Assembly: GCF_034479555.1 (NCBI RefSeq)
Contig: NZ_CP140151.1
Span: 2,914,001-2,978,000, forward strand
DNA length: 64,000 bases
Reading direction: 5' to 3'
Source: Chromohalobacter canadensis
GTDB lineage: Bacteria > Pseudomonadota > Gammaproteobacteria > Pseudomonadales > Halomonadaceae
In this document: piece by piece, positions 1 through 64,000 of the stretch
Numbering within the stretch: the stretch's first letter is position 1
Layout of the letters: each line of letters begins with the position of its first letter
Translations under genes and position numbers: made by a program
Notes under the pieces: generated by a model
What the model was told of the DNA's origin: nothing
The model's input: the letters and a program-made list of their open reading frames with translations, nothing else
Databases searched by the model: none

Positions 1-1062
1 GGGCAGGTGACGGCCGCGGTTGTTGACCGTGGCCTGCAGGGTGGTATCGGCGATGGCCAGGCGGAATTCGGCATGGCTACCACGATAGAGCCTCTCGGCC
101 ACGGTCGCTGTCAGATGATTGTGACCCTCGACGGCGCCGGGCAGCAGGTCCAGCGTCTCGGGGCGAATCAGCAGTAGCTCGCCGTCACCGGCGTCCTCGG
201 CGGTCAGTTCACCCAGTGCCGTGATCAAACGGTCGCCCTTACGGGCGCTGATCGGATAGAGATTGTCGTGGCCCATGAAGTGCGCTACGAAGGCATTCAC
301 GGGGCGCTCGTAGACCTCTCGCGGCGCGCCCACCTGCTGGATGGTGCCGCCATTGAGCACGGCGATACGGTCGGACATGACCATCGCCTCCTGCTGGTCG
401 TGGGTCACGAACACGAAGGTCATGCCGAGTCGCTTCTGCACCCGCAGTAGCTCCACCTGCAATTGGCTGCGCAGCCCGGCATCCAGTGCCGAGAGTGGCT
501 CGTCGAGCAGCAGTACATCGGGCTCGCAAATCAGCGCCCGAGCCAGCGCGATGCGCTGGCGCTGGCCGCCGGAAAGCTGATCGACGTGGCGATCGACCAG
601 GTCGCCGAGCTTGATGAAGTCAGCGATCTCGTCGACCTTGCTGTGGCGCTCAGCCGCTGGCATGCCGCGCATTTTTAGCCCGAAAGCCAGGTTTTCGCGT
701 ACCGAAAGATGCGGGAAGAGTGCATAGGACTGGAATACGGTATTGACGCTGCGTTGGTGAGGGGGCATCTCGGTGATGTTCTTGCCGCCTACCACCAGCG
801 AGCCGGCATCCGGCTCCTCGAGGCCGGCGAGGATGCGTAGAAGAGTGGTCTTGCCGCAGCCGGACGGCCCCAGCAGGGTGAAGAACTCGCCGGCCTGGAT
901 GTTCAGGTCGACGCCGTCCAAGGCGACGGTATCGCGCCCGAAGCGTTTGTGCAGGCCCTGCATCTCGATCGAAGACGCCTTGTGGTTCGCCCGGTCGCGT
1001 TCATTGGCGGCCGGACGAGCGTCCGGATGGTCGGCAATCTCCGCCGTCATGGTCTCGCTCAT
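1..1062 (-). CDS. potA: Polyamine-type ABC transporter ATP-binding protein (PotA-like), C-terminus cut by window edge
   Basis: The ATPase subunit of an ABC importer, at the inner face of the cytoplasmic membrane, energising uptake of a small cationic substrate. The visible 354 residues carry Walker A (GPSGCGKTT, about 65-73), Q-loop (about 111), the signature LSGGQ (163-167), Walker B with LLLDEP (about 185-189), the switch His in FVTHDQQEA, and the start of a TOBE-type C-terminal domain. PotA proteins are about 370 residues, so only a short tail is missing. The start ATG follows GGTACCTCC-like purine-rich sequence on the minus strand. The spermidine/putrescine assignment is inferred from family similarity and from the two PuuB-like oxidases directly upstream in the same orientation; other opine, iron or glycine-betaine importers of this class cannot be excluded. 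Confidence 0.85.
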   Translation of the reverse strand, partial: MSETMTAEIADHPDARPAANERDRANHKASSIEMQGLHKRFGRDTVALDGVDLNIQAGEFFTLLGPSGCGKTTLLRILAGLEEPDAGSLVVGGKNITEMPPHQRSVNTVFQSYALFPHLSVRENLAFGLKMRGMPAAERHSKVDEIADFIKLGDLVDRHVDQLSGGQRQRIALARALICEPDVLLLDEPLSALDAGLRSQLQVELLRVQKRLGMTFVFVTHDQQEAMVMSDRIAVLNGGTIQQVGAPREVYERPVNAFVAHFMGHDNLYPISARKGDRLITALGELTAEDAGDGELLLIRPETLDLLPGAVEGHNHLTATVAERLYRGSHAEFRLAIADTTLQATVNNRGRHLP

Positions 1063-1095
1063 GGAGGTACCCTCTTCGCTTGTAGTTGGCCTTAT

Positions 1096-2385
1096 TCAGA
1101 GTCGGTCGCGCAGTTTGTAGAAATTGGTTGCCAGTACCAGCAGTGGCTTGCGCAGAGCGTGGCCGCCTGGGAACTGTCGATGTGGCATGGCGGAAAAGAC
1201 ATCGAAACGCTCGCTTTGGCCGGCGATGGCCTCGGCCATCAGCTTGCCGGCCAGCCCGGCCATGGCCATGCCATGGCCAGAGTAGCCTTGGGCATAGTAG
1301 AGATTATCGCCCAGACGACCGAAATCGGGCGCTCGATTGAGGGTGATCGCGACATCGCCGCCCCAGCGGTACTCGATGGGTACCCCCTCGAGTACCGGGA
1401 ACAGCCGGGCAATCTTGGCGTCCATGCGCGCCTGAAGGCGCGGGGGCTCCCGGCCGTCGTAACTGACCTCGCCGCCGTAAATCAGACGTCGATCGGCGCT
1501 GAGTCGGTAATAGTCAAGTACGAAGTTGGCATCGGCCAGGGCGTCGTTTTTCGGTAGCACCTTTGCCGCTTGTGCCTCGCTCAGTGGCGCGGTGGCGATC
1601 ATGTAGTTGGCGGCCTGCATGACGCGACCGGAGAGCTCCGGAACGAGGTCGCCGTGATAGGCATTAGTCGCCAGCACTACGAAATCGGCGGTCACGCTGC
1701 CGTGCTCAGTGGTGACCGTGGCCGGCTTACCGCGGCGGATCGTGCGCGCGGCGCTATGGGCATGCACGCGAACCCCGGCGCGCTGTGCTGCCCGGGCCAG
1801 GCCTAGGGTGTAGTTGAGGGGATGAAGGTGGCCGCCTTCCCGGTCGTATAGGGCCGCTGGATAGGCATCGGTGACGACGTGCTCGTGCAGGGCATCGCCC
1901 TCCAGCCACTCGAGAGCTTCGTAGCCGTAGTCACGGGCCATCTGTTCGCGGAAGGCCGTGAGTTCCTTGACATGACGCGGCTTGACCGCTGCGTGCAGGT
2001 AGCCCCAGGCCAGATCGCAGGGAATGGCATGGCGCTCGATTAACTCGGCGGTGAGGCGCACCGCCTCGCGGCTCATCTCCCACACCTCGCGGGCGCGAGG
2101 TAGCCCTAGGGCCTGCTGGACGGTGATGATGTCGGTGCCCAGCCCTGGCAGGATCTGTCCGCCGCTGCGTCCGGAGGCACCATGGCCGATATCGCCGGCT
2201 TCGAGCAATGTCACCGAGTAGCCACGCTCGGCCAGGTGCAAGGCCGTTGAGCAGCCTGTCACCCCGCCACCGATCACGCACACATCACTCCTTGTTTCGC
2301 CTTCAAGGGGCATGGCGGGTTCGAGCTCGACGGCGATGGAGGCCCGGTACCAAGAAACGGGGGTATCGGAGACGGTACTGCGCAT
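1096..2385 (-). CDS. FAD-dependent oxidoreductase, PuuB-like (gamma-glutamylputrescine oxidase family), copy 1
   Basis: A 429-residue DAO-family flavoprotein expected to oxidise an amine (gamma-glutamylputrescine, or a related amino compound) to an aldehyde plus ammonia and peroxide in the cytoplasm. The N-terminal Rossmann motif is VIGGGVTGCSTA near residue 35, followed by HGASGRSGGQ, both typical of PuuB/DadA/glycine-oxidase enzymes; YYAQGYSGHGMAMA near the C-terminus is the second FAD contact. Length matches PuuB (about 426). I chose the ATG at 2385 because AGGA lies eight bases upstream; an in-frame ATG at 2394 has no spaced ribosome site. It is paralogous to the next gene (same GGHxHPLN and YRLS/YFRLS motifs), and the pair sits behind the potA-like gene. 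The exact substrate is inference. Confidence 0.8.
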   Translation of the reverse strand: MRSTVSDTPVSWYRASIAVELEPAMPLEGETRSDVCVIGGGVTGCSTALHLAERGYSVTLLEAGDIGHGASGRSGGQILPGLGTDIITVQQALGLPRAREVWEMSREAVRLTAELIERHAIPCDLAWGYLHAAVKPRHVKELTAFREQMARDYGYEALEWLEGDALHEHVVTDAYPAALYDREGGHLHPLNYTLGLARAAQRAGVRVHAHSAARTIRRGKPATVTTEHGSVTADFVVLATNAYHGDLVPELSGRVMQAANYMIATAPLSEAQAAKVLPKNDALADANFVLDYYRLSADRRLIYGGEVSYDGREPPRLQARMDAKIARLFPVLEGVPIEYRWGGDVAITLNRAPDFGRLGDNLYYAQGYSGHGMAMAGLAGKLMAEAIAGQSERFDVFSAMPHRQFPGGHALRKPLLVLATNFYKLRDRL

Positions 2386-2583
2386 AAATTCCATCCTGTT
2401 ATTGTTGTGGAATAATTTACGAGAATACGACAAAAGTCTCACGCCAAGGAGGGAAAGTTCTCCTCGGAAAGGCTTGCGAGTCAGTTACCTTTCACTTATC
2501 CAGCTGATAGCCCTGCTCATGGCTTAGGTGCCTGCTCAAGTTGTGATGTTCATGTCGGCTCGGCGGTTGTTGATTCTCAAAAA

Positions 2584-3885
2584 TCAAATTCCAAGCTTGT
2601 CGCGCAAGTTGTAGTACCAGGCGCCCATGGCGGTTAGCGGAATCTGCATGGCCCGTCCGCCAGGGAACGAGTGCTGGGGCAGGCTGGCGAAAATATCGAA
2701 GCGTTCTGCCTGGCCCTGAATCGCGTCACTGATCACTTTGCCTGCCAAGTGGGTGCAGGTGATGCCATGGCCGCTATACCCTTGTGCGTAGTAGATGTTT
2801 TTTCCGATGCGGCCGAATTGAGGCAATCGGGACAGCGTTAGCAGGAAGTTGCCGGTCCAGGCGAAGTCCACTTTTATGTCTTTCAACTCAGGGAAGGTCT
2901 TGAGCATATTCGGCATGATGAGGGCTTCGACTTGTTCTGGCTCGCGGGCACCGTAGGTAACGCCGCCGCCGTAGATCAGCCGGCCGTCGCCGGACAGGCG
3001 GAAATAGTCAAGGAGGTAGTTGCAGTCCTCGACGCAGTTATCTTTCGGGAGCAAGCGCTGCTGCACGCTTTCCGGTAGTGGTTCGGTGGTGATGATCTGG
3101 GTACCGCAGGGGATGGCCTTGGATTCCAGTTTTGGCAGCAGGCCATTGAGGTAGGCGTTACCGGCGACTAGTACGTAGTCTGCTTCAACGTCGCCTTCCT
3201 CGGTATGGATGATCGGCTTGTCGCCTTCATGAATCCGCAATGCGGGGGAGTTCTCGTAGATGGTCCCGCCCAAGGATTCTACGGCGGCGGCTTCACCGAG
3301 TACCAGGTTCAGTGGGTGGAAATGCCCACCGCTGTGATCGATCAGGCCGCCAGTGTAGCGTTTGCTCCCAACGTATTGCTGGATGGCATGTTCGTCGAGC
3401 AGCTCCAATTGCTCGTGGCCGTGGGCTTCCCAGAGCTTCTTTTTGGCGACCAATTCATCGAACTGCTTACGGTTGCACGCGGCGAAAATACCGCCTTCCT
3501 TCAAGTCACATTGAATGTCGTAGTCTTTGACGAAACGATGTAGGATGCGGCCGCCCTCGAAGGCCATCCTGCCCATCTCTGCGCCGACCTTCTGTCCGTA
3601 ATGGTGCTCGATGAAGTCGATATCGCGGCTGTAGCTATTGACGATCTGCCCGCCGTTGCGGCCGGAAGCACCGAATCCGACGCGGTTACCTTCCAGCACA
3701 ACCACCTTGTAGCCATTTTCGGCCATGTGAAGGGCCGTAGACACACCGGTAAAACCGGCGCCTACGATGCAGATGTCTGCTTTCACGTGACCCTTCAGGG
3801 TCGGGCGCACGCGCTTGTCATTCGCAGACGCCGCGTAATAAGAATGAGGGTGAGACGTTGCCAGCACGGTTTGCTCCCGAACCAT
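2584..3885 (-). CDS. puuB: Gamma-glutamylputrescine oxidase-like FAD oxidoreductase (PuuB-like), copy 2
   Basis: A 433-residue DAO-family FAD oxidoreductase, likely acting in putrescine catabolism (the Puu route, in which gamma-glutamylated putrescine is oxidised). FAD motif IVGAGFTGVSTALHMAE near residues 40-56, then GFGASGRNGGQ, GGHFHPLN in the middle, and AQGYSGHGITCTHLAG close to the C-terminus. It ends YNLRDKLGI, matching the FYKLRDRL end of the downstream paralogue, which supports duplication. The ATG at 3885 is preceded by a weak GAGATAC. It begins the leftward group (oxidase 2, oxidase 1, potA-like), separated from the second copy by about 200 bases. Substrate assignment rests on family resemblance only; no puuA or puuC is visible in the window. 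Confidence 0.8.
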   Translation of the reverse strand: MVREQTVLATSHPHSYYAASANDKRVRPTLKGHVKADICIVGAGFTGVSTALHMAENGYKVVVLEGNRVGFGASGRNGGQIVNSYSRDIDFIEHHYGQKVGAEMGRMAFEGGRILHRFVKDYDIQCDLKEGGIFAACNRKQFDELVAKKKLWEAHGHEQLELLDEHAIQQYVGSKRYTGGLIDHSGGHFHPLNLVLGEAAAVESLGGTIYENSPALRIHEGDKPIIHTEEGDVEADYVLVAGNAYLNGLLPKLESKAIPCGTQIITTEPLPESVQQRLLPKDNCVEDCNYLLDYFRLSGDGRLIYGGGVTYGAREPEQVEALIMPNMLKTFPELKDIKVDFAWTGNFLLTLSRLPQFGRIGKNIYYAQGYSGHGITCTHLAGKVISDAIQGQAERFDIFASLPQHSFPGGRAMQIPLTAMGAWYYNLRDKLGI

Positions 3886-3971
3886 CGTTGTATCTCGACC
3901 AGCCTTCGTTAAATGTTGGTCATTTGTGTCTTAGCTTGGGGATAACGTTACGAAGGGGGGGCAACCCTGCG

Positions 3972-3991
3972 ATATACCCCCTCGGGTATAT
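3972..3991. promoter_or_regulatory. Inverted repeat in the spacer between the PuuB-like gene and the deacylase gene
   Basis: ATATACCC and GGGTATAT form a perfect 8-bp inverted repeat with a 4-base gap, followed by TTTTAA on the plus strand. It lies in the 309-base spacer (3886-4194) between divergently transcribed genes and could be an operator for a polyamine regulator or a short hairpin. Apart from this and the two ribosome-binding sites I see nothing else definite in the spacer. Confidence 0.35.
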
Positions 3992-4194
3992 TTTAAGAGC
4001 AAGCCGTTCCAGAAGGCCCCGCGCGGCTCTCAGGAGTCCATTTTGTGCGTCATGGCAGTGCGTGAAAGCTTGCGCTGCTGACCTTCGTCGCGCTCTTCGT
4101 TGACGGCTAAACAAAGAATCGCTTGCATGAATGGGGTGCCATGAGGCGCCATGGCAGGTATAAAGACTCCGCCATCTTCGGTATAGGAACACTC

Positions 4195-5220
4195 ATGGCT
4201 CGCGCTCCCTTCGAACTCGCCGGTACGCGTATTCCGCCCGGCAGCCGGGCACAAATCGATGTGCCGGTGGCCAAGCTGTATACCCACGCGCCGCTGCATA
4301 TTCCCGTCGAGGTCGTCCATGGACGCCAGCCGGGACCGGTCTTGCTGGTGTGTGGTGCCATTCATGGCGATGAGCTCAACGGCGTCGAGATCGTGCGCCG
4401 GATGCTAAGGCTGGCCTCGCTATCGCGCTTGAGGGGCACGCTGATCGCGGTGCCCATCGTCAATGTCTTCGGCTTCGTGCAGCAGACGCGTTACCTGCCC
4501 GATCGGCGTGACTTGAATCGCTGCTTTCCGGGCAGTGAGATTGGCTCGCTTGGCTCGCGTATCGCGGCGCTGTTCCGTGAGCAAATTGTCGATTTGGCCA
4601 CGCATATCGTCGACCTGCATACCGGGGCGATCCATCGCACCAACCTTCCCCAGGTGCGCGCGCAGATGAAGGATCGGCCCGCAACACAAGCCATGGCAGA
4701 GGCGTTCGGCGTGCCGGTGATTCTCAATGCCGAGCTGCGCGAGGGAAGTCTTCGGGAATACGCACAATCGCGTAACGTGCCGGTGCTGACCTATGAGGCC
4801 GGAGAGGCGTTGCGTTTCGACGAGTGGGCGATCGCGCCGGGGGTAAGAGGTGTGCAGCGCGTGATGCGCTTGCTGGGCATGCTGCCCACCGACCGGCGTC
4901 GGCATAAACCTGCCGTTGCGGAGGTCGCCAATGGCTCGAGTTGGGCTCGCTCGCCCATCGATGGCATCCTACGGCCTCGAGCGCGGTTGGGCGCGCGTGT
5001 CGCACGAGGCGATATTCTAGGGCGCGTTGCCGATCCGTTCGGTAATGCCGAGCAGGAAGTGCTCGCCAACGCCGATGGCATCGTCATCGGTATGAGCAAT
5101 CTACCGCTCGCCAATGAAGGCGAGGCGCTATTTCATGTGGCGCGCTTCGATGAAATCGAAGAGGCCGAGAACGCCGTTGAAACCTTCCACTCCGATTTCG
5201 AGACACGCCAAGAGCTATAG
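4195..5220 (+). CDS. Succinylglutamate desuccinylase/aspartoacylase-family zinc deacylase (M14-type)
   Basis: A 341-residue zinc-dependent amidohydrolase of the AstE/AspA family that removes an acyl group from an N-acylated amino compound. The zinc and catalytic motifs are visible: GAIHGDELNG (His and Glu ligands, about residues 58-67), the substrate-binding RDLNRCFPG (about 102-110) and the third-ligand motif DLHTG (about 140-144). Start ATG at 4195 is chosen because AGGAA stands eight bases upstream; upstream in-frame ATGs at 4123 and 4141 lack such a site. It runs divergently from the polyamine oxidase genes and ends eight bases before the convergent dusA stop. Natural substrate is unknown; ectoine-pathway DoeB belongs to the same family but its usual partner DoeA is not adjacent. 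Confidence 0.8.
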   Translation: MARAPFELAGTRIPPGSRAQIDVPVAKLYTHAPLHIPVEVVHGRQPGPVLLVCGAIHGDELNGVEIVRRMLRLASLSRLRGTLIAVPIVNVFGFVQQTRYLPDRRDLNRCFPGSEIGSLGSRIAALFREQIVDLATHIVDLHTGAIHRTNLPQVRAQMKDRPATQAMAEAFGVPVILNAELREGSLREYAQSRNVPVLTYEAGEALRFDEWAIAPGVRGVQRVMRLLGMLPTDRRRHKPAVAEVANGSSWARSPIDGILRPRARLGARVARGDILGRVADPFGNAEQEVLANADGIVIGMSNLPLANEGEALFHVARFDEIEEAENAVETFHSDFETRQEL

Positions 5221-5227
5221 CGTCGGT

Positions 5228-6244
5228 TCAGGCGACGGCGCTTGCAGTGTCGAGCTCGCGTACCTTGGCCAGTGCTTCATCGAACACCTCGAGCCCGGCG
5301 CCGTCGCGGTGGGCGTTTTCCGACAAGTGACGTCGAAATTGGCGTCCCCCTGGGCAACCCTGAAACAGGCCCATCAGGTGGCGGGTGACGTGATTGAGCT
5401 TGGCACCGTCAGTCAGGCGTTTGTCGATATAGGATCGCATGGCGCGCGCTGCATCATGCCGGCTTTTGACGGTAGAAGGCGTGCCATAGAGCGCGGCATC
5501 CACGCCGGCCAGCAGCCAAGGGTTCTGGTACGCCTCGCGCCCGATCATCACGCTATCGACCTTTTCAAGCTGCGCCTGGCAGTCATCCAGCGTTTTGATC
5601 CCGCCATTGATACCGATATGCAGATCGGGATGCTGCGTCTTGAGGCGATGCACGCGAGGGTAATTGAGCGGGGGAACGTCGCGATTTTCCTTGGGCGAGA
5701 GCCCTTCTAGCCAGGCTTTACGAGCATGCACAATGAAGACCTCGCAGCCGGCATCTGCCACCGTGCCGATGAAACGTGCCAGATCGGCGTCCTCGTCTTG
5801 TTCATCGACACCGATGCGGCACTTGACCGTGACAGGGATCGATACCACGGCCTGCATGGCGCGTACCGCTGCCGCCACCTTGGCGGGATGCTCCATCAGG
5901 CAGGCGCCGATCAGGTTGTTCTGTACCCGATCGCTCGGGCACCCCACGTTCAAGTTGACTTCATCGTAGCCCCAGGCTGCAGCGATCGCCGCGCATTCCG
6001 CCAGTGCAGCAGGGTCGCTGCCGCCTAGTTGTAGCGCCACCGGATGCTCCACGTCGCTAAACCCTAAAAAGCGCTCGCGGGGCGAGCCATGCAGGATCGC
6101 TCCAGTCGTGACCATCTCGGTGTATAGCAGCGCCTCGCGGGTCAGCGTACGGGCGAACGCGCGGTAGTCGCGGGTCGTCCAATCCATCATAGGAGCGACG
6201 GAGAAGGTTCTATCTAGCGTGTTGCGCTTTTTCCTAGTGTTCAT
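5228..6244 (-). CDS. dusA: tRNA-dihydrouridine(20/20a) synthase DusA, 5' end supplied by the integrated element
   Basis: A 338-residue FMN enzyme that reduces uridine 20/20a in the D-loop of tRNAs. It shows FSVAPMMDWT at the N-terminus, the LLYTEMVTTGA motif, the catalytic Cys in NLNVGCPSDRVQNN, and GINGGIKT for FMN phosphate binding, all characteristic of DusA. The first about 17 codons (6191-6244) lie on the element side of the attachment core, so this ORF is a hybrid: the native 5' end is found at 19563-19640. The codons for FSVAP differ between the two copies while the residues are identical, so the element restores the reading frame. Its promoter now lies in the 130-base spacer shared with the integrase gene. 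Confidence 0.95.
   Translation of the reverse strand: MNTRKKRNTLDRTFSVAPMMDWTTRDYRAFARTLTREALLYTEMVTTGAILHGSPRERFLGFSDVEHPVALQLGGSDPAALAECAAIAAAWGYDEVNLNVGCPSDRVQNNLIGACLMEHPAKVAAAVRAMQAVVSIPVTVKCRIGVDEQDEDADLARFIGTVADAGCEVFIVHARKAWLEGLSPKENRDVPPLNYPRVHRLKTQHPDLHIGINGGIKTLDDCQAQLEKVDSVMIGREAYQNPWLLAGVDAALYGTPSTVKSRHDAARAMRSYIDKRLTDGAKLNHVTRHLMGLFQGCPGGRQFRRHLSENAHRDGAGLEVFDEALAKVRELDTASAVA
6177..6190. repeat. attL core (14-bp direct repeat)
   Basis: GTCCAATCCATCAT inside the dusA coding sequence (codons for MMDWT on the minus strand). The same 14 bases occur at 19567-19580. Sequence to the left continues as dusA; sequence to the right belongs to the element. Confidence 0.9.
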
Positions 6245-6296
6245 GGGCTTTCCTGGGCACTAGGCCTTTCCAGATATGCCGATTTATACATACTTT

Positions 6297-6360
6297 TTGC
6301 TACGTTTTGCAGCGTGGTTTGCTACGAATCTGCTACGATGCTTCCAGTAAATTTGCTACA
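6297..6360. repeat. Integrase arm-type sites, left end (TTGCTACR repeats)
   Basis: Four direct copies of (T/C)TGCTAC(G/A) at 6297-6304, 6319-6326, 6330-6337 and 6353-6360, in the spacer between dusA and the integrase gene. The second and third are 11 bp apart, one helical turn. A matching pair with the same 11-bp spacing lies near the right end (19514-19532). This fits arm-type binding sites for the N-terminal domain of the tyrosine integrase; the role is inferred. They also overlap the likely promoters of both dusA and int. Confidence 0.65.
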
Positions 6361-6374
6361 CGGAAGCGATCTCG

Positions 6375-7472
6375 ATGGCCACTATTAGTAAGCGTAAACG
6401 AAAGGATGGGAGTGTCGCATACACTGCCCAGATTCGCATTATGCGGAAGGGCCAAAAGGCTCACTCCGAGGGGAGAACCTTTCCCAAGAAAGCCATGGCG
6501 GAAGAGTGGGCTAAGCGCCGCGAGCTTGAGCTGATGAGCCCCGGTGGCCTTCTCACCGCGAAGTGGCGAGGAGTGAAGCTGGAGGATGCCATTGAGCGCT
6601 ACCTACACGAGTTTGCCCGAGACGCTGGCCGCTCGAAGCGAGCCACCATACAGCAGTTGCAGCGCTTTCCCCTTGCGCGAGCTCAAGTTACCGACCTGAC
6701 GAGTGAGCAGATCGTAGAGCATGCCGTCATGCGCCGTAATAGCGGCATCAGGCCCTCGACGATCAACCAGGACATCACGTGGCTGGGCATAATCCTCAAG
6801 ACGGCAGCAGCAGCATGGAAGATGCCGGTGGAGCTCAATGAGTTCGAGTCGGCAAAGGTGCTACTACGTAGCAAAGGGCTGATTTCTCGCTCTGGATCTC
6901 GTGATCGGCGGCCTACTGCTGAGGAAGTCGAGCTGATCCGAACCTACTTCCGTCGCTCGCAGTTGATTCGGCCGAGCGCGATCATCCCCATGGAAGACAT
7001 CATGGACTTCGCCATCGCCTCCTCGAGGCGTCAGGAGGAGATCACCCGTCTCACCTGGGAGGATCTCGACGAACAGGCGATGACCTGCTGGGTACGTGAT
7101 GCCAAGCATCCTCGGCAGAAATGGGGCAACCACAAGCGCTTCAAGCTGACTCGGGAAGCGATGGCCCTCATCAAAAGGCAGCCTCGGATCGCAGGTGAGG
7201 AGCGGATTTTCCCCTTCAATGGAAAATCTATAGGGACTCGGTGGAGAGCGGCAACGGCTGCCTGTGGCATCGAAGATCTACGCTTCCATGACCTTCGGCA
7301 TGAGGCAACGTCGCGCCTGTTCGAGGCAGGCTATGAAATCGTCGAGGTTCAGCAATTCACGCTTCACGAAAGCTGGGATGTGTTGAAGCGCTACACACAC
7401 CTTCGTCCCGAAAACCTTCAGTTGAAGGGTGAGGGTGCCGACATGGTGCCGGCGGCCGAAAGCAAGGCATAG
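6375..7472 (+). CDS. int: Tyrosine site-specific recombinase (integrase) of the dusA-inserted element
   Basis: A 365-residue tyrosine recombinase that should integrate and excise the element at dusA. Residues 1-60 form a basic arm-binding domain, about 65-165 the core-binding (SAM-like) domain, and the remainder the catalytic domain. Visible catalytic residues are Arg in SSRRQEEITRL (about 219), a Lys in the AKHPRQKW stretch, the box II HDLRH (305-309), a His/Trp in LHESWD and the nucleophile Tyr in LKRYTH (about 340). CGGAAG precedes the ATG. The gene is divergent from dusA and its upstream region holds four TTGCTACR repeats that probably bind it, suggesting autoregulation. No recombination directionality factor is certain; the AlpA-like gene at 15313-15594 is the best candidate. 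Confidence 0.93.
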   Translation: MATISKRKRKDGSVAYTAQIRIMRKGQKAHSEGRTFPKKAMAEEWAKRRELELMSPGGLLTAKWRGVKLEDAIERYLHEFARDAGRSKRATIQQLQRFPLARAQVTDLTSEQIVEHAVMRRNSGIRPSTINQDITWLGIILKTAAAAWKMPVELNEFESAKVLLRSKGLISRSGSRDRRPTAEEVELIRTYFRRSQLIRPSAIIPMEDIMDFAIASSRRQEEITRLTWEDLDEQAMTCWVRDAKHPRQKWGNHKRFKLTREAMALIKRQPRIAGEERIFPFNGKSIGTRWRAATAACGIEDLRFHDLRHEATSRLFEAGYEIVEVQQFTLHESWDVLKRYTHLRPENLQLKGEGADMVPAAESKA

Positions 7473-7856
7473 AGAGTCCGTAAATTGCACGCGTTTCCGC
7501 CTTCTTGCTCGCCCTGGCCATGTTTTTTGCTCTCGAACTCACATGAATGGGCTCTAGATAGCCATCGCGCACGCCAGCCTGCTCGAGATTCTTCCCTGAG
7601 TACCGAAAAAGTGCATAAATCCGCATAAATCCTTGCAGCCTCAAAACCCATGTCGAGCCCAGCAACGGCGCGGCCTGGCGCCGTAGTGCATGAGTGCATA
7701 AAAATCGACACGTTTAGCGCGCAGGCGGGGCGGGGTGTCGACGGCGCGCGGCGGGGCGCGGCGAGGGTGGAGGGGGTGGTCAGGGGCAGTCACGAAAAAA
7801 GCCCCGCGAAGTCGCGGGGCGAAGCATCGATCGCGCTTGGTGCTGTCGGCTATGGC
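7473..7856. other. Non-coding stretch between int and the tape measure gene, with a G-rich segment
   Basis: No convincing gene. It holds CATAAATCC twice in tandem (about 7612-7630), GTGCATAAA twice (about 7610 and 7690), and a strongly strand-biased G-rich segment at 7721-7795. That segment contains AGGCGGGG (7723-7730), a string that also occurs in the cohesive-end sequence of P2 and P4 as I recall it. A terminator for the leftward operon ends the region. The packaging-site idea is only a hypothesis. Confidence 0.5.
7795..7820 (-). terminator. Rho-independent terminator of the element's leftward operon
   Basis: On the minus strand GCCCCGCG and CGCGGGGC pair (8 bp, extended by one A-T) and are followed by six T. 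It lies 37 bases past the tape measure stop codon. Confidence 0.85.
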
Positions 7857-10691
7857 TCAGTCGATATCGTGGAACGCTGAGCGCTTACGCGCGGCGGCGT
7901 CGCGGCTGGCGTCGGCCAGGGCGCGCTCGACCTCGGCGCGCACGTAGCGGGCGAGGGCCTGTTCGTCCATGCCGGGGCTGGCATTGACCTCGATATTGAT
8001 GCCCCCTTGAATGTTGACGCCGCCCCCACCGCCGGGCGATTGAAGTGGGGCGCGTGTGTCGATGGGGACATCGTTGGCGATGGGCATCGCGGCGGCAGCA
8101 GGCATTGCGGCGGCATCGGGCATCGCGGCGGCAGCGGGCAGTGTGACCGCGCCCAGGGCCATGCCGGCGCCGGCGCGGGTGACGCTCTTGGCAATCTGCG
8201 CGATGCGCCGGGCGGGCTCGTTGCGCTGGGCATCCAGACCCTGGTTGAGTCCGTCGATGGTGTAGCCGCCGAACTGGGCGAATACGCGACTGGGTGAATG
8301 CATATCGAGCACGCCAGCGAACCAACCTTTTACGCTGCTGGCGATTCCGGTGACTTTGTCTTTCAGCGCGGCGAGCTTGCTGGTGAGCCCGCCGATCAGG
8401 CCATCGACGATGAACCCGCCTAGAGATTTGAATTTGTCGGGAATGTCGACCCCTAGCTTTTCGAGTGCGGCGGTGATGCCTCGGTAGAGCAGGCCAATGG
8501 GCGACCAGTCGGCCAGTAGTCGCATGACGCTGCCGATGCCGCCGGAGAACGCGGCTTTGATGTCGGCCCAGCGCTGGGCAAACCAGCCGCTGATGGAGCC
8601 CCAGTTCTTGTAGATCAGGTAGGCAGCGCCGGCGAGGGCGGCCACGGCGGCGACGATGCCGAGGATGATCCACGTCATTGGGTTTGCTAGAAGAGCGACC
8701 CCGGCCCGGCCGATGGCGCTGGCCAACGTGACGAATCCCTTACCCAGGCTCACCAGTGCATTGCCGAGCATCGGCAGCGCCCGCGTCGCTAACGCGTGAG
8801 CATGAATACTAACGGTGCGGAAAGCGCTTCCCATCCAGTTCGCGGCTTGCCCAATCGCGCGAAAACCTCCTTTGGTAAGTTTTTTCAGCGCACCGGCCAT
8901 GCTTTGCGTCATACCTTTCCCTACGGCCCACAGGATATCCCCGAAGGCGCGTAGTCCAAGCGTTACCCCGCTGACCGTTTTCCAGACGCCTTTAAGCGCA
9001 CTAATTAGTGGCCCTTTTGCTTGACGACCGGTCCACTTCATCGACTTTCCTAGCCCTTCCATCGCTTTTCCGCCGCCGGCTAGGCCGCCGATGGCGGTGA
9101 CTAGTGACAGGACCGAGCCGATAGTCTTGCTGGCGAAGAGGGCGGACATGATGATCGCTAGGTTATCGAACCCGCCGACCATTTCTGCCACGCGTTGAAC
9201 GATGATCGCTGACGTGCGCGCGAATTCGGCGAGACCCTTGGCACTCTCGACGATTAATGGCAGTACATCGCGTAGGCCTGAGCGGAAATCTTTCGCGAAC
9301 TGCTGGACCTGGTCGCGATTGGTTTTCACCCAGCTACTGAATTTTTTGAACAGGCCAGCGAGCTCTGGAGCCAGCTCGCGGCCCAGAATGTTGCGGACGC
9401 CTTTCAAGGCGCCAGTGGCCCCACGCCAGGCGCGCATGTATTCCTGAGCAGCTTTGGTGTCTTGGGCACCGAGCGTCACGCCCAGCTCATCGGCTTCGTT
9501 GACAAGACGCCGTATTTCATCGGCACTCGCCCCGGCGAATTCGGCTAGTTGTTCGCCGCCTTGTCCGCCGAATAGTTCATCAACGATACGTTGGCGCGCG
9601 GCGACGTTTTCCACCTCGCGGAGCTGACCCAGCACCATGCTGAATAGCTCCCCAGTGTCGTTGGAGGCGGCTTCAAGCTGTTCGGGGCTTAGTCCTAAGC
9701 GTGTGAAGGCTTCCGCACCGGGACCTTTGCCGGTCGAAGTAAATTCATCCGTTCTGAGAGAAAGCTCCTTTAGAGCATCGGTCATAGCGTCGTTCTGTAC
9801 GCCGAACTGACTCCCTGCATATTGCAGTCGCGATAGCTGTTCAGTAGCTATCCCAAGTCGGGCCGACCATTGGCGCACCTCTTCGCCACTTGACGCGAAG
9901 TTGTGACCGAGGCCGCCAACGGCGGCGGTAGCTACGCCGCCGGCGATTCCGGCGCCGGCGGCTAGGCTGCGCCCGTTATTCAACACGGCGCCCCCACGGG
10001 AACGAATGCCGGATAGCCGCTCACGCACGTCCTTGATGCGCTCAAGGCGTTTTTTCTGGCGCTCCAAGGTCTCGTTGAGGCGTTCTTCCTGAGTGCGAAG
10101 ATCTCGCGCCGCGCGGGTCATGTCCTCGGTACTGACACCAGCTTCGTCGAGGCTGCGTTTTATACCTGAGAGGCGGTCTTGGTGCCCCTGCTGGGCACGG
10201 TTCAGATTTTTAACCTGGTCCTCGGCATGACGCGAGCGATCACGATATGTCTTGATTGCGCGGCTGGATTTGTCAAAGGCTTGCTGTTGTGACGTTAGGG
10301 CGATACGTGCCTTTTCTAACTCTCCACTGAGCTTCTTATTTGGCTCGGTAGCTTGGGCAACTTGCTTAGCGAGCTTGTCATATTGCCTTCGCGTGGATGT
10401 CAGGCTGGCTTTGATATTGACATGGCGCTCACGTTGCCCTTCCAGGGCTTTGGAATACTCCTTTTGCTTCTCAGTCATCTCATCGATGGTGCGCTGGTTG
10501 CCGCGCATGGCCCAGCGGGTCTGACGATAAGCGCTGACATCCTTCTGTTGCTTGTTGAGATCGCGCAGTTGGTCTTTGCTGGCCCTTATAGCCTCGGCGG
10601 TTTTGCCGCTGCCCTTAGTGATCTTCTTGAGGGGGCTGGTGATCTTGTCGATCGCTTGAAGCCTAACTTGAAGGCTCAGATCCTTCGCCAT
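7857..10691 (-). CDS. Phage tail tape measure protein (P2 gpT-like)
   Basis: A 944-residue protein with the hallmarks of tape measure proteins of contractile-tailed P2-like phages: a start MAKDLSLQVRLQAIDKIT, a long Lys/Arg/Glu/Gln coiled-coil region (about 20-240), a Gly/Ala-rich hydrophobic section with membrane-like segments (about 640-710, including ANPMTWIILGIVAAVAALAG), the motif LDMHSPSRVFAQFGGYTI, and an Ala/Met/Pro-rich tail. P2 gpT is 815 residues; at roughly 0.15 nm per residue this protein would set a tail of about 140 nm (inference). The start at 10691 has AAGGAGG upstream and sits just after the preceding stop. In true P2-like phages this gene is flanked by gpE and gpU/gpD; here none is present. 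It is the only tail gene seen in the element and is uninterrupted. Confidence 0.9.
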   Translation of the reverse strand: MAKDLSLQVRLQAIDKITSPLKKITKGSGKTAEAIRASKDQLRDLNKQQKDVSAYRQTRWAMRGNQRTIDEMTEKQKEYSKALEGQRERHVNIKASLTSTRRQYDKLAKQVAQATEPNKKLSGELEKARIALTSQQQAFDKSSRAIKTYRDRSRHAEDQVKNLNRAQQGHQDRLSGIKRSLDEAGVSTEDMTRAARDLRTQEERLNETLERQKKRLERIKDVRERLSGIRSRGGAVLNNGRSLAAGAGIAGGVATAAVGGLGHNFASSGEEVRQWSARLGIATEQLSRLQYAGSQFGVQNDAMTDALKELSLRTDEFTSTGKGPGAEAFTRLGLSPEQLEAASNDTGELFSMVLGQLREVENVAARQRIVDELFGGQGGEQLAEFAGASADEIRRLVNEADELGVTLGAQDTKAAQEYMRAWRGATGALKGVRNILGRELAPELAGLFKKFSSWVKTNRDQVQQFAKDFRSGLRDVLPLIVESAKGLAEFARTSAIIVQRVAEMVGGFDNLAIIMSALFASKTIGSVLSLVTAIGGLAGGGKAMEGLGKSMKWTGRQAKGPLISALKGVWKTVSGVTLGLRAFGDILWAVGKGMTQSMAGALKKLTKGGFRAIGQAANWMGSAFRTVSIHAHALATRALPMLGNALVSLGKGFVTLASAIGRAGVALLANPMTWIILGIVAAVAALAGAAYLIYKNWGSISGWFAQRWADIKAAFSGGIGSVMRLLADWSPIGLLYRGITAALEKLGVDIPDKFKSLGGFIVDGLIGGLTSKLAALKDKVTGIASSVKGWFAGVLDMHSPSRVFAQFGGYTIDGLNQGLDAQRNEPARRIAQIAKSVTRAGAGMALGAVTLPAAAAMPDAAAMPAAAAMPIANDVPIDTRAPLQSPGGGGGVNIQGGINIEVNASPGMDEQALARYVRAEVERALADASRDAAARKRSAFHDID

Positions 10692-10692
10692 A

Positions 10693-11055
10693 TCAGCCGC
10701 CTCCTTGGGCGACCAGCGCCTCGGCATCTGTATCGGTCATAGCTTCCAGGTCGCGTCGCAGGCGCTGCCGATCCTCGGCGGCGAGGGTGTGGAAGCCGTG
10801 ACCTTCGCTTTTTTTCGGCGGCGGTAGCGAGATGCTGTTCGCCATACATTGCTGACGGGCTTCCCAGGCATCCAACTGAAGCAGTTCCATCAGCGTTGAG
10901 GATTTCTCGCGCAAGCCGATGAGCTTCTCGCGGGCTTCTTCCTGGTCGGTCTCGCCAGCGTGGTCCAGTGCAACTAGGGAGCGCTCAATTTTGAGCTGTG
11001 CCTTGCGCAGCCGCTTGCAACGACGGCGGCACTGCATGTAATTCTTCCGGCTCAT
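10693..11055 (-). CDS. Hypothetical phage protein upstream of the tape measure gene
   Basis: A 120-residue basic, helical protein that I do not recognise. The N-terminal 35 residues are rich in Arg/Lys and Cys (MSRKNYMQCRRRCKRLRKAQ), the middle looks like a coiled coil (EEAREKLIGLREKSSTLMELLQ), and the end contains an acidic stretch. Its position immediately before the tape measure gene, with the two reading frames separated by one base, is that of the tail assembly chaperones (gpE/gpE+E') in P2-like phages, but the sequence does not resemble gpE and I see no frameshift signal. A role as chaperone or partner of the tape measure protein is inference from position alone. Confidence 0.65.
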   Translation of the reverse strand: MSRKNYMQCRRRCKRLRKAQLKIERSLVALDHAGETDQEEAREKLIGLREKSSTLMELLQLDAWEARQQCMANSISLPPPKKSEGHGFHTLAAEDRQRLRRDLEAMTDTDAEALVAQGGG

Positions 11056-11116
11056 GGCATCATGCTCTCTTTTCGTGGTGTGGCGATGCTGGGACCGTGC
11101 GGCCCCAGCAGTTCCG

Positions 11117-11926
11117 TCAGGCGGCCTGTTTCTTCAGAATGCATTCCAGCTCGGCTTTGCGGCGGCCGATTCTGATGCCGTTGCCCATCTCAGATACCGG
11201 AGCCTCGCAGGGAAGTGGGTCAATCTTCTCCGGGGCGTCGCCAGCCGAGATGCCCTCGCCTTGAATCTGTTGGAGGTGTTTCATAGCTATTTCGCCAACG
11301 GCGATAGCCTGGCGACGGTGGATTTCTTTATCGACGGCGGGCCGTGAAGTTTCGGTTAAGTGTCCCCGGATGGCTTTTCCGGGGAAGGAAGACACGTCGA
11401 GGCCGTGAGTGGCCATGAACCCCACATCGTTATAAACATCCTTCTCCAGGCGCTCGAAGATGGTTGGTAACGCGCCTAGCAGCTCCTTGCCTTGTCCGGA
11501 GGCAAATACCGCTTCAGCGGCTTTGGTAAGCTGTTCGTGCGCTGTGGCGTAGTGGAGTTCCTCGGCAGCTCGGTGATAGGCGGTTCGGGCGCCGTGGGTC
11601 AGGATTTGATGGTATTCCACCAACGGTGCCTGTTCCTCGATCATGTCACGCTGGTATCTAGTCTGCTCAGCCAGGGAGCGCTCCTTTTCCTGAAACTCGC
11701 GAACCTCTTTGGTGGGCTCGCCCTTGGCGGCGCGCATGGCGTCCCGCCATCCGGCGGCAGCGGACTTGGCTTCCGCCTGAGATGCCTGTTCCAGCTTGCT
11801 CAACCGGTCGAGCGTCTTGGCGGCGTCTTGAAGCTCTTCGCGTTGCTTCAGGTACTCAGCACGAGCCGTCTCAAGTCGGATTCCGGCCGTGGCTGCGGTG
11901 CGATATGGGGCGGGGACGATACTCAT
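11117..11926 (-). CDS. Helical phage protein, possibly of the Psu (polarity suppression) family
   Basis: A 269-residue mostly helical protein. Coiled-coil segments fill about residues 15-100, a central segment runs to about 165, and a C-terminal part has DVGFMATHGLDVSSFPGKA. Its pattern (helical pair, a GE turn, LV-Y-H, then a short D-GF-DV-S motif near the end) resembles P4 Psu, which decorates the P4 capsid and inhibits Rho; the match is judged by eye and weak. The ATG at 11926 has GGAGAAG six bases upstream; an ATG at 11959 overlaps the preceding stop (ATGA) and would add 11 Thr-rich residues. It lies between the replication gene and the small gene preceding the tape measure gene. Alternative: an unrelated scaffold or hypothetical phage protein. 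Confidence 0.6.
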   Translation of the reverse strand: MSIVPAPYRTAATAGIRLETARAEYLKQREELQDAAKTLDRLSKLEQASQAEAKSAAAGWRDAMRAAKGEPTKEVREFQEKERSLAEQTRYQRDMIEEQAPLVEYHQILTHGARTAYHRAAEELHYATAHEQLTKAAEAVFASGQGKELLGALPTIFERLEKDVYNDVGFMATHGLDVSSFPGKAIRGHLTETSRPAVDKEIHRRQAIAVGEIAMKHLQQIQGEGISAGDAPEKIDPLPCEAPVSEMGNGIRIGRRKAELECILKKQAA

Positions 11927-11955
11927 GGTCTCTTCTCCAGTGATGGTAGTGGTGG

Positions 11956-14409
11956 TCATGCATGCTGCGTGGAAAAAGGTGTAGTAGGGGCCGGGGCCTC
12001 CCACAGCCCCGCTGCGATCAATCGCGCCTCCTCGGCGCTCATCTGGCCGCCCCGCGGGCTACGCGTACGCTTGCGGTTGATACCAAGCATTAGGCTTGAC
12101 CAATTTGAGCGTTCCTGACGTTCGGCGGGGGGCTCGAAGAACATCGCGGCCAGGCGAAGGGTAGTCTCGTCGTCGATGCCGAGTCTGCGGCGCTGCTCAG
12201 CCTCGGCGCTCGAGATCAGCAGTTGCCACAGGGCCTGCGACTCGGCGGTGACGGGGTTTTGAGGTGCCGGCCCCTGGTCTTCGACCGGCCCAGTGGCTTC
12301 CTCGAAGCTTTCCAACTCCGGAGGAAAGTACTCAGGTGCGCCCCATTCTGGCTGCGGAGCGAACTTCTGGTGGAGGGCGGCTCGGAGCTGGTGTTCATAC
12401 TCCTCGAGGCCTTCCATCTCAGCCCTGACTTCGGTGCTGGCCCGCCATGCTTTGTATCGCTTTTCTTGGTCATGGGCCTCCTGCGGGCCTGGCTGTCGGG
12501 GCTCGATATCAGGCCCCGTACAGTTATTCACACGAGTCCAAGGCTCCGCGACTGCGTCGCTCCGCTGTCCTCCAGCCTCCGTTGGCTTGATTTCCCAGCG
12601 ATAGACACGGGTCATAAAAGATGCCTCTCCGGTATCGCTAGTGACAGTGATGCCAATGGTTGCCTCGACGGGCTCGCCGTAAATTCCGAGCTTCTCCAGA
12701 TCGACACGAATCTCGCCGCTATTTGGGTCGACGTGCTCACCCTTCGGGTCGAGGCGAGTCATTCGCCACGGGCGAGCTGGACGCTCGGTCATGGGAACGC
12801 AAGGCCCGCCACACAGCTCCAGGAAATTGTCCCAGCGGCTGCCGTTCGCGGCGCGTCGTAGGTCGTGGAGGATGGCCAGCGCCTCTGGGTCGGGCTTGGT
12901 AGCCGCGATCCAGTCTTCGAAACAGGAGGCGGCGAAGGAATCGTCATCGGGATCGCGCAGGCGGCGCAGCTCGCGCCACACCGTCACGCTCGGCAAGCCA
13001 AAGAACTGAAACTGACGGATGCCGTGGACCGATGCCCAGGCGGCGATCCGCGGCGCTGCGACATCCATTGGGCGACCATACTGGTCGACCTCGTCGCTAC
13101 GCTGGGTGCAATTGATGTTCTTGGCGACATACTTGATGACGTAGCCGGCGGCGCTACCCTTGGTGGGGTCGATGTGCTCGAACCTGATACGAACATGCTC
13201 CTTGCCGGCGACCTCCTCGGGGTCGATCGACAGGGCATAGCGGCGAAGGGAAGCCTCCAGTGGCTTGATCTGGTCCTCGGCGACCCACAACAGCATGTGC
13301 CAGTGCGGGCATCCGTCGTGATGGGGTTCGACGGTACGAATGCCGTAATAGGCGATACCGTCGCGCTTCAACTTGGCCCGGGCCCGAGTCCATAGCTTTT
13401 GCAGCTGGGCGTGAGCATCACGCGGGGTCGAACCGTTGTATTTAGGGTTGGACTGCCCGCTTTCCTGAAGTACTGCATGCCAAGCACTAGGTAAGGTCCA
13501 GGTGACGAACACTGCACGATGCCCATGGCGATGGGCGAAGGCCTCGGTCTCGCGGATCCGCATCATCGTTTCCTTGAAACGGATGTCGCGGTTGCCCACG
13601 CTCTTTGCGGACAGCTCGGCTAGGGTGTATTCCTGTTCGAACTGGTTGATCGCCGTGGTGCCCTCGAGCATCTCCAGGTTCTCGTTCTGCCGGCGCTGCC
13701 AGCGCTTGAACACCATGTCGCTGACATAGATCCCGGCACGCTTGTGCACTCGGCGCACCATTCGCATGAACTGATCGAGGCGTTGGTTCGCCAGCGTGCG
13801 CAGCTTACGCCGCCACCATGGTGCCGATCCCAACTTGCTTAGTATGACGCGCCGCTGGGAACCGCTCAGGCGCTTGAGCTCGACCACAGGGGCTACGTCC
13901 AGGCTGTGCTTGTGGGCGATCTCTAGTCCTTCGCGAAGGCTCTCGATCTCGGCATCCCGGCTGGTTGGCCATACATGGCGGCGGAAGGTTAATCCGGCGA
14001 GCCTGGTGTCTGCCGGCAGTGCGGGTCGCCAGAAATGTCGGCGACGAGCCTCCGCATAGCCGGCTCGAACTGTTCGGTAATGGCGTTCTTGGGTCGCGAC
14101 GATAGCGTCTGCCTTGGCACGCGCGTAGTCCTCTAGAGCCTCATCCTCGTGGGTCACGTTGAAGGGGCCGAGCATAAGTTGCTTCTGCATAATGCGAAGC
14201 CAAATATTCGCTTCGGCGTTACCGCGATTGCCCGGTTTGCTGTAACCGTGGGTGGTGGCCACTGCCACAGCACCGCAAACAAGATCGTCTGCGACGGCCT
14301 CGAAGCGTTCGAAGATCTGCCGGCGGAACTTCCGGCATTGAGGTGTCCCCATGGCCCGTTCGACCTCACGGGCGGCGCTGACCATCAACGGCCACTTCAT
14401 GGTAGTCAT
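11956..14409 (-). CDS. P2 gpA-type replication endonuclease (HUH rolling-circle initiator)
   Basis: An 817-residue replication initiator expected to nick one strand at the element's origin and start rolling-circle replication. The metal-binding HUH motif is HDGCPHWHMLLW at about residues 366-377, and the paired tyrosines AAGYVIKYVAKN lie at about 421-425, the YxxxY arrangement of P2 gpA (761 residues). The N-terminal half is Arg-rich; the last 200 residues are acidic and look unstructured. GGAGGG stands seven bases before the ATG at 14409; in-frame starts at 14424 and 14400 are less well placed. In P2 the origin lies inside gene A, so the same could hold here. Gene order (A followed downstream by a tape measure gene) is unlike P2, where these genes lie in different operons. 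Confidence 0.88.
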   Translation of the reverse strand: MTTMKWPLMVSAAREVERAMGTPQCRKFRRQIFERFEAVADDLVCGAVAVATTHGYSKPGNRGNAEANIWLRIMQKQLMLGPFNVTHEDEALEDYARAKADAIVATQERHYRTVRAGYAEARRRHFWRPALPADTRLAGLTFRRHVWPTSRDAEIESLREGLEIAHKHSLDVAPVVELKRLSGSQRRVILSKLGSAPWWRRKLRTLANQRLDQFMRMVRRVHKRAGIYVSDMVFKRWQRRQNENLEMLEGTTAINQFEQEYTLAELSAKSVGNRDIRFKETMMRIRETEAFAHRHGHRAVFVTWTLPSAWHAVLQESGQSNPKYNGSTPRDAHAQLQKLWTRARAKLKRDGIAYYGIRTVEPHHDGCPHWHMLLWVAEDQIKPLEASLRRYALSIDPEEVAGKEHVRIRFEHIDPTKGSAAGYVIKYVAKNINCTQRSDEVDQYGRPMDVAAPRIAAWASVHGIRQFQFFGLPSVTVWRELRRLRDPDDDSFAASCFEDWIAATKPDPEALAILHDLRRAANGSRWDNFLELCGGPCVPMTERPARPWRMTRLDPKGEHVDPNSGEIRVDLEKLGIYGEPVEATIGITVTSDTGEASFMTRVYRWEIKPTEAGGQRSDAVAEPWTRVNNCTGPDIEPRQPGPQEAHDQEKRYKAWRASTEVRAEMEGLEEYEHQLRAALHQKFAPQPEWGAPEYFPPELESFEEATGPVEDQGPAPQNPVTAESQALWQLLISSAEAEQRRRLGIDDETTLRLAAMFFEPPAERQERSNWSSLMLGINRKRTRSPRGGQMSAEEARLIAAGLWEAPAPTTPFSTQHA

Positions 14410-14563
14410 GGGCGACCCTCCCAAGGCGTATCGAGGCGGGTCGAGCGTTGCGAAAGGTTGCGCAACCTTGGGGCTATGCTAATCTTGGGAACGGAATCAA
14501 ATGCGGTGTGGGCCCCCATGGGATTGTGGCGATCCCCGGGGCCTTTTGCGTTTCTGGCCACTG

Positions 14564-14770
14564 CTAAACCTCCTTCCCCTTGGCCAACCGGCTTTTGTCG
14601 GCCACGCTGAAACCCTTTGCCGCCGGCGTGCTATGCTCGCCTTTGGTGCGCTGCCAATATCCTTCAGTTTTGATGGCCGTGTTGACCGCCTTCTGTATCG
14701 CTGGCCAGTCGCTGGCGTAGAAGGTTATTCGCTCGTTGAGAATGCTCAGGGTGATGACGCGCTTCGCCAT
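14564..14770 (-). CDS. Small element protein, paralogue of the next gene
   Basis: A 68-residue protein starting MAKRVITLSILNERITF with AAGGAG seven bases before the ATG at 14770. Not recognised. The first 35 residues match the neighbouring 93-residue protein in pattern (TLS, a short strand, then W-A/P-I/L-Q-AV-A), so the two are probably old duplicates. The C-terminus is Lys-rich. It lies directly upstream of the gpA-type gene and may act in replication control; that is only positional inference. Confidence 0.6.
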   Translation of the reverse strand: MAKRVITLSILNERITFYASDWPAIQKAVNTAIKTEGYWQRTKGEHSTPAAKGFSVADKSRLAKGKEV

Positions 14771-14795
14771 GCTGGCTCCTTGCCTTCCGGCATCG

Positions 14796-15077
14796 TTAGC
14801 TTTCAACTGGGTTTATATTCTGGTCGTAGTGCCCCTCCATCGGACGGGCAACCGCGCGGCGATCGAGCCGAGCGATCAACGCCCGACCACCGCCCAACGG
14901 TGACGCCTCTCGTTGCTCGCCCAGGGGAAGATCCTCCAGGGACACGGTAGGATCGGCATTTAGTTGCAGGGCGCTGGTCACCGCCTGGCTGAGCGCCGCC
15001 CACTCGTTGGGATGGATCTCGAGACTGCCGCCGCCCGGGCGGCTCAGAGTCAGCGTCTTGTGGGTCGTGGTGGTCAT
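14796..15077 (-). CDS. Small element protein, paralogue of the preceding gene
   Basis: A 93-residue protein starting MTTTTHKTLTLSRPGGG, with a strong GAGGAG site before the ATG. The N-terminal half (TLS...EIHPNEWAALSQAVTSAL) parallels residues 5-35 of the 68-residue neighbour. The C-terminal half is Arg-rich and polar. Function unknown; part of the leftward operon of small early genes. Confidence 0.65.
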   Translation of the reverse strand: MTTTTHKTLTLSRPGGGSLEIHPNEWAALSQAVTSALQLNADPTVSLEDLPLGEQREASPLGGGRALIARLDRRAVARPMEGHYDQNINPVES

Positions 15078-15087
15078 TACTATCTCC

Positions 15088-15300
15088 TCAGCAATCGGTG
15101 AGATGGGTCATTGCAATGGCCACGCCCAACGGATGTCGGTGGAAGACCTGGCTGCCATTCGGGCGTGGGATCGTCGACAGCTTCTCGGTCTTCACACCGG
15201 CATCTTCCAGTCCTTCCTTGAGAGAAAGGAACATCTCGACGGCTTCGTTCTCATCGCATTCGTGGTCGACGCCGGCGACGTCTACATGGATAGTTCGCAT
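15088..15300 (-). CDS. Hypothetical small element protein
   Basis: A 70-residue protein starting MRTIHVDVAGVDHECDENEA, with TAGGAG seven bases before the ATG. Residues 15-45 are acidic and helical; the end (FHRHPLGVAIAMTHL) has three His. Not recognised. It fits tightly between its neighbours in the leftward operon, which with the good ribosome site supports expression. Confidence 0.6.
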   Translation of the reverse strand: MRTIHVDVAGVDHECDENEAVEMFLSLKEGLEDAGVKTEKLSTIPRPNGSQVFHRHPLGVAIAMTHLTDC

Positions 15301-15312
15301 AGTGGCTCCTAG

Positions 15313-15594
15313 TCAGATGGGGGTGGCACTTTGCTGCGCGGAGGTGCCATGACGCTTCCAGGTTCCAGCGCCCTGGTAGTGGACGCGGCGCGCTTTTAAC
15401 TCCTGAAACCACGCCGCTACTTCTGTGCTCAGAAAGGCCGTAATATGTGCTGACACTTGGACCGGTTCAGGAAACCGGCCGTTGGCCGCCATGTTGGCCA
15501 ACGTGCTGCGTGACAAGCCGGTAATCTCCTCGACCTCCGGCCAGCGCATCAGGCGCACCGTTGCTTGCTCCTCAACTCGCTCGTTCTCGTTCAT
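15313..15594 (-). CDS. AlpA-family winged-helix regulator / excisionase-like protein
   Basis: A 93-residue DNA-binding protein of the AlpA/MerR-like family. The core is RLMRWPEVEEITGLSRSTLANMAANGRFPEPVQV followed by AFLSTEVAAWFQE, the usual helix-turn-helix plus wing layout (residues 14-66). In P4-like elements such proteins activate int expression or act as excisionases, so this is the best candidate for controlling excision. A GAGG motif precedes the ATG, which overlaps the end of another open frame. It sits in the leftward operon, far from int, so it must act in trans. Confidence 0.82.
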   Translation of the reverse strand: MNENERVEEQATVRLMRWPEVEEITGLSRSTLANMAANGRFPEPVQVSAHITAFLSTEVAAWFQELKARRVHYQGAGTWKRHGTSAQQSATPI

Positions 15595-15598
15595 TGCC

Positions 15599-15940
15599 TC
15601 AACACCTCTGGTCGCTCACCGACTTTGCTATTTCCCGCCCCATGCCTCCGCATCGTCCTGACGCGGCTGCGTGGCCAGGATTTACCACTTGCTTGTAGGC
15701 TCTTGGTCGCCTTGGGACGCCCTGGTGACAAGGGTCGCCGCAAGAGGCCACTAGTGCGATCAGGGCGATTTGTGCGAACGTCACCGCACAAGTAAGCGAT
15801 GCCTTGGCGGCCTTTTGCTCGGCTTTCCCTGCTTTTAGGCACCTTGGCGATAGGTTCACCACTGTGGGGCCCGATGGCGAGCCGTCGCTGTTGTAAATGG
15901 CGTTTTTACAACGCAGCTTTACCGGCCCCGTCTCTCGCAT
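15599..15940 (-). CDS. Doubtful open frame between DUF4224-like and AlpA-like genes
   Basis: A 113-codon frame from ATG at 15940, spaced 6 bases after the upstream gene and 4 bases before the AlpA-like gene, so it fits the operon geometry. Its composition is odd (Cys- and Arg-rich, a short hydrophobic stretch AQIALIALVASCG) and it has no clear ribosome site. A competing frame on the same strand (GTG at 15842 to 15591) overlaps the AlpA start by ATGA. Neither is convincing; the 350 bases may instead hold a regulatory or RNA element. Confidence 0.25.
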   Translation of the reverse strand: MRETGPVKLRCKNAIYNSDGSPSGPTVVNLSPRCLKAGKAEQKAAKASLTCAVTFAQIALIALVASCGDPCHQGVPRRPRAYKQVVNPGHAAASGRCGGMGREIAKSVSDQRC

Positions 15941-15946
15941 CCGAAT

Positions 15947-16165
15947 CTATATGATGGAATGCGGATCCAGGTCTTCACTCGGTGAGGGAACGCCTTGGAC
16001 CAGGCCGCCGGCCTTGTTGATGAGGGCTACCGTCGTCCAGGGCCCAGACTTACCGTAAAAGACGTGCACTCCCTGCTGCCGAAGGCAACGCTCGACATCG
16101 CCGGGTCGTTGATATCCCGTAATTGCTTTCAGGTCGTCGCAGTTGAGTACGTCATGTCGGCACAT
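15947..16165 (-). CDS. DUF4224-type small phage protein
   Basis: A 72-residue protein with the layout of DUF4224 proteins: NCDDLKAITGYQRPGDVERCLRQQGVHVFYGKSG, in which the leading segment 'L-TGY-RP--q---L---G' is typical. Such proteins are common near phage integrase or AlpA genes and are presumed DNA-binding. ATG at 16165 has only a weak GGGAC upstream, and the start is chosen by family length. Function unproven. Confidence 0.6.
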   Translation of the reverse strand: MCRHDVLNCDDLKAITGYQRPGDVERCLRQQGVHVFYGKSGPWTTVALINKAGGLVQGVPSPSEDLDPHSII

Positions 16166-16202
16166 CGCTTCTGTCCCTAGTCGAGAATTGGCAATTGGAT
16201 GC

Positions 16203-16472
16203 TTATCTGGGACGGAATCTCCCGTGATGGGATGCGCGGTAGAGGTCCGATGCATCGGCCGCCAGAATCTGGGCGGCTTGAGCGACGTTGGCCAGGTCGT
16301 GACGATGTAGATGCGTGGCGACCTCAAGGCTGGCGACCGTCTCCAACATGCCGCGAGCCGCCTCCAGTCGTGCCTCGGCGTTGTCGTACAGGGTTTCGGC
16401 ACTGCATGTTTCATCGACTACAAGCGCGGGCTCGTGGCCGAGTTGGTAGGTCAGGGGGGTTAGCTGGGTCAT
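16203..16472 (-). CDS. Hypothetical helical element protein A
   Basis: An 89-residue helical protein (MTQLTPLTYQLGHEPALVVD) with Ala/Leu/Glu-rich C-terminal two thirds. Its ATG overlaps the stop of the upstream gene (ATGA), so translation is coupled. It resembles the upstream 101-residue protein in architecture (short polar N-terminus then two long helices containing LE-A----VG/AS). Not recognised. Confidence 0.6.
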   Translation of the reverse strand: MTQLTPLTYQLGHEPALVVDETCSAETLYDNAEARLEAARGMLETVASLEVATHLHRHDLANVAQAAQILAADASDLYRASHHGRFRPR

Positions 16473-16774
16473 GCGGCTACCTCCCGGCGCACGGCTTCGG
16501 CATTCTCGGCAACATACCGGTGCATGCCGACCGCCTGTTCCTCAACGGCTTCGAGATTCTCGACCACTAGGGCTAGCAGGGCGGCAAGATCGTCCTGATT
16601 GACTTCTACTGTCGGGATCGCGCCGTGCGGTTGGTACTCGACCAGTTCATGCACCAGGGCCAGTGAGCGACGGGCGCGCTGAAGTTGAGTCAGCGCGGTT
16701 TCATCGAGTGCCCACCAGTCACACAGGGCATAGGAACGCAGAGATTTGTGAATCATATCGGCTGCCTCACTCAT
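16469..16774 (-). CDS. Hypothetical helical element protein B
   Basis: A 101-residue protein, start MSEAADMIHKSLRSYALCDW, helical throughout, ending NAEAVRREVAA. It overlaps the PrtN-like gene by 8 bases upstream and the next gene by 4 bases downstream. Pseudomonas-type small phage regulators of unknown function have a similar layout, but I cannot name a family with confidence. Confidence 0.6.
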   Translation of the reverse strand: MSEAADMIHKSLRSYALCDWWALDETALTQLQRARRSLALVHELVEYQPHGAIPTVEVNQDDLAALLALVVENLEAVEEQAVGMHRYVAENAEAVRREVAA

Positions 16775-17027
16775 TTACGGCGGCCCACCACTGGCGAGCC
16801 TCGGCTTTGCGCTGATCCAGGTACCCGGCGAGATCGCCGGCACTGACCAGCCACGGGGACTTTTGCGAATCGACGGCGCGATAGGCTGGCACTGGCAGAG
16901 CCTGGGCGGCAGCGCGGGCACTGGCCGTGCGCGCGTTGACGCCAAAATAGCGCGGCGCGACCTCCTCGAGAGGGATTTCGGCGCGACCGTCGAATTCGGC
17001 GAGCAAGCCAAAGTAGGTAGGTCCCAT
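16767..17027 (-). CDS. PrtN-like transcriptional activator
   Basis: An 86-residue protein of the pyocin activator PrtN family. The pattern TYFGLLAEFDGRAEIPLEEV, then YFG and a helix, then SQKSPWLV-AGDLAGYLDQRKAEA matches PrtN, which in Pseudomonas switches on pyocin genes after DNA damage. The ATG at 17027 follows a run of seven G on the minus strand; a GTG three bases upstream is possible. In this element it may activate the operon or helper-phage promoters (inference). It is coupled by overlap to the next gene. Confidence 0.78.
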   Translation of the reverse strand: MGPTYFGLLAEFDGRAEIPLEEVAPRYFGVNARTASARAAAQALPVPAYRAVDSQKSPWLVSAGDLAGYLDQRKAEARQWWAAVNE

Positions 17028-17030
17028 CAC

Positions 17031-17258
17031 TTACCCCCCCTTTTCGCTGAGTGAGTGGCCAACGTTATCGAGGTTGTCGGCGATTTCCTGAATGAGTTCG
17101 ATGTGGCCTCGTGTTGCAGCGATGTCGATGTGACGGCCGATTCGACACTCTTCCTCTAAGGTGTGGGCCAGATGGCGAAGGGCGAGCTGGCTGGTCCTCA
17201 ACTCGGCGTGGAGCTGATGGCGTAGCCGTGTCTTGGCGGCTTTCAGGTGTGCATTCAT
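17031..17258 (-). CDS. Hypothetical small helical protein
   Basis: A 75-residue His/Leu-rich helical protein (MNAHLKAAKTRLRHQLHAEL...). GGAGG lies eight bases before the ATG at 17258, and the ATG overlaps the stop of the upstream gene. The gene ends in GAAAAGGGGGGGTAA; the seven-G run also serves as the ribosome site of the PrtN-like gene. Function unknown. Confidence 0.6.
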   Translation of the reverse strand: MNAHLKAAKTRLRHQLHAELRTSQLALRHLAHTLEEECRIGRHIDIAATRGHIELIQEIADNLDNVGHSLSEKGG

Positions 17259-17599
17259 CAATGCACCTCCTCGGCTATCGAGGCCGTTGGAGCGGTGGTT
17301 TGATTGGGAGTTATTACAGGGTGGGAGTCGTCGAGCGGGTAGAGCAGCCGCAGTAGCTCGGTGTGCGTGGCTGGGTCGATTGCGCCGAGTACTAGTGCCA
17401 TGCGAGCCATGCCCAGTATCTCTTCACGTTGCTCGGGTCGGCGATTGATTCGGTAGGCCACCAGGCGGGCACCAATGGCGTGGACGGCACGCTGATGCGC
17501 GGAGACCTGACGGTAATAGCGGTGGGCACCAGAATTGCATTCCGGGCAAGAGTTGATAATATCCATGATGTCTGTTCCATCCCAATAGTGTTCGGACAT
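17258..17599 (-). CDS. Hypothetical protein with a CxxC motif
   Basis: A protein of 113 residues if started at the ATG at 17599; a GTG at 17650 (130 residues) and an ATG at 17566 (102 residues) are alternatives, and none has a strong ribosome site. It contains NSCPECNSGAHRYYRQV, a possible half zinc site, followed by helices (EILGMARMALVLGAIDP, ELLRLLYPL). Similar Cys-pair proteins are common in early phage operons. Function unknown. Confidence 0.55.
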   Translation of the reverse strand: MSEHYWDGTDIMDIINSCPECNSGAHRYYRQVSAHQRAVHAIGARLVAYRINRRPEQREEILGMARMALVLGAIDPATHTELLRLLYPLDDSHPVITPNQTTAPTASIAEEVH

Positions 17600-17639
17600 T
17601 GAGGCCCTGGGTGTTGGCGCACCTGGGGTCTCGTCGTTT

Positions 17640-17795
17640 CTAACCGGCACGCTGTGTGCTGTGTTGCATGACTTCCTTCAGTAGCTGATTGATCAACCAG
17701 GTTTGGGGTCGATCATCTGCTTTCGCTTTTGTCTCGATCCAGGCTTTCACCGCGGGCTCTAGCCGGATCTTCATCTGTGGGTCTGTTCGTTTCAT
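17640..17795 (-). CDS. Ribbon-helix-helix (Arc/Mnt-type) DNA-binding protein, 51 residues
   Basis: A short gene on the minus strand whose product starts MKRTDPQMKIRLEPAVKAW and continues with two helices ending LINQLLKEV. The beta-strand TDPQMKIRLE followed by two helices is the Arc/Mnt fold; the protein probably binds DNA as a dimer. It is the first gene of the leftward operon and lies head to head with a paralogous Arc-like gene (17885-18214), both starting with a TDPQ-K-R strand. The spacer has a large inverted repeat (17814-17844). Its position suggests a lysogeny-type switch. Confidence 0.75.
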   Translation of the reverse strand: MKRTDPQMKIRLEPAVKAWIETKAKADDRPQTWLINQLLKEVMQHSTQRAG

Positions 17796-17800
17796 CGTCA

Positions 17801-17844
17801 GGTCCTTAGTGCACCTAGTAGGTCCTTAAAAGGTACCTACTAGG
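17801..17844. promoter_or_regulatory. Operator between divergent RHH genes
   Basis: CCTAGTAGGT (17814-17823) and ACCTACTAGG (17835-17844) form a perfect 10-bp inverted repeat 11 bases apart; a GGTCCTTA direct repeat occurs at 17801-17808 and 17821-17828. Arc/Mnt-type proteins bind such paired half-sites (Mnt sites contain AGGTCC). It should control both the leftward operon and the rightward Arc-like gene. Confidence 0.7.
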
Positions 17845-17884
17845 TTTATTGCCGTCAACACCTATGTGGTCCATTATTCACATC

Positions 17885-18214
17885 ATGACGACACAGCAGA
17901 CCGACCCTCAGTACAAACTTCGCATGCCAGCGGAGTTGCGGGACTCTCTCAAAGAAGCCTCGAAAGCGAATAACCGATCTATGAACGCGGAAATCGTTGC
18001 GCGTCTTCAGCAGAGCTTCGAGGTAGAGCATCGCGAGGCTATGTACGATGATGTGCCGCCCAAGCTGATGCTGAAGTTATTGGAAGGCTTCCGTTATCAG
18101 CTGATGGAGCAAATCAAGGATGGCACTGCCGAACCAGGCTTCCCTCACCTGGACCCTGGCTATGTGGAGATAAAAACGGGCCCGGATGAGGATGACTCCG
18201 GCTCTAAGTCTTAG
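17885..18214 (+). CDS. Arc-family ribbon-helix-helix repressor
   Basis: A 109-residue regulator. Residues 7-50 (TDPQYKLRMPAELRDSLKEA then SMNAEIVARLQQSF) form the beta-strand/helix/helix DNA-binding unit of Arc-family proteins; the remaining acidic C-terminus may oligomerise. Start is uncertain: ATG at 17885 matches the family's usual short leader but lacks a ribosome site; ATG at 17864 would add seven residues. It is divergent from the 51-residue paralogue and followed by a strong terminator, so it is probably the maintenance repressor of the element (inference). Confidence 0.8.
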   Translation: MTTQQTDPQYKLRMPAELRDSLKEASKANNRSMNAEIVARLQQSFEVEHREAMYDDVPPKLMLKLLEGFRYQLMEQIKDGTAEPGFPHLDPGYVEIKTGPDEDDSGSKS

Positions 18215-18238
18215 GGAAAAGCCCATCCCGCACATAGC

Positions 18239-18267
18239 AAAGCGCCGCCCATCTGGGCGGCGCTTTT
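18239..18267 (+). terminator. Terminator of the Arc-like gene
   Basis: AAAGCGCCGCCCA pairs with TGGGCGGCGCTTT across a two-base gap, followed by T-rich sequence (TTTTGTTT). It may work in both directions. Confidence 0.85.
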
Positions 18268-18339
18268 GTTTGGGCTCGTGCCTGAGGCTGTCATTGCCGG
18301 TAGGCTGGCCGGTGCCGACCTTAACCAGGAGTAAGCGCG

Positions 18340-18543
18340 ATGAGTGTCAGATGCCCACACTGCGATGAAGGACTCAAGACCCAGCCGGAGAAGCTAGACC
18401 CGGCTCCGATCTATGAGGCGACGACGGTGCTCGCACAGTGTGCCAACTCGTTCTGTGGCTGGGGTGGACATCTGAAGGTCTCGTTGGAGCGGGTCACGAA
18501 GTCCAGCCGTTTGGAAGCCGCCACGGAAGCTACCGACGTCTAG
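18340..18543 (+). CDS. Ogr/Delta-type zinc-finger late-gene activator
   Basis: A 67-residue protein with VRCPHCDEG at the start and QCANSFCGWGGH in the middle: the CPxC ... CxNxxC zinc-binding layout of P2 Ogr and the P4 Delta half-domain, which activate late tail and capsid promoters of P2-like phages. AGGAG lies eight bases before the ATG. It is transcribed alone between two terminators. In a satellite, such a protein could switch on the helper's late genes or the element's own tape measure operon. The zinc-finger reading is direct; the target promoters are inference. Confidence 0.82.
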   Translation: MSVRCPHCDEGLKTQPEKLDPAPIYEATTVLAQCANSFCGWGGHLKVSLERVTKSSRLEAATEATDV

Positions 18544-18550
18544 AAACGCG

Positions 18551-18582
18551 AGCGCCCCGCCGACGACGGCCGGCGGGGCGCT
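18551..18582 (+). terminator. Terminator after the Ogr-like gene
   Basis: AGCGCCCCGCCG and CGGCGGGGCGCT form a perfect 12-bp stem with an 8-base loop, eight bases after the stop. The T-tract is weak (ATCTTGTT). Confidence 0.75.
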
Positions 18583-18659
18583 ATCTTGTTCACACGATTG
18601 ATGTGGTCAATGGCTTGGTCGCGACTCGGGCTCGCCAGCGGCCCTGATGATGGAGAGGG

Positions 18660-18962
18660 TTACACGTGGAAGCCGCGGTGTGTACCGTCAGGCATCTCTA
18701 CATCCAGGCGGACTTTCCCTCCAATGGCCTCAACGTAACGCTTGAGGGAGCTCAATCGGAGATCCTGACCACTTTTCTCCATACCTGCAATGGTCGGCTG
18801 TTTGACGCCTAGAGCCTCAGCCATATCCGCTTGCGTCATTTCGACCAACTGGCGAATTTCCGATAGGCGGAGTTCCAGGAGCATTGCATCAGCTTTCGCC
18901 TTGGCGCGATTGACGAGCTCCGGATTCTCGTTGGCGACGAGTTGGTTCAGTGTACGAGCCAT
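18660..18962 (-). CDS. HigA/XRE-type antitoxin
   Basis: A 100-residue helix-turn-helix protein with LSEIRQLVEMTQADMAEALG, VKQPTIAGMEKSGQD and LRLSSLKRYVEAIGGKV, the usual XRE antitoxin layout that pairs with HigB/RelE toxins. ATG at 18962 has AGGTG upstream; the GTG at 18971 is an alternative. It is the second gene of the pair (toxin first), the HigBA order, and is ten bases downstream of the toxin stop. It probably represses the pair at 19332-19363. Confidence 0.85.
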   Translation of the reverse strand: MARTLNQLVANENPELVNRAKAKADAMLLELRLSEIRQLVEMTQADMAEALGVKQPTIAGMEKSGQDLRLSSLKRYVEAIGGKVRLDVEMPDGTHRGFHV

Positions 18963-18972
18963 AGCTTTCACC

Positions 18973-19314
18973 TCACTTCAGTGACTCCAGGTGGGCAGCG
19001 TACTCCCGGTCTGCCACTGGGATCATGTCATCATAGAAACGCTTATTGCCGCTCTTGTTCCCGGCGCAGAGCAGTACACCTGTCCGCTGAGGATCGAAGG
19101 CGAAGAAGGCCCTTAGAGGCTGGCCCTGGCTCTGAATCCTCAGCTCCTTCATGTTGCGATATTGCGAGCCGTTCACGGTGTCAGCATGAGGACGAGGCAA
19201 CATCGGCCCTCTTTCCTGCAGCATCAAGAGCGCTGCAAGTACGTTCTCCCGGTTGATGTCGTCCAGTGAGAAGTACCACTCTTCAAACGTCTCGGTCTGC
19301 TCTATCGGCCACAT
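18973..19314 (-). CDS. HigB/RelE-family toxin
   Basis: A 113-residue toxin of the gp49-like HigB group: TETFEEWYFSL, a helical LAALLMLQERGPMLPRPHADTVNGS, then NMKELRIQSQGQPLRAFFAFDP and GVLLCAGNKSGNKRFYDDMI, the characteristic KELR, FAFD and KxxxKFY-type segments. These mRNA interferases act at the ribosome. The ATG at 19314 is preceded by GAAGGGTGAA; a GTG at 19329 is possible. Together with the antitoxin it probably stabilises the element. Confidence 0.85.
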   Translation of the reverse strand: MWPIEQTETFEEWYFSLDDINRENVLAALLMLQERGPMLPRPHADTVNGSQYRNMKELRIQSQGQPLRAFFAFDPQRTGVLLCAGNKSGNKRFYDDMIPVADREYAAHLESLK

Positions 19315-19331
19315 TGCTTCACCCTTCACTT

Positions 19332-19363
19332 ATAGGATTAAGGCTATATAGGTTAAATCCTAT
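19332..19363. promoter_or_regulatory. Inverted-repeat operator upstream of the toxin-antitoxin pair
   Basis: ATAGGATT (19332-19339) and AATCCTAT (19356-19363) are exact inverted repeats flanking the AT-rich centre TATATAGG, 18 bases upstream of the toxin ATG. This fits autoregulation by the antitoxin. Confidence 0.6.
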
Positions 19364-19513
19364 TGTCAAGCCGGCGCGGCCTCTGCCCAGATTCCGGCGT
19401 GCCAGCTGTTCGAGAGGTTTTGTGGTGAAGGCTACCAGCGACGTTTAGAACAACCGTGCAGGCGCTGCCCGAGACTCGGAGGGAAAGTGGATCAAGCCAT
19501 TTTCTGTGTGGCG

Positions 19514-19532
19514 TTGCTACGGATTCGCTACA
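19514..19532. repeat. Integrase arm-type sites, right end
   Basis: TTGCTACG (19514-19521) and TCGCTACA (19525-19532), 11 bp apart, in the same relation as the pair at 6319-6337 on the left. They lie 35 bases inside attR. Confidence 0.6.
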
Positions 19533-19562
19533 GAATGTCTGAAAGTCCCGCCGTTTAGGGCT

Positions 19563-19640
19563 TTATGTCCAATCCATCATCGGGGCCACAGAAAATCGGC
19601 GGGCCCGCGCTAGCGAGTCTTTCGCTGATTTTTCAACCAT
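19563..19640 (-). pseudogene. dusA: Displaced native 5' end of dusA
   Basis: A 25-codon remnant with a GGAGAC ribosome site upstream of the ATG at 19640. It reads MVEKSAKDSLARARR followed by FSVAPMMDWT and then TAA, which is element DNA. The FSVAPMMDWT peptide is also encoded at the left end with different codons. This fixes the integration point and shows that the host gene's own leader was exchanged for one from the element. Confidence 0.9.
19567..19580. repeat. attR core (14-bp direct repeat)
   Basis: GTCCAATCCATCAT, identical to 6177-6190. To its right the native 5' end of dusA continues; to its left is element sequence. Confidence 0.9.
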
Positions 19641-19691
19641 TTACGGTCTCCGGTGAAGGGGTAAGAACGATAGCGGGTGCAGCGGCCGTGT

Positions 19692-19719
19692 ATTGTACGT
19701 CATACGGGTAGCTCGGCAA
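19692..19719 (-). promoter_or_regulatory. Orphan native dusA promoter
   Basis: On the minus strand TTGCCG, a 16-base spacer and TACAAT lie 52 bases upstream of the displaced dusA ATG. After integration it points across attR into the element, towards the toxin-antitoxin genes. Confidence 0.45.
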
Positions 19720-19805
19720 TATCGCTGGGGTCGAGTCTGTCGGCTCCTGTGCGAGTTAATGGCGCTACTGTGGCCTACGTTACATTCTGGGACATTAAAT
19801 TGGCA

Positions 19806-19832
19806 TTGTTTAATGCAGGTTATTTTTACTAT
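19806..19832 (+). promoter_or_regulatory. Promoter of the candidate Csr/Rsm RNA
   Basis: TTGTTT (19806-19811), a 15-base spacer and TACTAT (19827-19832). About 70 bases upstream of the expected start is TGTGGCCTACGTTACA (19769-19784), an imperfect and two bases short version of the GacA/UvrY palindrome TGTAAG-N6-CTTACA; that resemblance is weak. Confidence 0.4.
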
Positions 19833-19839
19833 TGCGCTT

Positions 19840-20001
19840 CTTCTGCCATGGTGATCATGCCCGCCAAGGAAAGGCGGGAAGCAAGGAAGATAGGCAGCAA
19901 GGACGCCTAGCACAGCAAGGAGGCGCGGACAGGATGTCCGTGAAAGCTGCAAGGAAATGCAGGTTTGCATAAAAGCCCGACCGTCTTGGTCGGGTTTTTT
20001 T
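19840..20001 (+). ncRNA. Candidate CsrA/RsmA-binding small RNA (RsmY/RsmZ/CsrB-like)
   Basis: About 160 nt with six GGA motifs: 19868, 19885, 19901, 19919, 19932 and 19953. Four are presented in hairpin loops: CCCGCC-AAGGAAA-GGCGGG (19860-19878), TAGGC-AGCAAGGAC-GCCTA (19891-19909), CGGAC-AGGAT-GTCCG (19926-19940) and CTGCA-AGGAAA-TGCAG (19947-19962). Two more AAGGA lie between hairpins. It ends in a strong terminator (AGCCCGACC/GGTCGGGTT plus seven T, 19974-20001). This is the design of RNAs that sequester the translational regulator CsrA/RsmA. No protein frame fits. It lies outside the element; before integration it would have been next to and divergent from dusA. Confidence 0.8.
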
Positions 20002-20004
20002 GTG

Positions 20005-20298
20005 TCAGGGCGACTGATTGCGCTGGTCTCTGAGCGAGCGTTGTGAGTCTTCTAGACGGCGTTGAGAGCGCTTGAGTTGACGCTCTTGACGCTGACGCTC
20101 ATCGAAACGTTCATTGCGGTGTTCGCTGCGGTTCAGCGACTGGCGACGCTCGATCGTGGTGGCGCGATCGCTGCTGACTTCACGCTGCAGTTGATTGCGC
20201 TGTCGACTGTCGTTGAGCGAGTCGCGCTGACCATCGTCATCCGCCAGCACCGGCCATGCCAGGGCGAACAGTGTCACCAGCAAAATGGCTTTCATCAT
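20005..20298 (-). CDS. Small exported Arg/Gln-rich protein
   Basis: A 97-residue precursor with a signal peptide, MMKAILLVTLFALAWPVLA, and predicted cleavage before DDDGQ. The mature protein is extremely rich in Arg, Gln, Glu and Ser (QRDSLNDSRQRNQLQRE, ERQRQERQLKRSQRRLEDS) and should be a charged periplasmic coiled coil. GGGAGG precedes the ATG at 20298. It ends a few bases from the convergent RNA gene's terminator. I do not recognise a family; periplasmic stress proteins with Arg-rich repeats look similar in composition only. Confidence 0.7.
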   Translation of the reverse strand: MMKAILLVTLFALAWPVLADDDGQRDSLNDSRQRNQLQREVSSDRATTIERRQSLNRSEHRNERFDERQRQERQLKRSQRRLEDSQRSLRDQRNQSP

Positions 20299-20387
20299 TA
20301 TGCCTCCCGTCGATGAGGTCTGCACAGTATGGACCAAGACGTACGCCATGGAATTCCTGAGACGGTCGGAAAGCCTGCTGGTGAGCG

Positions 20388-21032
20388 TCAATCGCTGTCG
20401 TTACGCTGTTGCCAGCGAGCCTGAAGGCGCCCCGCGATTCGAAAAGGGAATGGCTGGTTTGGGTCGACGGTAGTGCGATGCGAAGGGTCGACGATATGCA
20501 ACGTCTCCGGATCAGGCTGGCTCAGGTGCTGGATTGTGAGTGCATGCCGCCATTCGAGCAGGTAAAGCCCTTCCTGTCGGAAGTGCGAGGTAGGAAGAAT
20601 GGCGGCGATATCGCCTTCCTCAAGATAGGATAATGTCTCACCGGTGCCTGGCGTCACTAGGTAACACCCCCGAACGAGGGCGTCGATTGAGGTACCCGAA
20701 CTGGGAAGAGGGGCAGCGAGCGTGTGAGCTTCCCACGGCACCGGGGGCATGGTGTGTAGTGCCAAGAGGCGTGCATTACCGGCCACGTCCTCGGTGATAC
20801 GTTGTGAAGCCGTGGATGTGGAGACGGCAGTGCCATCTTCGAGTAGTCGCTCGAGCGGGCAATGCAGCGCCTCGGCCAGCGCGATGAGCCGCTCGTGTCC
20901 GACTTGTCTAATCGTGCCGGATTCCCAATAGGAAATCGTGACGTCCGATACGCCGACACGTCTGGCTAATGCAGCCTTGCTCAAGCCGGCGTCTATCCTT
21001 AGCTGCTTGATCCGGGGTCCCAGTGCGTCCAT
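20388..21032 (-). CDS. XRE-family regulator with C-terminal LexA/CI-like domain
   Basis: A 214-residue regulator. Residues 5-60 form the helix-turn-helix (IKQLRIDAGLSKAALARRVG, VSDVTISYWESG), and the C-terminal half (VRGCYLVTPGTGETLSYLEEGDIAAILPTSHFRQEGLYLLEW) resembles the peptidase-like domain of CI/LexA-type repressors. However, I see no clear catalytic Ser/Lys pair. The ATG at 21032 is chosen by domain start; the upstream codons to 21116 look non-coding. Position next to the element is coincidental, as it lies beyond attR and the RNA gene. Target unknown. Confidence 0.75.
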   Translation of the reverse strand: MDALGPRIKQLRIDAGLSKAALARRVGVSDVTISYWESGTIRQVGHERLIALAEALHCPLERLLEDGTAVSTSTASQRITEDVAGNARLLALHTMPPVPWEAHTLAAPLPSSGTSIDALVRGCYLVTPGTGETLSYLEEGDIAAILPTSHFRQEGLYLLEWRHALTIQHLSQPDPETLHIVDPSHRTTVDPNQPFPFRIAGRLQARWQQRNDSD

Positions 21033-21160
21033 GTAGACATCTCGCCATGAGGTGAACGCGTTAGCATATCCAGCCAATGGCAAAGTATGTTTCGGGTTGA
21101 GGGTTATGAACAGCACGTATTGCGTATGCCGTATTCGGACGGCAATGAGGGAAGGAGAGA

Positions 21161-21277
21161 ATGAGGAAGAAAAGAGCGCCGGCCGTCCCGGAGAACAGCC
21201 TGGTGGCGCAAAGAAAAGCTCGTTTCACTGAAGACGCCACACGGCGCAGGAAAGCCGAAGCCGTCGAGCACCGTTAG
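21161..21277 (+). CDS. Possible 38-residue basic small protein
   Basis: ATG at 21161 with GGAAGGAGAGA directly upstream, a very good ribosome site, opens a 38-codon frame: MRKKRAPAVPENSLVAQRKA then a charged end with RRRKAEAVEHR. Nothing else occupies the 408 bases between the XRE gene (21032) and the LysR gene (21441). Not recognised. Confidence 0.35.
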   Translation: MRKKRAPAVPENSLVAQRKARFTEDATRRRKAEAVEHR

Positions 21278-21390
21278 CGTGCGCGTGGCAACTTCGCTAG
21301 AAAAGGCCACGCATGTCGGGAGCGATACATCGCTTGCCCGAGCGCGCCCAGTATAGGCAGTCGGCCTTTGCGTAATAAGAGGGTACAATC

Positions 21391-21421
21391 GAAAACTAGT
21401 GTTTCTAATTTGGAAACTAGT
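21391..21421. promoter_or_regulatory. GAAACTAGT repeats upstream of the LysR gene
   Basis: GAAAACTAGT (21391-21400) and GGAAACTAGT (21412-21421), direct repeats 21 bp apart (two helical turns), each containing the palindrome ACTAGT. TACAAT (21384-21389) lies just upstream. A likely binding site for the LysR protein itself. Confidence 0.5.
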
Positions 21422-21440
21422 ATGTCGGAGTATCTTCAAC

Positions 21441-22337
21441 ATGACGACACTGGATGCATTGCGTGTCTTCGTCGAGGTCGTTCGTGCGGGCAGTTTTACC
21501 TCAGCGGCGCGGCGTCTGAGTATTTCCAAGTCGTTGGCTTCCAAGCGTGTGGCTGCACTCGAGGATGAGTTGAGCGTCAGTCTATTAAATCGTTCGACGC
21601 GTTCGCTGCGCCTCACGGAAGCTGGACAGATCTATTACGAGCATGGGTTGCGGGTCATCGAAGAGTTGCAGACGGCGGAGGCGCAGGTGCAGTCGGTGAC
21701 GTCGCAACCTCGGGGGCAACTCAAGGTCAGTGCCCAGGTGAGCTTCGGCTTCATGTACTTGGCGGCGCCGACGACGGCCTTCATGCGCCGCTATCCCGAG
21801 ATGTCGGTGGAAATCCTGCTTGAGGATCAGCGCTTCGAGCCCATCGACGAGTCGGTGGATCTGGCCATTCGCATGGGGCCGATGCCGCCTTCGAGCCTGG
21901 TGTCGCGTCCGCTGTGCAAAGTGGTGTATGGCCTGTACGCCGCGCCGGATTATCTCGCTCGTGTCGGGCGACCGCTGCATCCCAAGGACATCGCCGAGTT
22001 CGATACAGTGTTCTACGGCAATTACGATCTCGGCGCTCACTGGCGCTTTTCGCTCAATGGACAGCCGCTGGATATCGAGCCCAACTCACGTCTAGTGATC
22101 AATAATCTGCTGGGGGTGGTCGAAGCGGCAAAGGCAGGGTTCGGCTTGGCTTACCTGCCGACATTCGCGGCGCGCGCGGCGGTGGAGGAAGGGCAGCTGA
22201 CACCCCTCTTGCAACCGTATTGGAACGAGCACGGCAGCATGTTGGTGTTGTTCCGCTCGCGCAAATATCTGCCCGACAAGACCCGGGCTTACCTCGATTT
22301 CATCACCGAGTGGTTTCGCGAGCATCTGGCCTTGTGA
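21441..22337 (+). CDS. LysR-family transcriptional regulator
   Basis: A 298-residue regulator. Residues 3-60 form the winged helix (LDALRVFVEVVRAGSFTSAA, SKSLASKRVAALEDEL, LLNRSTRSLRLTEAG), and residues about 90-295 the two-lobe effector-binding domain. It belongs to the CrgA-like group (RPLC, DYLAR-GRPLHP). The ATG at 21441 matches the family's short leader. It is separate from gltX (120 bases downstream), so the regulated gene is not obvious. Confidence 0.88.
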   Translation: MTTLDALRVFVEVVRAGSFTSAARRLSISKSLASKRVAALEDELSVSLLNRSTRSLRLTEAGQIYYEHGLRVIEELQTAEAQVQSVTSQPRGQLKVSAQVSFGFMYLAAPTTAFMRRYPEMSVEILLEDQRFEPIDESVDLAIRMGPMPPSSLVSRPLCKVVYGLYAAPDYLARVGRPLHPKDIAEFDTVFYGNYDLGAHWRFSLNGQPLDIEPNSRLVINNLLGVVEAAKAGFGLAYLPTFAARAAVEEGQLTPLLQPYWNEHGSMLVLFRSRKYLPDKTRAYLDFITEWFREHLAL

Positions 22338-22456
22338 AGAACGTGCTGGACGAGTGCCATAGGGCCTATCCGATGCGTTTGTCTCGGCGGTGCTGATGCC
22401 GGGTAGGTGCATGCGTATAATGATGCCATCGTCAGTCACCAATGATCGGGAACTTC

Positions 22457-23935
22457 ATGACCGTACGTACACGTATTGCGCCGTCGCCGACCGGCGATCC
22501 TCATGTCGGCACGGCCTATATCGCGCTGTTCAATCTATGCTTTGCGCGGCAGCATGGCGGGCAGTTCATCCTCCGCATCGAGGATACAGATCGGGTGCGT
22601 TCGACGGCCGAGTCGGAGCAGATGATCCTCGACTCGCTGCGCTGGCTGGGGCTCGAGTGGGATGAAGGCCCCGATATCGGTGGCCCGCATGGCCCGTACC
22701 GGCAGAGCGAGCGTGGCGACATCTATACGCAATATGCGCAGCAGTTGCTCGACGCCGGGCATGCGTTCAAGTGCTATCGGACCAGCGAAGAACTCGATGA
22801 GCTGCGTGAGACGCGCAAGGCGGCGGGGCTGCACTTGGCGCTCAAGCCGGCCGATCTCGCGCTTGTCGACGAAGAAGTGGCGCGTCGCGAGCGGGAACAG
22901 TGGCCTTACGTGGTGCGCATGAAAGTACCGGGTGAAGGCAGTTGCGTTGTCAGTGACATGCTGCGTGGCGAGATTGAAGTCGACTGGGCGCAGGTCGATG
23001 CCCAAATCCTGCTCAAATCAGACGGCATGCCGACCTATCACTTGGCCAATGTCGTCGACGACCATCTGATGGGCATCACTCATGTCATGCGCGGTGAGGA
23101 GTGGATTAACTCGGCACCCAAGCACAAGCTGTTGTATGAGTACTTCGATTGGCCGATGCCGACGCTGTGCCATATGCCGTTGCTGCGCAACCCGGACAAG
23201 TCGAAGTTGTCCAAGCGCAAGAATCCGACCTCGATCAATTATTATCGACGCATGGGCTTTTTGCCGCAGGCGGTGACTAACTATCTAGGCCGCATGGGCT
23301 GGTCGATGCCCGATGACCGCGAGAAGTTCACCCTAGAGGAGATGATGGCGAACTTCGATATTCAGCGCGTGTCGCTGGGTGGCCCGGTGTTCGACCTGGA
23401 GAAGCTCACTTGGCTCAACGGAGTCTATATTCGCGAGGACTTGGACGATGCCGCCTTGTTGAAGGCTCTGAGAGAGTGGGCCTTCAACGAGGATTACGTC
23501 AACCAGATCCTGCCGCAGGTACGTCCGCGGATCTCGACACTCTCCGATGTCATGCCGCTGGCCGGGCATTTCTTTTCGGGGGTGCCGCCGCTCGAGGCCT
23601 CCAGTTTTGAGAGCATTAAGCTCGAGAATGAAGACCTGCTCAAACTTCTGCAGTTTTTGACCTGGCGTCTGGAAAGCGTTCCCAGTTGGCACAAGGAAGC
23701 CTTGCTCGACGAGGTCAAGTTCCTGGCCGAGGCGTTCAATATGAAGATGAAAGCGTTCCTGGCGCCGGTCTTCATCGCCGTCACGGGGAGTGCGACTTCC
23801 ACCTCGGTGCTTGATGCCATGGCGATTCTCGGTTCGGATATGACACGGGCGCGCCTGCGCCATGCCACCCAGGTGTTGGGTGGCGTTTCCAAGAAGCAGG
23901 CCAAACGCTTCGAGAAAGAATATCGGGAGCTGTAA
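22457..23935 (+). CDS. gltX: Glutamate--tRNA ligase
   Basis: A 492-residue class I aminoacyl-tRNA synthetase charging tRNA-Glu. It shows the HIGH-type motif [14 protein letters not shown] (residues 8-21), [18 protein letters not shown] and the KMSKS-type [10 protein letters not shown]. The second His of the usual HVGG(A/T) motif region is conserved as HVGT. The ATG at 22457 fits the family start (T-R-APSPTG). tRNA-Glu(TTC) lies 270 bases downstream, so enzyme and substrate are neighbours. Confidence 0.96.
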
Positions 23936-24019
23936 TCTCGCAGAGCGGCGCTGCGTGCCTGGAAGAAGGAAGAACGCTGCAACGCAGCTTGAAGAGGGCA
24001 GAAACCCTAGATACTACTG

Positions 24020-24051
24020 CCTTCCTTCTTCCTTCTTCCTTCTTCCTTCTT
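24020..24051. repeat. Short tandem repeat, 7-bp unit CTTCCTT
   Basis: Just over four copies of CTTCCTT in a pyrimidine-only tract in the non-coding spacer between gltX and tRNA-Ala. Strongly strand-asymmetric; prone to slippage. Confidence 0.8.
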
Positions 24052-24114
24052 ACGTATCGAAAGATATTGACGAAGCCAGGTAGAATCAGTATTCTACGCA
24101 CCGTCTTGAGGCGC

Positions 24115-24190
24115 GGGGCCTTAGCTCAGATGGGAGAGCGCAACACTGGCAGTGTTGAGGTCAGCGGTTCGATCCCGCTAGGCTCCACCA
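24115..24190 (+). tRNA. tRNA-Ala (anticodon GGC)
   Basis: Acceptor GGGGCCT pairs with AGGCTCC (one G-U); D-stem GCTC/GAGC; anticodon stem CAACA/TGTTG with loop CTGGCAG; T-arm AGCGG-TTCGATC-CCGCT; encoded CCA. 76 nt. Confidence 0.97.
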
Positions 24191-24206
24191 AGCATCAAGA
24201 CAATGC

Positions 24207-24282
24207 GTCCCATTCGTCTAGTGGTCCAGGACACCGCCCTTTCACGGCGGTAACAGGGGTTCAAACCCCCTATGGGACGCCA
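24207..24282 (+). tRNA. tRNA-Glu (anticodon TTC)
   Basis: Acceptor GTCCCAT/ATGGGAC; anticodon stem ACCGCC/GGCGGT with loop CTTTCAC; T-arm AGGGG-TTCAAAC-CCCCT; encoded GCCA. 76 nt, 16 bases after tRNA-Ala, so co-transcribed. Confidence 0.97.
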
Positions 24283-24314
24283 CTTTTTCTTGCCAGCAAT
24301 AATGGCGATACCAG

Positions 24315-24337
24315 AGACGCGCAAGCGTCTTTTTTTG
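24315..24337 (+). terminator. Terminator of the tRNA-Ala/tRNA-Glu unit
   Basis: AGACGC-GCAA-GCGTCT followed by seven T, 33 bases past tRNA-Glu. Confidence 0.9.
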
Positions 24338-24773
24338 TCTCTGCCTGCCTTAGCTATTAGACGTTTTTATACGTTTTCCCCCTTGACACCTCTGGGACTT
24401 TGTCCACTGCCGTTTCGTCTTGGTCTTCGTGTTGTGTATAACACCGGCTAAGGCCCGTCATATTGCGCGTTATTGAAAAAAATACTATTTTTCAACCACT
24501 TATAATAGGTCAAAAATTGACCGATTTGAGCGTAACCGCCTTGTCATGGTGTTTCTGGCGAACTACCTAAAGGTTTTGAACAGGTTTATCCACAGAAAGT
24601 GTGGAAAACGCTCAACGACGTCAGTACAGAAAAACCAGGCTGTGGGAATGAAGGTCTTCAGGAGGGGGAAGTAGGGGAGGTCCAACGCAATGGACCGCCC
24701 TGCAGGCGGTCCATGATGCTTGTGTGCCAGTAACCTGTGGCCAGGAGTGGGGCGGCCAAGTGTTGGCTACAAG
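24338..24773. other. Gene-free spacer between the tRNA unit and gltA
   Basis: 436 bases with no convincing frame. It holds an AT-rich patch with TATAAT (24501-24506) and the inverted repeat GGTCAAAAATTGACC (24508-24522), a perfect DnaA-box sequence TTATCCACA (24586-24594), and a 10-bp-stem hairpin (ATGGACCGCC-CTGCA-GGCGGTCCAT, 24691-24715) 59 bases past the gltA stop, likely its transcription end though it lacks a T-tract. Confidence 0.6.
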
Positions 24774-26060
24774 TTACTTGGTGGGGTAGTCCCGCTGGGA
24801 ATGGCCGATATAGAGCTGACGCGGGCGGCTGATGCGATAGCTGCCGCTGATCATTTCGTTCCAGTGAGACGTCCAGCCAATCGTGCGGGCCATGGCGAAG
24901 ATGACGGTAAACATGTTGGTCGGAATGCCGATCGCCTTGAGGATAATGCCGGAATAGAAGTCGACGTTCGGGTAGAGCTTGCGCTCGATGAAGTAGTCGT
25001 CTTCCAATGCGATCTGCTCGAGCCGCTTGGCGATCTTGAGTTGCACGTCGTCGGCCTTGCCGAGCTCGCCCAGCACTTCATCGCAGGTTTCCTTCATGAC
25101 CTTGGCGCGCGGGTCGAAATTGCGATAGACGCGGTGGCCAAAGCCCATCAGCTTGAACGGGTCATCCTTATCCTTGGCGCGGTCGATGAAACGTTGGATG
25201 TTCTCCTCGGAGTCATCCCCGATCTCGTCGAGCATGTTGAGCACGGCTTCGTTGGCGCCACCGTGGGCTGGCCCCCACAGCGCTGCGATGCCGGCGCTGA
25301 TGCAGGCGAAGGGGTTGGCGCCCGTCGAGCCTGCCAGGCGCACCGTGGAGGTGGAGGCGTTCTGTTCATGGTCGGCGTGCAGCATGAAGATCCGATCCAT
25401 GGCCTTGGCGAAAACCGGGTTGACCTCGTAGCTTTCACACGGGTTGCCGAACATCATGTAGAGGAAGTTCTCCGCGTAATCGAGATCGTTGCGCGGATAA
25501 TTGAATGGTTGGCCGATGTTGTACTTGTGGCACATCGCGGCGAGGGTCGGCATCTTGGCGATCAGGCGAATCGCACTGACGCGGCGCTCTTCTTCCTTGG
25601 TGATGTCCAGATTGTCGTGGTAGAAGGCGGCCAGGCCTCCGACGACGCCGCACAGGATCGCCATCGGGTGGGCGTCGCGGCGGAAGCCCTTGAAGAAGTT
25701 GACGAGTTGTTCGTGGACCATGGTGTGATTTCTCACGGTGGCCGCGAAGTCGTCGTATTGTGCCTTGCTGGGGAGCTCTCCGAACAACAGTAGATAACAG
25801 AGCTCGACGTAATTGGAGTGCTCGGCCAGTTGGCCGATAGGGTAACCGCGGTGGAGAAGAACGCCCGCAGCACCATCGATGTAGGTGATGCTTGATTCGC
25901 AGGAGGCGGTGGCGACGAAGCCCGGGTCGTATGTGAACAGACCTTCGCTGGTCAGGCCGCGGACGTCGATCACATCAGGCCCGACGGTGCCGGAGTAGAC
26001 AGGGAACTCGATCGTCTTGTCCAACCCTTCTACCGTCAACTGCGCTTTCCTGTCAGCCAT
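24774..26060 (-). CDS. gltA: Citrate synthase (type II, hexameric)
   Basis: A 428-residue citrate synthase joining acetyl-CoA and oxaloacetate at the entry of the TCA cycle. The catalytic residues are all visible: His in [13 protein letters not shown], His in [12 protein letters not shown] and Asp in [10 protein letters not shown]. Length and the N-terminal beta domain ([20 protein letters not shown]) are those of NADH-sensitive enterobacterial-type GltA. A strong AGAGGAGG ribosome site and a near-consensus promoter (26124-26151) lie upstream. It is divergent from sdhC, the common gammaproteobacterial arrangement. Confidence 0.97.
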
Positions 26061-26123
26061 TATGGCCTCCTCTTTTACCTAAGTCTTTGTCTTGCTTGCC
26101 ATGCCAGCGAAAATAATTCGCCT

Positions 26124-26151
26124 ACTATAGAACCACGCGGTGGATTGTCAA
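26124..26151 (-). promoter_or_regulatory. gltA promoter
   Basis: On the minus strand: TTGACA, 16-base spacer, TATAGT. About 64 bases upstream of the gltA ATG. Confidence 0.8.
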
Positions 26152-26295
26152 TTGGGCCTAGGGCGCCTGTGACCATGGCGCCGCCGCGCATGGCGTGTTC
26201 CGGCGTGGCGATAGAAAGGGGCGAACAAGGTTCCCTACCCGGAAATGCCACCCTATTTGACGCGTCCATGGGGATGGCTGCAAGGGCTATCTCAT

Positions 26296-26324
26296 TTGTC
26301 ATGACATCCCCCGGTCCCTATAAT
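26296..26324 (+). promoter_or_regulatory. sdhC promoter
   Basis: TTGTCA, 17-base spacer, TATAAT, giving a leader of about 120 bases before the sdhC start. The 392-base gltA-sdhC spacer contains this and the gltA promoter; I see no gene in it. Confidence 0.8.
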
Positions 26325-26452
26325 CTTATCCCGCGCGACTGGCAGGAGCATGGCTTGGTCATGTAAGCCCTCGACCAAGGCCTCCCCCTCAAACCACCGC
26401 CCGCACCGGGTACAGCCCTAGCCGCTGGCGGGCCAAGAGAGTGTGATGAGCC

Positions 26453-26830
26453 GTGAATAGCAAAAGACCCGTAAACTTAGACCTGACGACGATAAAATTT
26501 CCACTTCCCGCACTGACCTCCATTGCCCACCGCATTACCGGTGTCATCCTCTTCGTGGGGTTGATCTTCGGTTTTTGGGCCCTCGACGCGTCACTGTCGT
26601 CTCCCGAAGGATTCGAAGCAGTGCGTGACACCCTCGCCAATAACGTACTCGCCAAACTGATCGCCTGGGGATTGCTCTCGGCGTTGGGCTTCCACTTTGT
26701 GGCCGGCATCAAGCACCTGCTGATGGATGCAGGGATTGGCGTGGATCTCGAGGGTGGACATCGCAAGGCGCAGATCACGGTCGTGATCAGTGCCATCTTG
26801 GTGGTTCTGGCAGGAGTCTGGGTATGGTAA
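26453..26830 (+). CDS. sdhC: Succinate dehydrogenase cytochrome b556 subunit
   Basis: A 125-residue membrane anchor of complex II that binds haem b and ubiquinone. It begins MNSKRPVNLDLTTIKFPLPA, has three membrane segments and the haem ligand His in GFHFVAGIKHLLMD. SIAHRITGV and SSPEGFE match E. coli SdhC closely. The start codon is GTG at 26453 (weak TGATGAG upstream). Overlaps sdhD by seven bases, so the two anchors are translationally coupled. Confidence 0.95.
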   Translation: MNSKRPVNLDLTTIKFPLPALTSIAHRITGVILFVGLIFGFWALDASLSSPEGFEAVRDTLANNVLAKLIAWGLLSALGFHFVAGIKHLLMDAGIGVDLEGGHRKAQITVVISAILVVLAGVWVW

Positions 26831-27171
26831 CCAACATCACGAACCTCGGTCGTAGTGGCCTGTCCGATTGGCTGATCCAGCGAGTCTCGGCCCTCATCCT
26901 GGCGGTCTATGCCGTGTTCATGGTCCTGTATCTACTGTTCCATCCGGGGCTCGATTACGCCACGTGGAGCGGTCTCTTCTCGCAGACCTGGATGCGCATC
27001 TTCTCCCTGCTGGCCTTTATTTCCATCGCGGCGCACGCGTGGGTCGGTTTGTGGACGGTGTCCACCGACTATCTCAAGCAGGCGGGTGTACGCTTTGCAT
27101 TTCAAGCGGTCGTCATGCTGGCCATCTTCGTTTTTCTGGTGTGGGGCGTTCAAGTCCTTTGGGGAGCCTAA
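26824..27171 (+). CDS. sdhD: Succinate dehydrogenase hydrophobic anchor subunit
   Basis: A 115-residue three-helix membrane protein completing the complex II anchor. Conserved SGLSDWLIQRVSALILAVY at the start, the haem/quinone-region His in FISIAAHAWVGLWTV, and the Asp-Tyr STDYLK motif at the quinone site. Starts within the sdhC stop region and ends three bases before sdhA. Confidence 0.95.
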   Translation: MVTNITNLGRSGLSDWLIQRVSALILAVYAVFMVLYLLFHPGLDYATWSGLFSQTWMRIFSLLAFISIAAHAWVGLWTVSTDYLKQAGVRFAFQAVVMLAIFVFLVWGVQVLWGA

Positions 27172-27174
27172 TCC

Positions 27175-28947
27175 ATGTCCAATATGCGTAGCCTGACATT
27201 CGACGCAATCATCATCGGTGGCGGTGGCTCCGGCCTGCGTACCGCGCTCGAGCTGGCCAAGTCCGGCAAGAAGACTGCGGTGCTTTCCAAGGTCTTTCCG
27301 ACACGTTCGCACACCGTCTCCGCCCAAGGCGGTATTACCTGCGCCATCGCTTCTGCCGATCCCAACGACGATTGGCGTTGGCACATGTACGACACCGTCA
27401 AGGGCGGTGACTATATCGCCGACCAGGATGCCGCTGAGTATTTGTGTTCCGAAGGCCCCAAGGCGGTTTTCGAACTGGAACACATGGGGCTGCCGTTCTC
27501 GCGTTTCGATAACGGTCGCATCTATCAGCGCCCCTTCGGTGGTCAGTCCAAGGACTTCGGCAAGGGCGGCCAGGCCGCGCGCACATGCGCTGCTGCTGAC
27601 CGTACCGGCCATGCGCTGCTACATACGCTGTATCAGAATAACCTGAAAAATAACACCGTGTTCTTGAATGAATGGTACGCGGTGGATCTGGTCAAGAATG
27701 CCGATGGCGATGTGGTGGGCTGTATCGCCATGTGCATCGAGACGGGCGAAGTCGTGCATATCAAGTCCAAAGCGACGGTATTGGCGACCGGCGGCTCGGG
27801 CCGCATCTACTCGTCCACGACCAATGCGTTGATCAATACCGGTGACGGTATCGGCATGGCACTTCGCGCTGGCTTCCCCATGCAGGACATGGAGATGTGG
27901 CAGTTCCACCCCACCGGCATTTACGGGGCCGGGGTCCTGGTCACCGAAGGTTGTCGTGGCGAGGGTGGCTACCTGATCAACAAGGACGGCGAACGCTTCA
28001 TGGAGCGTTATGCGCCGAACGCCAAGGACCTGGCCGGCCGCGATGTCGTGGCTCGCGCCATGGTCATGGAAATCCTTGAAGGGCGTGGCTGCGGCGAAAA
28101 CGGTGATCACGTCATGCTGAAGCTCGATCACCTGGGTGAAGAGGTGCTGGGCAAGCGTCTGCCGGGCATCGTCGAGCTATCCAAGACCTTTGCCCACGTT
28201 GATCCCGCCAAGGACCCGATTCCGGTCGTGCCGACGTGCCACTACATGATGGGCGGCGTGCCAACCAACGTCCACGGTCAGGCGATCATGCAGGACGCCG
28301 ATGGCAATGATCAGATCGTCAACGGGCTGTTTGCCTGTGGCGAAGCGGCGTGTGTGTCCGTACACGGCGCCAACCGCCTGGGCGGCAACTCACTGCTCGA
28401 CTTGGTGGTCTTCGGGCGTGCCGCAGGCATGTTCATCGAAGAAGCGCTCAATGAAGGGGTCGATTACCTCGAGGCGGCTCAGTCCGATATCGATAGCGCC
28501 ATGGCCCGCCTCAACCGTTGGGACGAATCCAGCGGTGGCGAGGCAATTCCTGAGCTGCGTGCCGAGCTGCAGGAAGTGATGCAGAATGATTTCGGTGTTT
28601 TCCGTCAGGAAGACACCATGCAGGAGGGCGTCAAGAAACTGGCCGACCTCCGTGAGCGTATCGGTAATGCGCATCTGGCCGATAAGTCCAATGCCTTCAA
28701 CACCGCGCGTGTCGAAGCGTTGGAGCTCGACAATCTGCTCGAGGTGGCGGAAGCCACGGCAATCTCCGCTTTGGATCGTAAGGAAAGCCGCGGCGCACAT
28801 TCGCGCTATGACTATCCGGATCGCGACGACGCCAATTGGCTCAAGCACTCCATGTACTTCCCAGCCGAGAAGCGGCTTGGGCAGCGTGACGTGAACTTTG
28901 CGCCGAAGACCGTCGAGACCTTCGAGCCGAAAATCCGCACCTACTAA
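27175..28947 (+). CDS. sdhA: Succinate dehydrogenase flavoprotein subunit
   Basis: A 590-residue catalytic subunit oxidising succinate to fumarate with covalently bound FAD. It shows [14 protein letters not shown], the FAD-attachment His in [13 protein letters not shown], the substrate-site [24 protein letters not shown], active-site Arg in the C-terminal capping/helical region, and [19 protein letters not shown]. Length is typical. Second-to-last in the sdhCDAB cluster, with only 13 bases to the sdhB start. Confidence 0.97.
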
Positions 28948-28960
28948 GGGGTTGTCCAAG

Positions 28961-29671
28961 ATGTCTACGCTTCAGATATCCATTTATCGCTACAACCCGG
29001 AAACCGACTCCGTGCCCTACATGCAGGAGTTTCAGCTGGACACGCAGGGCCGCGACATCATGGTTCTCAATGCGCTTGAAATGATCAAGCAGCAGGACAG
29101 TTCCATGGCGTACCGGCGTAGCTGCCGCGAAGGGGTTTGCGGTTCCGATGGCATGAACATGAACGGCAAGAATGGCTTGGCTTGTGTCACGCCGCTGTCC
29201 GAGGTGGTCAAGGACAACAAGCTGGTGCTGCGTCCGCTGCCTGGTTTGCCGGTTATCCGTGACCTGGTGGTCGATATGGGGGTGTTCTACAAGCAGTACG
29301 AGAGCATCCAGCCCTATCTGCAGAACGATACTACCGAGCCGACGATGGAGCGGCTGCAGTCGCCGGAAGAGCGCGAAAAACTCGATGGGCTTTACGAGTG
29401 CATCCTGTGTGCCTGCTGCTCTACGGCCTGCCCCTCATTCTGGTGGAATCCGGACAAGTTCGTGGGGCCGGCTGGCTTGCTGCAAGCTTATCGCTTCCTC
29501 GCCGATTCACGTGATACCGCAACGCGTGAGCGCCTGGAGCGGCTCGAAGATCCGTTCAGCCTGTTCCGGTGTCGTGGCATCATGAATTGCGTGGCGGTTT
29601 GCCCTAAAGGGCTCAACCCGACGCGTGCGATTGGCAAGATTCGTGAGATGTTACTGTCTAATGCCACTTAA
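28961..29671 (+). CDS. sdhB: Succinate dehydrogenase iron-sulfur subunit
   Basis: A 236-residue electron-transfer subunit. Cysteines for the three clusters are visible: SCREGVCGSDGMNMNGKNGLAC for [2Fe-2S] (shown as two parts), CILCACCSTACPSFWWNP for [4Fe-4S], and CRGIMNCVAVCPKGLNP for [3Fe-4S]. AAGGGG precedes the ATG at 28961. Followed by a terminator-like hairpin, so sdhCDAB may be partly separated from sucAB. Confidence 0.96.
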   Translation: MSTLQISIYRYNPETDSVPYMQEFQLDTQGRDIMVLNALEMIKQQDSSMAYRRSCREGVCGSDGMNMNGKNGLACVTPLSEVVKDNKLVLRPLPGLPVIRDLVVDMGVFYKQYESIQPYLQNDTTEPTMERLQSPEEREKLDGLYECILCACCSTACPSFWWNPDKFVGPAGLLQAYRFLADSRDTATRERLERLEDPFSLFRCRGIMNCVAVCPKGLNPTRAIGKIREMLLSNAT

Positions 29672-29683
29672 ATCGCGCCGCGT

Positions 29684-29712
29684 GGCTTGTTATCATTGGC
29701 AACAAGCCTTTT
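29684..29712 (+). terminator. Terminator-like hairpin after sdhB
   Basis: GGCTTGTT and AACAAGCC around a 9-base loop, then TTTT. A second hairpin (CCTGCGAC/GTCGCAGG, 29713-29733) abuts it. Confidence 0.6.
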
Positions 29713-29756
29713 CCTGCGACATGGCGTCGCAGGAGGCCGGTCCCGCGACCGCCGTT

Positions 29757-29782
29757 AGCCGGTGCCCTGCGCACCGGCTTTT
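29757..29782 (+). terminator. Second terminator-like hairpin in the sdhB-sucA spacer
   Basis: AGCCGGTGC-CCTGC-GCACCGGCT followed by TTTT. With the two hairpins upstream it fills most of the 233-base spacer; may tune sdh versus suc expression or protect the 3' end of sdh mRNA. Confidence 0.55.
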
Positions 29783-29904
29783 GACGATAAGTGGACCCTA
29801 GCGTCCGTGTGACGCCAACCTGCTCCTGCAGGTCCCAAGTGACGCCGGCACGTCCGGGCGTGCCAGCGCCAAGAACACCCATCAGTGCATAGGGTGACCA
29901 AGAG

Positions 29905-32739
29905 ATGCAAGAAGGCATAATGGAGTTGATGTGGCGCACTTCCCATGTCAGCGGCGGCAACGCCCACTACGTGGAAGCGCTCTACGAGCAATACCTCGTC
30001 GAACCCTCTGAGGTTCCCGACGAATGGCGTAACTATTTCGATCAGTTACCTCGTCCAGAAGGCGCCCCCTCTCACGACGTTCCTCTCAGTCCGATTCGCG
30101 ATCAGTTCTATCAGTTGGCACAAAACCGTCGTGGCACACCCGCCGCCGGTGTCGCCGACAGCAGCGAGAACAAGAAGCAGGTTAAGGTTCTCCAGCTGAT
30201 CAACGCATACCGCTTCCGCGGCCATCAGCGTGCCGATATCGACCCGCTGGGGCTTCGCAGCCCGACCCCGATCCCTGATCTGGATCTTTCCTTCCATCAG
30301 CTGACCGACGCTGACATGGAGACGTCCTTCCAGACTGGCTCGCTGTTCCTGGGCAAGGATCAGGCGCCGCTCAAGGAAATCGTCGACGTCCTGGAGAAGA
30401 CGTATTGCCGCAGCATTGGCTGCGAGTTCATGCATATCGTCAATACCGACGAGAAGCGTTGGCTGCAGCAGCGCTTCGAATCGGTACGCTCCAAGCCGGA
30501 TTACAGCGTCGATGTGCGCAAGCACATCCTCGAGCGTTTGACGGCGGCGGAAGGGTTGGAAAACTATCTCGCGTCCAAGTATCCAGGCACCAAGCGCTTC
30601 GGTCTGGAAGGCGGCGAGACCTTCATTCCGATGGTCGACGAAATCATCCAGCGCACTGGCAATTATGGCACCAAGGAAGTCGTCATCGGTATGGCGCACC
30701 GGGGTCGCCTCAACCTGCTGGTCAACTTGCTGGGTAAGAGCCCGTCGGAACTGATCGACGAGTTCGATGGCAAGAAAGTTATCCAGCAAGGCTCGGGGGA
30801 CGTGAAGTACCATCAGGGCTTCAGTTCCAATGTCATGACCGAAGGTGGCGAAGTTCACTTGGCATTGGCGTTCAACCCCTCGCACCTCGAGATCGTCACG
30901 CCGGTGGTTGAAGGGTCCGTGCGTGCCCGCCAAGATCGTCGTGAAGACGGCGAGGGCGACAAGGTGCTGCCGGTGGTGGTGCATGGCGATGCGGCCTTTG
31001 CCGGTCAGGGTGTGGTCATGGAGACATTTCAGATGTCCCAGACTCGCGGCTACAAGACCGGCGGCACCGTGCATATCGTCATCAACAACCAGGTCGGTTT
31101 CACCACATCACGGCCCGATGACGCACGCTCCACCGAGTATTGCACCGATATCGCCAAGATGGTCCAGGCGCCGATCTTCCATGTGAACGGCGATGACCCC
31201 GAGGCGGTGGTGCATGCCACCCAGGTGGCCGTCGATTATCGTTACCAGTTCAACAAGGACGTGGTGATCGATCTCGTCTGCTACCGCAAGCGCGGTCACA
31301 ACGAGGCCGACGAGCCCTCCGGGACTCAGCCGCTGATGTACCAGAAGATCAAGTCGCACAAGAGTTCGCGTGAGCTCTACGTGGCGCGCTTGGTGGAAGA
31401 GGGCATGATCAGCGAGGACGATGCGACCGCTATGGTCGAGAAGTATCGCGATGACCTGGTGGCGGGCAACCACGTCGCCAATGCGCTGGTCAAGGAGCCC
31501 AATACCGAGCTATTCGTCGACTGGACGCCTTATCTCGGGCATACGTGGACGGGCGACGCCGATACATCGATCGACATGACGCGCATGCAGGCGCTTGCCG
31601 CCAAGATGTGCGAGGTCCCCGAGGATGTTCAGGTACAGCGCCAGGTGGCCAAGATCTACGAGGATCGCCGCAAGATGGCCGCTGGCGAGCTAGCCATCAA
31701 CTGGGGCTTTGGCGAGACACTGGCGTATGCCACCTTGCTGGATGAGGGCCATCCGATTCGCCTGACGGGTCAGGACACGGGACGTGGCACCTTCTCGCAT
31801 CGCCATGCCGTCGTGCATAACCAGAAAGACGGTTCGACCTATGTGCCGCTGGAGTACATCAAGGAAGACCAGCCGAATTTCACTATTCGCGATTCTCTCC
31901 TGTCCGAGGAAGCGGCGCTGGCTTTCGAGTATGGGTACTCCACGACCACGCCCAAGGCCTTGATCATTTGGGAAGCCCAGTTTGGCGACTTCACTAACGG
32001 GGCGCAGGTGGTGATCGACCAGTTCATCTCCTCCGGCGAGACCAAGTGGGGGCGGCTATGCGGTCTCACCATGCTGCTGCCACACGGTTATGAAGGGCAG
32101 GGCCCCGAGCACTCCTCGGCGCGTCTCGAACGCTTCCTGCAACTGTGTGCCGAGCACAACATGCAGGTCTGCATGCCGACCACACCGGCCCAGATCTTCC
32201 ATCTCTTGCGGCGTCAGGTGATTCGTCCGCTGCGCAAGCCGCTGGTGATCATGTCACCTAAGAGCCTGCTGCGTCACAAGGAAGCAACCTCGACGCTGGA
32301 AGATCTTTCCAACGGCCGCTTCGAAATGGTGCTGCCGGATCAAGGTAAGCTCGACGCAGAGAGTGTCAAACGCGTGGTGTTGTGCTCGGGCAAGGTCTAC
32401 TACGACTTGGCGAGCTATCGTGCTGAAAATGGCAGCAACGATGTTGCGATCGTGCGTTTGGAGCAGGTCTATCCTTTCCCCAAAGAAGAGCTGTACGAGG
32501 TCTTCAAGACTTATCCGAATCTCGAGCAGGTCGTTTGGTGTCAGGAAGAGCCGCTCAATCAGGGCGCCTGGTATCAAAGCCAGCATCACATGCGTCTGGT
32601 GGCCGATATGGTTCAGGAAGGCTTGGGGCGCGATCTGAAGTTCGCAGGGCGTCCGGCATCCGCCGCGCCGGCATCCGGCTACATGTCCGTCCATGTTGAA
32701 CAGCAGCGTCAGCTGGTGGAAGACGCCATTACTGGCTGA
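29905..32739 (+). CDS. sucA: 2-oxoglutarate dehydrogenase E1 component
   Basis: A 944-residue thiamine-diphosphate enzyme that decarboxylates 2-oxoglutarate and passes the succinyl group to SucB lipoyl arms. N-terminal helix with SGGNAHYVEALYEQYL, then EGGETFIPMVDEII, GMAHRGRLNLLVN, GDAAFAGQGVV and RKRGHNEADEPS (the ThDP region), and the transketolase-like QDTGRGTFSHRHAV. The start MQEGIMELMW matches Pseudomonas SucA; an internal ATG at 29920 has the better ribosome site. Followed by sucB after 41 bases. Confidence 0.97.
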   Translation: MQEGIMELMWRTSHVSGGNAHYVEALYEQYLVEPSEVPDEWRNYFDQLPRPEGAPSHDVPLSPIRDQFYQLAQNRRGTPAAGVADSSENKKQVKVLQLINAYRFRGHQRADIDPLGLRSPTPIPDLDLSFHQLTDADMETSFQTGSLFLGKDQAPLKEIVDVLEKTYCRSIGCEFMHIVNTDEKRWLQQRFESVRSKPDYSVDVRKHILERLTAAEGLENYLASKYPGTKRFGLEGGETFIPMVDEIIQRTGNYGTKEVVIGMAHRGRLNLLVNLLGKSPSELIDEFDGKKVIQQGSGDVKYHQGFSSNVMTEGGEVHLALAFNPSHLEIVTPVVEGSVRARQDRREDGEGDKVLPVVVHGDAAFAGQGVVMETFQMSQTRGYKTGGTVHIVINNQVGFTTSRPDDARSTEYCTDIAKMVQAPIFHVNGDDPEAVVHATQVAVDYRYQFNKDVVIDLVCYRKRGHNEADEPSGTQPLMYQKIKSHKSSRELYVARLVEEGMISEDDATAMVEKYRDDLVAGNHVANALVKEPNTELFVDWTPYLGHTWTGDADTSIDMTRMQALAAKMCEVPEDVQVQRQVAKIYEDRRKMAAGELAINWGFGETLAYATLLDEGHPIRLTGQDTGRGTFSHRHAVVHNQKDGSTYVPLEYIKEDQPNFTIRDSLLSEEAALAFEYGYSTTTPKALIIWEAQFGDFTNGAQVVIDQFISSGETKWGRLCGLTMLLPHGYEGQGPEHSSARLERFLQLCAEHNMQVCMPTTPAQIFHLLRRQVIRPLRKPLVIMSPKSLLRHKEATSTLEDLSNGRFEMVLPDQGKLDAESVKRVVLCSGKVYYDLASYRAENGSNDVAIVRLEQVYPFPKEELYEVFKTYPNLEQVVWCQEEPLNQGAWYQSQHHMRLVADMVQEGLGRDLKFAGRPASAAPASGYMSVHVEQQRQLVEDAITG

Positions 32740-32780
32740 GGCGTTCCATCGGGATCGAGAGAAAACACTAAGGAAACGAC

Positions 32781-34367
32781 ATGGCTACTGAGATCAAAGC
32801 GCCGAATTTTCCGGAATCCGTTGCCGAGGGCACCATCGCTACTTGGCACAAGAAGGTCGGCGACAGCGTTGAACGTGATGAGCTGATTGTCGAGATCGAG
32901 ACGGATAAGGTCGTTCTCGAAGTCGTGGCGCCGGACGCCGGCACCGTGACCGAAATCAAGGTAGAAGAAGGCGATACGTGCGACTCTGAGCAGGTGCTTG
33001 GGATGCTGGGTGCCGCGAGTGAAGGCGGCGGCGAAAAGCCCGCCCAAGACTCGAAAAAGGAAGAGGCCAGCGAGAAGCAGGACACGTCAGCCGCCAAGTC
33101 CGACGATGCCAAGCCGGCGGCGTCCGGCAAACAGCATGACGTCAAGGCGCCGAGCTTCCCGGAATCCGTTCAGGAAGGCACCGTGGCGACCTGGCACAAG
33201 CAGGTCGGTGAAGCGGTGAAGCGTGACGATATCCTCGCGGATATCGAAACCGACAAGGTAGTGCTGGAAGTCGTCGCCCCGGCCGATGGCGCCCTCAGCG
33301 AGATCAAGGTGCAGGAAGGCGAGCAGGTCGAGTCCGAAGCGGTTCTCGCGTTGTTTGCCGAAGGCGCCGGCGGTGATGCGGGGGGGAGCGAGGCTGCCGC
33401 ATCCGGCGACACGGCGAGTGAGTCGAAAGACACCGGTGGTGGCAGTGACGAAAAAGTCGGCGACAAGATCCTGGCCCCGGCGGCGCGTAAGCTGGTCGCT
33501 GAGCACGATCTGGACGCCAGCAAGATCGAAGGCACCGGCAAGGGCGGCCGTGTTCTGAAAGAAGACGTGCAAAAAGCCGTCAAGGACGGCTCCGCCAAGA
33601 AGGGTGCCGAGCCCGCTGGTGGGGACGTCAAAGCGGCTGCCGCGCCCGCGCCGGCTATCGAGGGCGAACGCCCCGAGCAGCGTGTCCCGATGAGCCGTCT
33701 GCGTCAGACCATCGCCAAGCGTCTGGTGCAGGCGCAACAGACCGCCGCCATGCTGACCACCTATAATGAGGTGGACATGAGCGCGGTGATGAACCTGCGC
33801 AGTCAGTACAAGGAAACCTTCCTCAAGGCGCACGATACCAAGCTCGGTTTCATGGGCTTCTTCGTCAAGGCGTGCACCGAGGCCCTCAAGCGCTTCCCCG
33901 ACGTGAACGCGTCGATCGATGGCAGCGATATCGTCTACCACGGCTATCAGGACATCGGTGTTGCCGTGTCCACGCCGCGTGGGTTGGTCGTGCCGGTGCT
34001 GCGTGATACCGACAGCATGAAGCTCGCCGATGTCGAGAAGAGCATCGTCGACTTCGGCAAACGCGGTCGAGACGGCAAGCTCGGCATCGAGGACATGCAG
34101 GGCGGTACCTTCACCATCACCAACGGCGGTATTTTCGGGTCGCTGCTGTCGACACCGATTATCAATCCGCCGCAGACCGCAATCCTGGGTATGCACAAGA
34201 TCCAGGAGCGTCCGATGGCCGTCGACGGCAAGGTCGAGATTCGTCCGATGATGTATCTCGCCATTTCCTATGACCACCGCATGATTGATGGCAAGGACGC
34301 AGTGCAGTTCCTGGTGACGATCAAGGAACTGCTCGAGGATCCCGCACGCTTCTTGCTCGACGTGTGA
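32781..34367 (+). CDS. sucB: Dihydrolipoyllysine succinyltransferase (E2) with two lipoyl domains
   Basis: A 528-residue E2 component. Two tandem lipoyl domains are visible, each with the modified Lys in [12 protein letters not shown] (about residues 41-52 and 155-166), joined by Ala/Lys/Glu-rich linkers; then the E1/E3-binding domain ([33 protein letters not shown]), and the catalytic domain ending with the active-site [16 protein letters not shown]. coli SucB has one lipoyl domain (405 residues), so the additional domain explains the length. Middle gene of sucAB-lpd. Confidence 0.95.
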
Positions 34368-34398
34368 TGGCTGTCGCCGAACAATGCGTTGCGACTAA

Positions 34399-35865
<1,467 letters not shown>

Positions 35866-35900
35866 GCGCTTCGACGAGCGTTTCAGTGTAGAGACGCGTC

Positions 35901-35920
35901 GCTCCCGCCCAGGCGGGAGC
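35901..35920. terminator. Hairpin between lpd and sucC
   Basis: GCTCCCGCC and GGCGGGAGC, effectively an 8-bp stem with a 4-base loop, no T-tract; could attenuate or stabilise rather than end transcription. Confidence 0.35.
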
Positions 35921-36005
35921 GAACAGGGGTAGCGGTGGCCTGAGGCTGTAAAAGGTCGAGGCCCTCGTTACCATTCGAGTCACATGCAACCAATGGCATG
36001 ACACG

Positions 36006-37172
36006 ATGAACCTTCACGAGTATCAGAGCAAACAGCTGTTTGCCGATTATGGTCTACCGGTGTCCAAGGGTTTCGCCGTGGATACCCCCGAAGAAGCTGC
36101 CGATGCGTGCAAGAAGATCGGCGGTGACAAATGGGTCGTCAAGGCCCAGGTTCACGCAGGTGGCCGTGGCAAGGCCGGCGGCGTCAAGCTGGTCGAAAGT
36201 GCCGCGGATGCCAAGGCGTTCGCCGAAAAATGGCTGGGCGAGAACCTGGTGACCTTCCAGACTGATGAGAAGGGCCAACCGGTCACCAAGATCCTGGTCG
36301 AAAACTGCACCGATATCGCCAACGAGCTTTATCTGGGCGCCGTCGTCGATCGCGGCACGCGCCGTATCGTTTTCATGGCCTCTACTGAAGGTGGCGTTGA
36401 AATCGAGAAGGTTGCCGAAGAGACGCCAGAGAAGATTCTCAAGGCTGAAGTCGATCCACTGGTGGGTGCTCAGCCCTACCAGGCGCGTGAACTGGCTTTC
36501 TCTCTGGGCCTGGAAGGCGCACAGATCAAGCAGTTCACCAAGATCTTCCTGGGCCTGGCCAAGCTGTTCGAGGAAAAAGACCTCGCGCTGCTCGAGATCA
36601 ACCCGCTGGTGATCAACGAAAGTGGCGACCTGCACTGCTTGGATGCCAAGATCGGTCTCGATGGCAATGCGCTGTATCGTCATCCCGATTTGCAAGCCAT
36701 GCGTGACCCGTCTCAGGAAGACGAGCGTGAGGCGCACGCCCAGGCGTGGGAACTCAACTACGTCGCTCTGGAAGGCAACATTGGCTGCATGGTCAATGGC
36801 GCTGGTCTGGCCATGGGCACCATGGACATCATCAAGCTCAACGGCGGGCAGCCGGCCAACTTCCTGGACGTTGGCGGCGGTGCCACCGAAGAGCGTGTGG
36901 GCGAAGCCTTCAAGATCATCCTCTCTGACGATTCCGTGAAGGCCGTTCTGGTCAACATCTTCGGCGGCATCGTGCGTTGCGACATGATCGCCGAGGGCAT
37001 CATCGGTGCCGTTGAGCAGGTCGGTGTCAACGTGCCGGTCGTGGTGCGTCTCGAAGGCAACAACGCCGAGCTGGGTGCCGAGAAATTAGCCTCCAGCGGA
37101 CTGAATATCATCGCTGCTACCAGCTTGACCGACGCGGCCCAGCAGGTCGTCAAAGCAGCGGAGGGCAAGTAA
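36006..37172 (+). CDS. sucC: Succinyl-CoA synthetase beta subunit
   Basis: A 388-residue ADP/GDP-forming subunit making nucleoside triphosphate from succinyl-CoA. ATP-grasp fold: [45 protein letters not shown] and the C-terminal CoA-ligase domain with [11 protein letters not shown] and [14 protein letters not shown]. Stop and the sucD start overlap by one base (TAATG). Confidence 0.97.
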
Positions 37173-38044
37173 TGAGTATCCTGATCGATAAAAGCACCAA
37201 GGTCATCTGCCAAGGCTTCACCGGTGGCCAGGGGACCTTCCACTCCGAGCAGGCGATCGCCTACGGCACCCAGATGGTGGGTGGCGTGACGCCGGGCAAG
37301 GGCGGCCAGACGCACCTCGGTCTGCCGGTGTTCAACACCGTCAAGGAAGCCGTCGACACGACCGGCGCCGAAGCCTCTGTGATCTATGTGCCCGCACCGT
37401 TCTGCAAGGACTCCATCCTTGAGGCTGCCAATGCTGGCATCAAACTGATCGTATGCATCACCGAGGGTATTCCGACTCTCGACATGCTCGACGTCAAGGT
37501 CAAGTGCGACGAGCTGGGCGTACAACTGATCGGCCCGAACTGCCCAGGCGTGATCACGCCGGGTGAGACCAAGATCGGCATCATGCCGGGCCATATCCAT
37601 AAGCCGGGCAAGGTCGGTATCGTCTCGCGTTCGGGCACCTTGACCTATGAAGCGGTCAAGCAGACCACCGATCATGGCTTCGGCCAGTCCACGTGCGTGG
37701 GCATCGGCGGCGACCCGATCCCGGGCTCCACCTTCATCGATATCCTCGAGAAGTTCGAGCAGGATCCGCAGACCGAAGCGATCGTGATGATCGGCGAGAT
37801 CGGCGGCACAGCGGAAGAAGAAGCCGCAGCGTACATCAAGGAGCACGTCTCCAAGCCGGTGGTTTCCTATATCGCGGGCGTGACAGCGCCTCCCGGCAAG
37901 CGCATGGGCCATGCTGGCGCCATCATCGCCGGCGGCAAGGGCACTGCGGACGAGAAGTTTGCGGCGCTCGAATCTGCGGGTGTCAAGACGGTGCGTTCGC
38001 TCGCCGAGATCGGCGATGCGCTGAAGGCAGCGACTGGCTGGTAA
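37172..38044 (+). CDS. sucD: Succinyl-CoA synthetase alpha subunit
   Basis: A 290-residue subunit carrying the phosphorylated His in [19 protein letters not shown]. CoA-binding domain at the N-terminus ([37 protein letters not shown]) and [13 protein letters not shown] in the middle. Last gene of the TCA block; a strong terminator follows. Confidence 0.97.
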
Positions 38045-38057
38045 GTTGCCTCCCGCT

Positions 38058-38079
38058 CCAGCGGCCCATGGGCCGCTGG
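38058..38079. repeat. Perfect palindrome after sucD
   Basis: CCAGCGGCC-CATG-GGCCGCTGG, 14 bases past the sucD stop; no T-tract. Precedes the terminator below. Confidence 0.5.
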
Positions 38080-38090
38080 ACCGCGAGCAT

Positions 38091-38129
38091 GACGAAGGGC
38101 ATCCCCACGGGGATGCCCTTCGTCGTTTT
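38091..38129 (+). terminator. Terminator of the sucCD block
   Basis: A 15-bp perfect stem (ACGAAGGGCATCCCC with its complement) with a very short loop, followed by CGTTTT. Confidence 0.85.
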
Positions 38130-38177
38130 AGGTGCTGTACGCAAACGGCCTGCGTTCGCCGGAAAACGGGAAAGTGG

Positions 38178-39170
38178 TTACCGACGACGAGACAGCAGTT
38201 TGGCGAAGGCAGGCCCTGCCAGCGCCAGAAAGATTGGTGCGCCGGCGATGAGATAGAAGTAGTAGGTCACGAAGCGCCAGATGAGCACGGCAGCGGCAGC
38301 ACTTTGCTTGCCGATCAAGGGCGCCAGCAAGGCGGTGGAGGTCAGCTCGGCGCCGCCTGCTCCGCCGGGTAGAAAACTCAACTGGCCTGCTGCCATGGAG
38401 AGCATCTGTACCAGGAAGGTCCAGGCCCAGTCGACGTGTGCACCCAGTCCTTTTACTGCCAGATACAGGATGCTGTAACGCAGCATCCAGTGGGCACAGC
38501 ACAGGGCGAAGACCGACAACAAGGTCAGGCGAGGCAGGCGTAGCGTCTCGATCAGGGCATTACGGAAATGCAGCAAGCGGCGGGCGAATCCGAAGCGTGC
38601 CTTGCGGCGTACCTTGAGCCGCTCGAGCCAGCCGCCGGTGACCTGGAGCAGGCGCCCATAGTGGCGTATGACCAACCACAGCAGTATGAAGCCGCACACC
38701 AGCAGCAACGACGGCAGGCCCACCAGCCAGCCGAGATTGAGATCGATGGCCTCTATGACGACATAGAGCGCGACGCCGATCAATGCGGAAAGAAAGAAGA
38801 GCAGGTCGGTCAGCTGGTCGACGGCAAAGATCGCCGAGGCTTGCACGGGACGAACTCCGCGCCGGGCCAGCAAGCTCAGGAGCGTCAACAAGCCCCCGGT
38901 GCCGCCGGGCGTGGCGCAGATAGCAAACTCGGTGGACATCACGATGCCTACCGCACGTGTCTGGCCGAGGCGTCCGGCGCGCCCCGCCAGCAGCAGGCGA
39001 AGCCGTAAGGCATTGATGTTCCAGCAGATGACGATCAGCAGCAGCATAAACGCCAGTTGCTGCAAGGGAAATGCTGCGAGCTCGCCGAAAAGCGCGCGCC
39101 CACCGAACAACAACGGGATGCTGATGGCCGCCACCAACCCGATAACTAGCAAGATCACCAGGCGCTTCAT
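38178..39170 (-). CDS. Flippase-like membrane protein (lysylphosphatidylglycerol synthase TM-domain family)
   Basis: A 330-residue inner-membrane protein with about eight hydrophobic segments and the family motifs STEFAICATPGGTGGL and SFLPGGAGGAELTSTALL. Relatives are the membrane half of MprF and the UPF0104 proteins, thought to move lipids or lipid-linked sugars across the membrane; no synthetase domain is fused. The ATG at 39170 overlaps the upstream stop (ATGA). Last gene of a three-gene operon with a glycosyltransferase and a deacetylase, so a glycolipid export role is likely (inference). Confidence 0.8.
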   Translation of the reverse strand: MKRLVILLVIGLVAAISIPLLFGGRALFGELAAFPLQQLAFMLLLIVICWNINALRLRLLLAGRAGRLGQTRAVGIVMSTEFAICATPGGTGGLLTLLSLLARRGVRPVQASAIFAVDQLTDLLFFLSALIGVALYVVIEAIDLNLGWLVGLPSLLLVCGFILLWLVIRHYGRLLQVTGGWLERLKVRRKARFGFARRLLHFRNALIETLRLPRLTLLSVFALCCAHWMLRYSILYLAVKGLGAHVDWAWTFLVQMLSMAAGQLSFLPGGAGGAELTSTALLAPLIGKQSAAAAVLIWRFVTYYFYLIAGAPIFLALAGPAFAKLLSRRR

Positions 39171-39943
39171 GCGGCGTGCTGCTCCCTCCGGCGTTGCCCC
39201 GTCACCCAATCGTACTTGGTGATGGGACGGCGGCCTTCGTGGATCAGTCGCTCCAGAACAGCGAGCCAGTATGCCTGAACGCGGGCATGGCGCATGTCCA
39301 CGGGATGTAGTCCCAGGCGTAGCAGCGGCGCCTCGCGGCTACGCCAGCGCTGCGTTTCGCTGGCCAGGCGTGACAAGCCACGACGCCAGGCGCTACGGGC
39401 GCTCCACACCAGCCCCGGCGCCTCGAGGCGCGTGTAGTCGGGCAGCGTATACAGATGTTGCGGATCGCTGGTGTAGCAGAAGTCGCGCTGGGCCAGCGCG
39501 CGTCGCGCTCCCTGGCTCATCAGCCAGGCCGGTGCCACGAAGCCGGTGAGTGGCCAGCCCTGTGATCGGAAGAGCTCTATGCCCTTATCCAGCCGCTGTG
39601 CTGCCTCGTTTTCGTCAAGGGCGTAGAACTCGCCTTCCCAGGTATAAAAGCGCCGCATGAACCAGTCGCGAGGCGTGCGCGGTGAGGGTGCATCGTCGCA
39701 ATGGTAATAGCCGTGCAATGCCAGTTCATCGCCCATGGCTCGACGGCGCTGCAAGTTTTCGAGGAAAGCGCCATCGCGGCGACAATCACTGCGATGATGA
39801 AAGTCGGGCACAACCAACCAGGTGATAGGAATCGGGCCATGTCGACGTGCCAGGGCGTCGACCTTGGCCACGAAGTCGATGTAGTCGGGCCAGGTCTCCG
39901 GCGCGATATCGTGGAGGACGAGGGAAAGGTGACGATCAGCCAT
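39167..39943 (-). CDS. DUF2334 polysaccharide deacetylase-family protein
   Basis: A 258-residue protein of the NodB-like fold: LVLHDIAPETW carries the metal/catalytic Asp region, DELALHGYYHCDD the His ligands, and GFVAPAWLMSQGARRAL the core barrel. Family members remove N-acetyl groups from sugars. It overlaps the glycosyltransferase upstream by 8 bases and the flippase-like gene downstream by 4, so all three are translationally coupled and probably modify one lipid-linked glycan. Substrate unknown. Confidence 0.8.
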   Translation of the reverse strand: MADRHLSLVLHDIAPETWPDYIDFVAKVDALARRHGPIPITWLVVPDFHHRSDCRRDGAFLENLQRRRAMGDELALHGYYHCDDAPSPRTPRDWFMRRFYTWEGEFYALDENEAAQRLDKGIELFRSQGWPLTGFVAPAWLMSQGARRALAQRDFCYTSDPQHLYTLPDYTRLEAPGLVWSARSAWRRGLSRLASETQRWRSREAPLLRLGLHPVDMRHARVQAYWLAVLERLIHEGRRPITKYDWVTGQRRREQHAA

Positions 39944-41054
39944 GCTGAAGACTCTCCGTGTTGACGCGTTGTCCGGTCAATTCACGATAATGATGCATCA
40001 GGCTGGAGACCACGATATCCCAGTCGTGATGGCGTTCGACATGCAGGCGGGCACGGCGTCCTTGTTCTTCGGGCGCATTGGCGCAGAGTTCGCGCACGGC
40101 GCGCGCCATGTCGTTCGCCGAGTGGGGTTCACATAGCAGTCCGCAGCCTAGGGGAACGTTCTCGGCCAGGGCGCCTGCGCGTGCCGCGACGACTGGAATG
40201 CCACTTGCCATGGCTTCCAGGGCGACCAGGCCGAACGTTTCCTGAGTGCCGGCATGAAGCAGCATGTCGCTGCTGGCCAGCCACTCGGCGACATCGACGG
40301 TGGCCGTGTAGCGGCCGATGACGCTGACGTTGTCGGGAACGCGTTGCGGCATCTGCGGCCCGATCAACAACAGGTGGTAACCTTTGCCAAGGCGCCGTGC
40401 CGTTTCCAGCAGGACCGGCAGGTTCTTCTCGCGGGAGCCGCGTCCCACGAAGATCAGCAGGCGCGTATTGTCGTCGAGTCCCAAACTCTGGCGGTAGGCC
40501 TCTTGGCGGCGCTGGGGCGAGAAGGTTTTCAAGTCGACCCCCAGCGGCTGCAGGGCGACATTGTCGAGGCCGAGGCCATGCAATTTATCGGCGATGACGC
40601 GGCTAGGCGCGAGGACACGATTGCAATGCCGATAGAGGTTTTCGACATAGCGCTCAAGGGCCATGCGCGTCCAATTGCCGAGACGGTTGCCGATCAGGCG
40701 AGGTAGGTCGGAATGATAAAATCCTACCACGGGCACGTCCAAGGCTCGGCCGGCATCAAGCGCGGCCCAGGCGGTGACGTAAGGATCGCCGGCTTCGATG
40801 ATATCCGGCGCCAATTGGATCAATTTGCGTCGCCAGCCCTCGCGTTTCAGAGGAAAACGATAACCTTGGCTGAAGGGTAGTGGTGGCGCTGGGACTTCAT
40901 GAATGGACTCACTAAACGCATGGTGGGCGCCGGGAATCACCAGGCTGGACGTCACGCCAGGCAGTGTCGCCAAGCGGTTGCGTTTGGCCTCGAGATAGGT
41001 ACGCACCCCACCGCTGGCAGGGGCGTAGAACATCGTGATGTCGGCGATATGCAA
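39936..41054 (-). CDS. Glycosyltransferase, GT-B fold (GT1/GT4 type)
   Basis: A 372-residue glycosyltransferase with the two Rossmann domains of GT4 enzymes: N-terminal FYAPASGGVRTYLEAK, then FVGRGSREKNLPVLLETA and the nucleotide-sugar E(x7)E motif in GTQETFGLVALEAMASG. Retaining enzymes of this type glycosylate lipids such as diacylglycerol or phosphatidylinositol. First gene of the coupled operon with DUF2334 and the flippase-like protein. Donor and acceptor are unknown. Confidence 0.85.
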   Translation of the reverse strand: MHIADITMFYAPASGGVRTYLEAKRNRLATLPGVTSSLVIPGAHHAFSESIHEVPAPPLPFSQGYRFPLKREGWRRKLIQLAPDIIEAGDPYVTAWAALDAGRALDVPVVGFYHSDLPRLIGNRLGNWTRMALERYVENLYRHCNRVLAPSRVIADKLHGLGLDNVALQPLGVDLKTFSPQRRQEAYRQSLGLDDNTRLLIFVGRGSREKNLPVLLETARRLGKGYHLLLIGPQMPQRVPDNVSVIGRYTATVDVAEWLASSDMLLHAGTQETFGLVALEAMASGIPVVAARAGALAENVPLGCGLLCEPHSANDMARAVRELCANAPEEQGRRARLHVERHHDWDIVVSSLMHHYRELTGQRVNTESLQHG

Positions 41055-41163
41055 AGCGTGACTCCTTGAAACCTTCCCGGTTGGTTACGGAGTGACCGCT
41101 CGGGCCCTGACGGGCTTGTCGTAGGAATGTCACCGCGCTGTCATGAGATTACGCTGGCACATG

Positions 41164-41201
41164 CCATGCCTTGCGTCCAATTCTTGTGACGCAAGGCATG
41201 G
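41164..41201. repeat. Long inverted repeat between the glycosyltransferase and rnb
   Basis: CCATGCCTTGCGTC and GACGCAAGGCATGG, perfect 14-bp arms with a 10-base loop, just past the rnb stop. No T-tract; probably the 3' end hairpin of rnb. Confidence 0.6.
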
Positions 41202-41207
41202 TCGGCT

Positions 41208-43148
41208 TCAGACGGCGGGACGTGCGACCAATGAGCGTGTCGCCTCGACGGCCTCGGCCAGTGCAACCTGAACGCTGTCGCCGAGCTTGTAACGCGGTTG
41301 GCCCTCGATCTGGATGCGGCCTTCCTTGTCGTCAATGACAACCTTGTCGCGTTCACTATGCATGAACGGAGCCGGGACGAACGCGGTGGCACCATTGGCG
41401 GAGAGACGAACCCGCATGCCCCCACGGTTGATGGCGATGATTTCGGCATCGAAGACTTCGCCGTTTTCGGCTGAGGAGCCGAGATAGCGCACGTAGAGCC
41501 AATCCTTGACGTCACGTTCCGCCATGCGGTTGAGACGCCGTCGCTCGGTAAGCTGCTCGGTCAATGCTTGGCTGGCCTCGGCGGGCGCGTCCTCACCCTT
41601 GAGTACTCGCTTGATCAAACGGTGATTGACCATGTCGCCGTACTTGCGGATGGGCGATGTCCAGGTGGCATATGCCGGAAGCCCCAGGCCGAAGTGCGGG
41701 CCAGGCTGAGCGGACATGTTGGTATAGCCCTGGAAACGGCGCAGACGTGCGTCGAGCCAGGCGTCTTCGCGTGCTTCCAGGGCGCGGCGCAGCTCGCGAT
41801 AACGCGAGAGCTCCAGCAACTGTTCGCGTTCCACGCTGATGTCCTGGGCGGCCAGGAACTCGATCGCCTGATCGGCCTTCTCGGGCTCGAATGCCTGGTG
41901 GACGTTGAAGATGCCATGGCCCACGCGTGAGGCCAGCAGATCGGCACAGCAGGCGTTGGCCGCGATCATCGACTCCTCGATCATGCGCTGAGCGGTGCGG
42001 CGTTCCTCGATACGTACCGCCAGCACATTGCCCGCGTCATCGACGTCGAAGGCATAATCGGGACGGTCCTTGAACACCAGTGTGTGTTCCTCGCGCCATG
42101 CGTTGCGGGCCTGAGTCATCGCGGCCAGGGCCTTGAGCTGGGTGGCCATGGTCTCGTCGGCAGGGGCCCAATCGCCTTGGCCTTCCAGCCAGTCGGAGAC
42201 CTGGTCGTACACCAGACGCGCATGCGAACGGACATTGGCGGCGAAGAATCGATAGTCGCCGAGGGTGCCGTCGCGCTGGATATCCAATGTGCAGACCAAG
42301 GTCGGGCGCTCTTCGCCTTCCTTCAGTGAGCACAGCTCGTTGGCCAGCGTTTCCGGCAGCATGGTGACGTTCTGGCCCGGTAGATACACCGTGAAGGCAC
42401 GTGTCTGCGCTTCCAGGTCGACCGGATCGCCCTCGCGGACGTAGGCCGTGGGATCGGCGATCGCCACGCTGAGACGCCAGCCATCTTCGCGTGTCTCGAT
42501 GTGCAGAGCGTCGTCCATATCGCGGGTCTTTTCACCGTCGATGGTGAAAAAGGGCGTCGCGGTCCAGTCCTCGCGCTCGAGACCTTCATCGTGCAGCGGC
42601 CACTGCTCGCCGAATTGCGGTGATGCCTGTTCCAGCGCATGGCGCGCCAGAGTCACGCGCCATGGCACGGCGGGGTTATCGGCCTTGACCACGAGCTCGT
42701 CGACCTGAGCGAAGAATCCGCGGTCGTCGGGCTTGAGCGGGTGGCGCACCAAGCGCGCTACGACCCAGTCGCCGTCTTCCAGGGTGCTCTCATCGAGTGA
42801 GTTCTTGAGGCGTGCGCGCAACTGGTTGTTGATCAAAGGATGGTCGGGAACGACGCTAAGGCGCCCCTCGCGCTTGACCAGTCGCGCCACGAAACGGTCG
42901 AGCCCCGCTTCGAGGAGCGTATCGGGCTCGACGGAGGTCTTGTCTCCCTCCTGCTTGATCAGCGAATCGACGCGGTCGCCATGTAGTACCTGCTTCATGG
43001 CGGGCGGTGGAACGAAATAGGAGGTGCCGTCCTCGGCTTCGAGAAAGCCGAAGCCGCGATCGGTGGCCTTGATCACCCCTTGAACACGCGGGGTGGTTTC
43101 ACGAATCTGTTGCTTGAGCTGGGCAAGCGCGGAGTTGTTCTGCAGCAT
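41208..43148 (-). CDS. rnb: Exoribonuclease II
   Basis: A 646-residue 3'-5' exoribonuclease that degrades unstructured RNA. Starts MLQNNSALAQLKQQIRETTP, close to E. coli RNase II; cold-shock domains (GVIKATDRGFGFLEAEDGTS), the RNB catalytic domain with the Asp cluster in TIDGEKTRDMDDALHI and AIADPTAYV, and a C-terminal S1 domain. No C-terminal extension of the RNase R type. Monocistronic and convergent with nothing upstream. Confidence 0.94.
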   Translation of the reverse strand: MLQNNSALAQLKQQIRETTPRVQGVIKATDRGFGFLEAEDGTSYFVPPPAMKQVLHGDRVDSLIKQEGDKTSVEPDTLLEAGLDRFVARLVKREGRLSVVPDHPLINNQLRARLKNSLDESTLEDGDWVVARLVRHPLKPDDRGFFAQVDELVVKADNPAVPWRVTLARHALEQASPQFGEQWPLHDEGLEREDWTATPFFTIDGEKTRDMDDALHIETREDGWRLSVAIADPTAYVREGDPVDLEAQTRAFTVYLPGQNVTMLPETLANELCSLKEGEERPTLVCTLDIQRDGTLGDYRFFAANVRSHARLVYDQVSDWLEGQGDWAPADETMATQLKALAAMTQARNAWREEHTLVFKDRPDYAFDVDDAGNVLAVRIEERRTAQRMIEESMIAANACCADLLASRVGHGIFNVHQAFEPEKADQAIEFLAAQDISVEREQLLELSRYRELRRALEAREDAWLDARLRRFQGYTNMSAQPGPHFGLGLPAYATWTSPIRKYGDMVNHRLIKRVLKGEDAPAEASQALTEQLTERRRLNRMAERDVKDWLYVRYLGSSAENGEVFDAEIIAINRGGMRVRLSANGATAFVPAPFMHSERDKVVIDDKEGRIQIEGQPRYKLGDSVQVALAEAVEATRSLVARPAV

Positions 43149-43264
43149 CGAGACACATTCGGTTGGGGGGAGTAGGCGATACTATACGGGTTCGTGTATC
43201 CCCCGCCAACCGACGCCTGGCGGGGAAAGCGGGGGATGCACGCGATGTCCTGCCAAGCGCTGGA

Positions 43265-43894
43265 TCAGCGCAGCGCTCCATCAATCGCCGTATCGCCATC
43301 GAGCAGGGAAAACTCGCGCTGGCGCAGTTCGCGGTTGCGCACTACCTCGAGCAACGCATGCGCGACGTTGGCGCGTGAAATGCGGTTGTCATCGGTGTTG
43401 GCGATGTTGGTCGTGACGCGTTGCGTCGCGGCCTCGTCGGTCAGTCGGCCCGGCTTGAGAATCACATAAGGCACGCGGGATGCACGCAGATGAGCATCGG
43501 CGGCATGCTTGGCGGCCATGTAAGGGCGTAGCTTGGCCGGTGCCTCAAGCACTTGGTCGGCGCGCATCGCGCTGACCATGATGAAACGCCCGATACCCAG
43601 TGACGCGGCAAGATCGATCGCGCTCAGCGCGCCATAGAGATCAATCATCAGTGTCTTGTCGGGGCCGGTATGCGGACCCGATCCCGCCGCGAAAACCACT
43701 TGATCGCAGCCATAGAACGCCTTGCGGAAGTCACCTTCCAGATCGGCAAGCACCGTCTCGATACCGCGTTCCTGGAACCACGCCTGCTGCGACGTATCGC
43801 GGATCATCGCGCGAATCGGCACGTCGGCTTCATGCGCGAGTTCACAGAATTGGCGGCCGATCTGACCGTTGGCGCCGATCACTAGCGTCTTCAT
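43265..43894 (-). CDS. NAD(P)-binding atypical short-chain dehydrogenase (NmrA/YwnB-like)
   Basis: A 209-residue Rossmann protein: TLVIGANGQIGRQF (residues 3-16), VLADLEGDF, VFAAGSG, FIMVSAMRADQ and YMAAKHAADAHLRAS, the pattern of NAD(P)H-binding SDR-like proteins. No function is known for most members; often stress-induced reductases or redox sensors. It is transcribed towards rnb and away from the nag regulator. Confidence 0.8.
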   Translation of the reverse strand: MKTLVIGANGQIGRQFCELAHEADVPIRAMIRDTSQQAWFQERGIETVLADLEGDFRKAFYGCDQVVFAAGSGPHTGPDKTLMIDLYGALSAIDLAASLGIGRFIMVSAMRADQVLEAPAKLRPYMAAKHAADAHLRASRVPYVILKPGRLTDEAATQRVTTNIANTDDNRISRANVAHALLEVVRNRELRQREFSLLDGDTAIDGALR

Positions 43895-44080
43895 GGGGTT
43901 CTCCTCAGTGCTGTCGTTTCCGTGTGGCTACATTGCTGCAGGCTGTGCCGATGACTATTGCATGCGGTTCGCGGCGTCGGTAATCAAGCCCGCAAGACGC
44001 TTTTATATGCCAGCCTTGCTCTCATTTCTTTTCACTCCTCTCGTCACGTTCCTCAGCAGAGGTTTTTATCGGGTTTGTAA

Positions 44081-44126
44081 CTTGATAGGTACCACTATAA
44101 GACCAATTGGTATTTGACTGGTATTA
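44081..44126. promoter_or_regulatory. Operator cluster for the GlcNAc regulator
   Basis: Repeated GGTA/TGGTATT units: AGGTACCACTATAAGACC, the palindrome ACCAATTGGT (44102-44111) and GACTGGTATTAAAG. NagR/YvoA/DasR regulators bind TGGT-N-ACCA type sites, so this is a likely binding cluster 50-95 bases upstream of the regulator ATG. The rest of the 281-base spacer (43895-44175) shows nothing definite. Confidence 0.55.
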
Positions 44127-44175
44127 AAGAGGATCTATGTTGGTTATTTAGAACCCGACTTGAGAGGCCGTCTTC

Positions 44176-44916
44176 ATGGATCCCCGTTTTGCTCAGATGA
44201 CCCTCGACCCCGACCTGGCGACGCCGCTCTATCATCAGTTAGCGCGGCAACTGGGCGATGCCATCGAGGCGGGGGCCTGGCAGGCCGGTGAGGCCTTACC
44301 CTCCGAGCGCGCTTTGGCCGAAACGCTGGAGGTTTCGCGCATCACCGCGCGCAAGGCGCTGGAACGACTCGCCGAGCAGGGGCTGATTAGACGTACGCAC
44401 GGTTCAGGCACGTTCATCGCGCCACGCTTCAATCAGCCACTGACGCGACTGACGAGCTTTTCGGAGCTACTGACTCAACGTGGCTTCACGCCCCGTTCGC
44501 GCTGGCTGTCTCGCCAGTTGGGCATGCCGAGTACCGAAGAAGCCTTGCGTCTCGGGCTGCGTGGCGGCACTCAGGTGGCGCGTCTCAAGCGTCTGCGCCT
44601 GGCCGACGATGTGGTGATGGCCGTCGAGGAAAGTTGCCTGCCCGAATCGATACTGCCCGAGCCGGAAGGTGTCGAGCAGTCGCTCTACGCGACGCTGGAA
44701 GCGCGAGGCAAGACGGTGGAACGCGCTCTGCAACATCTGACTGCCGTCAATGCCGACGCCGAACTGGCCGCGTTGGCCGAAGTGCCCAAAGGGGAGGCGT
44801 TGCTCAAGGTCACCCGCCTTGGCTACCTCGCCGACGGCACCCCGGCGGAATTAACCATCACTTACTGTCGTACCGACTACTACGACTTCATGGTCGAGCT
44901 TCATCGGGCTCGCTAG
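44176..44916 (+). CDS. nagR: GntR/HutC-family regulator of GlcNAc use
   Basis: A 246-residue regulator: winged helix at residues 15-80 (PLYHQLARQLGDAIEAGAW, LPSERALAETLEVSRITARKAL, GLIRRTHGSGTFI) and a UTRA ligand-binding domain at 95-240 ending ITYCRTDYYDFMVELHR. Relatives YvoA/DasR/NagR bind GlcN6P or GlcNAc6P and control nag genes. First gene of the unit; nagA follows after 66 bases. It probably binds the repeats just upstream. Confidence 0.85.
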   Translation: MDPRFAQMTLDPDLATPLYHQLARQLGDAIEAGAWQAGEALPSERALAETLEVSRITARKALERLAEQGLIRRTHGSGTFIAPRFNQPLTRLTSFSELLTQRGFTPRSRWLSRQLGMPSTEEALRLGLRGGTQVARLKRLRLADDVVMAVEESCLPESILPEPEGVEQSLYATLEARGKTVERALQHLTAVNADAELAALAEVPKGEALLKVTRLGYLADGTPAELTITYCRTDYYDFMVELHRAR

Positions 44917-44982
44917 AAAGCAGAACTTCATCGGGCGCGATAAAGCATCGCGTAGTTTTGGGCGCGTTAAAAAGGCAAGCCA

Positions 44983-46125
44983 ATGCATTACGGCAACATC
45001 CTCACCCCCGAGGGCTGGCGCTTGGGCGAGATCCACTGGCACGACGGACGTATCGCGCGCATCGATGGTGCACTGGCCGATCCCGCGACGAACGATGCGC
45101 CCTATATAATGCCCGGCTTCATCGACCTGCACGTGCATGGCGGCGGTGGCGCCGACACCATGGAAGGCGGCGAGGCGGTGACCACGCTGGCGCGTACGCA
45201 TGCGCGCTTCGGCACCACCAGTCTACTGGCGACGACCATGACCGCCACCGACGCTGAGGTACGCCAAGTACTTGGTGAAATCGGTGCTTTGATGGAACAG
45301 CCATCCGGAAAGGGCGCACGCATTCTTGGCGTGCATCTTGAAGGGCCCTATATCAATCCCGGCAAGCTCGGTGCCCAGCCGCCTTACGCCCGGCCTGGTG
45401 AAATCGCCGAGATCGATGCGCTTTGTGAGTTGGCGCCGATTCGGCTAGTGACTCTGGCGCCGGAACTCTCTGGTCACTATGCGCTGATTCGCCACCTGAG
45501 TGAGCGCGGCGTGCGCGTGCAACTTGGTCATACCCTGGGCACCTACGAACAGGGCGTGGCGGCGATGGAACATGGCGCCTGCGGTTTCACCCATCTCTAC
45601 AACGCCATGACCGGCCTGCATCATCGCCATCCCGGTATGGCGGGTGCCGCCTTGGCGCACGCCGATTTCGCCGAGCTAATCCCCGACTTGTTGCACGTCC
45701 ATCCCGGAGCGATTCGCGTCGCGCTGAGAAGTATTCCACGCCTCTATGCGGTCACCGACTCGACCGCTGCCGCCGGCATGCCCGATGGCGAGTACCGGCT
45801 CGGCGAGCAGGCGGTGACCAAATGCCTGGGCGGGGTGCGCCTCGCCGACGGCACGCTCGCCGGGAGTACCCTGACCATGGATCAGGCGCTGCGCAATCTG
45901 GTCGAGATCGGCCTGTCGCTGGCCGAGGCCAGTGAACGCGTTTCGCGCCATCCCGCCGATTTTCTCGGCCTGCCTGAGCGCGGCCGACTGGCTGATGGCT
46001 GTTACGCCGACCTGGTGGTGCTCGATCGCGATCTGGCCGTCGACTGTGTCTACGTCGAGGGCCAGTGCGTGGCTGGCGATCATCCCCAAGACGCTTCAAC
46101 GACCCGCCCAGGAGACGAAGCATGA
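44983..46125 (+). CDS. nagA: N-acetylglucosamine-6-phosphate deacetylase
   Basis: A 380-residue amidohydrolase converting GlcNAc6P to GlcN6P and acetate. It shows the metal-site FIDLHVHGGGGADTM, HLEGPYINP, GHTLGTYEQG, HLYNAMTGLHHR and the catalytic Asp in AVTDSTAAAGMPDG. AAGGCAAGCC precedes the ATG. Its stop overlaps the start of the deaminase gene (ATGA). Confidence 0.95.
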   Translation: MHYGNILTPEGWRLGEIHWHDGRIARIDGALADPATNDAPYIMPGFIDLHVHGGGGADTMEGGEAVTTLARTHARFGTTSLLATTMTATDAEVRQVLGEIGALMEQPSGKGARILGVHLEGPYINPGKLGAQPPYARPGEIAEIDALCELAPIRLVTLAPELSGHYALIRHLSERGVRVQLGHTLGTYEQGVAAMEHGACGFTHLYNAMTGLHHRHPGMAGAALAHADFAELIPDLLHVHPGAIRVALRSIPRLYAVTDSTAAAGMPDGEYRLGEQAVTKCLGGVRLADGTLAGSTLTMDQALRNLVEIGLSLAEASERVSRHPADFLGLPERGRLADGCYADLVVLDRDLAVDCVYVEGQCVAGDHPQDASTTRPGDEA

Positions 46126-47144
46126 GTTCGATGATGCTCAATGAAGCGCGTGATGCTCCCGAACGCGTCGCCGCTCAATTGACCCACAACGCCGAACCGC
46201 TGGCCGAACTCGGCGAGTGGCTGCGGCAATGCGACCCGCATGGTGTGGTCACCGTGGCGCGCGGTAGCTCCGACCATGCCGCCAATTACTTCGCCTATTC
46301 ATGCATGCAGAGCCGAGGGATCCCGGTGGCCTCGCTGCCGCCGTCGCTCACCACCCTGGCGCGGGCGCCGTGGAAGCTTGACGGCCAGTTGGCGCTGGCG
46401 ATCTCGCAGTCCGGCCAGAGCCCCGACCTGATCGAGACCCAAAAATCGCTGGCTGCCGGCGGTGCCCAGACGCTGGCGTTAGTCAATACGCCCCAGTCGC
46501 CGTTGGGCGAGGTCAGCGATCGCGAGATTGCGCTGCATGCCGGCGAGGAGCGCAGTGTCGCCGCGACCAAGAGCTACTTGGCCACGCTATCGGCCTGCGC
46601 TCAGTTGCTTGGCCACTGGAACCGGGACCGCGAATTGCTCGTCGCACTCGAGGCGCTACCCGCACGGCTGCGTGCGGCGGCCAAGCAGGACTGGTCGCCG
46701 GCCATAGAGGCACTGCGCGATGCCGACAAGCTGATGGTGGTAGGGCGCGGCGCTGGATTGGCCGTCGCTCAGGAAGCGGCGCTCAAGTTCAAGGAGACCT
46801 GCGCCCTCCAGGCTGAGCCGTTCAGCGGCGCCGAGGTCAAGCACGGCCCTATGGCGTTGATCGGCCCCGGCTATCCGGTGCTGGTATTCGCCCCGCCGGG
46901 ATCCGAGCAGGCCGGCCTGCTCGAGCTCGCTGAGTGGCTTAAAAGCGTTGGTGCACGTGTGCTGCTGGCCGCCGACGAGGGTGTTGCCCAGCGTGAGCTG
47001 ACAGTCACCGATGCCGGCCATGCGGCGCTTCAGCCGCTGTCGGTCATCCAAAGTTTCTACATCATGACCGCCCAACTGGCGGTGGCGCGAGGTCGCGACC
47101 CGGACCAACCGCGCCATCTCAAGAAGGTGACCCGTACCCGCTGA
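46122..47144 (+). CDS. nagB-II: SIS-domain glucosamine-6-phosphate deaminase (NagB-II type)
   Basis: A 340-residue protein with two SIS domains (TVARGSSDHAANYFAYSCMQ; VVGRGAGLAVAQEAALKFKETC) like the isomerase half of GlmS but without the glutaminase domain. NagB-II enzymes deaminate GlcN6P to fructose-6-phosphate. AGGAGACGAAGC precedes the ATG at 46122, which overlaps the nagA stop. It replaces the classical NagB in this operon; AgaS-like function on galactosamine is the alternative. Confidence 0.88.
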   Translation: MSSMMLNEARDAPERVAAQLTHNAEPLAELGEWLRQCDPHGVVTVARGSSDHAANYFAYSCMQSRGIPVASLPPSLTTLARAPWKLDGQLALAISQSGQSPDLIETQKSLAAGGAQTLALVNTPQSPLGEVSDREIALHAGEERSVAATKSYLATLSACAQLLGHWNRDRELLVALEALPARLRAAAKQDWSPAIEALRDADKLMVVGRGAGLAVAQEAALKFKETCALQAEPFSGAEVKHGPMALIGPGYPVLVFAPPGSEQAGLLELAEWLKSVGARVLLAADEGVAQRELTVTDAGHAALQPLSVIQSFYIMTAQLAVARGRDPDQPRHLKKVTRTR

Positions 47145-47227
47145 GCGTCGTCCATCGGTCTCAGGCAAACGATGCATAACCACTTTTCTATAACGACGTT
47201 CCTTACAACAACAACGCCGGAGGCAAC

Positions 47228-49756
47228 ATGGCTTCATCACTCGATATAAAGGCACCGGTGGACGGTGTCCTCGTCGCCCTCGACGCGGTGCCCGATCCGG
47301 TCTTTGCAGGCGGTACACTCGGCGAGGGCTTGGCCATCGATCCGCTAGGCAACACGCTGCATGCGCCTTGCGACGGCGAGATCGTACACTGCGCGCGTAC
47401 CGCCCACGCGGTGACGCTTCGCAGTACGGGCGGCGTCGAGCTGCTGGTACATCTGGGGCTGGATACCGTCAATCTCGACGGTGCGGGCATCGAACTACTG
47501 GTCGAAGCCGGACAGTGGGTCGAGGCCGGAGAGCCGTTGCTACGTTTCGATGCCGACCAGGTCGCCCAGCAGGCGATGAGCCTGATCACGCCATTGATTA
47601 TCGCCGAACCGTCCGGTTGGCGTCTGACGTCTCTCGACACACAGAAAAGCGGCGAAACGGTGCGCCAGGGCGAGGTGATCATGCGTCTCGAGGCGCCTGC
47701 CGCCTCCCCGAACGTCGCGCCGGAGTCGGACGAGGCATCGCCCCGGCAAACGCAGGAAGTGACCCGCGACGTTATCCTGGCCCTGGCGGCCGGACTGCAC
47801 GCGCGGCCTGCGGCTCGGCTACGCGCCATCGCCCACGAACAGGATGTCGATCTCGAACTCGTCCACGACGAGACGCACGTCGATGCGCGTAGCCTGAGCC
47901 GGTTGATGAACATGGGGCTGGTGGAAGGTGACCGTGTGACACTGATCGCGCGAGGCGAATGTGCCACAACGGCGCTGGATGCTGCCGAACGGTTGCTGAG
48001 CGAAGCCGAGGCCGATGAGCCCGTGGCCAGTGCCGCCGAAGTGCCTACCGCCGAGGCCGGGGCAGGGCAGTTGGCTGGGCTCGTCGCCAGCCAGGGGCTC
48101 GTGGTCGGGCCGCTGCATCATTATGTGGCGGCATTGCCCACGGTGCCGCAAGCGGGCGACGATCCGGCACATGAGCGCGCGGCGCTGGGCGAGGCGTTGG
48201 AAAAAGTCGGTCATTCGCTCAAAACAGCGTTGGCGCAGGCCAAGCGCGGCGCGCGAAGTAGCGAGGCTGAGATCCTCGAGGCGCACTTGGCCTGGCTCGA
48301 CGATCCGGCGCTACGCGAGGCCGCCGAAGGTTACATCGACAGCGGGCGCAGCGCCGGGCAGGCCTGGAAGGAGGCCCTCGATGACGAAGCGGCGCGTCTG
48401 CAGGCGACCGGCAATAAACTGCTGGCGGCGCGGGTTGCCGACCTGCGTGACCTGCAGCGCCAGGTAATGGCGTGCTTGGGTACGGCGTCGAGCATGCCGC
48501 AGGTGCCGGCTGGCGCCATCGTCATCGCCGACGATCTGACGCCCTCGGAACTGACGGCATTGGCCGCTCAGCGTCTGGCGGGCATCTGTCTGGTGGCGGG
48601 GGGTACCACGTCGCACGTGGCGATTCTCGCCCGTGCCCGGGGGCTGCCGTGCTTGGTGGCGATGGGCACGGTGCTGGAATCGGCCGAAGGCGACATGGCG
48701 ATTCTCGATGCCGAACGCGGCCTGCTCGAACCACAGCCGGATAGCGCCAGTCTCGAGACCATGCGTAAACGCATCGCTGAAAGCGAGCGGGCCCGAGATG
48801 CAGACCGCGAATCGGCAAAGCAGCCTGCGACGACCCGTGATGGACGCACTATCGAGGTCTGCGCCAACGTCGCCGGCGGTGCCGAGGCGACTCTTGCCGC
48901 GCAGGACGGAGCCGACGGTATCGGCCTGCTGCGCAGCGAATTCCTGTTCCTCGATCGTGAAAGCGCGCCGAGCGTCGACGAGCAGCGCGGTGAATATCAG
49001 GCCGCGCTCGATGCATTGGGCGGCAAGCCGGTGGTCGTACGTACGCTGGATATTGGCGCCGACAAGCAACTTAGCTACCTACCGCTGCCCAGCGTTGCCA
49101 ATCCAGCCCTGGGCGTGCGCGGCATTCGCTTGTGGGCTAGCCACGCCGAACTGCTGGAGAGTCAATTACGCGCTTTACTCGCGCTCCAGCCCCTCGATGC
49201 ACTGCGCATCATGCTGCCGATGGTCAGTGGCGTCGGAGAGTTACGGGCGTTGCGCCAACGGCTGGAAACGCTGGCCGGGGAACTGGGCGTGAGTCGACTG
49301 CCGCAGCTCGGAGTGATGATCGAGGTGCCTTCGGCCGCACTGTGTGCTGCCAGCCTCGCCGCCGAAGCCGATTTCCTATCGGTCGGCACCAACGATCTGA
49401 CGCAGTACACGCTGGCCATGGACCGCGAAGACCCCGGCCTCGCAGCACAACTCGATGTGCTGCATCCGGCGGTATTGCGGCTGATCAAGACAACCGTCGA
49501 AGGCGCTGCCGGACGTTGCCCCGTAGGCGTGTGCGGCGCCGCTGCCAGCGATCCGTTGGCATTGGCCGTGCTGGTGGCTCTGGGTGTCGACGAACTCTCG
49601 GTGGAGCCAAGCCGCGTGCCGGCGGTCAAGGCTTCATTGCGTGAGCTAGACGCTGGCGCACTCGCCGAGCAGCTGTCGGCCTGGTTGGATCTGGACGACG
49701 GCGCCACGGTGCGCGAGCGGCTCAAGTCCTGGCTGGAAGCACCGGTCGTTGCCTGA
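47228..49756 (+). CDS. nagF: GlcNAc PTS multiphosphoryl transfer protein (EIIA-HPr-EI)
   Basis: An 842-residue cytoplasmic fusion that carries phosphate from PEP to the sugar permease. Domains: glucose-type EIIA (residues 1-150, with the phospho-His in LLVHLGLDTVNL), HPr (about 175-260, GLHARPAARLRA), and enzyme I (about 280-840, GGTTSHVAILARARGLP with the phospho-His, LLRSEFLFLDR, and the C-terminal catalytic Cys in VGVCGAAASDPLAL). This is the NagF arrangement known from Pseudomonas. No separate EI or HPr is seen. Followed by the EIICB gene after 46 bases. Confidence 0.93.
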   Translation: MASSLDIKAPVDGVLVALDAVPDPVFAGGTLGEGLAIDPLGNTLHAPCDGEIVHCARTAHAVTLRSTGGVELLVHLGLDTVNLDGAGIELLVEAGQWVEAGEPLLRFDADQVAQQAMSLITPLIIAEPSGWRLTSLDTQKSGETVRQGEVIMRLEAPAASPNVAPESDEASPRQTQEVTRDVILALAAGLHARPAARLRAIAHEQDVDLELVHDETHVDARSLSRLMNMGLVEGDRVTLIARGECATTALDAAERLLSEAEADEPVASAAEVPTAEAGAGQLAGLVASQGLVVGPLHHYVAALPTVPQAGDDPAHERAALGEALEKVGHSLKTALAQAKRGARSSEAEILEAHLAWLDDPALREAAEGYIDSGRSAGQAWKEALDDEAARLQATGNKLLAARVADLRDLQRQVMACLGTASSMPQVPAGAIVIADDLTPSELTALAAQRLAGICLVAGGTTSHVAILARARGLPCLVAMGTVLESAEGDMAILDAERGLLEPQPDSASLETMRKRIAESERARDADRESAKQPATTRDGRTIEVCANVAGGAEATLAAQDGADGIGLLRSEFLFLDRESAPSVDEQRGEYQAALDALGGKPVVVRTLDIGADKQLSYLPLPSVANPALGVRGIRLWASHAELLESQLRALLALQPLDALRIMLPMVSGVGELRALRQRLETLAGELGVSRLPQLGVMIEVPSAALCAASLAAEADFLSVGTNDLTQYTLAMDREDPGLAAQLDVLHPAVLRLIKTTVEGAAGRCPVGVCGAAASDPLALAVLVALGVDELSVEPSRVPAVKASLRELDAGALAEQLSAWLDLDDGATVRERLKSWLEAPVVA

Positions 49757-49802
49757 CACCGCCACACCATTCGTGACAACAACAAAACTGGAGGAATCGA
49801 TC

Positions 49803-51482
49803 ATGCGACTCGATATCATGGGTGGCCTACAAAAGCTGGGGCGCTCGCTGATGTTGCCCATCGCGGTGCTGCCGGTCGCCGGCCTACTGCTGCGTCTGGG
49901 ACAGCCGGACCTGCTCGACATCGCTTTCATCGCCAATGCCGGGGATGCGATCTTCGCCAATCTGGCGTTGATCTTCGCCATTGGCCTAGCGGTGGGTTTC
50001 GCCAATGATAGCAACGGCGCTGCGGGATTGGCGGGTGTCGTCGGTTACCTGGTGCTTGATGCGGTACTGCATACGCTCAACGAAGACATCAACATGGGCG
50101 TGCTGTCGGGCATCATCATCGGCACCGTGGCGGGCCTGCTCTATAACCGCTTCAAGGACATCAATCTACCCGACTATCTAGCGTTCTTCGGTGGGCGGCG
50201 CTTCATCCCGATCGTTACCGGGCTTGCCGCGGTCATCTTGGGGATGATCTTCGGGGTGATCTGGCCGACGGTGCAGACCGGCATCGATACCCTCGGCCAG
50301 TGGCTGATCGATGCCGGCGACCTGGGGCTCTTCGTCTACGGTGTGCTCAATCGCTTGCTGATCGTCACTGGGCTGCACCACGTACTCAACAGCTTCGTGT
50401 GGTTCGTGTTCGGCAGCTTCGATGGCGCGACCGGCGATCTTAACCGCTTCTTCGCTGGCGACCCCAGCGCGGGCAGTTTCATGGCGGGCTTTTTCCCGGT
50501 GATGATGTTCGGCCTTCCGGCAGCAGCGCTGGCGATGTATCACGCCGCGCCCAAAGGGCGGCGTGCCCAGGTTGGCGGCTTGTTGCTGTCGCTGGCGCTG
50601 ACCGCCTTCCTGACCGGCGTCACCGAGCCGATCGAGTTCACCTTCATGTTCCTGGCGCCGTTTTTGTACGTGTTGCATGCGCTGTTCACCGGGCTCTCGC
50701 TGGTGCTCATGAACCTGCTAGACGTCAAATTGGGCTTCACCTTCTCGGCCGGGGCCTTCGACTATGCACTTTCCTACGGGCTATCGACCAACGGCTGGCT
50801 GATGATCCCGGTCGGGCTTTGTTACTTCGCGCTGTATTACGGGGTGTTCCGCTGGGCGATTGTACGCTTCGACCTGCCCACGCCGGGACGTGAACCGGAA
50901 ACTGCAGGTACCAGCGCCGCGCCAGCCGATCTCGGCGAACGCGGTCCAGCGTTCGTGCACGCTCTGGGCGGGGCGGCCAATATGACTAGCGTGGGCGCCT
51001 GCACCACGCGTCTGCGGCTGGTGCTCGTCGACGACAAGGCCATCGACGAACCGGCACTCAAGCAGCTCGGCGCGCGCGGTGTGCTGCACCTTCGCGGCGG
51101 CGGCTTGCAAGTGATCCTCGGGCCGATAGCCGACGGCGTCGCCGACGAGATTCGCGCCGCGATGAATGCCCAAGGCGCCGCGCCGAGTGAGGCGCCAGCG
51201 GCCAGCGAGGGCAATGGGGCGGATGCGGCTAGCGTGGTGCGACTGAGTGCCGAACAGCGCGATCACTGGCTGACAGCTCTGGGCGGGAGCGGCAACGTTC
51301 AGGAAGCCACTACCGTGGCCATGACCCGCCTAAGGCTACGCCTCGGCGATGTCGCAAGTCTCGACGAAGCAACGCTCAAGACACTGGGCGCGCAAGGCAT
51401 CCAACGCCTCGACGGCGGTCTGGTCCACGTGTTGCTCGGCGAACGCGCCCCCGGCGTGGCGGCGAGCCTTGGGGATCGCTGA
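49803..51482 (+). CDS. nagE: GlcNAc PTS permease EIICB with second, degenerate IIB domain
   Basis: A 559-residue permease. The IIC domain (residues 5-365) has about ten membrane segments with LHHVLNSFVW and GVTEPIEFTFMFLAP, the sugar-binding region. The first IIB domain (about 385-455) has the phospho-Cys in NMTSVGACTTRLRLVL; the second (about 480-555) has NVQEATTVAMTRLRLRL with Ala replacing Cys, so it cannot accept phosphate. GGAGG precedes the ATG at 49803. Last gene of the nag operon. Confidence 0.92.
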   Translation: MRLDIMGGLQKLGRSLMLPIAVLPVAGLLLRLGQPDLLDIAFIANAGDAIFANLALIFAIGLAVGFANDSNGAAGLAGVVGYLVLDAVLHTLNEDINMGVLSGIIIGTVAGLLYNRFKDINLPDYLAFFGGRRFIPIVTGLAAVILGMIFGVIWPTVQTGIDTLGQWLIDAGDLGLFVYGVLNRLLIVTGLHHVLNSFVWFVFGSFDGATGDLNRFFAGDPSAGSFMAGFFPVMMFGLPAAALAMYHAAPKGRRAQVGGLLLSLALTAFLTGVTEPIEFTFMFLAPFLYVLHALFTGLSLVLMNLLDVKLGFTFSAGAFDYALSYGLSTNGWLMIPVGLCYFALYYGVFRWAIVRFDLPTPGREPETAGTSAAPADLGERGPAFVHALGGAANMTSVGACTTRLRLVLVDDKAIDEPALKQLGARGVLHLRGGGLQVILGPIADGVADEIRAAMNAQGAAPSEAPAASEGNGADAASVVRLSAEQRDHWLTALGGSGNVQEATTVAMTRLRLRLGDVASLDEATLKTLGAQGIQRLDGGLVHVLLGERAPGVAASLGDR

Positions 51483-51513
51483 ACTCACCCCGCGTGGATG
51501 TTAAATATCTTGG

Positions 51514-51539
51514 GCCGGGCCGAAATGCCCGGCTTTTTT
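51514..51539 (+). terminator. Terminator of the nag operon
   Basis: GCCGGGC-CGAAAT-GCCCGGC followed by six T. Confidence 0.92.
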
Positions 51540-51648
51540 GTGCCTTGTGGGATGCCCAAATCGCCGTTTCACACTGATTTTGTCGCCTTCTACTGATGAC
51601 CTTCGGCTCACTTAAATATCCGCTGCTGGCCGGCCAATGGGGACCCCG

Positions 51649-52389
51649 TTACAGAGTTTCTTCCAGGAGCTGGGACAGTCGCTTGTGGTGCAGGGCGTCG
51701 GCGGCTGCATCGTAGGAGGGGGCGTCCTTGGCCGTGAAACCATGGGCCGCGCCCTTGTAGAGCTCGGTGGTGAAGTGCACGCCAGCGGCGGCGAGGGCTT
51801 CGTCCAGACGGGCGATCTGTTCCGGGGGCAGCAGTTCGTCTTGGTCGGCGTGGCCGAAATAGACGCGCCCTTCGATGGTGCCGACGACGTTCACGGTGCT
51901 GTTCGGGTCGTCTGCCTCGGCCAGTCGCGCCGAATGAAAACCGGCCGCAGCTGCCACGCGGTCAGCGTGTTCGGCCGCCATGCGCAGCGCGAAGGCACCT
52001 GTCATGCAATAACCGACCACGCCGATCTTGCCGTCCGCGAACTCGGGCTCGTTGTCGATGCAGGCTAGCAGGGCGACGAAGTCGCGGGATTGTGCCTCGG
52101 GCGTGAGGTGGCCGGCATATTCGAGCAGCGTTGGCCGCACGTCCGGGTCGCGGAAGGACTTTCCCTCCGGCACGATGTGACCGCTCGCATCGCGGTAGTA
52201 GACGTTGGGCATCAATACGGCATAGCCGTTATTGGCGATTTGCTGGGCTTTCTCGTGGTAGCAGGGACGCAGGCCACCGATATCGGTGAACAGCACTACG
52301 GCCGGAAGGGGGCCATCGGCGTTCTCGGGCGTGAAGACGTGCGCGTCGATGGTGCCGTCGGCGGTGGGGACTTCGATAGCACGAGACAT
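51649..52389 (-). CDS. Dienelactone hydrolase-family protein
   Basis: A 246-residue alpha/beta hydrolase with the Cys nucleophile in GVVGYCMTGAFAL, the Asp in FGHADQDELLPP and the His in KGAAHGFTAKD, the Cys-Asp-His triad of dienelactone hydrolases that act late in chlorocatechol and related aromatic breakdown. ATG at 52389 has GGAGC upstream. Divergent from an extradiol dioxygenase gene; the spacer (52390-52688) shows no further gene. Substrate uncertain, many relatives are broad esterases. Confidence 0.82.
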   Translation of the reverse strand: MSRAIEVPTADGTIDAHVFTPENADGPLPAVVLFTDIGGLRPCYHEKAQQIANNGYAVLMPNVYYRDASGHIVPEGKSFRDPDVRPTLLEYAGHLTPEAQSRDFVALLACIDNEPEFADGKIGVVGYCMTGAFALRMAAEHADRVAAAAGFHSARLAEADDPNSTVNVVGTIEGRVYFGHADQDELLPPEQIARLDEALAAAGVHFTTELYKGAAHGFTAKDAPSYDAAADALHHKRLSQLLEETL

Positions 52390-52688
52390 GGCTGAGCTCC
52401 GTATTGTCGATGGCGAATTAATTGATGCCATCAGAGGCGAATGTCACTAGAGACGAATCTAACCGGAGACAGGCTCGGTTGACGAGCCCGTGTCTTTCCC
52501 GCTGCGATGTTCATCCGCAGCTCCAGATAAATAAAACGTATAAGACTTGCAGTGAAATGCATTATTCGGACGACGAGCGGAAATGACACGCTTTCAAGTA
52601 CATGCACCTGGTGCCAGCGCCACTTGAGAGCACCTGGAGGATCGCTTGCGTCGTCAGTTCGCTGCTAGTCAAACGTTGAGGAACACTA

Positions 52689-53642
52689 ATGGAGCATTGC
52701 AACGATATCGCGCATCTTGCCCACGTCGAGATGCTGACAGATCGTTTTGAGGAGAGTCTGGATTTCTTCACCCGCGTTTATGGGCTGAAACTATCCGGGC
52801 AGGACGCGACCAGCGCCTACCTGCGTGCCTGGGACGACTACGAGTATGCTTCCCTGAAACTGACCCGGGCTGGGGCTACCGGAGTTGGGCACATTGCCTA
52901 TCGCGCCGCATCTCCGGAGGCCCTGGAGCGACGAGTCAAGGCGATCGAGGCTTCAGGCTATACGACCCACGGCTGGATCGACGGCGATCAGAGCCATGGC
53001 AAGGCGTTTCGTTTCGAGGATCCGTTCGGGCACGTATTCGAGATCTACTACGACACGGTGTGGTATGCGCCGCAGGGAGATGCTGAACGCCCCGCCCTGA
53101 AGAATACCGCCTCGGCTTTCACCGGCGCCGCGCCTCGAAGGATCGATCATGTCAACCTGCTCGCTGAAGACGTGAGTGCATTTCGGCGCTTCATGGAAAC
53201 ATGCCTAGGCAGCCGCGTGACGGAGCTGATCCAGCTCGACAATGGTCGCCTCGGCGGATGCTGGTTCACGATCAACGACAAGAGCTACGACCTTGCCTGC
53301 ACCGAAGAGCATGGTCGAGGTCAGGGGCGCTTGCACCATGTCACCTACGCCACCGACCAGCGCGAGGATATCCTGCGCGCTGCCGATATCTTCCTGCAAA
53401 ACGGGGTGCATATCGAGACCGGCCCCCACAAGCATGCGGTTCAAGGCACCTTCTTTCTCTATGTGTGGGAGCCTGCGGGCAACCGTGTGGAACTGGCCAA
53501 TGCCGGCGCTCGCCTGATCCTTGCGCCGGATTGGCAGCCTATCGTCTGGACTGAAGCCGAGCGTAAGAAAGGCCAAGCCTGGGGGATGAAGACCATCGAG
53601 ACATTCCATACCCATGGCACGCCGCCGGTGAACGCGGATTGA
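52689..53642 (+). CDS. Extradiol ring-cleavage dioxygenase (catechol 2,3-dioxygenase type, VOC family)
   Basis: A 317-residue two-domain type I extradiol dioxygenase. Likely Fe(II) ligands are His in RIDHVNLLAED, His in RLHHVTYATD and Glu in AGNRVELANAG. The N-terminal module is the non-catalytic VOC repeat (AHLAHVEMLTD). GAGGAAC precedes the ATG. It would open the ring of a catechol; with the divergent dienelactone hydrolase and nearby O-methyltransferase it suggests a small aromatic-compound patch (inference). Confidence 0.83.
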   Translation: MEHCNDIAHLAHVEMLTDRFEESLDFFTRVYGLKLSGQDATSAYLRAWDDYEYASLKLTRAGATGVGHIAYRAASPEALERRVKAIEASGYTTHGWIDGDQSHGKAFRFEDPFGHVFEIYYDTVWYAPQGDAERPALKNTASAFTGAAPRRIDHVNLLAEDVSAFRRFMETCLGSRVTELIQLDNGRLGGCWFTINDKSYDLACTEEHGRGQGRLHHVTYATDQREDILRAADIFLQNGVHIETGPHKHAVQGTFFLYVWEPAGNRVELANAGARLILAPDWQPIVWTEAERKKGQAWGMKTIETFHTHGTPPVNAD

Positions 53643-53699
53643 TCCCGCCTGAAGCGATTGACTGGACGTTTCTGATGCCAGGAAGTCGGCCGGTGTCCA

Positions 53700-54326
53700 T
53701 CACTGGGCAGGCTCGTAGCGGCTGACTTCCAGCCCCGATCCTACCGGCAATAGCACGCTGGTCATGCCCGGCATGGCGCGGACGGCGGCAGCGTATTCTG
53801 CTTGGCCGCTGCTATCACCACCGCCGCCACGGATCATGTTGTCGGCCACCAGGATGGCGCCGGGGGCGAGCTTGTCGCGAAAGGCCTCGAAACTCGGCAG
53901 GTAAAGATCTTTCCAGTGATCGACGAGCACGAAGTCGAAAGGCCCGTCGAGGTCGTCGAGCAATGCCAGGGCGTCCCCCACTTGGTAATCGGCCCACTCG
54001 GTGAGCCCCGCGCCTGCGGCCATTTCCTTGGCAATCGTGGATTTTTCCGCTTCCAGCTCGATCGTGGTCACACGTCCGCCCGTGGCGCGGGCGGCATCGG
54101 CGAGCCAGAGTGTCGAGTAGCCCAGGGAGGTGCCCAGTTCGAGGATATGCGGTGCGTCGAGACTACTGGCCAGCAAGTTGATGAGGCGTCCAGTTGCCGG
54201 GCCCACGGCCATATGGCGATGCGGGCCACCCTTTCCTTGCTTTTCCTCTTCGATACGCTGGTGATAAAGGGCGAGGGCATGCCGCATGGCATCGTCCATA
54301 TCGAGCCGGGGGTCGAAGGTAGACAT
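53700..54326 (-). CDS. SAM-dependent O-methyltransferase (family 3, catechol O-methyltransferase-like)
   Basis: A 208-residue methyltransferase: SAM motif ILELGTSLGYSTLWLADAA, metal/catechol Asp in FVLVDHWKDLYLP, and VADNMIRGGGG (the Asn of the metal site). AAGGAG precedes the ATG at 54326. Convergent with the dioxygenase gene and divergent from the phosphatase gene. Many relatives methylate catechols or lipids; target not determined. Confidence 0.85.
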   Translation of the reverse strand: MSTFDPRLDMDDAMRHALALYHQRIEEEKQGKGGPHRHMAVGPATGRLINLLASSLDAPHILELGTSLGYSTLWLADAARATGGRVTTIELEAEKSTIAKEMAAGAGLTEWADYQVGDALALLDDLDGPFDFVLVDHWKDLYLPSFEAFRDKLAPGAILVADNMIRGGGGDSSGQAEYAAAVRAMPGMTSVLLPVGSGLEVSRYEPAQ

Positions 54327-54518
54327 GGATTCTCCTTGGAAGAGCTGCCCGCTTACGGTGAGCGGACAGCGCAGATTTAGAAGGCAATAGTTGGCACAAC
54401 GGGCCCTGTTAGTACAGGCCGCGTTGATTTCGCTGAGTATGCACCATCTTTTCCAGGCGACGCGACGCACGCCGATATGCGGTAACCTTGGGGTGTCGAG
54501 AACCAACCGGGAAACCGC

Positions 54519-55331
54519 ATGCAGCCTCATCTAATAGTCACGGATCTGGACAACACTCTGCTCAACGCCGAGCACGATCTCGATGAGTTGACCATCGAGA
54601 CCTTTCAGGCCCTGGCCGCCGAGGGCCATCATCTGGCGCTGGCGTCGGGGCGTCACTTTCACGATATCACCGCGTTCCGCCAGCGGTTGGGCGTGCCGGC
54701 CTATATCTTGAGTACCAACGGCGCACATCTCTACGCACCTGACGATCACCTGATCGCCGAGCAGTGGGTGCCGGCCGAGTTGGTGCGGGCGTTGATAGAG
54801 CTGCCGCGCGATGCCGACATCCGGCTCAACCTGTATACCGGCGACGAGTGGTTGATCGATGCGTCGGCCCCTGAGTTGAAAGCCTTGCACGCACACACCG
54901 GTTTCCATTACCGGGTCGCCGATCTGGAAGCCCACGATGGCAACGGGGTGGGCAAGGTGTTGTGTATCGGCGATCCCGTCGCGCTGGCGTCGTTGGAACG
55001 GAGCATCAATGAGGCGCTAGGCACGCGGGTGCACGTGACCTATTCGATGGCCCATTCACTGGAGATCATGGCGGAAGGCGTCAATAAGGGGGCCACGCTG
55101 GAGCGTCTGTTGGCGCATCTCGAGCTACCCGCGACGCGCTGCCTGGCGTTCGGCGATAACCTCAATGACGCCGAGATGCTGGCGTTGGCCGGCCACGGCT
55201 TCATCGTGGAAAATGCCCACCCCGAATTGGTGCGGCGCGTTCCTGACGCCAAATGGATCGGTCATCATCACCCGTTCGGTGTTGCACAGCGGTTGCGGGA
55301 GTTCTTCGAGCTGAAGGTCACCGCCAGGTAA
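54519..55331 (+). CDS. Cof-type HAD phosphatase
   Basis: A 270-residue haloacid dehalogenase-fold hydrolase: motif I TDLDNTLLNAE (nucleophile Asp; Asn replaces the usual Gly), motif II ALASGRH, motif III Lys in GVNKGATLERLL, motif IV FGDNLNDAEMLALAG. The cap insert (about 85-180) is of the Cof C2 type. Such enzymes dephosphorylate sugar phosphates and cofactors. Followed by the AI-2E family gene after about 40 bases, possibly co-transcribed. Confidence 0.88.
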   Translation: MQPHLIVTDLDNTLLNAEHDLDELTIETFQALAAEGHHLALASGRHFHDITAFRQRLGVPAYILSTNGAHLYAPDDHLIAEQWVPAELVRALIELPRDADIRLNLYTGDEWLIDASAPELKALHAHTGFHYRVADLEAHDGNGVGKVLCIGDPVALASLERSINEALGTRVHVTYSMAHSLEIMAEGVNKGATLERLLAHLELPATRCLAFGDNLNDAEMLALAGHGFIVENAHPELVRRVPDAKWIGHHHPFGVAQRLREFFELKVTAR

Positions 55332-55371
55332 GCCGAGTTTCATTCATGTTCCCATGACAAGGAGTGTCATC

Positions 55372-56457
55372 GTGGGAGAACCGACGCACCACTACATGAG
55401 CGAATATGCGCGTAAAGTCTGGATCGCTGCCGGCATCGTCGCTGCCACCATGGCGATATTAGCCGCGCTCTGGTTCGGTTTCAGAATCCTGCTGATGGTC
55501 TTCGTCGGACTGTTGCTGGCATTGGCTTTTTCGCTGCCGGCAGGCTGGTTGTGCCGTCACAGCTTTCTTTCTCAGCGTTGGGCATTACTGGTCGTATTGT
55601 TCGTCGTTTCTGGCTTGTTTGCCGCCTTCAGCGTGAACTTCGCCTTCAGTATCAGCCAGCAATTCGAGCAGCTCGCCGAGACACTGCCCAGCTCGCTGGC
55701 CGATTTGAAACAAACGATAAGTCAGTGGCCGCTGGGATCGCAGCTTATCGAGCGGATAAGCGAGAATTCGGCGTCTGAGGGGGGATTGGGGAACTGGTCC
55801 GCACGGGCTTCCACCGTTTTCTCGACCACGTTGGGCGCATTGCTCAACGTTGTGGTGGTGGTGTTCATCGGGCTGTTCATTGCGTTCGATCCGGCGATTT
55901 ATAAAGCAGGCGTATTGCGGCTCATTACCCCTTCTCGGCGCGAGGGCGCCGCCGATCTACTGGATGTCATCAAGCGTAAGCTTGCTTGGTGGCTATTAGG
56001 GCGGCTCACATCTATGTCCGTCGTGGGGTTACTGGTCGGCACTGGCCTTTGGATGTTGGGCATTCCCATGGCGTTGTCACTCGGCCTGCTGGCGGCATTG
56101 TTCTCGCTCATTCCTTATTTGGGGCCGCTTTTCTCGGCGATTCCTGCCTTGCTGGTGGCGTTCTCGATCGATTCCACGGCGATGTTGCATGTTGGCGTGC
56201 TTTATGTCGGCGTCCAGGCGCTGGAAAGTTATCTGATCACGCCGCTCATCCAGCGCGAGGCGGTCAGTATTCCACCTGGGCTTTTGTTGGTGATGCAAGT
56301 ATGGCTGGGGTTGGTCGCTGGTTTGATAGGCGTGTTGGTCGCCGAACCACTGGTCGTGCTGGGTATGGTGCTTATCCATCGCTTGTATGTGAAAGGCTGG
56401 CTGGAGCAGAGAGGACATGCACTTGAGCGAACACCCAAGCCAGCCACCGACAAATAG
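55372..56457 (+). CDS. AI-2E family membrane permease (UPF0118/PerM-like)
   Basis: A 361-residue membrane protein with about eight segments and the family motif IPYLGPLFSAIPALLVAF near residue 250, then QALESYLITPLIQREAVSIPPGLLLV. Relatives include TqsA, which exports the signal AI-2, and Na+/H+ antiporters of moderate halophiles, so ion transport is a real alternative in this organism. I chose GTG at 55372 because AAGGAG lies seven bases upstream; ATGs at 55354 and 55414 have none. Confidence 0.82.
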   Translation: MGEPTHHYMSEYARKVWIAAGIVAATMAILAALWFGFRILLMVFVGLLLALAFSLPAGWLCRHSFLSQRWALLVVLFVVSGLFAAFSVNFAFSISQQFEQLAETLPSSLADLKQTISQWPLGSQLIERISENSASEGGLGNWSARASTVFSTTLGALLNVVVVVFIGLFIAFDPAIYKAGVLRLITPSRREGAADLLDVIKRKLAWWLLGRLTSMSVVGLLVGTGLWMLGIPMALSLGLLAALFSLIPYLGPLFSAIPALLVAFSIDSTAMLHVGVLYVGVQALESYLITPLIQREAVSIPPGLLLVMQVWLGLVAGLIGVLVAEPLVVLGMVLIHRLYVKGWLEQRGHALERTPKPATDK

Positions 56458-56502
56458 GGGTGGCCGGCATTGATTCGCAGTGGTTGGCGGATAGCAGGCG
56501 GG

Positions 56503-56943
56503 TTAATGCACGCTGATCACGTGGCAGGGGGCGGTATGCGCGACCTTGTGCGAGACGCTGCCGACGACGAGTCCGGCGATGTCGCTCAAGCCACGGCTGC
56601 CCATGACGATGGCGTCGGCGTCTAACGTCTTGGCCTGTTCGGTGATCACCCGTGCCGGATCGCCCTGGTGCAGCGAGCCTTCGACATCGGTGATGCCGCG
56701 TGCGCCGGCGGCCTGAGTAGCGGCATCGAGCAGTTGCCGGCCGGCGCGCTCGAGTTGCTCGGTGCTGGCCTCCATTGACACCGCGCCCACGCCCCAGACG
56801 AGGAGAGTATCGTGGGCCAGCGATTCGGGAATATGCAGGATATGTAGGCGCGCACCGTCGGTGCTGGCCAGCTTGCAGGCGATATCGAGTGCCGTGCTGG
56901 CCGTTTCCGATCCGTCGACGGGAACCACGATGGTCGAGAACAT
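56503..56943 (-). CDS. Universal stress protein (UspA family)
   Basis: A 146-residue UspA-type protein: FSTIVVPVDGSETASTALD at the start and the ATP-binding motif GSRGLSDIAGLVVGSVSHKV near the end, so it probably binds ATP (UspFG type). GGAGGTTGCC precedes the ATG at 56943. TeaD of Halomonas, which regulates the ectoine transporter, belongs to the same family, but no transporter genes adjoin here. Confidence 0.9.
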   Translation of the reverse strand: MFSTIVVPVDGSETASTALDIACKLASTDGARLHILHIPESLAHDTLLVWGVGAVSMEASTEQLERAGRQLLDAATQAAGARGITDVEGSLHQGDPARVITEQAKTLDADAIVMGSRGLSDIAGLVVGSVSHKVAHTAPCHVISVH

Positions 56944-57057
56944 GGCAACCTCCGTATGTGCTGGCATGAAAGGTGGCATTCGCGAAGCGCTTAGAGGCGA
57001 TCGCGTGTGCACTCAATCTAGCCTAGTTGCCAAGTACGTACCGAATCGTGATCTGGA

Positions 57058-58101
57058 TCAAGATGACGTGGATTGTTGATTATCGCTCTGCGTCTCCAGC
57101 CGGCGCAGGCGTTGCCAGAGTTCGCGGCGCAGGTCGGCGAGGCGCGGAGCTTCGCCCTCGTCGAAGGGAATCGGGCGTGTCATGCGCAGGGTGCGCAAGC
57201 CGAGCCGCGCGGTGAGAAGGCCCGTGCCGAGCCCTTGGCCGGCGCGAGTGGAAAGCTTGCCAGCCACGTTCATCGAGAGCAGATCCATCCCGGCATCCGT
57301 AGCGATCTCGCTGGCGCCGGCGAAAGCCATGTTGTAGAGCACTGCACGAAACAGACGCAGGCGGCTGGCGTAACCCAGTTCCAGGCCGTAGAGCGCGGCG
57401 AGACGGTCGATCAGGGCGATGTTGCGCCACGCCATCAAGGCCATGTCGAAAAATGTCACCGGGCTAACGGCGACCATGACGGCGGTTTCACTGGACATGC
57501 GCGCGATCAACCGGCGTGCCTGGCGATCGCGCGGGGCCAGGAGGTGATGCGCCAGCAGGGTGCGTGTTTCCTGTGCGTCGTGATGCGGCTGATGTGCGGC
57601 TTGAAAAGCGCGCCAGTGAGGATCGTCGTCGCCGAGTTGCATCTGGCGTCGCAAGCGTTCGGCGAGCGCCTGCATGTCCTGGGGCGTGGTCTCTTCCGGG
57701 GCATCGAGTTGGTCACGCAATTGGGTGTGCCTTTGCAGACGCCGCAGACGCCATAGCTCGCGTAATAGCGCCGCGGCACCCAAGCCCAGCCCCAAGAGGC
57801 CCAGCGCGCTCCAGGCGCCTGCCAGCCAATCGCCGCCGAGGGTGGCGGTATATAGCTGGCGTGCCACTTCCAAGCCGCCTAGTGCCAGGGCGCCGCCGAG
57901 TAGGGTCACGAGCCCCCAGCGTCGCTTGCGGGGTTTGCCCAGGCTGGCCTCGAGTGGCACGTCCGGTGCGGTGTCCTGTGTGGTCAGCGGATGAGAAACG
58001 CTGTCCGGGTGAAAGTGTTCCCCCGGCTCGGGGGCGGCCGTAAAGTGGGGCGGGGACTCAGGGTCGACGCGAAAACGTTGTCCGGGGCGCGGCTCGCTCA
58101 T
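57058..58101 (-). CDS. ycjF: YcjF family membrane protein (DUF697)
   Basis: A 347-residue inner-membrane protein: polar Pro-rich N-terminus (1-60), two membrane segments (about 62-82 and 92-112), and a C-terminal DUF697 domain (VAVSPVTFFDMALMAWRNIALID; NMAFAGASEIATDAG). E. coli ycjF is co-transcribed with ycjX in the phage-shock regulon. Its start overlaps the ycjX stop by four bases, as in that pair. Confidence 0.9.
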   Translation of the reverse strand: MSEPRPGQRFRVDPESPPHFTAAPEPGEHFHPDSVSHPLTTQDTAPDVPLEASLGKPRKRRWGLVTLLGGALALGGLEVARQLYTATLGGDWLAGAWSALGLLGLGLGAAALLRELWRLRRLQRHTQLRDQLDAPEETTPQDMQALAERLRRQMQLGDDDPHWRAFQAAHQPHHDAQETRTLLAHHLLAPRDRQARRLIARMSSETAVMVAVSPVTFFDMALMAWRNIALIDRLAALYGLELGYASRLRLFRAVLYNMAFAGASEIATDAGMDLLSMNVAGKLSTRAGQGLGTGLLTARLGLRTLRMTRPIPFDEGEAPRLADLRRELWQRLRRLETQSDNQQSTSS

Positions 58102-59489
58102 TTCAATTTATCTCCAATCAGCCAGTCGAGCGCTGCATCCATGCGTACATGCGGCAATTCGGGTGTGTCGCGATGCGGGGGCCGAAACGCCGTGAAGTCG
58201 AATCCCTGTCGTTCCCAGAAGTCGTGCTCAGGCAAGCGAGGTGGCACGTCGCCGGGGAACAGCAGTACGTCTTCGCCTTCCAGAGTGATGCCACGTAGGG
58301 CGGCGCGACGTTGGCCATCATTATCCACTTCGCGTGGCTCGGTGGCACGCACCGACGCCAAGGACAGTGCCTTCACCGGCACATCGGCATAGCGCAGATC
58401 CTTGAGTGGCTCGGCAAGCAGGGATTCGAGCAGCGCGACGACGTTGGGATGCTGTTCGGGCGTGACGTGGTCGGCCTTGGTCGCGGCGATGGCAAGACGG
58501 TCGATGCGCGGCGAGAACAGTCGGCTCATCAGGCTGCGCTTGCCGTAGTCGAAACTCCGCATCAGGGTGCTCAACGCTCGGGAAAGATCCTCGAAGCGTT
58601 CCGGACCGGCATTGAGCGCGCCCAGCACATCGACCAGCACGATCTGGCGGTCAAAGCGCCGGAAATGGTCACGGTAGAACGGTTTCACTACGTGACGGCG
58701 GTAATGATCGAACCGCCGTGCGAGGGTCTTGTAGACGCTCGTCTCGGGCAGAGCATCGAGCTCGGCGCGGTTGGCTTCGTTCACGCCGGGAAGTGGAAAA
58801 AATTGCAGTACCGGCGCATCTTCCAGGTCGCCCGGGAGTAGAAAGCGCCCCGGCTGCAGGTCGGCGAAGCCGGCCTCGCGCGAGGCGCGCAATGCCTCGG
58901 CGTAATGGCTGGCGATTTCGGCGAGTTGGTCTTCGTCGGCTTCGTCGTCCGGGGCCAGGGCCTCGGCGGCACTCAACCAGGTCGCGGCGAGGCGTTGGCG
59001 CTCTCTGCCCATGGCGGTCTTCTGCGCCTCGCTCCAACTGAGGAAGTCGTGCTCGAGCAGGGGCAGGTCGAGCAACCATTCACCGGGATAGTCGATCAAG
59101 TCGAGGGTGAGCGTTGCCGTATCGCCCAGCAGGCCCCGGGCTCGCCGCGTGCGATGCTTGATGGTCAGGCGCAGCTCACTGATGCCCCGGGTGGGAGCTG
59201 GCCAGTGAGGTGGTGTGCCGTCGAGGGAGGCCATGGCAGCGTCATAGGGGAAACGCGGCACGCCGAGGTCGGGCTGAGCGACGCGCTGGGCACCAAGCAG
59301 GCGACCCTCGCGGGCGGCACGCAACAAATCGAGACGTGCTTCCAGGCCTGCATGACGCAACTGATGCACCAGCGAGGTCAGAAAAGCCGTCTTGCCGGCT
59401 CGGGAAAGGCCGGTGACGGCGAGACGCAGTTGGCGGTCGCGGCCGCGCTCGATGAAATTGTGCAGTTCCTGGGTCAGGTGACGTCGCAT
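58098..59489 (-). CDS. ycjX: YcjX family GTPase (DUF463)
   Basis: A 463-residue P-loop protein with the Walker A-type GLSRAGKTAFLTSLVHQL at residues about 26-43, DLIDYPGEWLLDLP (switch/Walker B region) and ATKADHV near residue 345, giving nucleotide specificity of a GTPase. The ATG at 59489 matches the E. coli start (M-R-L-ELN----RG-DR-LRLAVTGLS). Linked to the phage-shock response and envelope stress by family. Divergent from the suf regulator. Confidence 0.92.
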   Translation of the reverse strand: MRRHLTQELHNFIERGRDRQLRLAVTGLSRAGKTAFLTSLVHQLRHAGLEARLDLLRAAREGRLLGAQRVAQPDLGVPRFPYDAAMASLDGTPPHWPAPTRGISELRLTIKHRTRRARGLLGDTATLTLDLIDYPGEWLLDLPLLEHDFLSWSEAQKTAMGRERQRLAATWLSAAEALAPDDEADEDQLAEIASHYAEALRASREAGFADLQPGRFLLPGDLEDAPVLQFFPLPGVNEANRAELDALPETSVYKTLARRFDHYRRHVVKPFYRDHFRRFDRQIVLVDVLGALNAGPERFEDLSRALSTLMRSFDYGKRSLMSRLFSPRIDRLAIAATKADHVTPEQHPNVVALLESLLAEPLKDLRYADVPVKALSLASVRATEPREVDNDGQRRAALRGITLEGEDVLLFPGDVPPRLPEHDFWERQGFDFTAFRPPHRDTPELPHVRMDAALDWLIGDKLK

Positions 59490-59649
59490 TACGGTATCCG
59501 ACTGAAGTTCTGCGTCGAATGTGCGGGTGAATCGTGCCCAAGGCAAGAGGCGATAGTCTCTTCAAATAGGAATAATTGTCATTATTGATGCGAATGGTCG
59601 CTATCTTGACGCTAACATAGCGCTCGAAGCCGCGAACTCGTCGGCTCTC

Positions 59650-59678
59650 TTCACATCGAATCCATAGAGGACTAAAAT
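59650..59678 (+). promoter_or_regulatory. Promoter of the suf operon
   Basis: TTCACA, 17-base spacer, TAAAAT, with the start of transcription about 25 bases before the regulator ATG. Confidence 0.65.
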
Positions 59679-59685
59679 GGTCCTC
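59667..59685. promoter_or_regulatory. Operator overlapping the suf promoter
   Basis: GAGGAC-TAAAATG-GTCCTC, a 6-bp inverted repeat centred on the -10 box and extended by A/T. Probable binding site for the Rrf2-family regulator encoded just downstream. Confidence 0.6.
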
Positions 59686-59710
59686 AATAGAGAACCCGTG
59701 GAGTGAGGGC

Positions 59711-60178
59711 ATGTTGAAGCTTTCCAAGCTAACCGACTATGCCGCCGTGGTAATGGCGCAGATCGCGCGTTATCCGGAGCAGGCACACGCTGCCACCGAA
59801 CTGGCTGATGCGGTGCAGTTGCCACACCCCACTGTCAGCAAGACGTTGAAGATGCTGGTGAGAGCCGGGCTTCTGGAATCGCGGCGCGGTTCGTTGGGCG
59901 GTTATCGGTTGGCGCGACCGGCAGCGTCCATTACTGCCTCCGATATCATCGGCGCCATTGAAGGGCCGGTGGCGATGACCGAGTGCAGCCATGCCGATGG
60001 CGACTGTGATCTGGTCGCTACCTGCGGCGTCGCCGATAACTGGCAGCGTGTCTCGCTGGCGATTCGCACCTTGCTCGACAGCGTGACCTTGGCGCATCTA
60101 GCCCAGGAAGCACCGCTGAAACTGCCCGTTCAATTGCCCATACAGAGCGTGACCTTGGCGAGTCGTGCCGAGGTTTGA
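59711..60178 (+). CDS. sufR: Rrf2-family regulator of the SUF operon
   Basis: A 155-residue Rrf2-type regulator: [20 protein letters not shown], winged helix [35 protein letters not shown] (in two parts), and three Cys in [18 protein letters not shown] that should hold an Fe-S cluster. It matches the group that precedes sufB in Xanthomonas and Halomonas. It probably represses the operon when holding a cluster. 67 bases before sufB. Confidence 0.88.
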
Positions 60179-60245
60179 TCATACGATATCGGGGCCGTGG
60201 CGATGGCCACGAGCCGAGAGCATACCGCTCGGGAGGAGAGACACC

Positions 60246-61688
<1,443 letters not shown>

Positions 61689-61777
61689 CGCGCCCGATAT
61701 GCCATCAGGCGCACAGTCAAGGTCTCAATCCATGTATCGAAGTCGCCGGGCGACTCGAACGCAAGCAAGGTATCAAG

Positions 61778-62526
<749 letters not shown>

Positions 62527-62530
<4 letters not shown>

Positions 62531-63864
62531 GTGCAGCACACGCTTTTCTACAGCGGCTCGGCGAGCGAGCCGATGACGAGCCGACCTGGGTGGCGGCACG
62601 CCGCCAGGCCGGGGCGGCACGCTTCGAAGCCTTGGGATTTCCTACCAAGCGTGACGAGGCCTGGAAATATACCGACGTTCGGCGCATCGCCGAAGGCGAA
62701 TTCACGCTGGCCGATGACGCCGAGCTCGATGAGGCGCGTTTCGCGGCACTCGGCATGCCGCTGGACGCACATCGCCTGGTATTCGTCGATGGCGTCTTCT
62801 CGTCGGCCTTGTCAGATCTGACGGGGCTGCCCGACGGCGTTTCCGTCGAGCCGTTGACCACGGCGATGCGCACTAACCACGAGGCAATCGGCGGCGCCAT
62901 CGGACGCCTGGCGGGGGTCGACTTCTCGCCGTTCACCGCGCTCAATGTGGCGCTTTCCGAGGAAGGCGCGGTCGTGCGCATCGGTCAGGGCGTCGTGGTC
63001 GACAAACCGATCTATGTGGTCTTCGCCTCGCGCGCCAATGAATCGGCGCGGATGAGTCATCCGCGTGTATTGGTGATGGCCGGAGCGCGTAGCCAGGCCA
63101 CGGTGATCGAGCATTACGCCGGCGAGGCGGGTGCGGCCAACTTCACCAACGTGGTCAGCGAAGTCATGCTTGAACGTGGCGCCATCGTCGATCACTACAA
63201 GCTGCAGGAAGCCTCGAGTGAGGACCTGCACGTGGCGAGCATCCATGTCGAGCAGGGCCGCGATTCGCGCTTTACGTCGTTCAACCTGAACCTGGGCGGC
63301 GCGCTGGTGCGCACCGACTTGGTCACCGACCTCAACGCGCAAGGTGCGGAGACCAATTACAACGGGTTGTTCTTCGTCCAGGGTCGTCAGCACGTCGACA
63401 ATCACACTCTGGTCAACCACAACGCGCCGAACACATTCTCCAACGAAAACTACAAGGGCATTCTCAACGACCGTGCCCGGGGCGTTTTCAACGGCAAGGT
63501 GGTCGTCAAGCGCGATAGCCAGCAGATCGAGGCGTATCAGAACAACGCCAACCTGCTGTTGTCCGACCGCGCCGAGATCGATACCAAGCCGGAGTTGGAA
63601 ATCTATGCCGACGACGTCAAGTGCTCGCACGGTGCGACGACCGGCCAGCTCGACGAAGAGGCCGTCTTCGCATTGCGTACGCGCGGCATTGACGAGCAAA
63701 TGGCGCGCGGTCTCTTGACGTTGGCATTCGCTGGCGAGGTGATGGATCAGGTGCGTCTGCCGGGCATTGCCGAGCGTGTCGAGCGTGCCGTGGCAGGGAA
63801 ATTGCCCGAGCGCTTCAATCTCGCGGATTTGGTCGAGGTTTCCGACGCGCTTGAGGAGGCCTGA
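62527..63864 (+). CDS. sufD: Fe-S assembly protein SufD
   Basis: A 445-residue SufB paralogue and partner. Conserved [19 protein letters not shown] near the start, beta-helix with [20 protein letters not shown] and [16 protein letters not shown], and the C-terminal [18 protein letters not shown] [17 protein letters not shown] with the conserved Cys/His. [10 protein letters not shown] at the start is more variable. Next gene is sufS. Confidence 0.95.
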
Positions 63865-63868
63865 GCAC

Positions 63869-64000
63869 ATGAATGCCTTTGCCGAGACGATGCTGGATGT
63901 GGCGCGTGTGCGTAGCGACTTCCCGATCCTCGAACGGGAAGTCCACGGCAAGCCGTTGATCTATCTGGACAACGCGGCGACCAGTCAGACGCCAACGGCG
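63869..64000 (+). CDS. sufS: Cysteine desulfurase SufS, 5' part only
   Basis: The first 44 codons of a PLP-dependent desulfurase that supplies sulfur to Suf[21 protein letters not shown], then [17 protein letters not shown], the family N-terminal motif. GAGGAGG lies upstream at the end of sufD. The window ends in the gene. Confidence 0.9.

Follow-up and report, generated by a model that had tools for sequence, protein, structure and literature searches.

An element within dusA

The window, a 64,000-nucleotide stretch of Chromohalobacter canadensis DNA, contains an element of 13,390 bp, measured from att core to att core, that lies inside dusA (Table 1). Both copies of the core read GTCCAATCCATCAT (14 bp) and are embedded in a 29-bp repeat (83%) at the dusA 5′ end. 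When the flanks are joined without the element, the joint finds an uninterrupted match in five of ten Chromohalobacter genomes (G006, G009, G010, G012 and G014; 83-92% identity, with the junction spanned in every one) and is split in the other five, G000 among them. The original prediction that the element is complete at both ends is therefore borne out by the cores and by the empty sites: at the dusA site occupied here, five congeneric genomes have no insert. Of the five genomes with a divided match, two hold a satellite at the site and three are scored simply as split; all three of the latter (G008, G011 and G013) carry a P2-type capsid gene, and a P2-like prophage at dusA was demonstrated in G008 and G011. 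The element's integrase is 85% identical to that of the G008 prophage.

Table 1. Features of the element, with positions in the window
Feature	Position	Strand	Match or remark
Attachment core, dusA-proximal	6177..6190	+	5′ end of dusA coding sequence; exact 14-bp repeat of 19567-19580
Tyrosine integrase, dusA-type	6375..7472	+	PF00589 5e-17
Helper-type cos region	7712..7759	+	48 bp identical to DNA next to portal gene Q in the P2-like prophage of G008
Putative cosN, 19 nt	7724-7742		inferred by alignment with P2 cos
Terminator-like hairpin	7801..7820	-	directly past tape measure gene
Tape measure protein	7857..10727	-	956 aa, or 944 aa from ATG at codon 13; phrog_28 4e-55
120-aa protein	10693..11055	-	upstream of and overlapping tape measure gene; tail chaperone candidate on account of location alone
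Sid-like head-size protein (formerly "Psu-like")	11117..11926	-	phrog_6165 2.4e-8
gpA-type HUH replication endonuclease	11956..14409	-	PF05840 2.6e-67
Three small ORFs, o80, o93, o70	14564..15300	-
AlpA-like regulator	15313..15594	-	PF05930 1.9e-10
Excisionase-like protein	15947..16219	-	phrog_1266 1e-15
o89, satellite-associated protein	16203..16472	-
o101, small protein	16469..16774	-
PrtN/excisionase-like regulator	16767..17030	-	PF11112 5.6e-18; phrog_1300 6.7e-22
o130, satellite-associated protein	17258..17650	-
Arc-like ribbon-helix-helix protein, short	17640..17795	-	phrog_228 2.6e-4
Arc-like DNA-binding protein	17849..18214	+	PF03869 1.9e-15
Ogr/Delta-like zinc-finger candidate	18340..18543	+	linked via intermediate ORF only
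xre-relE type toxin-antitoxin pair	18660..19329	-	PF01381 6.4e-8; phrog_3445 "toxin" 1.3e-22
Attachment core, distal copy	19567..19580	+	exact 14-bp repeat of 6177-6190

Most of the genes first read from the letters hold up under profile comparison. Pfam and PHROG matches support intact integrase, gpA and tape measure genes, the AlpA-like and PrtN-like regulators and a ribbon-helix-helix protein, and the predicted terminator corresponds to the hairpin past the tape measure gene. For the supposed Ogr/Delta activator there is no direct Pfam or PHROG match, but the candidate matches a P2-like prophage ORF (5.8e-8) that itself passes PF04606 (8.3e-8). In an alignment of gpA from four satellites, the HWH motif and both tyrosines of YVIKY, which we take to be the HUH endonuclease motifs of this protein, are invariant.

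Tape measure gene, virion genes and cos region

By Pfam, PHROG and phmmer, the tape measure gene is the sole P2 head, tail, lysis or terminase gene in the element. Its product, predicted as a 944-residue gpT-like protein and recognized as a tape measure by PHROG, is chimeric. The C-terminal part resembles P2-like T (residues 657-830 share 62-72% identity with the T proteins of four Chromohalobacter P2-like prophages), whereas the middle resembles that of a different tail type (residues 245-410 share only 17-25% with the same four proteins). A search of viral contigs with this single protein returned three loci. The adjoining 120-aa protein, which has no Pfam match and a single weak PHROG match (E 0.075), is kept beside the tape measure gene in loci L108 and L124.

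Pfam and PHROG scans of the element (20 ORFs each) gave no further family for head, packaging, sheath, tube, baseplate or lysis functions, and phmmer with 33 P2 proteins detected no further head, packaging, sheath, tube or baseplate gene in the element. The phmmer result is a weak negative, because P2 T missed the window's own tape measure gene and because lysA, lysB and lysC were left out of the query set. The predicted lack of visible head, packaging, tube, sheath, baseplate and lysis genes is thus upheld, in its phmmer part weakly. P2 O, M, L, P and Q had no phmmer match in the element or in six relatives, and for other capsid types the search, by Pfam and PHROG, covered the element. Lysis genes could not be excluded from the relatives, since the P2 lysis queries drew no match even in 20 P2-like prophage loci. 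A P2-type capsid gene is absent from the element, from the rest of its genome and from G007, and therefore neither genome contains a resident P2-like helper.

Comparison by k-mers of the region 3′ of Q revealed the cos site, and the 48-bp stretch is the only exact match of at least 18 bp between the element and the G008 prophage locus (L165). The element thus shares cos with a P2-like prophage of its genus. The cos core is also common to the element and P4-like satellites; P2's own cos sequence has no site in the element at up to four mismatches. Of the 33 other Sid-bearing loci, 23 have the core at up to three mismatches and ten do not; among the 20 P2-like prophage loci, 14 have it. It is weak in L124 and diverged in L134 and L109. 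The arm-type repeats named in the original prediction were not confirmed, and part of the repeated motif falls in the cos region.

The Sid-like protein and the relatives of the element

The protein encoded at 11117..11926 was first taken to be possibly Psu-like. Profile search and fold comparison instead place it nearer P4 Sid, and we have set the Psu identity aside. The profile search leads to PDB entry 7jw1_E (E 1e-7), and this entry is also the first Foldseek match (probability 1.00, TM 0.53/0.59, E 0.033), in a search where nothing scored below E 0.001. P4 Psu has no phmmer match in the element, and hhalign of the Sid-like profile against Psu gives Prob 0.2. Sid and Psu are, however, stated to be homologues of each other in the P4-like satellite survey (PMC8628076). 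The survey text, as searched here, makes no mention of Halomonadaceae, a family in which the Sid-like protein was matched in 36 of 275 genomes; Sid-bearing satellites are thus common there. Searches with the Sid-like protein alone yielded nothing in viral contigs or annotated phages, and two proteins in a protein collection. An alignment of 14 Sid sequences (A4) was also made. In a 39-row Sid tree a single clade of all gpA-type Sids is rejected (p-AU 0.0019), but the same clade is not rejected once eight rows, mostly long branches, are removed (p-AU 0.27), and we therefore treat an exchange of Sid as unproven. L141 and L142 are missing from both trees; the rows further removed from the second are L194, L117, the two of L123, L120, L130, L143 and L144.

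Six relatives were found, one of them a near-copy of the element. The original prediction looked to a conserved block next to dusA in several genomes, and such a block exists across the relatives, with a gpA-Sid core. None of the six has a full head or tail module, and no packaging, sheath, tube or baseplate gene was seen in them. A solitary P2-type capsid gene, gpN, is present in five, of which one also has a tape measure gene and one gpS; the copy in the window represents the branch without a capsid gene, in a family where most members have one. Among the small ORFs, o80 is found in all six relatives, o70 in five (it is missing from L194), o101 in three (L108, L109 and G647) and o93 in one (L108), the last two also in L117.

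The distribution of gpA-type satellites was also examined outside Halomonadaceae. Among 390 genomes sampled at the level of the order, only G000 and G007 score in the satellite (gpA-type) range. No Sid-like gene was found by phmmer at 72 more distant gpA loci; the pattern scan that supplied these loci did not return L124 or L134 and so is not exhaustive. The element's gpA hits 69 records of annotated plasmids and 324 of annotated phages, none of which covers 80% or reaches 60% identity.

Since gpA, T, the integration site and cos are common to the element and P2-like prophages of Halomonadaceae, one could suppose that a P2-like prophage has shrunk by deletion. We reject decay as extremely improbable. 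None of the 20 P2-like prophage loci, each at most 20 kb long, contains the Sid-like gene, o89 or o130, whereas o89 is present in 31 and o130 in 30 of the 33 other Sid-bearing loci; all three are likewise absent from the G008 and G647 prophages, which were covered almost end to end. Six satellite gpA loci form one clade (support 100/100, in a tree that includes 12 of the 72 distant loci), and so do five satellite gpN (100/99, with L196, which is partial, and L205, the same gene as G647, excluded). Four satellites are of similar length from att to att (13,390, 14,123, 13,066 and 13,705 bp) despite differing cargo, and full modules are lacking in all relatives found. Moreover, the G647 record has a P2-like prophage (genes Q to D) in tandem with a satellite of 13,705 bp, and these neighbors have an identical cos core and 327 bp at 87%.

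A genomic island or plasmid-like element that carries phage cargo and is never packaged would be in keeping with the plasmid Rep_3 initiator encoded by L117 and its look-alike in L194, both on contigs that look circular. Against such an island, which we consider very unlikely, are the 48-bp cos match and the relation to Sid. In addition, the circular L194 contig, which at 10,965 bp is below the other satellite lengths and bears gpA, Sid, gpN and cos, comes from a viral contig collection.

A proposed satellite and its comparison with known systems

Our preferred reading, to which we assign a probability of roughly 0.8, takes the element for a satellite of P2-like phages in its integrated state. 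The original prediction of a satellite that depends on a P2-like helper thus remains the best reading, given the cos match, the Sid-like protein and relatives without full modules. Weighing against it are the lack of a resident P2-like helper in its own genome and in G007, the indirect link to Ogr, the weak or diverged cos of L124, L134 and L109, the ten Sid-bearing loci without the core, the shorter L194 and a Foldseek search with nothing below E 0.001. We infer dependence on a helper and chimeric tails. Upon infection by the helper or its induction, the element would be excised and replicated by a rolling circle started by gpA. The helper terminase would then cut satellite DNA at cos, and the DNA would be packed in heads made small by Sid acting on the helper's capsid protein or, in the five relatives, perhaps on the satellite's own gpN. 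The satellite tape measure could take the place of the helper's in otherwise helper-made tails, and we therefore propose that these chimeric tails are of altered length. The T proteins of four Chromohalobacter P2-like prophages have 847-882 aa, against 944 aa in the satellite; scaled by the PLE ratio (95 aa to about 10 nm), the satellite's tails would be expected to gain about 7-10 nm.

Satellites often interfere with their helpers, and the tape measure protein, or gpN in the relatives, might serve to block assembly of the helper, as a decoy or poison, and not be a virion component. The middle of the tape measure, being unlike the T of a helper, could jam assembly. However, its C-terminal part is kept, as expected if that part must fit the helper's tail, and satellite gpN is full length and in a clade of its own. 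As described in PMC12987554, Vibrio PLE satellites, from which satellite tape measures are already known, incorporate a tape measure of their own, and the resulting tails are chimeric. We regard the decoy as unlikely.

Returning to the satellite with its own virion parts, our best reading of the genes is a new satellite type in which P2-type replication would be combined with P4-type Sid and cos and with virion parts of its own. A small element here unites a P2-type replicase, Sid and single virion genes. Provided that the tape measure and gpN become part of the particle, one satellite would remodel both head and tail, and Sid may act on a capsid protein that the satellite itself supplies. The tandem in G647 is a natural helper-satellite pair with matching cos, and the idea is therefore testable. 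More tentatively, and with less than even odds, there could be a new family, marked by gpA replication, P4-type Sid and helper cos, which holds single virion genes (gpN, tape measure or gpS) in one slot and so alters the helper's head as well as its tail. The lineage in the window would then have lost its own capsid gene and perhaps swapped its Sid for one of the type that P4-like satellites without a capsid gene employ, as though Sid had to match the capsid around which it forms a cage.

P4 is the classic P2-dependent satellite, with an alpha replicase and with shell and tail from the helper. The element has P2-type gpA in place of the alpha primase-helicase, of which no match was found in it, and also differs from P4 in that no Psu was found and its dusA-type integrase does not match that of P4; it carries a tape measure gene and its relatives a capsid gene. 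P4 epsilon had no phmmer match in the element, although so small and fast-changing a gene could escape. Alike are the Sid-like protein, the AlpA-like regulator and the cos of a P2-like helper, as described for P4 and P4-like satellites of Enterobacterales in PMC8628076.

Other systems share single features. The Vibrio cholerae PLE, as described in PMC12987554, resembles the element in having a satellite tape measure and, adjoining it, a small gene placed where a chaperone gene would be expected; its helper is the lytic ICP1, whereas that of the element would be temperate and P2-like, and the element has Sid-like head control and helper cos. Capsid-forming PICIs encode their own major capsid protein (PMC10690885), as do five of the relatives, and some have tape measure genes (PMC12987554). 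The element lacks their full capsid and packaging set, and in the five relatives gpN comes with a Sid-like protein but with no portal, protease or terminase gene. The satellite AH14b of Pseudomonas sp. ANT_H14 (PMC4936722) is likewise small, with an integrase and an AlpA-like regulator, and lies beside a larger helper. Unlike the element it has a P4-like primase, its authors found no sid or psu, and they describe headful packaging for its helper, in contrast to the cos-using P2. Insertion in the dusA 5′ end recalls the dusA-associated integrase islands of PMC4482086, of which the main text mentions neither Chromohalobacter nor Halomonas.

The P2-like prophages of Halomonadaceae share with the satellites homologues of gpA, T and gpN as well as cos, and in two cases the dusA site, but are 35-38 kb long and have head, tail and packaging modules. 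At 13.4 kb, the element is 0.35-0.38 times the length of the prophages at the same site (35.2-38.4 kb); for P4 and P2 the ratio of record lengths is 0.35.

Attachment site and gene content

The element at the 5′ end of dusA is a satellite of P2-like phages, and its combination of parts is new: among the titles and abstract openings listed, with subscription papers and preprints mostly outside the search, we found no description of a Sid-bearing satellite that replicates by a P2-type gpA and has its own capsid (gpN) or tape measure gene. The original prediction of a satellite is upheld by what is established for the element, namely its site, gene content, relation to Sid, cos site, relatives and a satellite-prophage tandem pair. 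We infer that it would depend on a P2-like helper, be packaged in small heads and give chimeric tails, and that the 120-aa protein, whose gene adjoins that of the tape measure protein, would have a role.

The host genome is a single contig of 3,595,165 bp, and two 14-bp cores bound the element (13,390 bp core to core). When the chromosomal flanks were joined without the element and matched to 10 Chromohalobacter genomes, five gave an uninterrupted match, that is, an empty site (83-92% identity), and the remaining five, including the host itself, gave split matches. The gap at dusA is ~13.4 kb in G007, of the same genus, ~35.2 kb in G008 and ~38.4 kb in G011, with a P2-like prophage inside the latter two. 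Satellite and P2-like phage thus share one site, and the integrases of the element and the G008 prophage are 85% identical. In G013 the site is split between two contigs and a P2-type capsid gene is present on one of them, so that a prophage likely occupies the site; in G009 the site is empty and a P2-like prophage is located elsewhere.

Family scans (Pfam, PHROG) matched each of the predicted integrase, tape measure, gpA, AlpA-like and PrtN-like genes, as well as an excisionase-like protein, two Arc-like proteins and a toxin-antitoxin pair, which is of xre-relE type and lies close to the distal end. The proposed Ogr/Delta-type activator had no direct family match, and is a candidate linked through an intermediate. 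When 33 P2 and 13 P4 proteins were compared with the element by phmmer, matches were limited to gpA, the integrase and an AlpA/Vis relation, a negative that is not strong because the same run overlooks the element's own tape measure gene. A P2-type capsid gene is absent from the whole host genome.

The Sid-like protein and P4-like satellites

The 269-aa protein, previously called Psu-like, is nearer to Sid. Its match to phrog_6165 (2.4e-8) cannot decide between the two, since the P4 record applies that product name to both. A profile of 14 sequences matches P4 Sid (PDB 7jw1_E, 1e-7), an assignment that is partly transitive because distant profile rows match P4 Sid directly. With P4 Sid, hhalign gives the profile a probability of 90.9% across 204 columns, versus 0.2% with P4 Psu, and 7jw1_E is also the top Foldseek match (probability 1.00, TM 0.53/0.59, E 0.033) of the predicted structure (pLDDT 88.7).

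Sid-like proteins were matched in 36 of 275 Halomonadaceae genomes, and P4-like satellites, which combine Sid with an alpha primase and a P4-type integrase (L110-L144), are common in this family; such satellites have been described across Enterobacterales (PMC8628076). Among 33 other Sid-bearing loci, in one of which (L141) the Sid-like match is no more than a short piece, we found a P4 alpha-like gene in 31, a P4-type integrase in 29, an AlpA/Vis-like gene in 32, and the ORFs o89 and o130 in 31 and 30, respectively; P2 genes N, O, P, Q, M, T, FI and D occur in none. Hence P4-like and gpA-type satellites have o89 and o130 in common. Neither o89 nor o130 was found in 20 P2-like prophage loci, each at most 20 kb and thus partial, or in the G008 and G647 prophages, the two read nearly end to end. 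One P4-like satellite (L123, G128:C4) has two Sid-like genes, placed in separate parts of the Sid tree.

The window Sid is 31-36% identical to those of three capsid-less satellites versus 25-28% for three gpN-bearing ones. A single clade of all gpA-type Sids is rejected (p-AU 0.0019) but is no longer rejected once eight rows are dropped (p-AU 0.27), which makes a Sid exchange in the window lineage a possibility.

Relatives, capsid and tape measure genes

A gpA profile search over the 275 genomes placed the host genome (G000), G007, G023, G046 and G064 at 1618-1669 bits, with all others at or below 599. A viral-contig scan added L194 and a cos-pattern scan added G647, giving seven loci, of which G007 is a near-copy of the window element (see table). 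The conserved multi-genome block that had been anticipated exists: a Sid-like gene adjoins gpA in all seven, and P2 O, M, L, P and Q were detected by phmmer in none, with queries that do recover them from Halomonadaceae P2-like prophages. Twenty other gpN loci all have P2-like head or tail gene surroundings, with O inside the fetched stretch in 19. P2 lysis queries found nothing in the 20 P2-like prophage loci either, so that finding none in the relatives is a weak negative. In Thiothrix sp. UBA5583 (L046), an 11-kb stretch holds a P4-type integrase, gpN, M, O, a Vis-like gene and gpA, whereas P, Q and tail genes are missing from it.

In a tree with P2 gpN and 28 P2-like gpN, those of five satellites fall in one clade (100/99); their identity is 59-77% among themselves and 53-68% with the four P2-like copies used for comparison. 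Six satellite gpA likewise form one clade (100/100), in which the window and G007 adjoin the gpN-bearing L109, so that one change suffices and the absence of gpN from these two is best read as a loss. The G647 satellite gpA falls outside this clade, which suggests that its replicase was probably exchanged.

The window tape measure protein was compared with 19 others. Against T of four Chromohalobacter P2-like prophages it is 41-42% identical at residues 13-130, 17-25% at 245-410, 62-72% at 657-830 and 56-61% at 831-956, and its middle is 55% identical to the tape measure of another tail type (L176, G126). Helper-like ends with a foreign middle are what building into helper tails would need. 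Tape measure genes resembling the middle also occur in other contexts (L176, L177, L180, L182). Vibrio PLEs, like the window element, have their own tape measure; according to PMC12987554, its deletion lowers transduction by 96-99.9%, and a difference of 95 residues goes with one of 10 nm between tails. Its authors state there that such a gene was unreported in satellites other than PLEs and point out putative ones in PLE-like elements and cf-PICIs; a satellite-encoded tape measure as such is therefore not new.

Coordinates and gene content of the window element, its relatives and the tandem pair
Locus	Feature	Content	Position or match
Window	att cores	14 bp each	6177; 19567
Window	longest exact match to G008 prophage	48 bp	7712-7759
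Window	toxin-antitoxin pair		18660-19329
Window and L108 (G007)	after Sid	120-aa gene, tape measure	
L124 (G023)	after Sid	gpN, 120-aa gene, tape measure	
L134 (G064)	after Sid	gpN, gpS	PF05069 1.1e-25
L109 (G046, Billgrantia desiderata FB2)	after Sid	gpN, ORF HAD-like by eye	Pfam below cut-off
L194	after Sid	gpN	
G647 satellite	after Sid	gpN; reverse transcriptase (RT) gene closer to integrase	PF00078 1.9e-15
G647 satellite	genes	integrase, RT, gpN, Sid, gpA, AlpA, o89, o101, PrtN, o130, Arc, Ogr-like	cos 47646
G647 prophage	genes	gpA, D, U, T, E, FII, FI, H, I, J, W, V, S, R, X, L, M, N, O, P, Q	cos 34391
G647	att sites		34671; 48376
G647 satellite	RT gene and small ORFs	between integrase and gpN	L205:5043-7971

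The cos site, the tandem pair and circular forms

We took k-mers that 18 P2-like prophages share 3′ of the portal gene and looked for them in the satellites; the window element contains their consensus. Here lies its longest exact match to the G008 prophage (L165), with no other of at least 18 bp between the two; at the same place it has exact matches of 35-38 bp to L164/L171, L168, L160, L163 and L166, and of 36 bp to the satellite contig L117. The P2 cos reads GGCGAGGCGGGGAAAGCAC then TGCGCGC, and the window GGCGGGGCGGGGTGTCGAC then GGCGCGC, an alignment that suggests where the window would be cut. The core is present at no more than three mismatches in 14/20 P2-like prophage loci and 23/33 other Sid-bearing loci. 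Of the gpA-type relatives, L108 and G647 have an exact core and L194 a close one, while those of L109 and L134 have diverged and that of L124 is weak.

One record of 48,812 bp (G647, IMGVR_UViG_2636415831_000003) holds a P2-like prophage, read up to the record edge with its far end beyond, followed by a satellite of 13,705 bp. Their cos regions are 87% identical in an alignment of 327 bp, and the two cores are the same. The reverse transcriptase gene of this satellite and the small ORFs beside it, one probably membrane-bound by eye, are possibly retron-type defence cargo.

Two contigs fit circular DNA by their terminal overlaps: L194 (IMGVR_UViG_3300039191_000570, viral, 11,092 bp, overlap 127 bp) and L117 (G153:C3, 13,452 bp, overlap 91 bp). 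The latter is probably a circular, plasmid-form satellite, with a Rep_3 initiator (PF01051, 4.7e-36) and an alpha-like primase by Toprim matches below cut-off; it also has a Sid-like gene, cos and, by eye, resolvase-like and toxin-like genes. L194 has gpA, Sid, gpN and cos and, judged by its resemblance to that of L117, a Rep_3-like initiator. In L109 some regulatory genes lie past the gpN end and a serine recombinase look-alike was seen by eye, as would be expected for a circularly permuted insertion.
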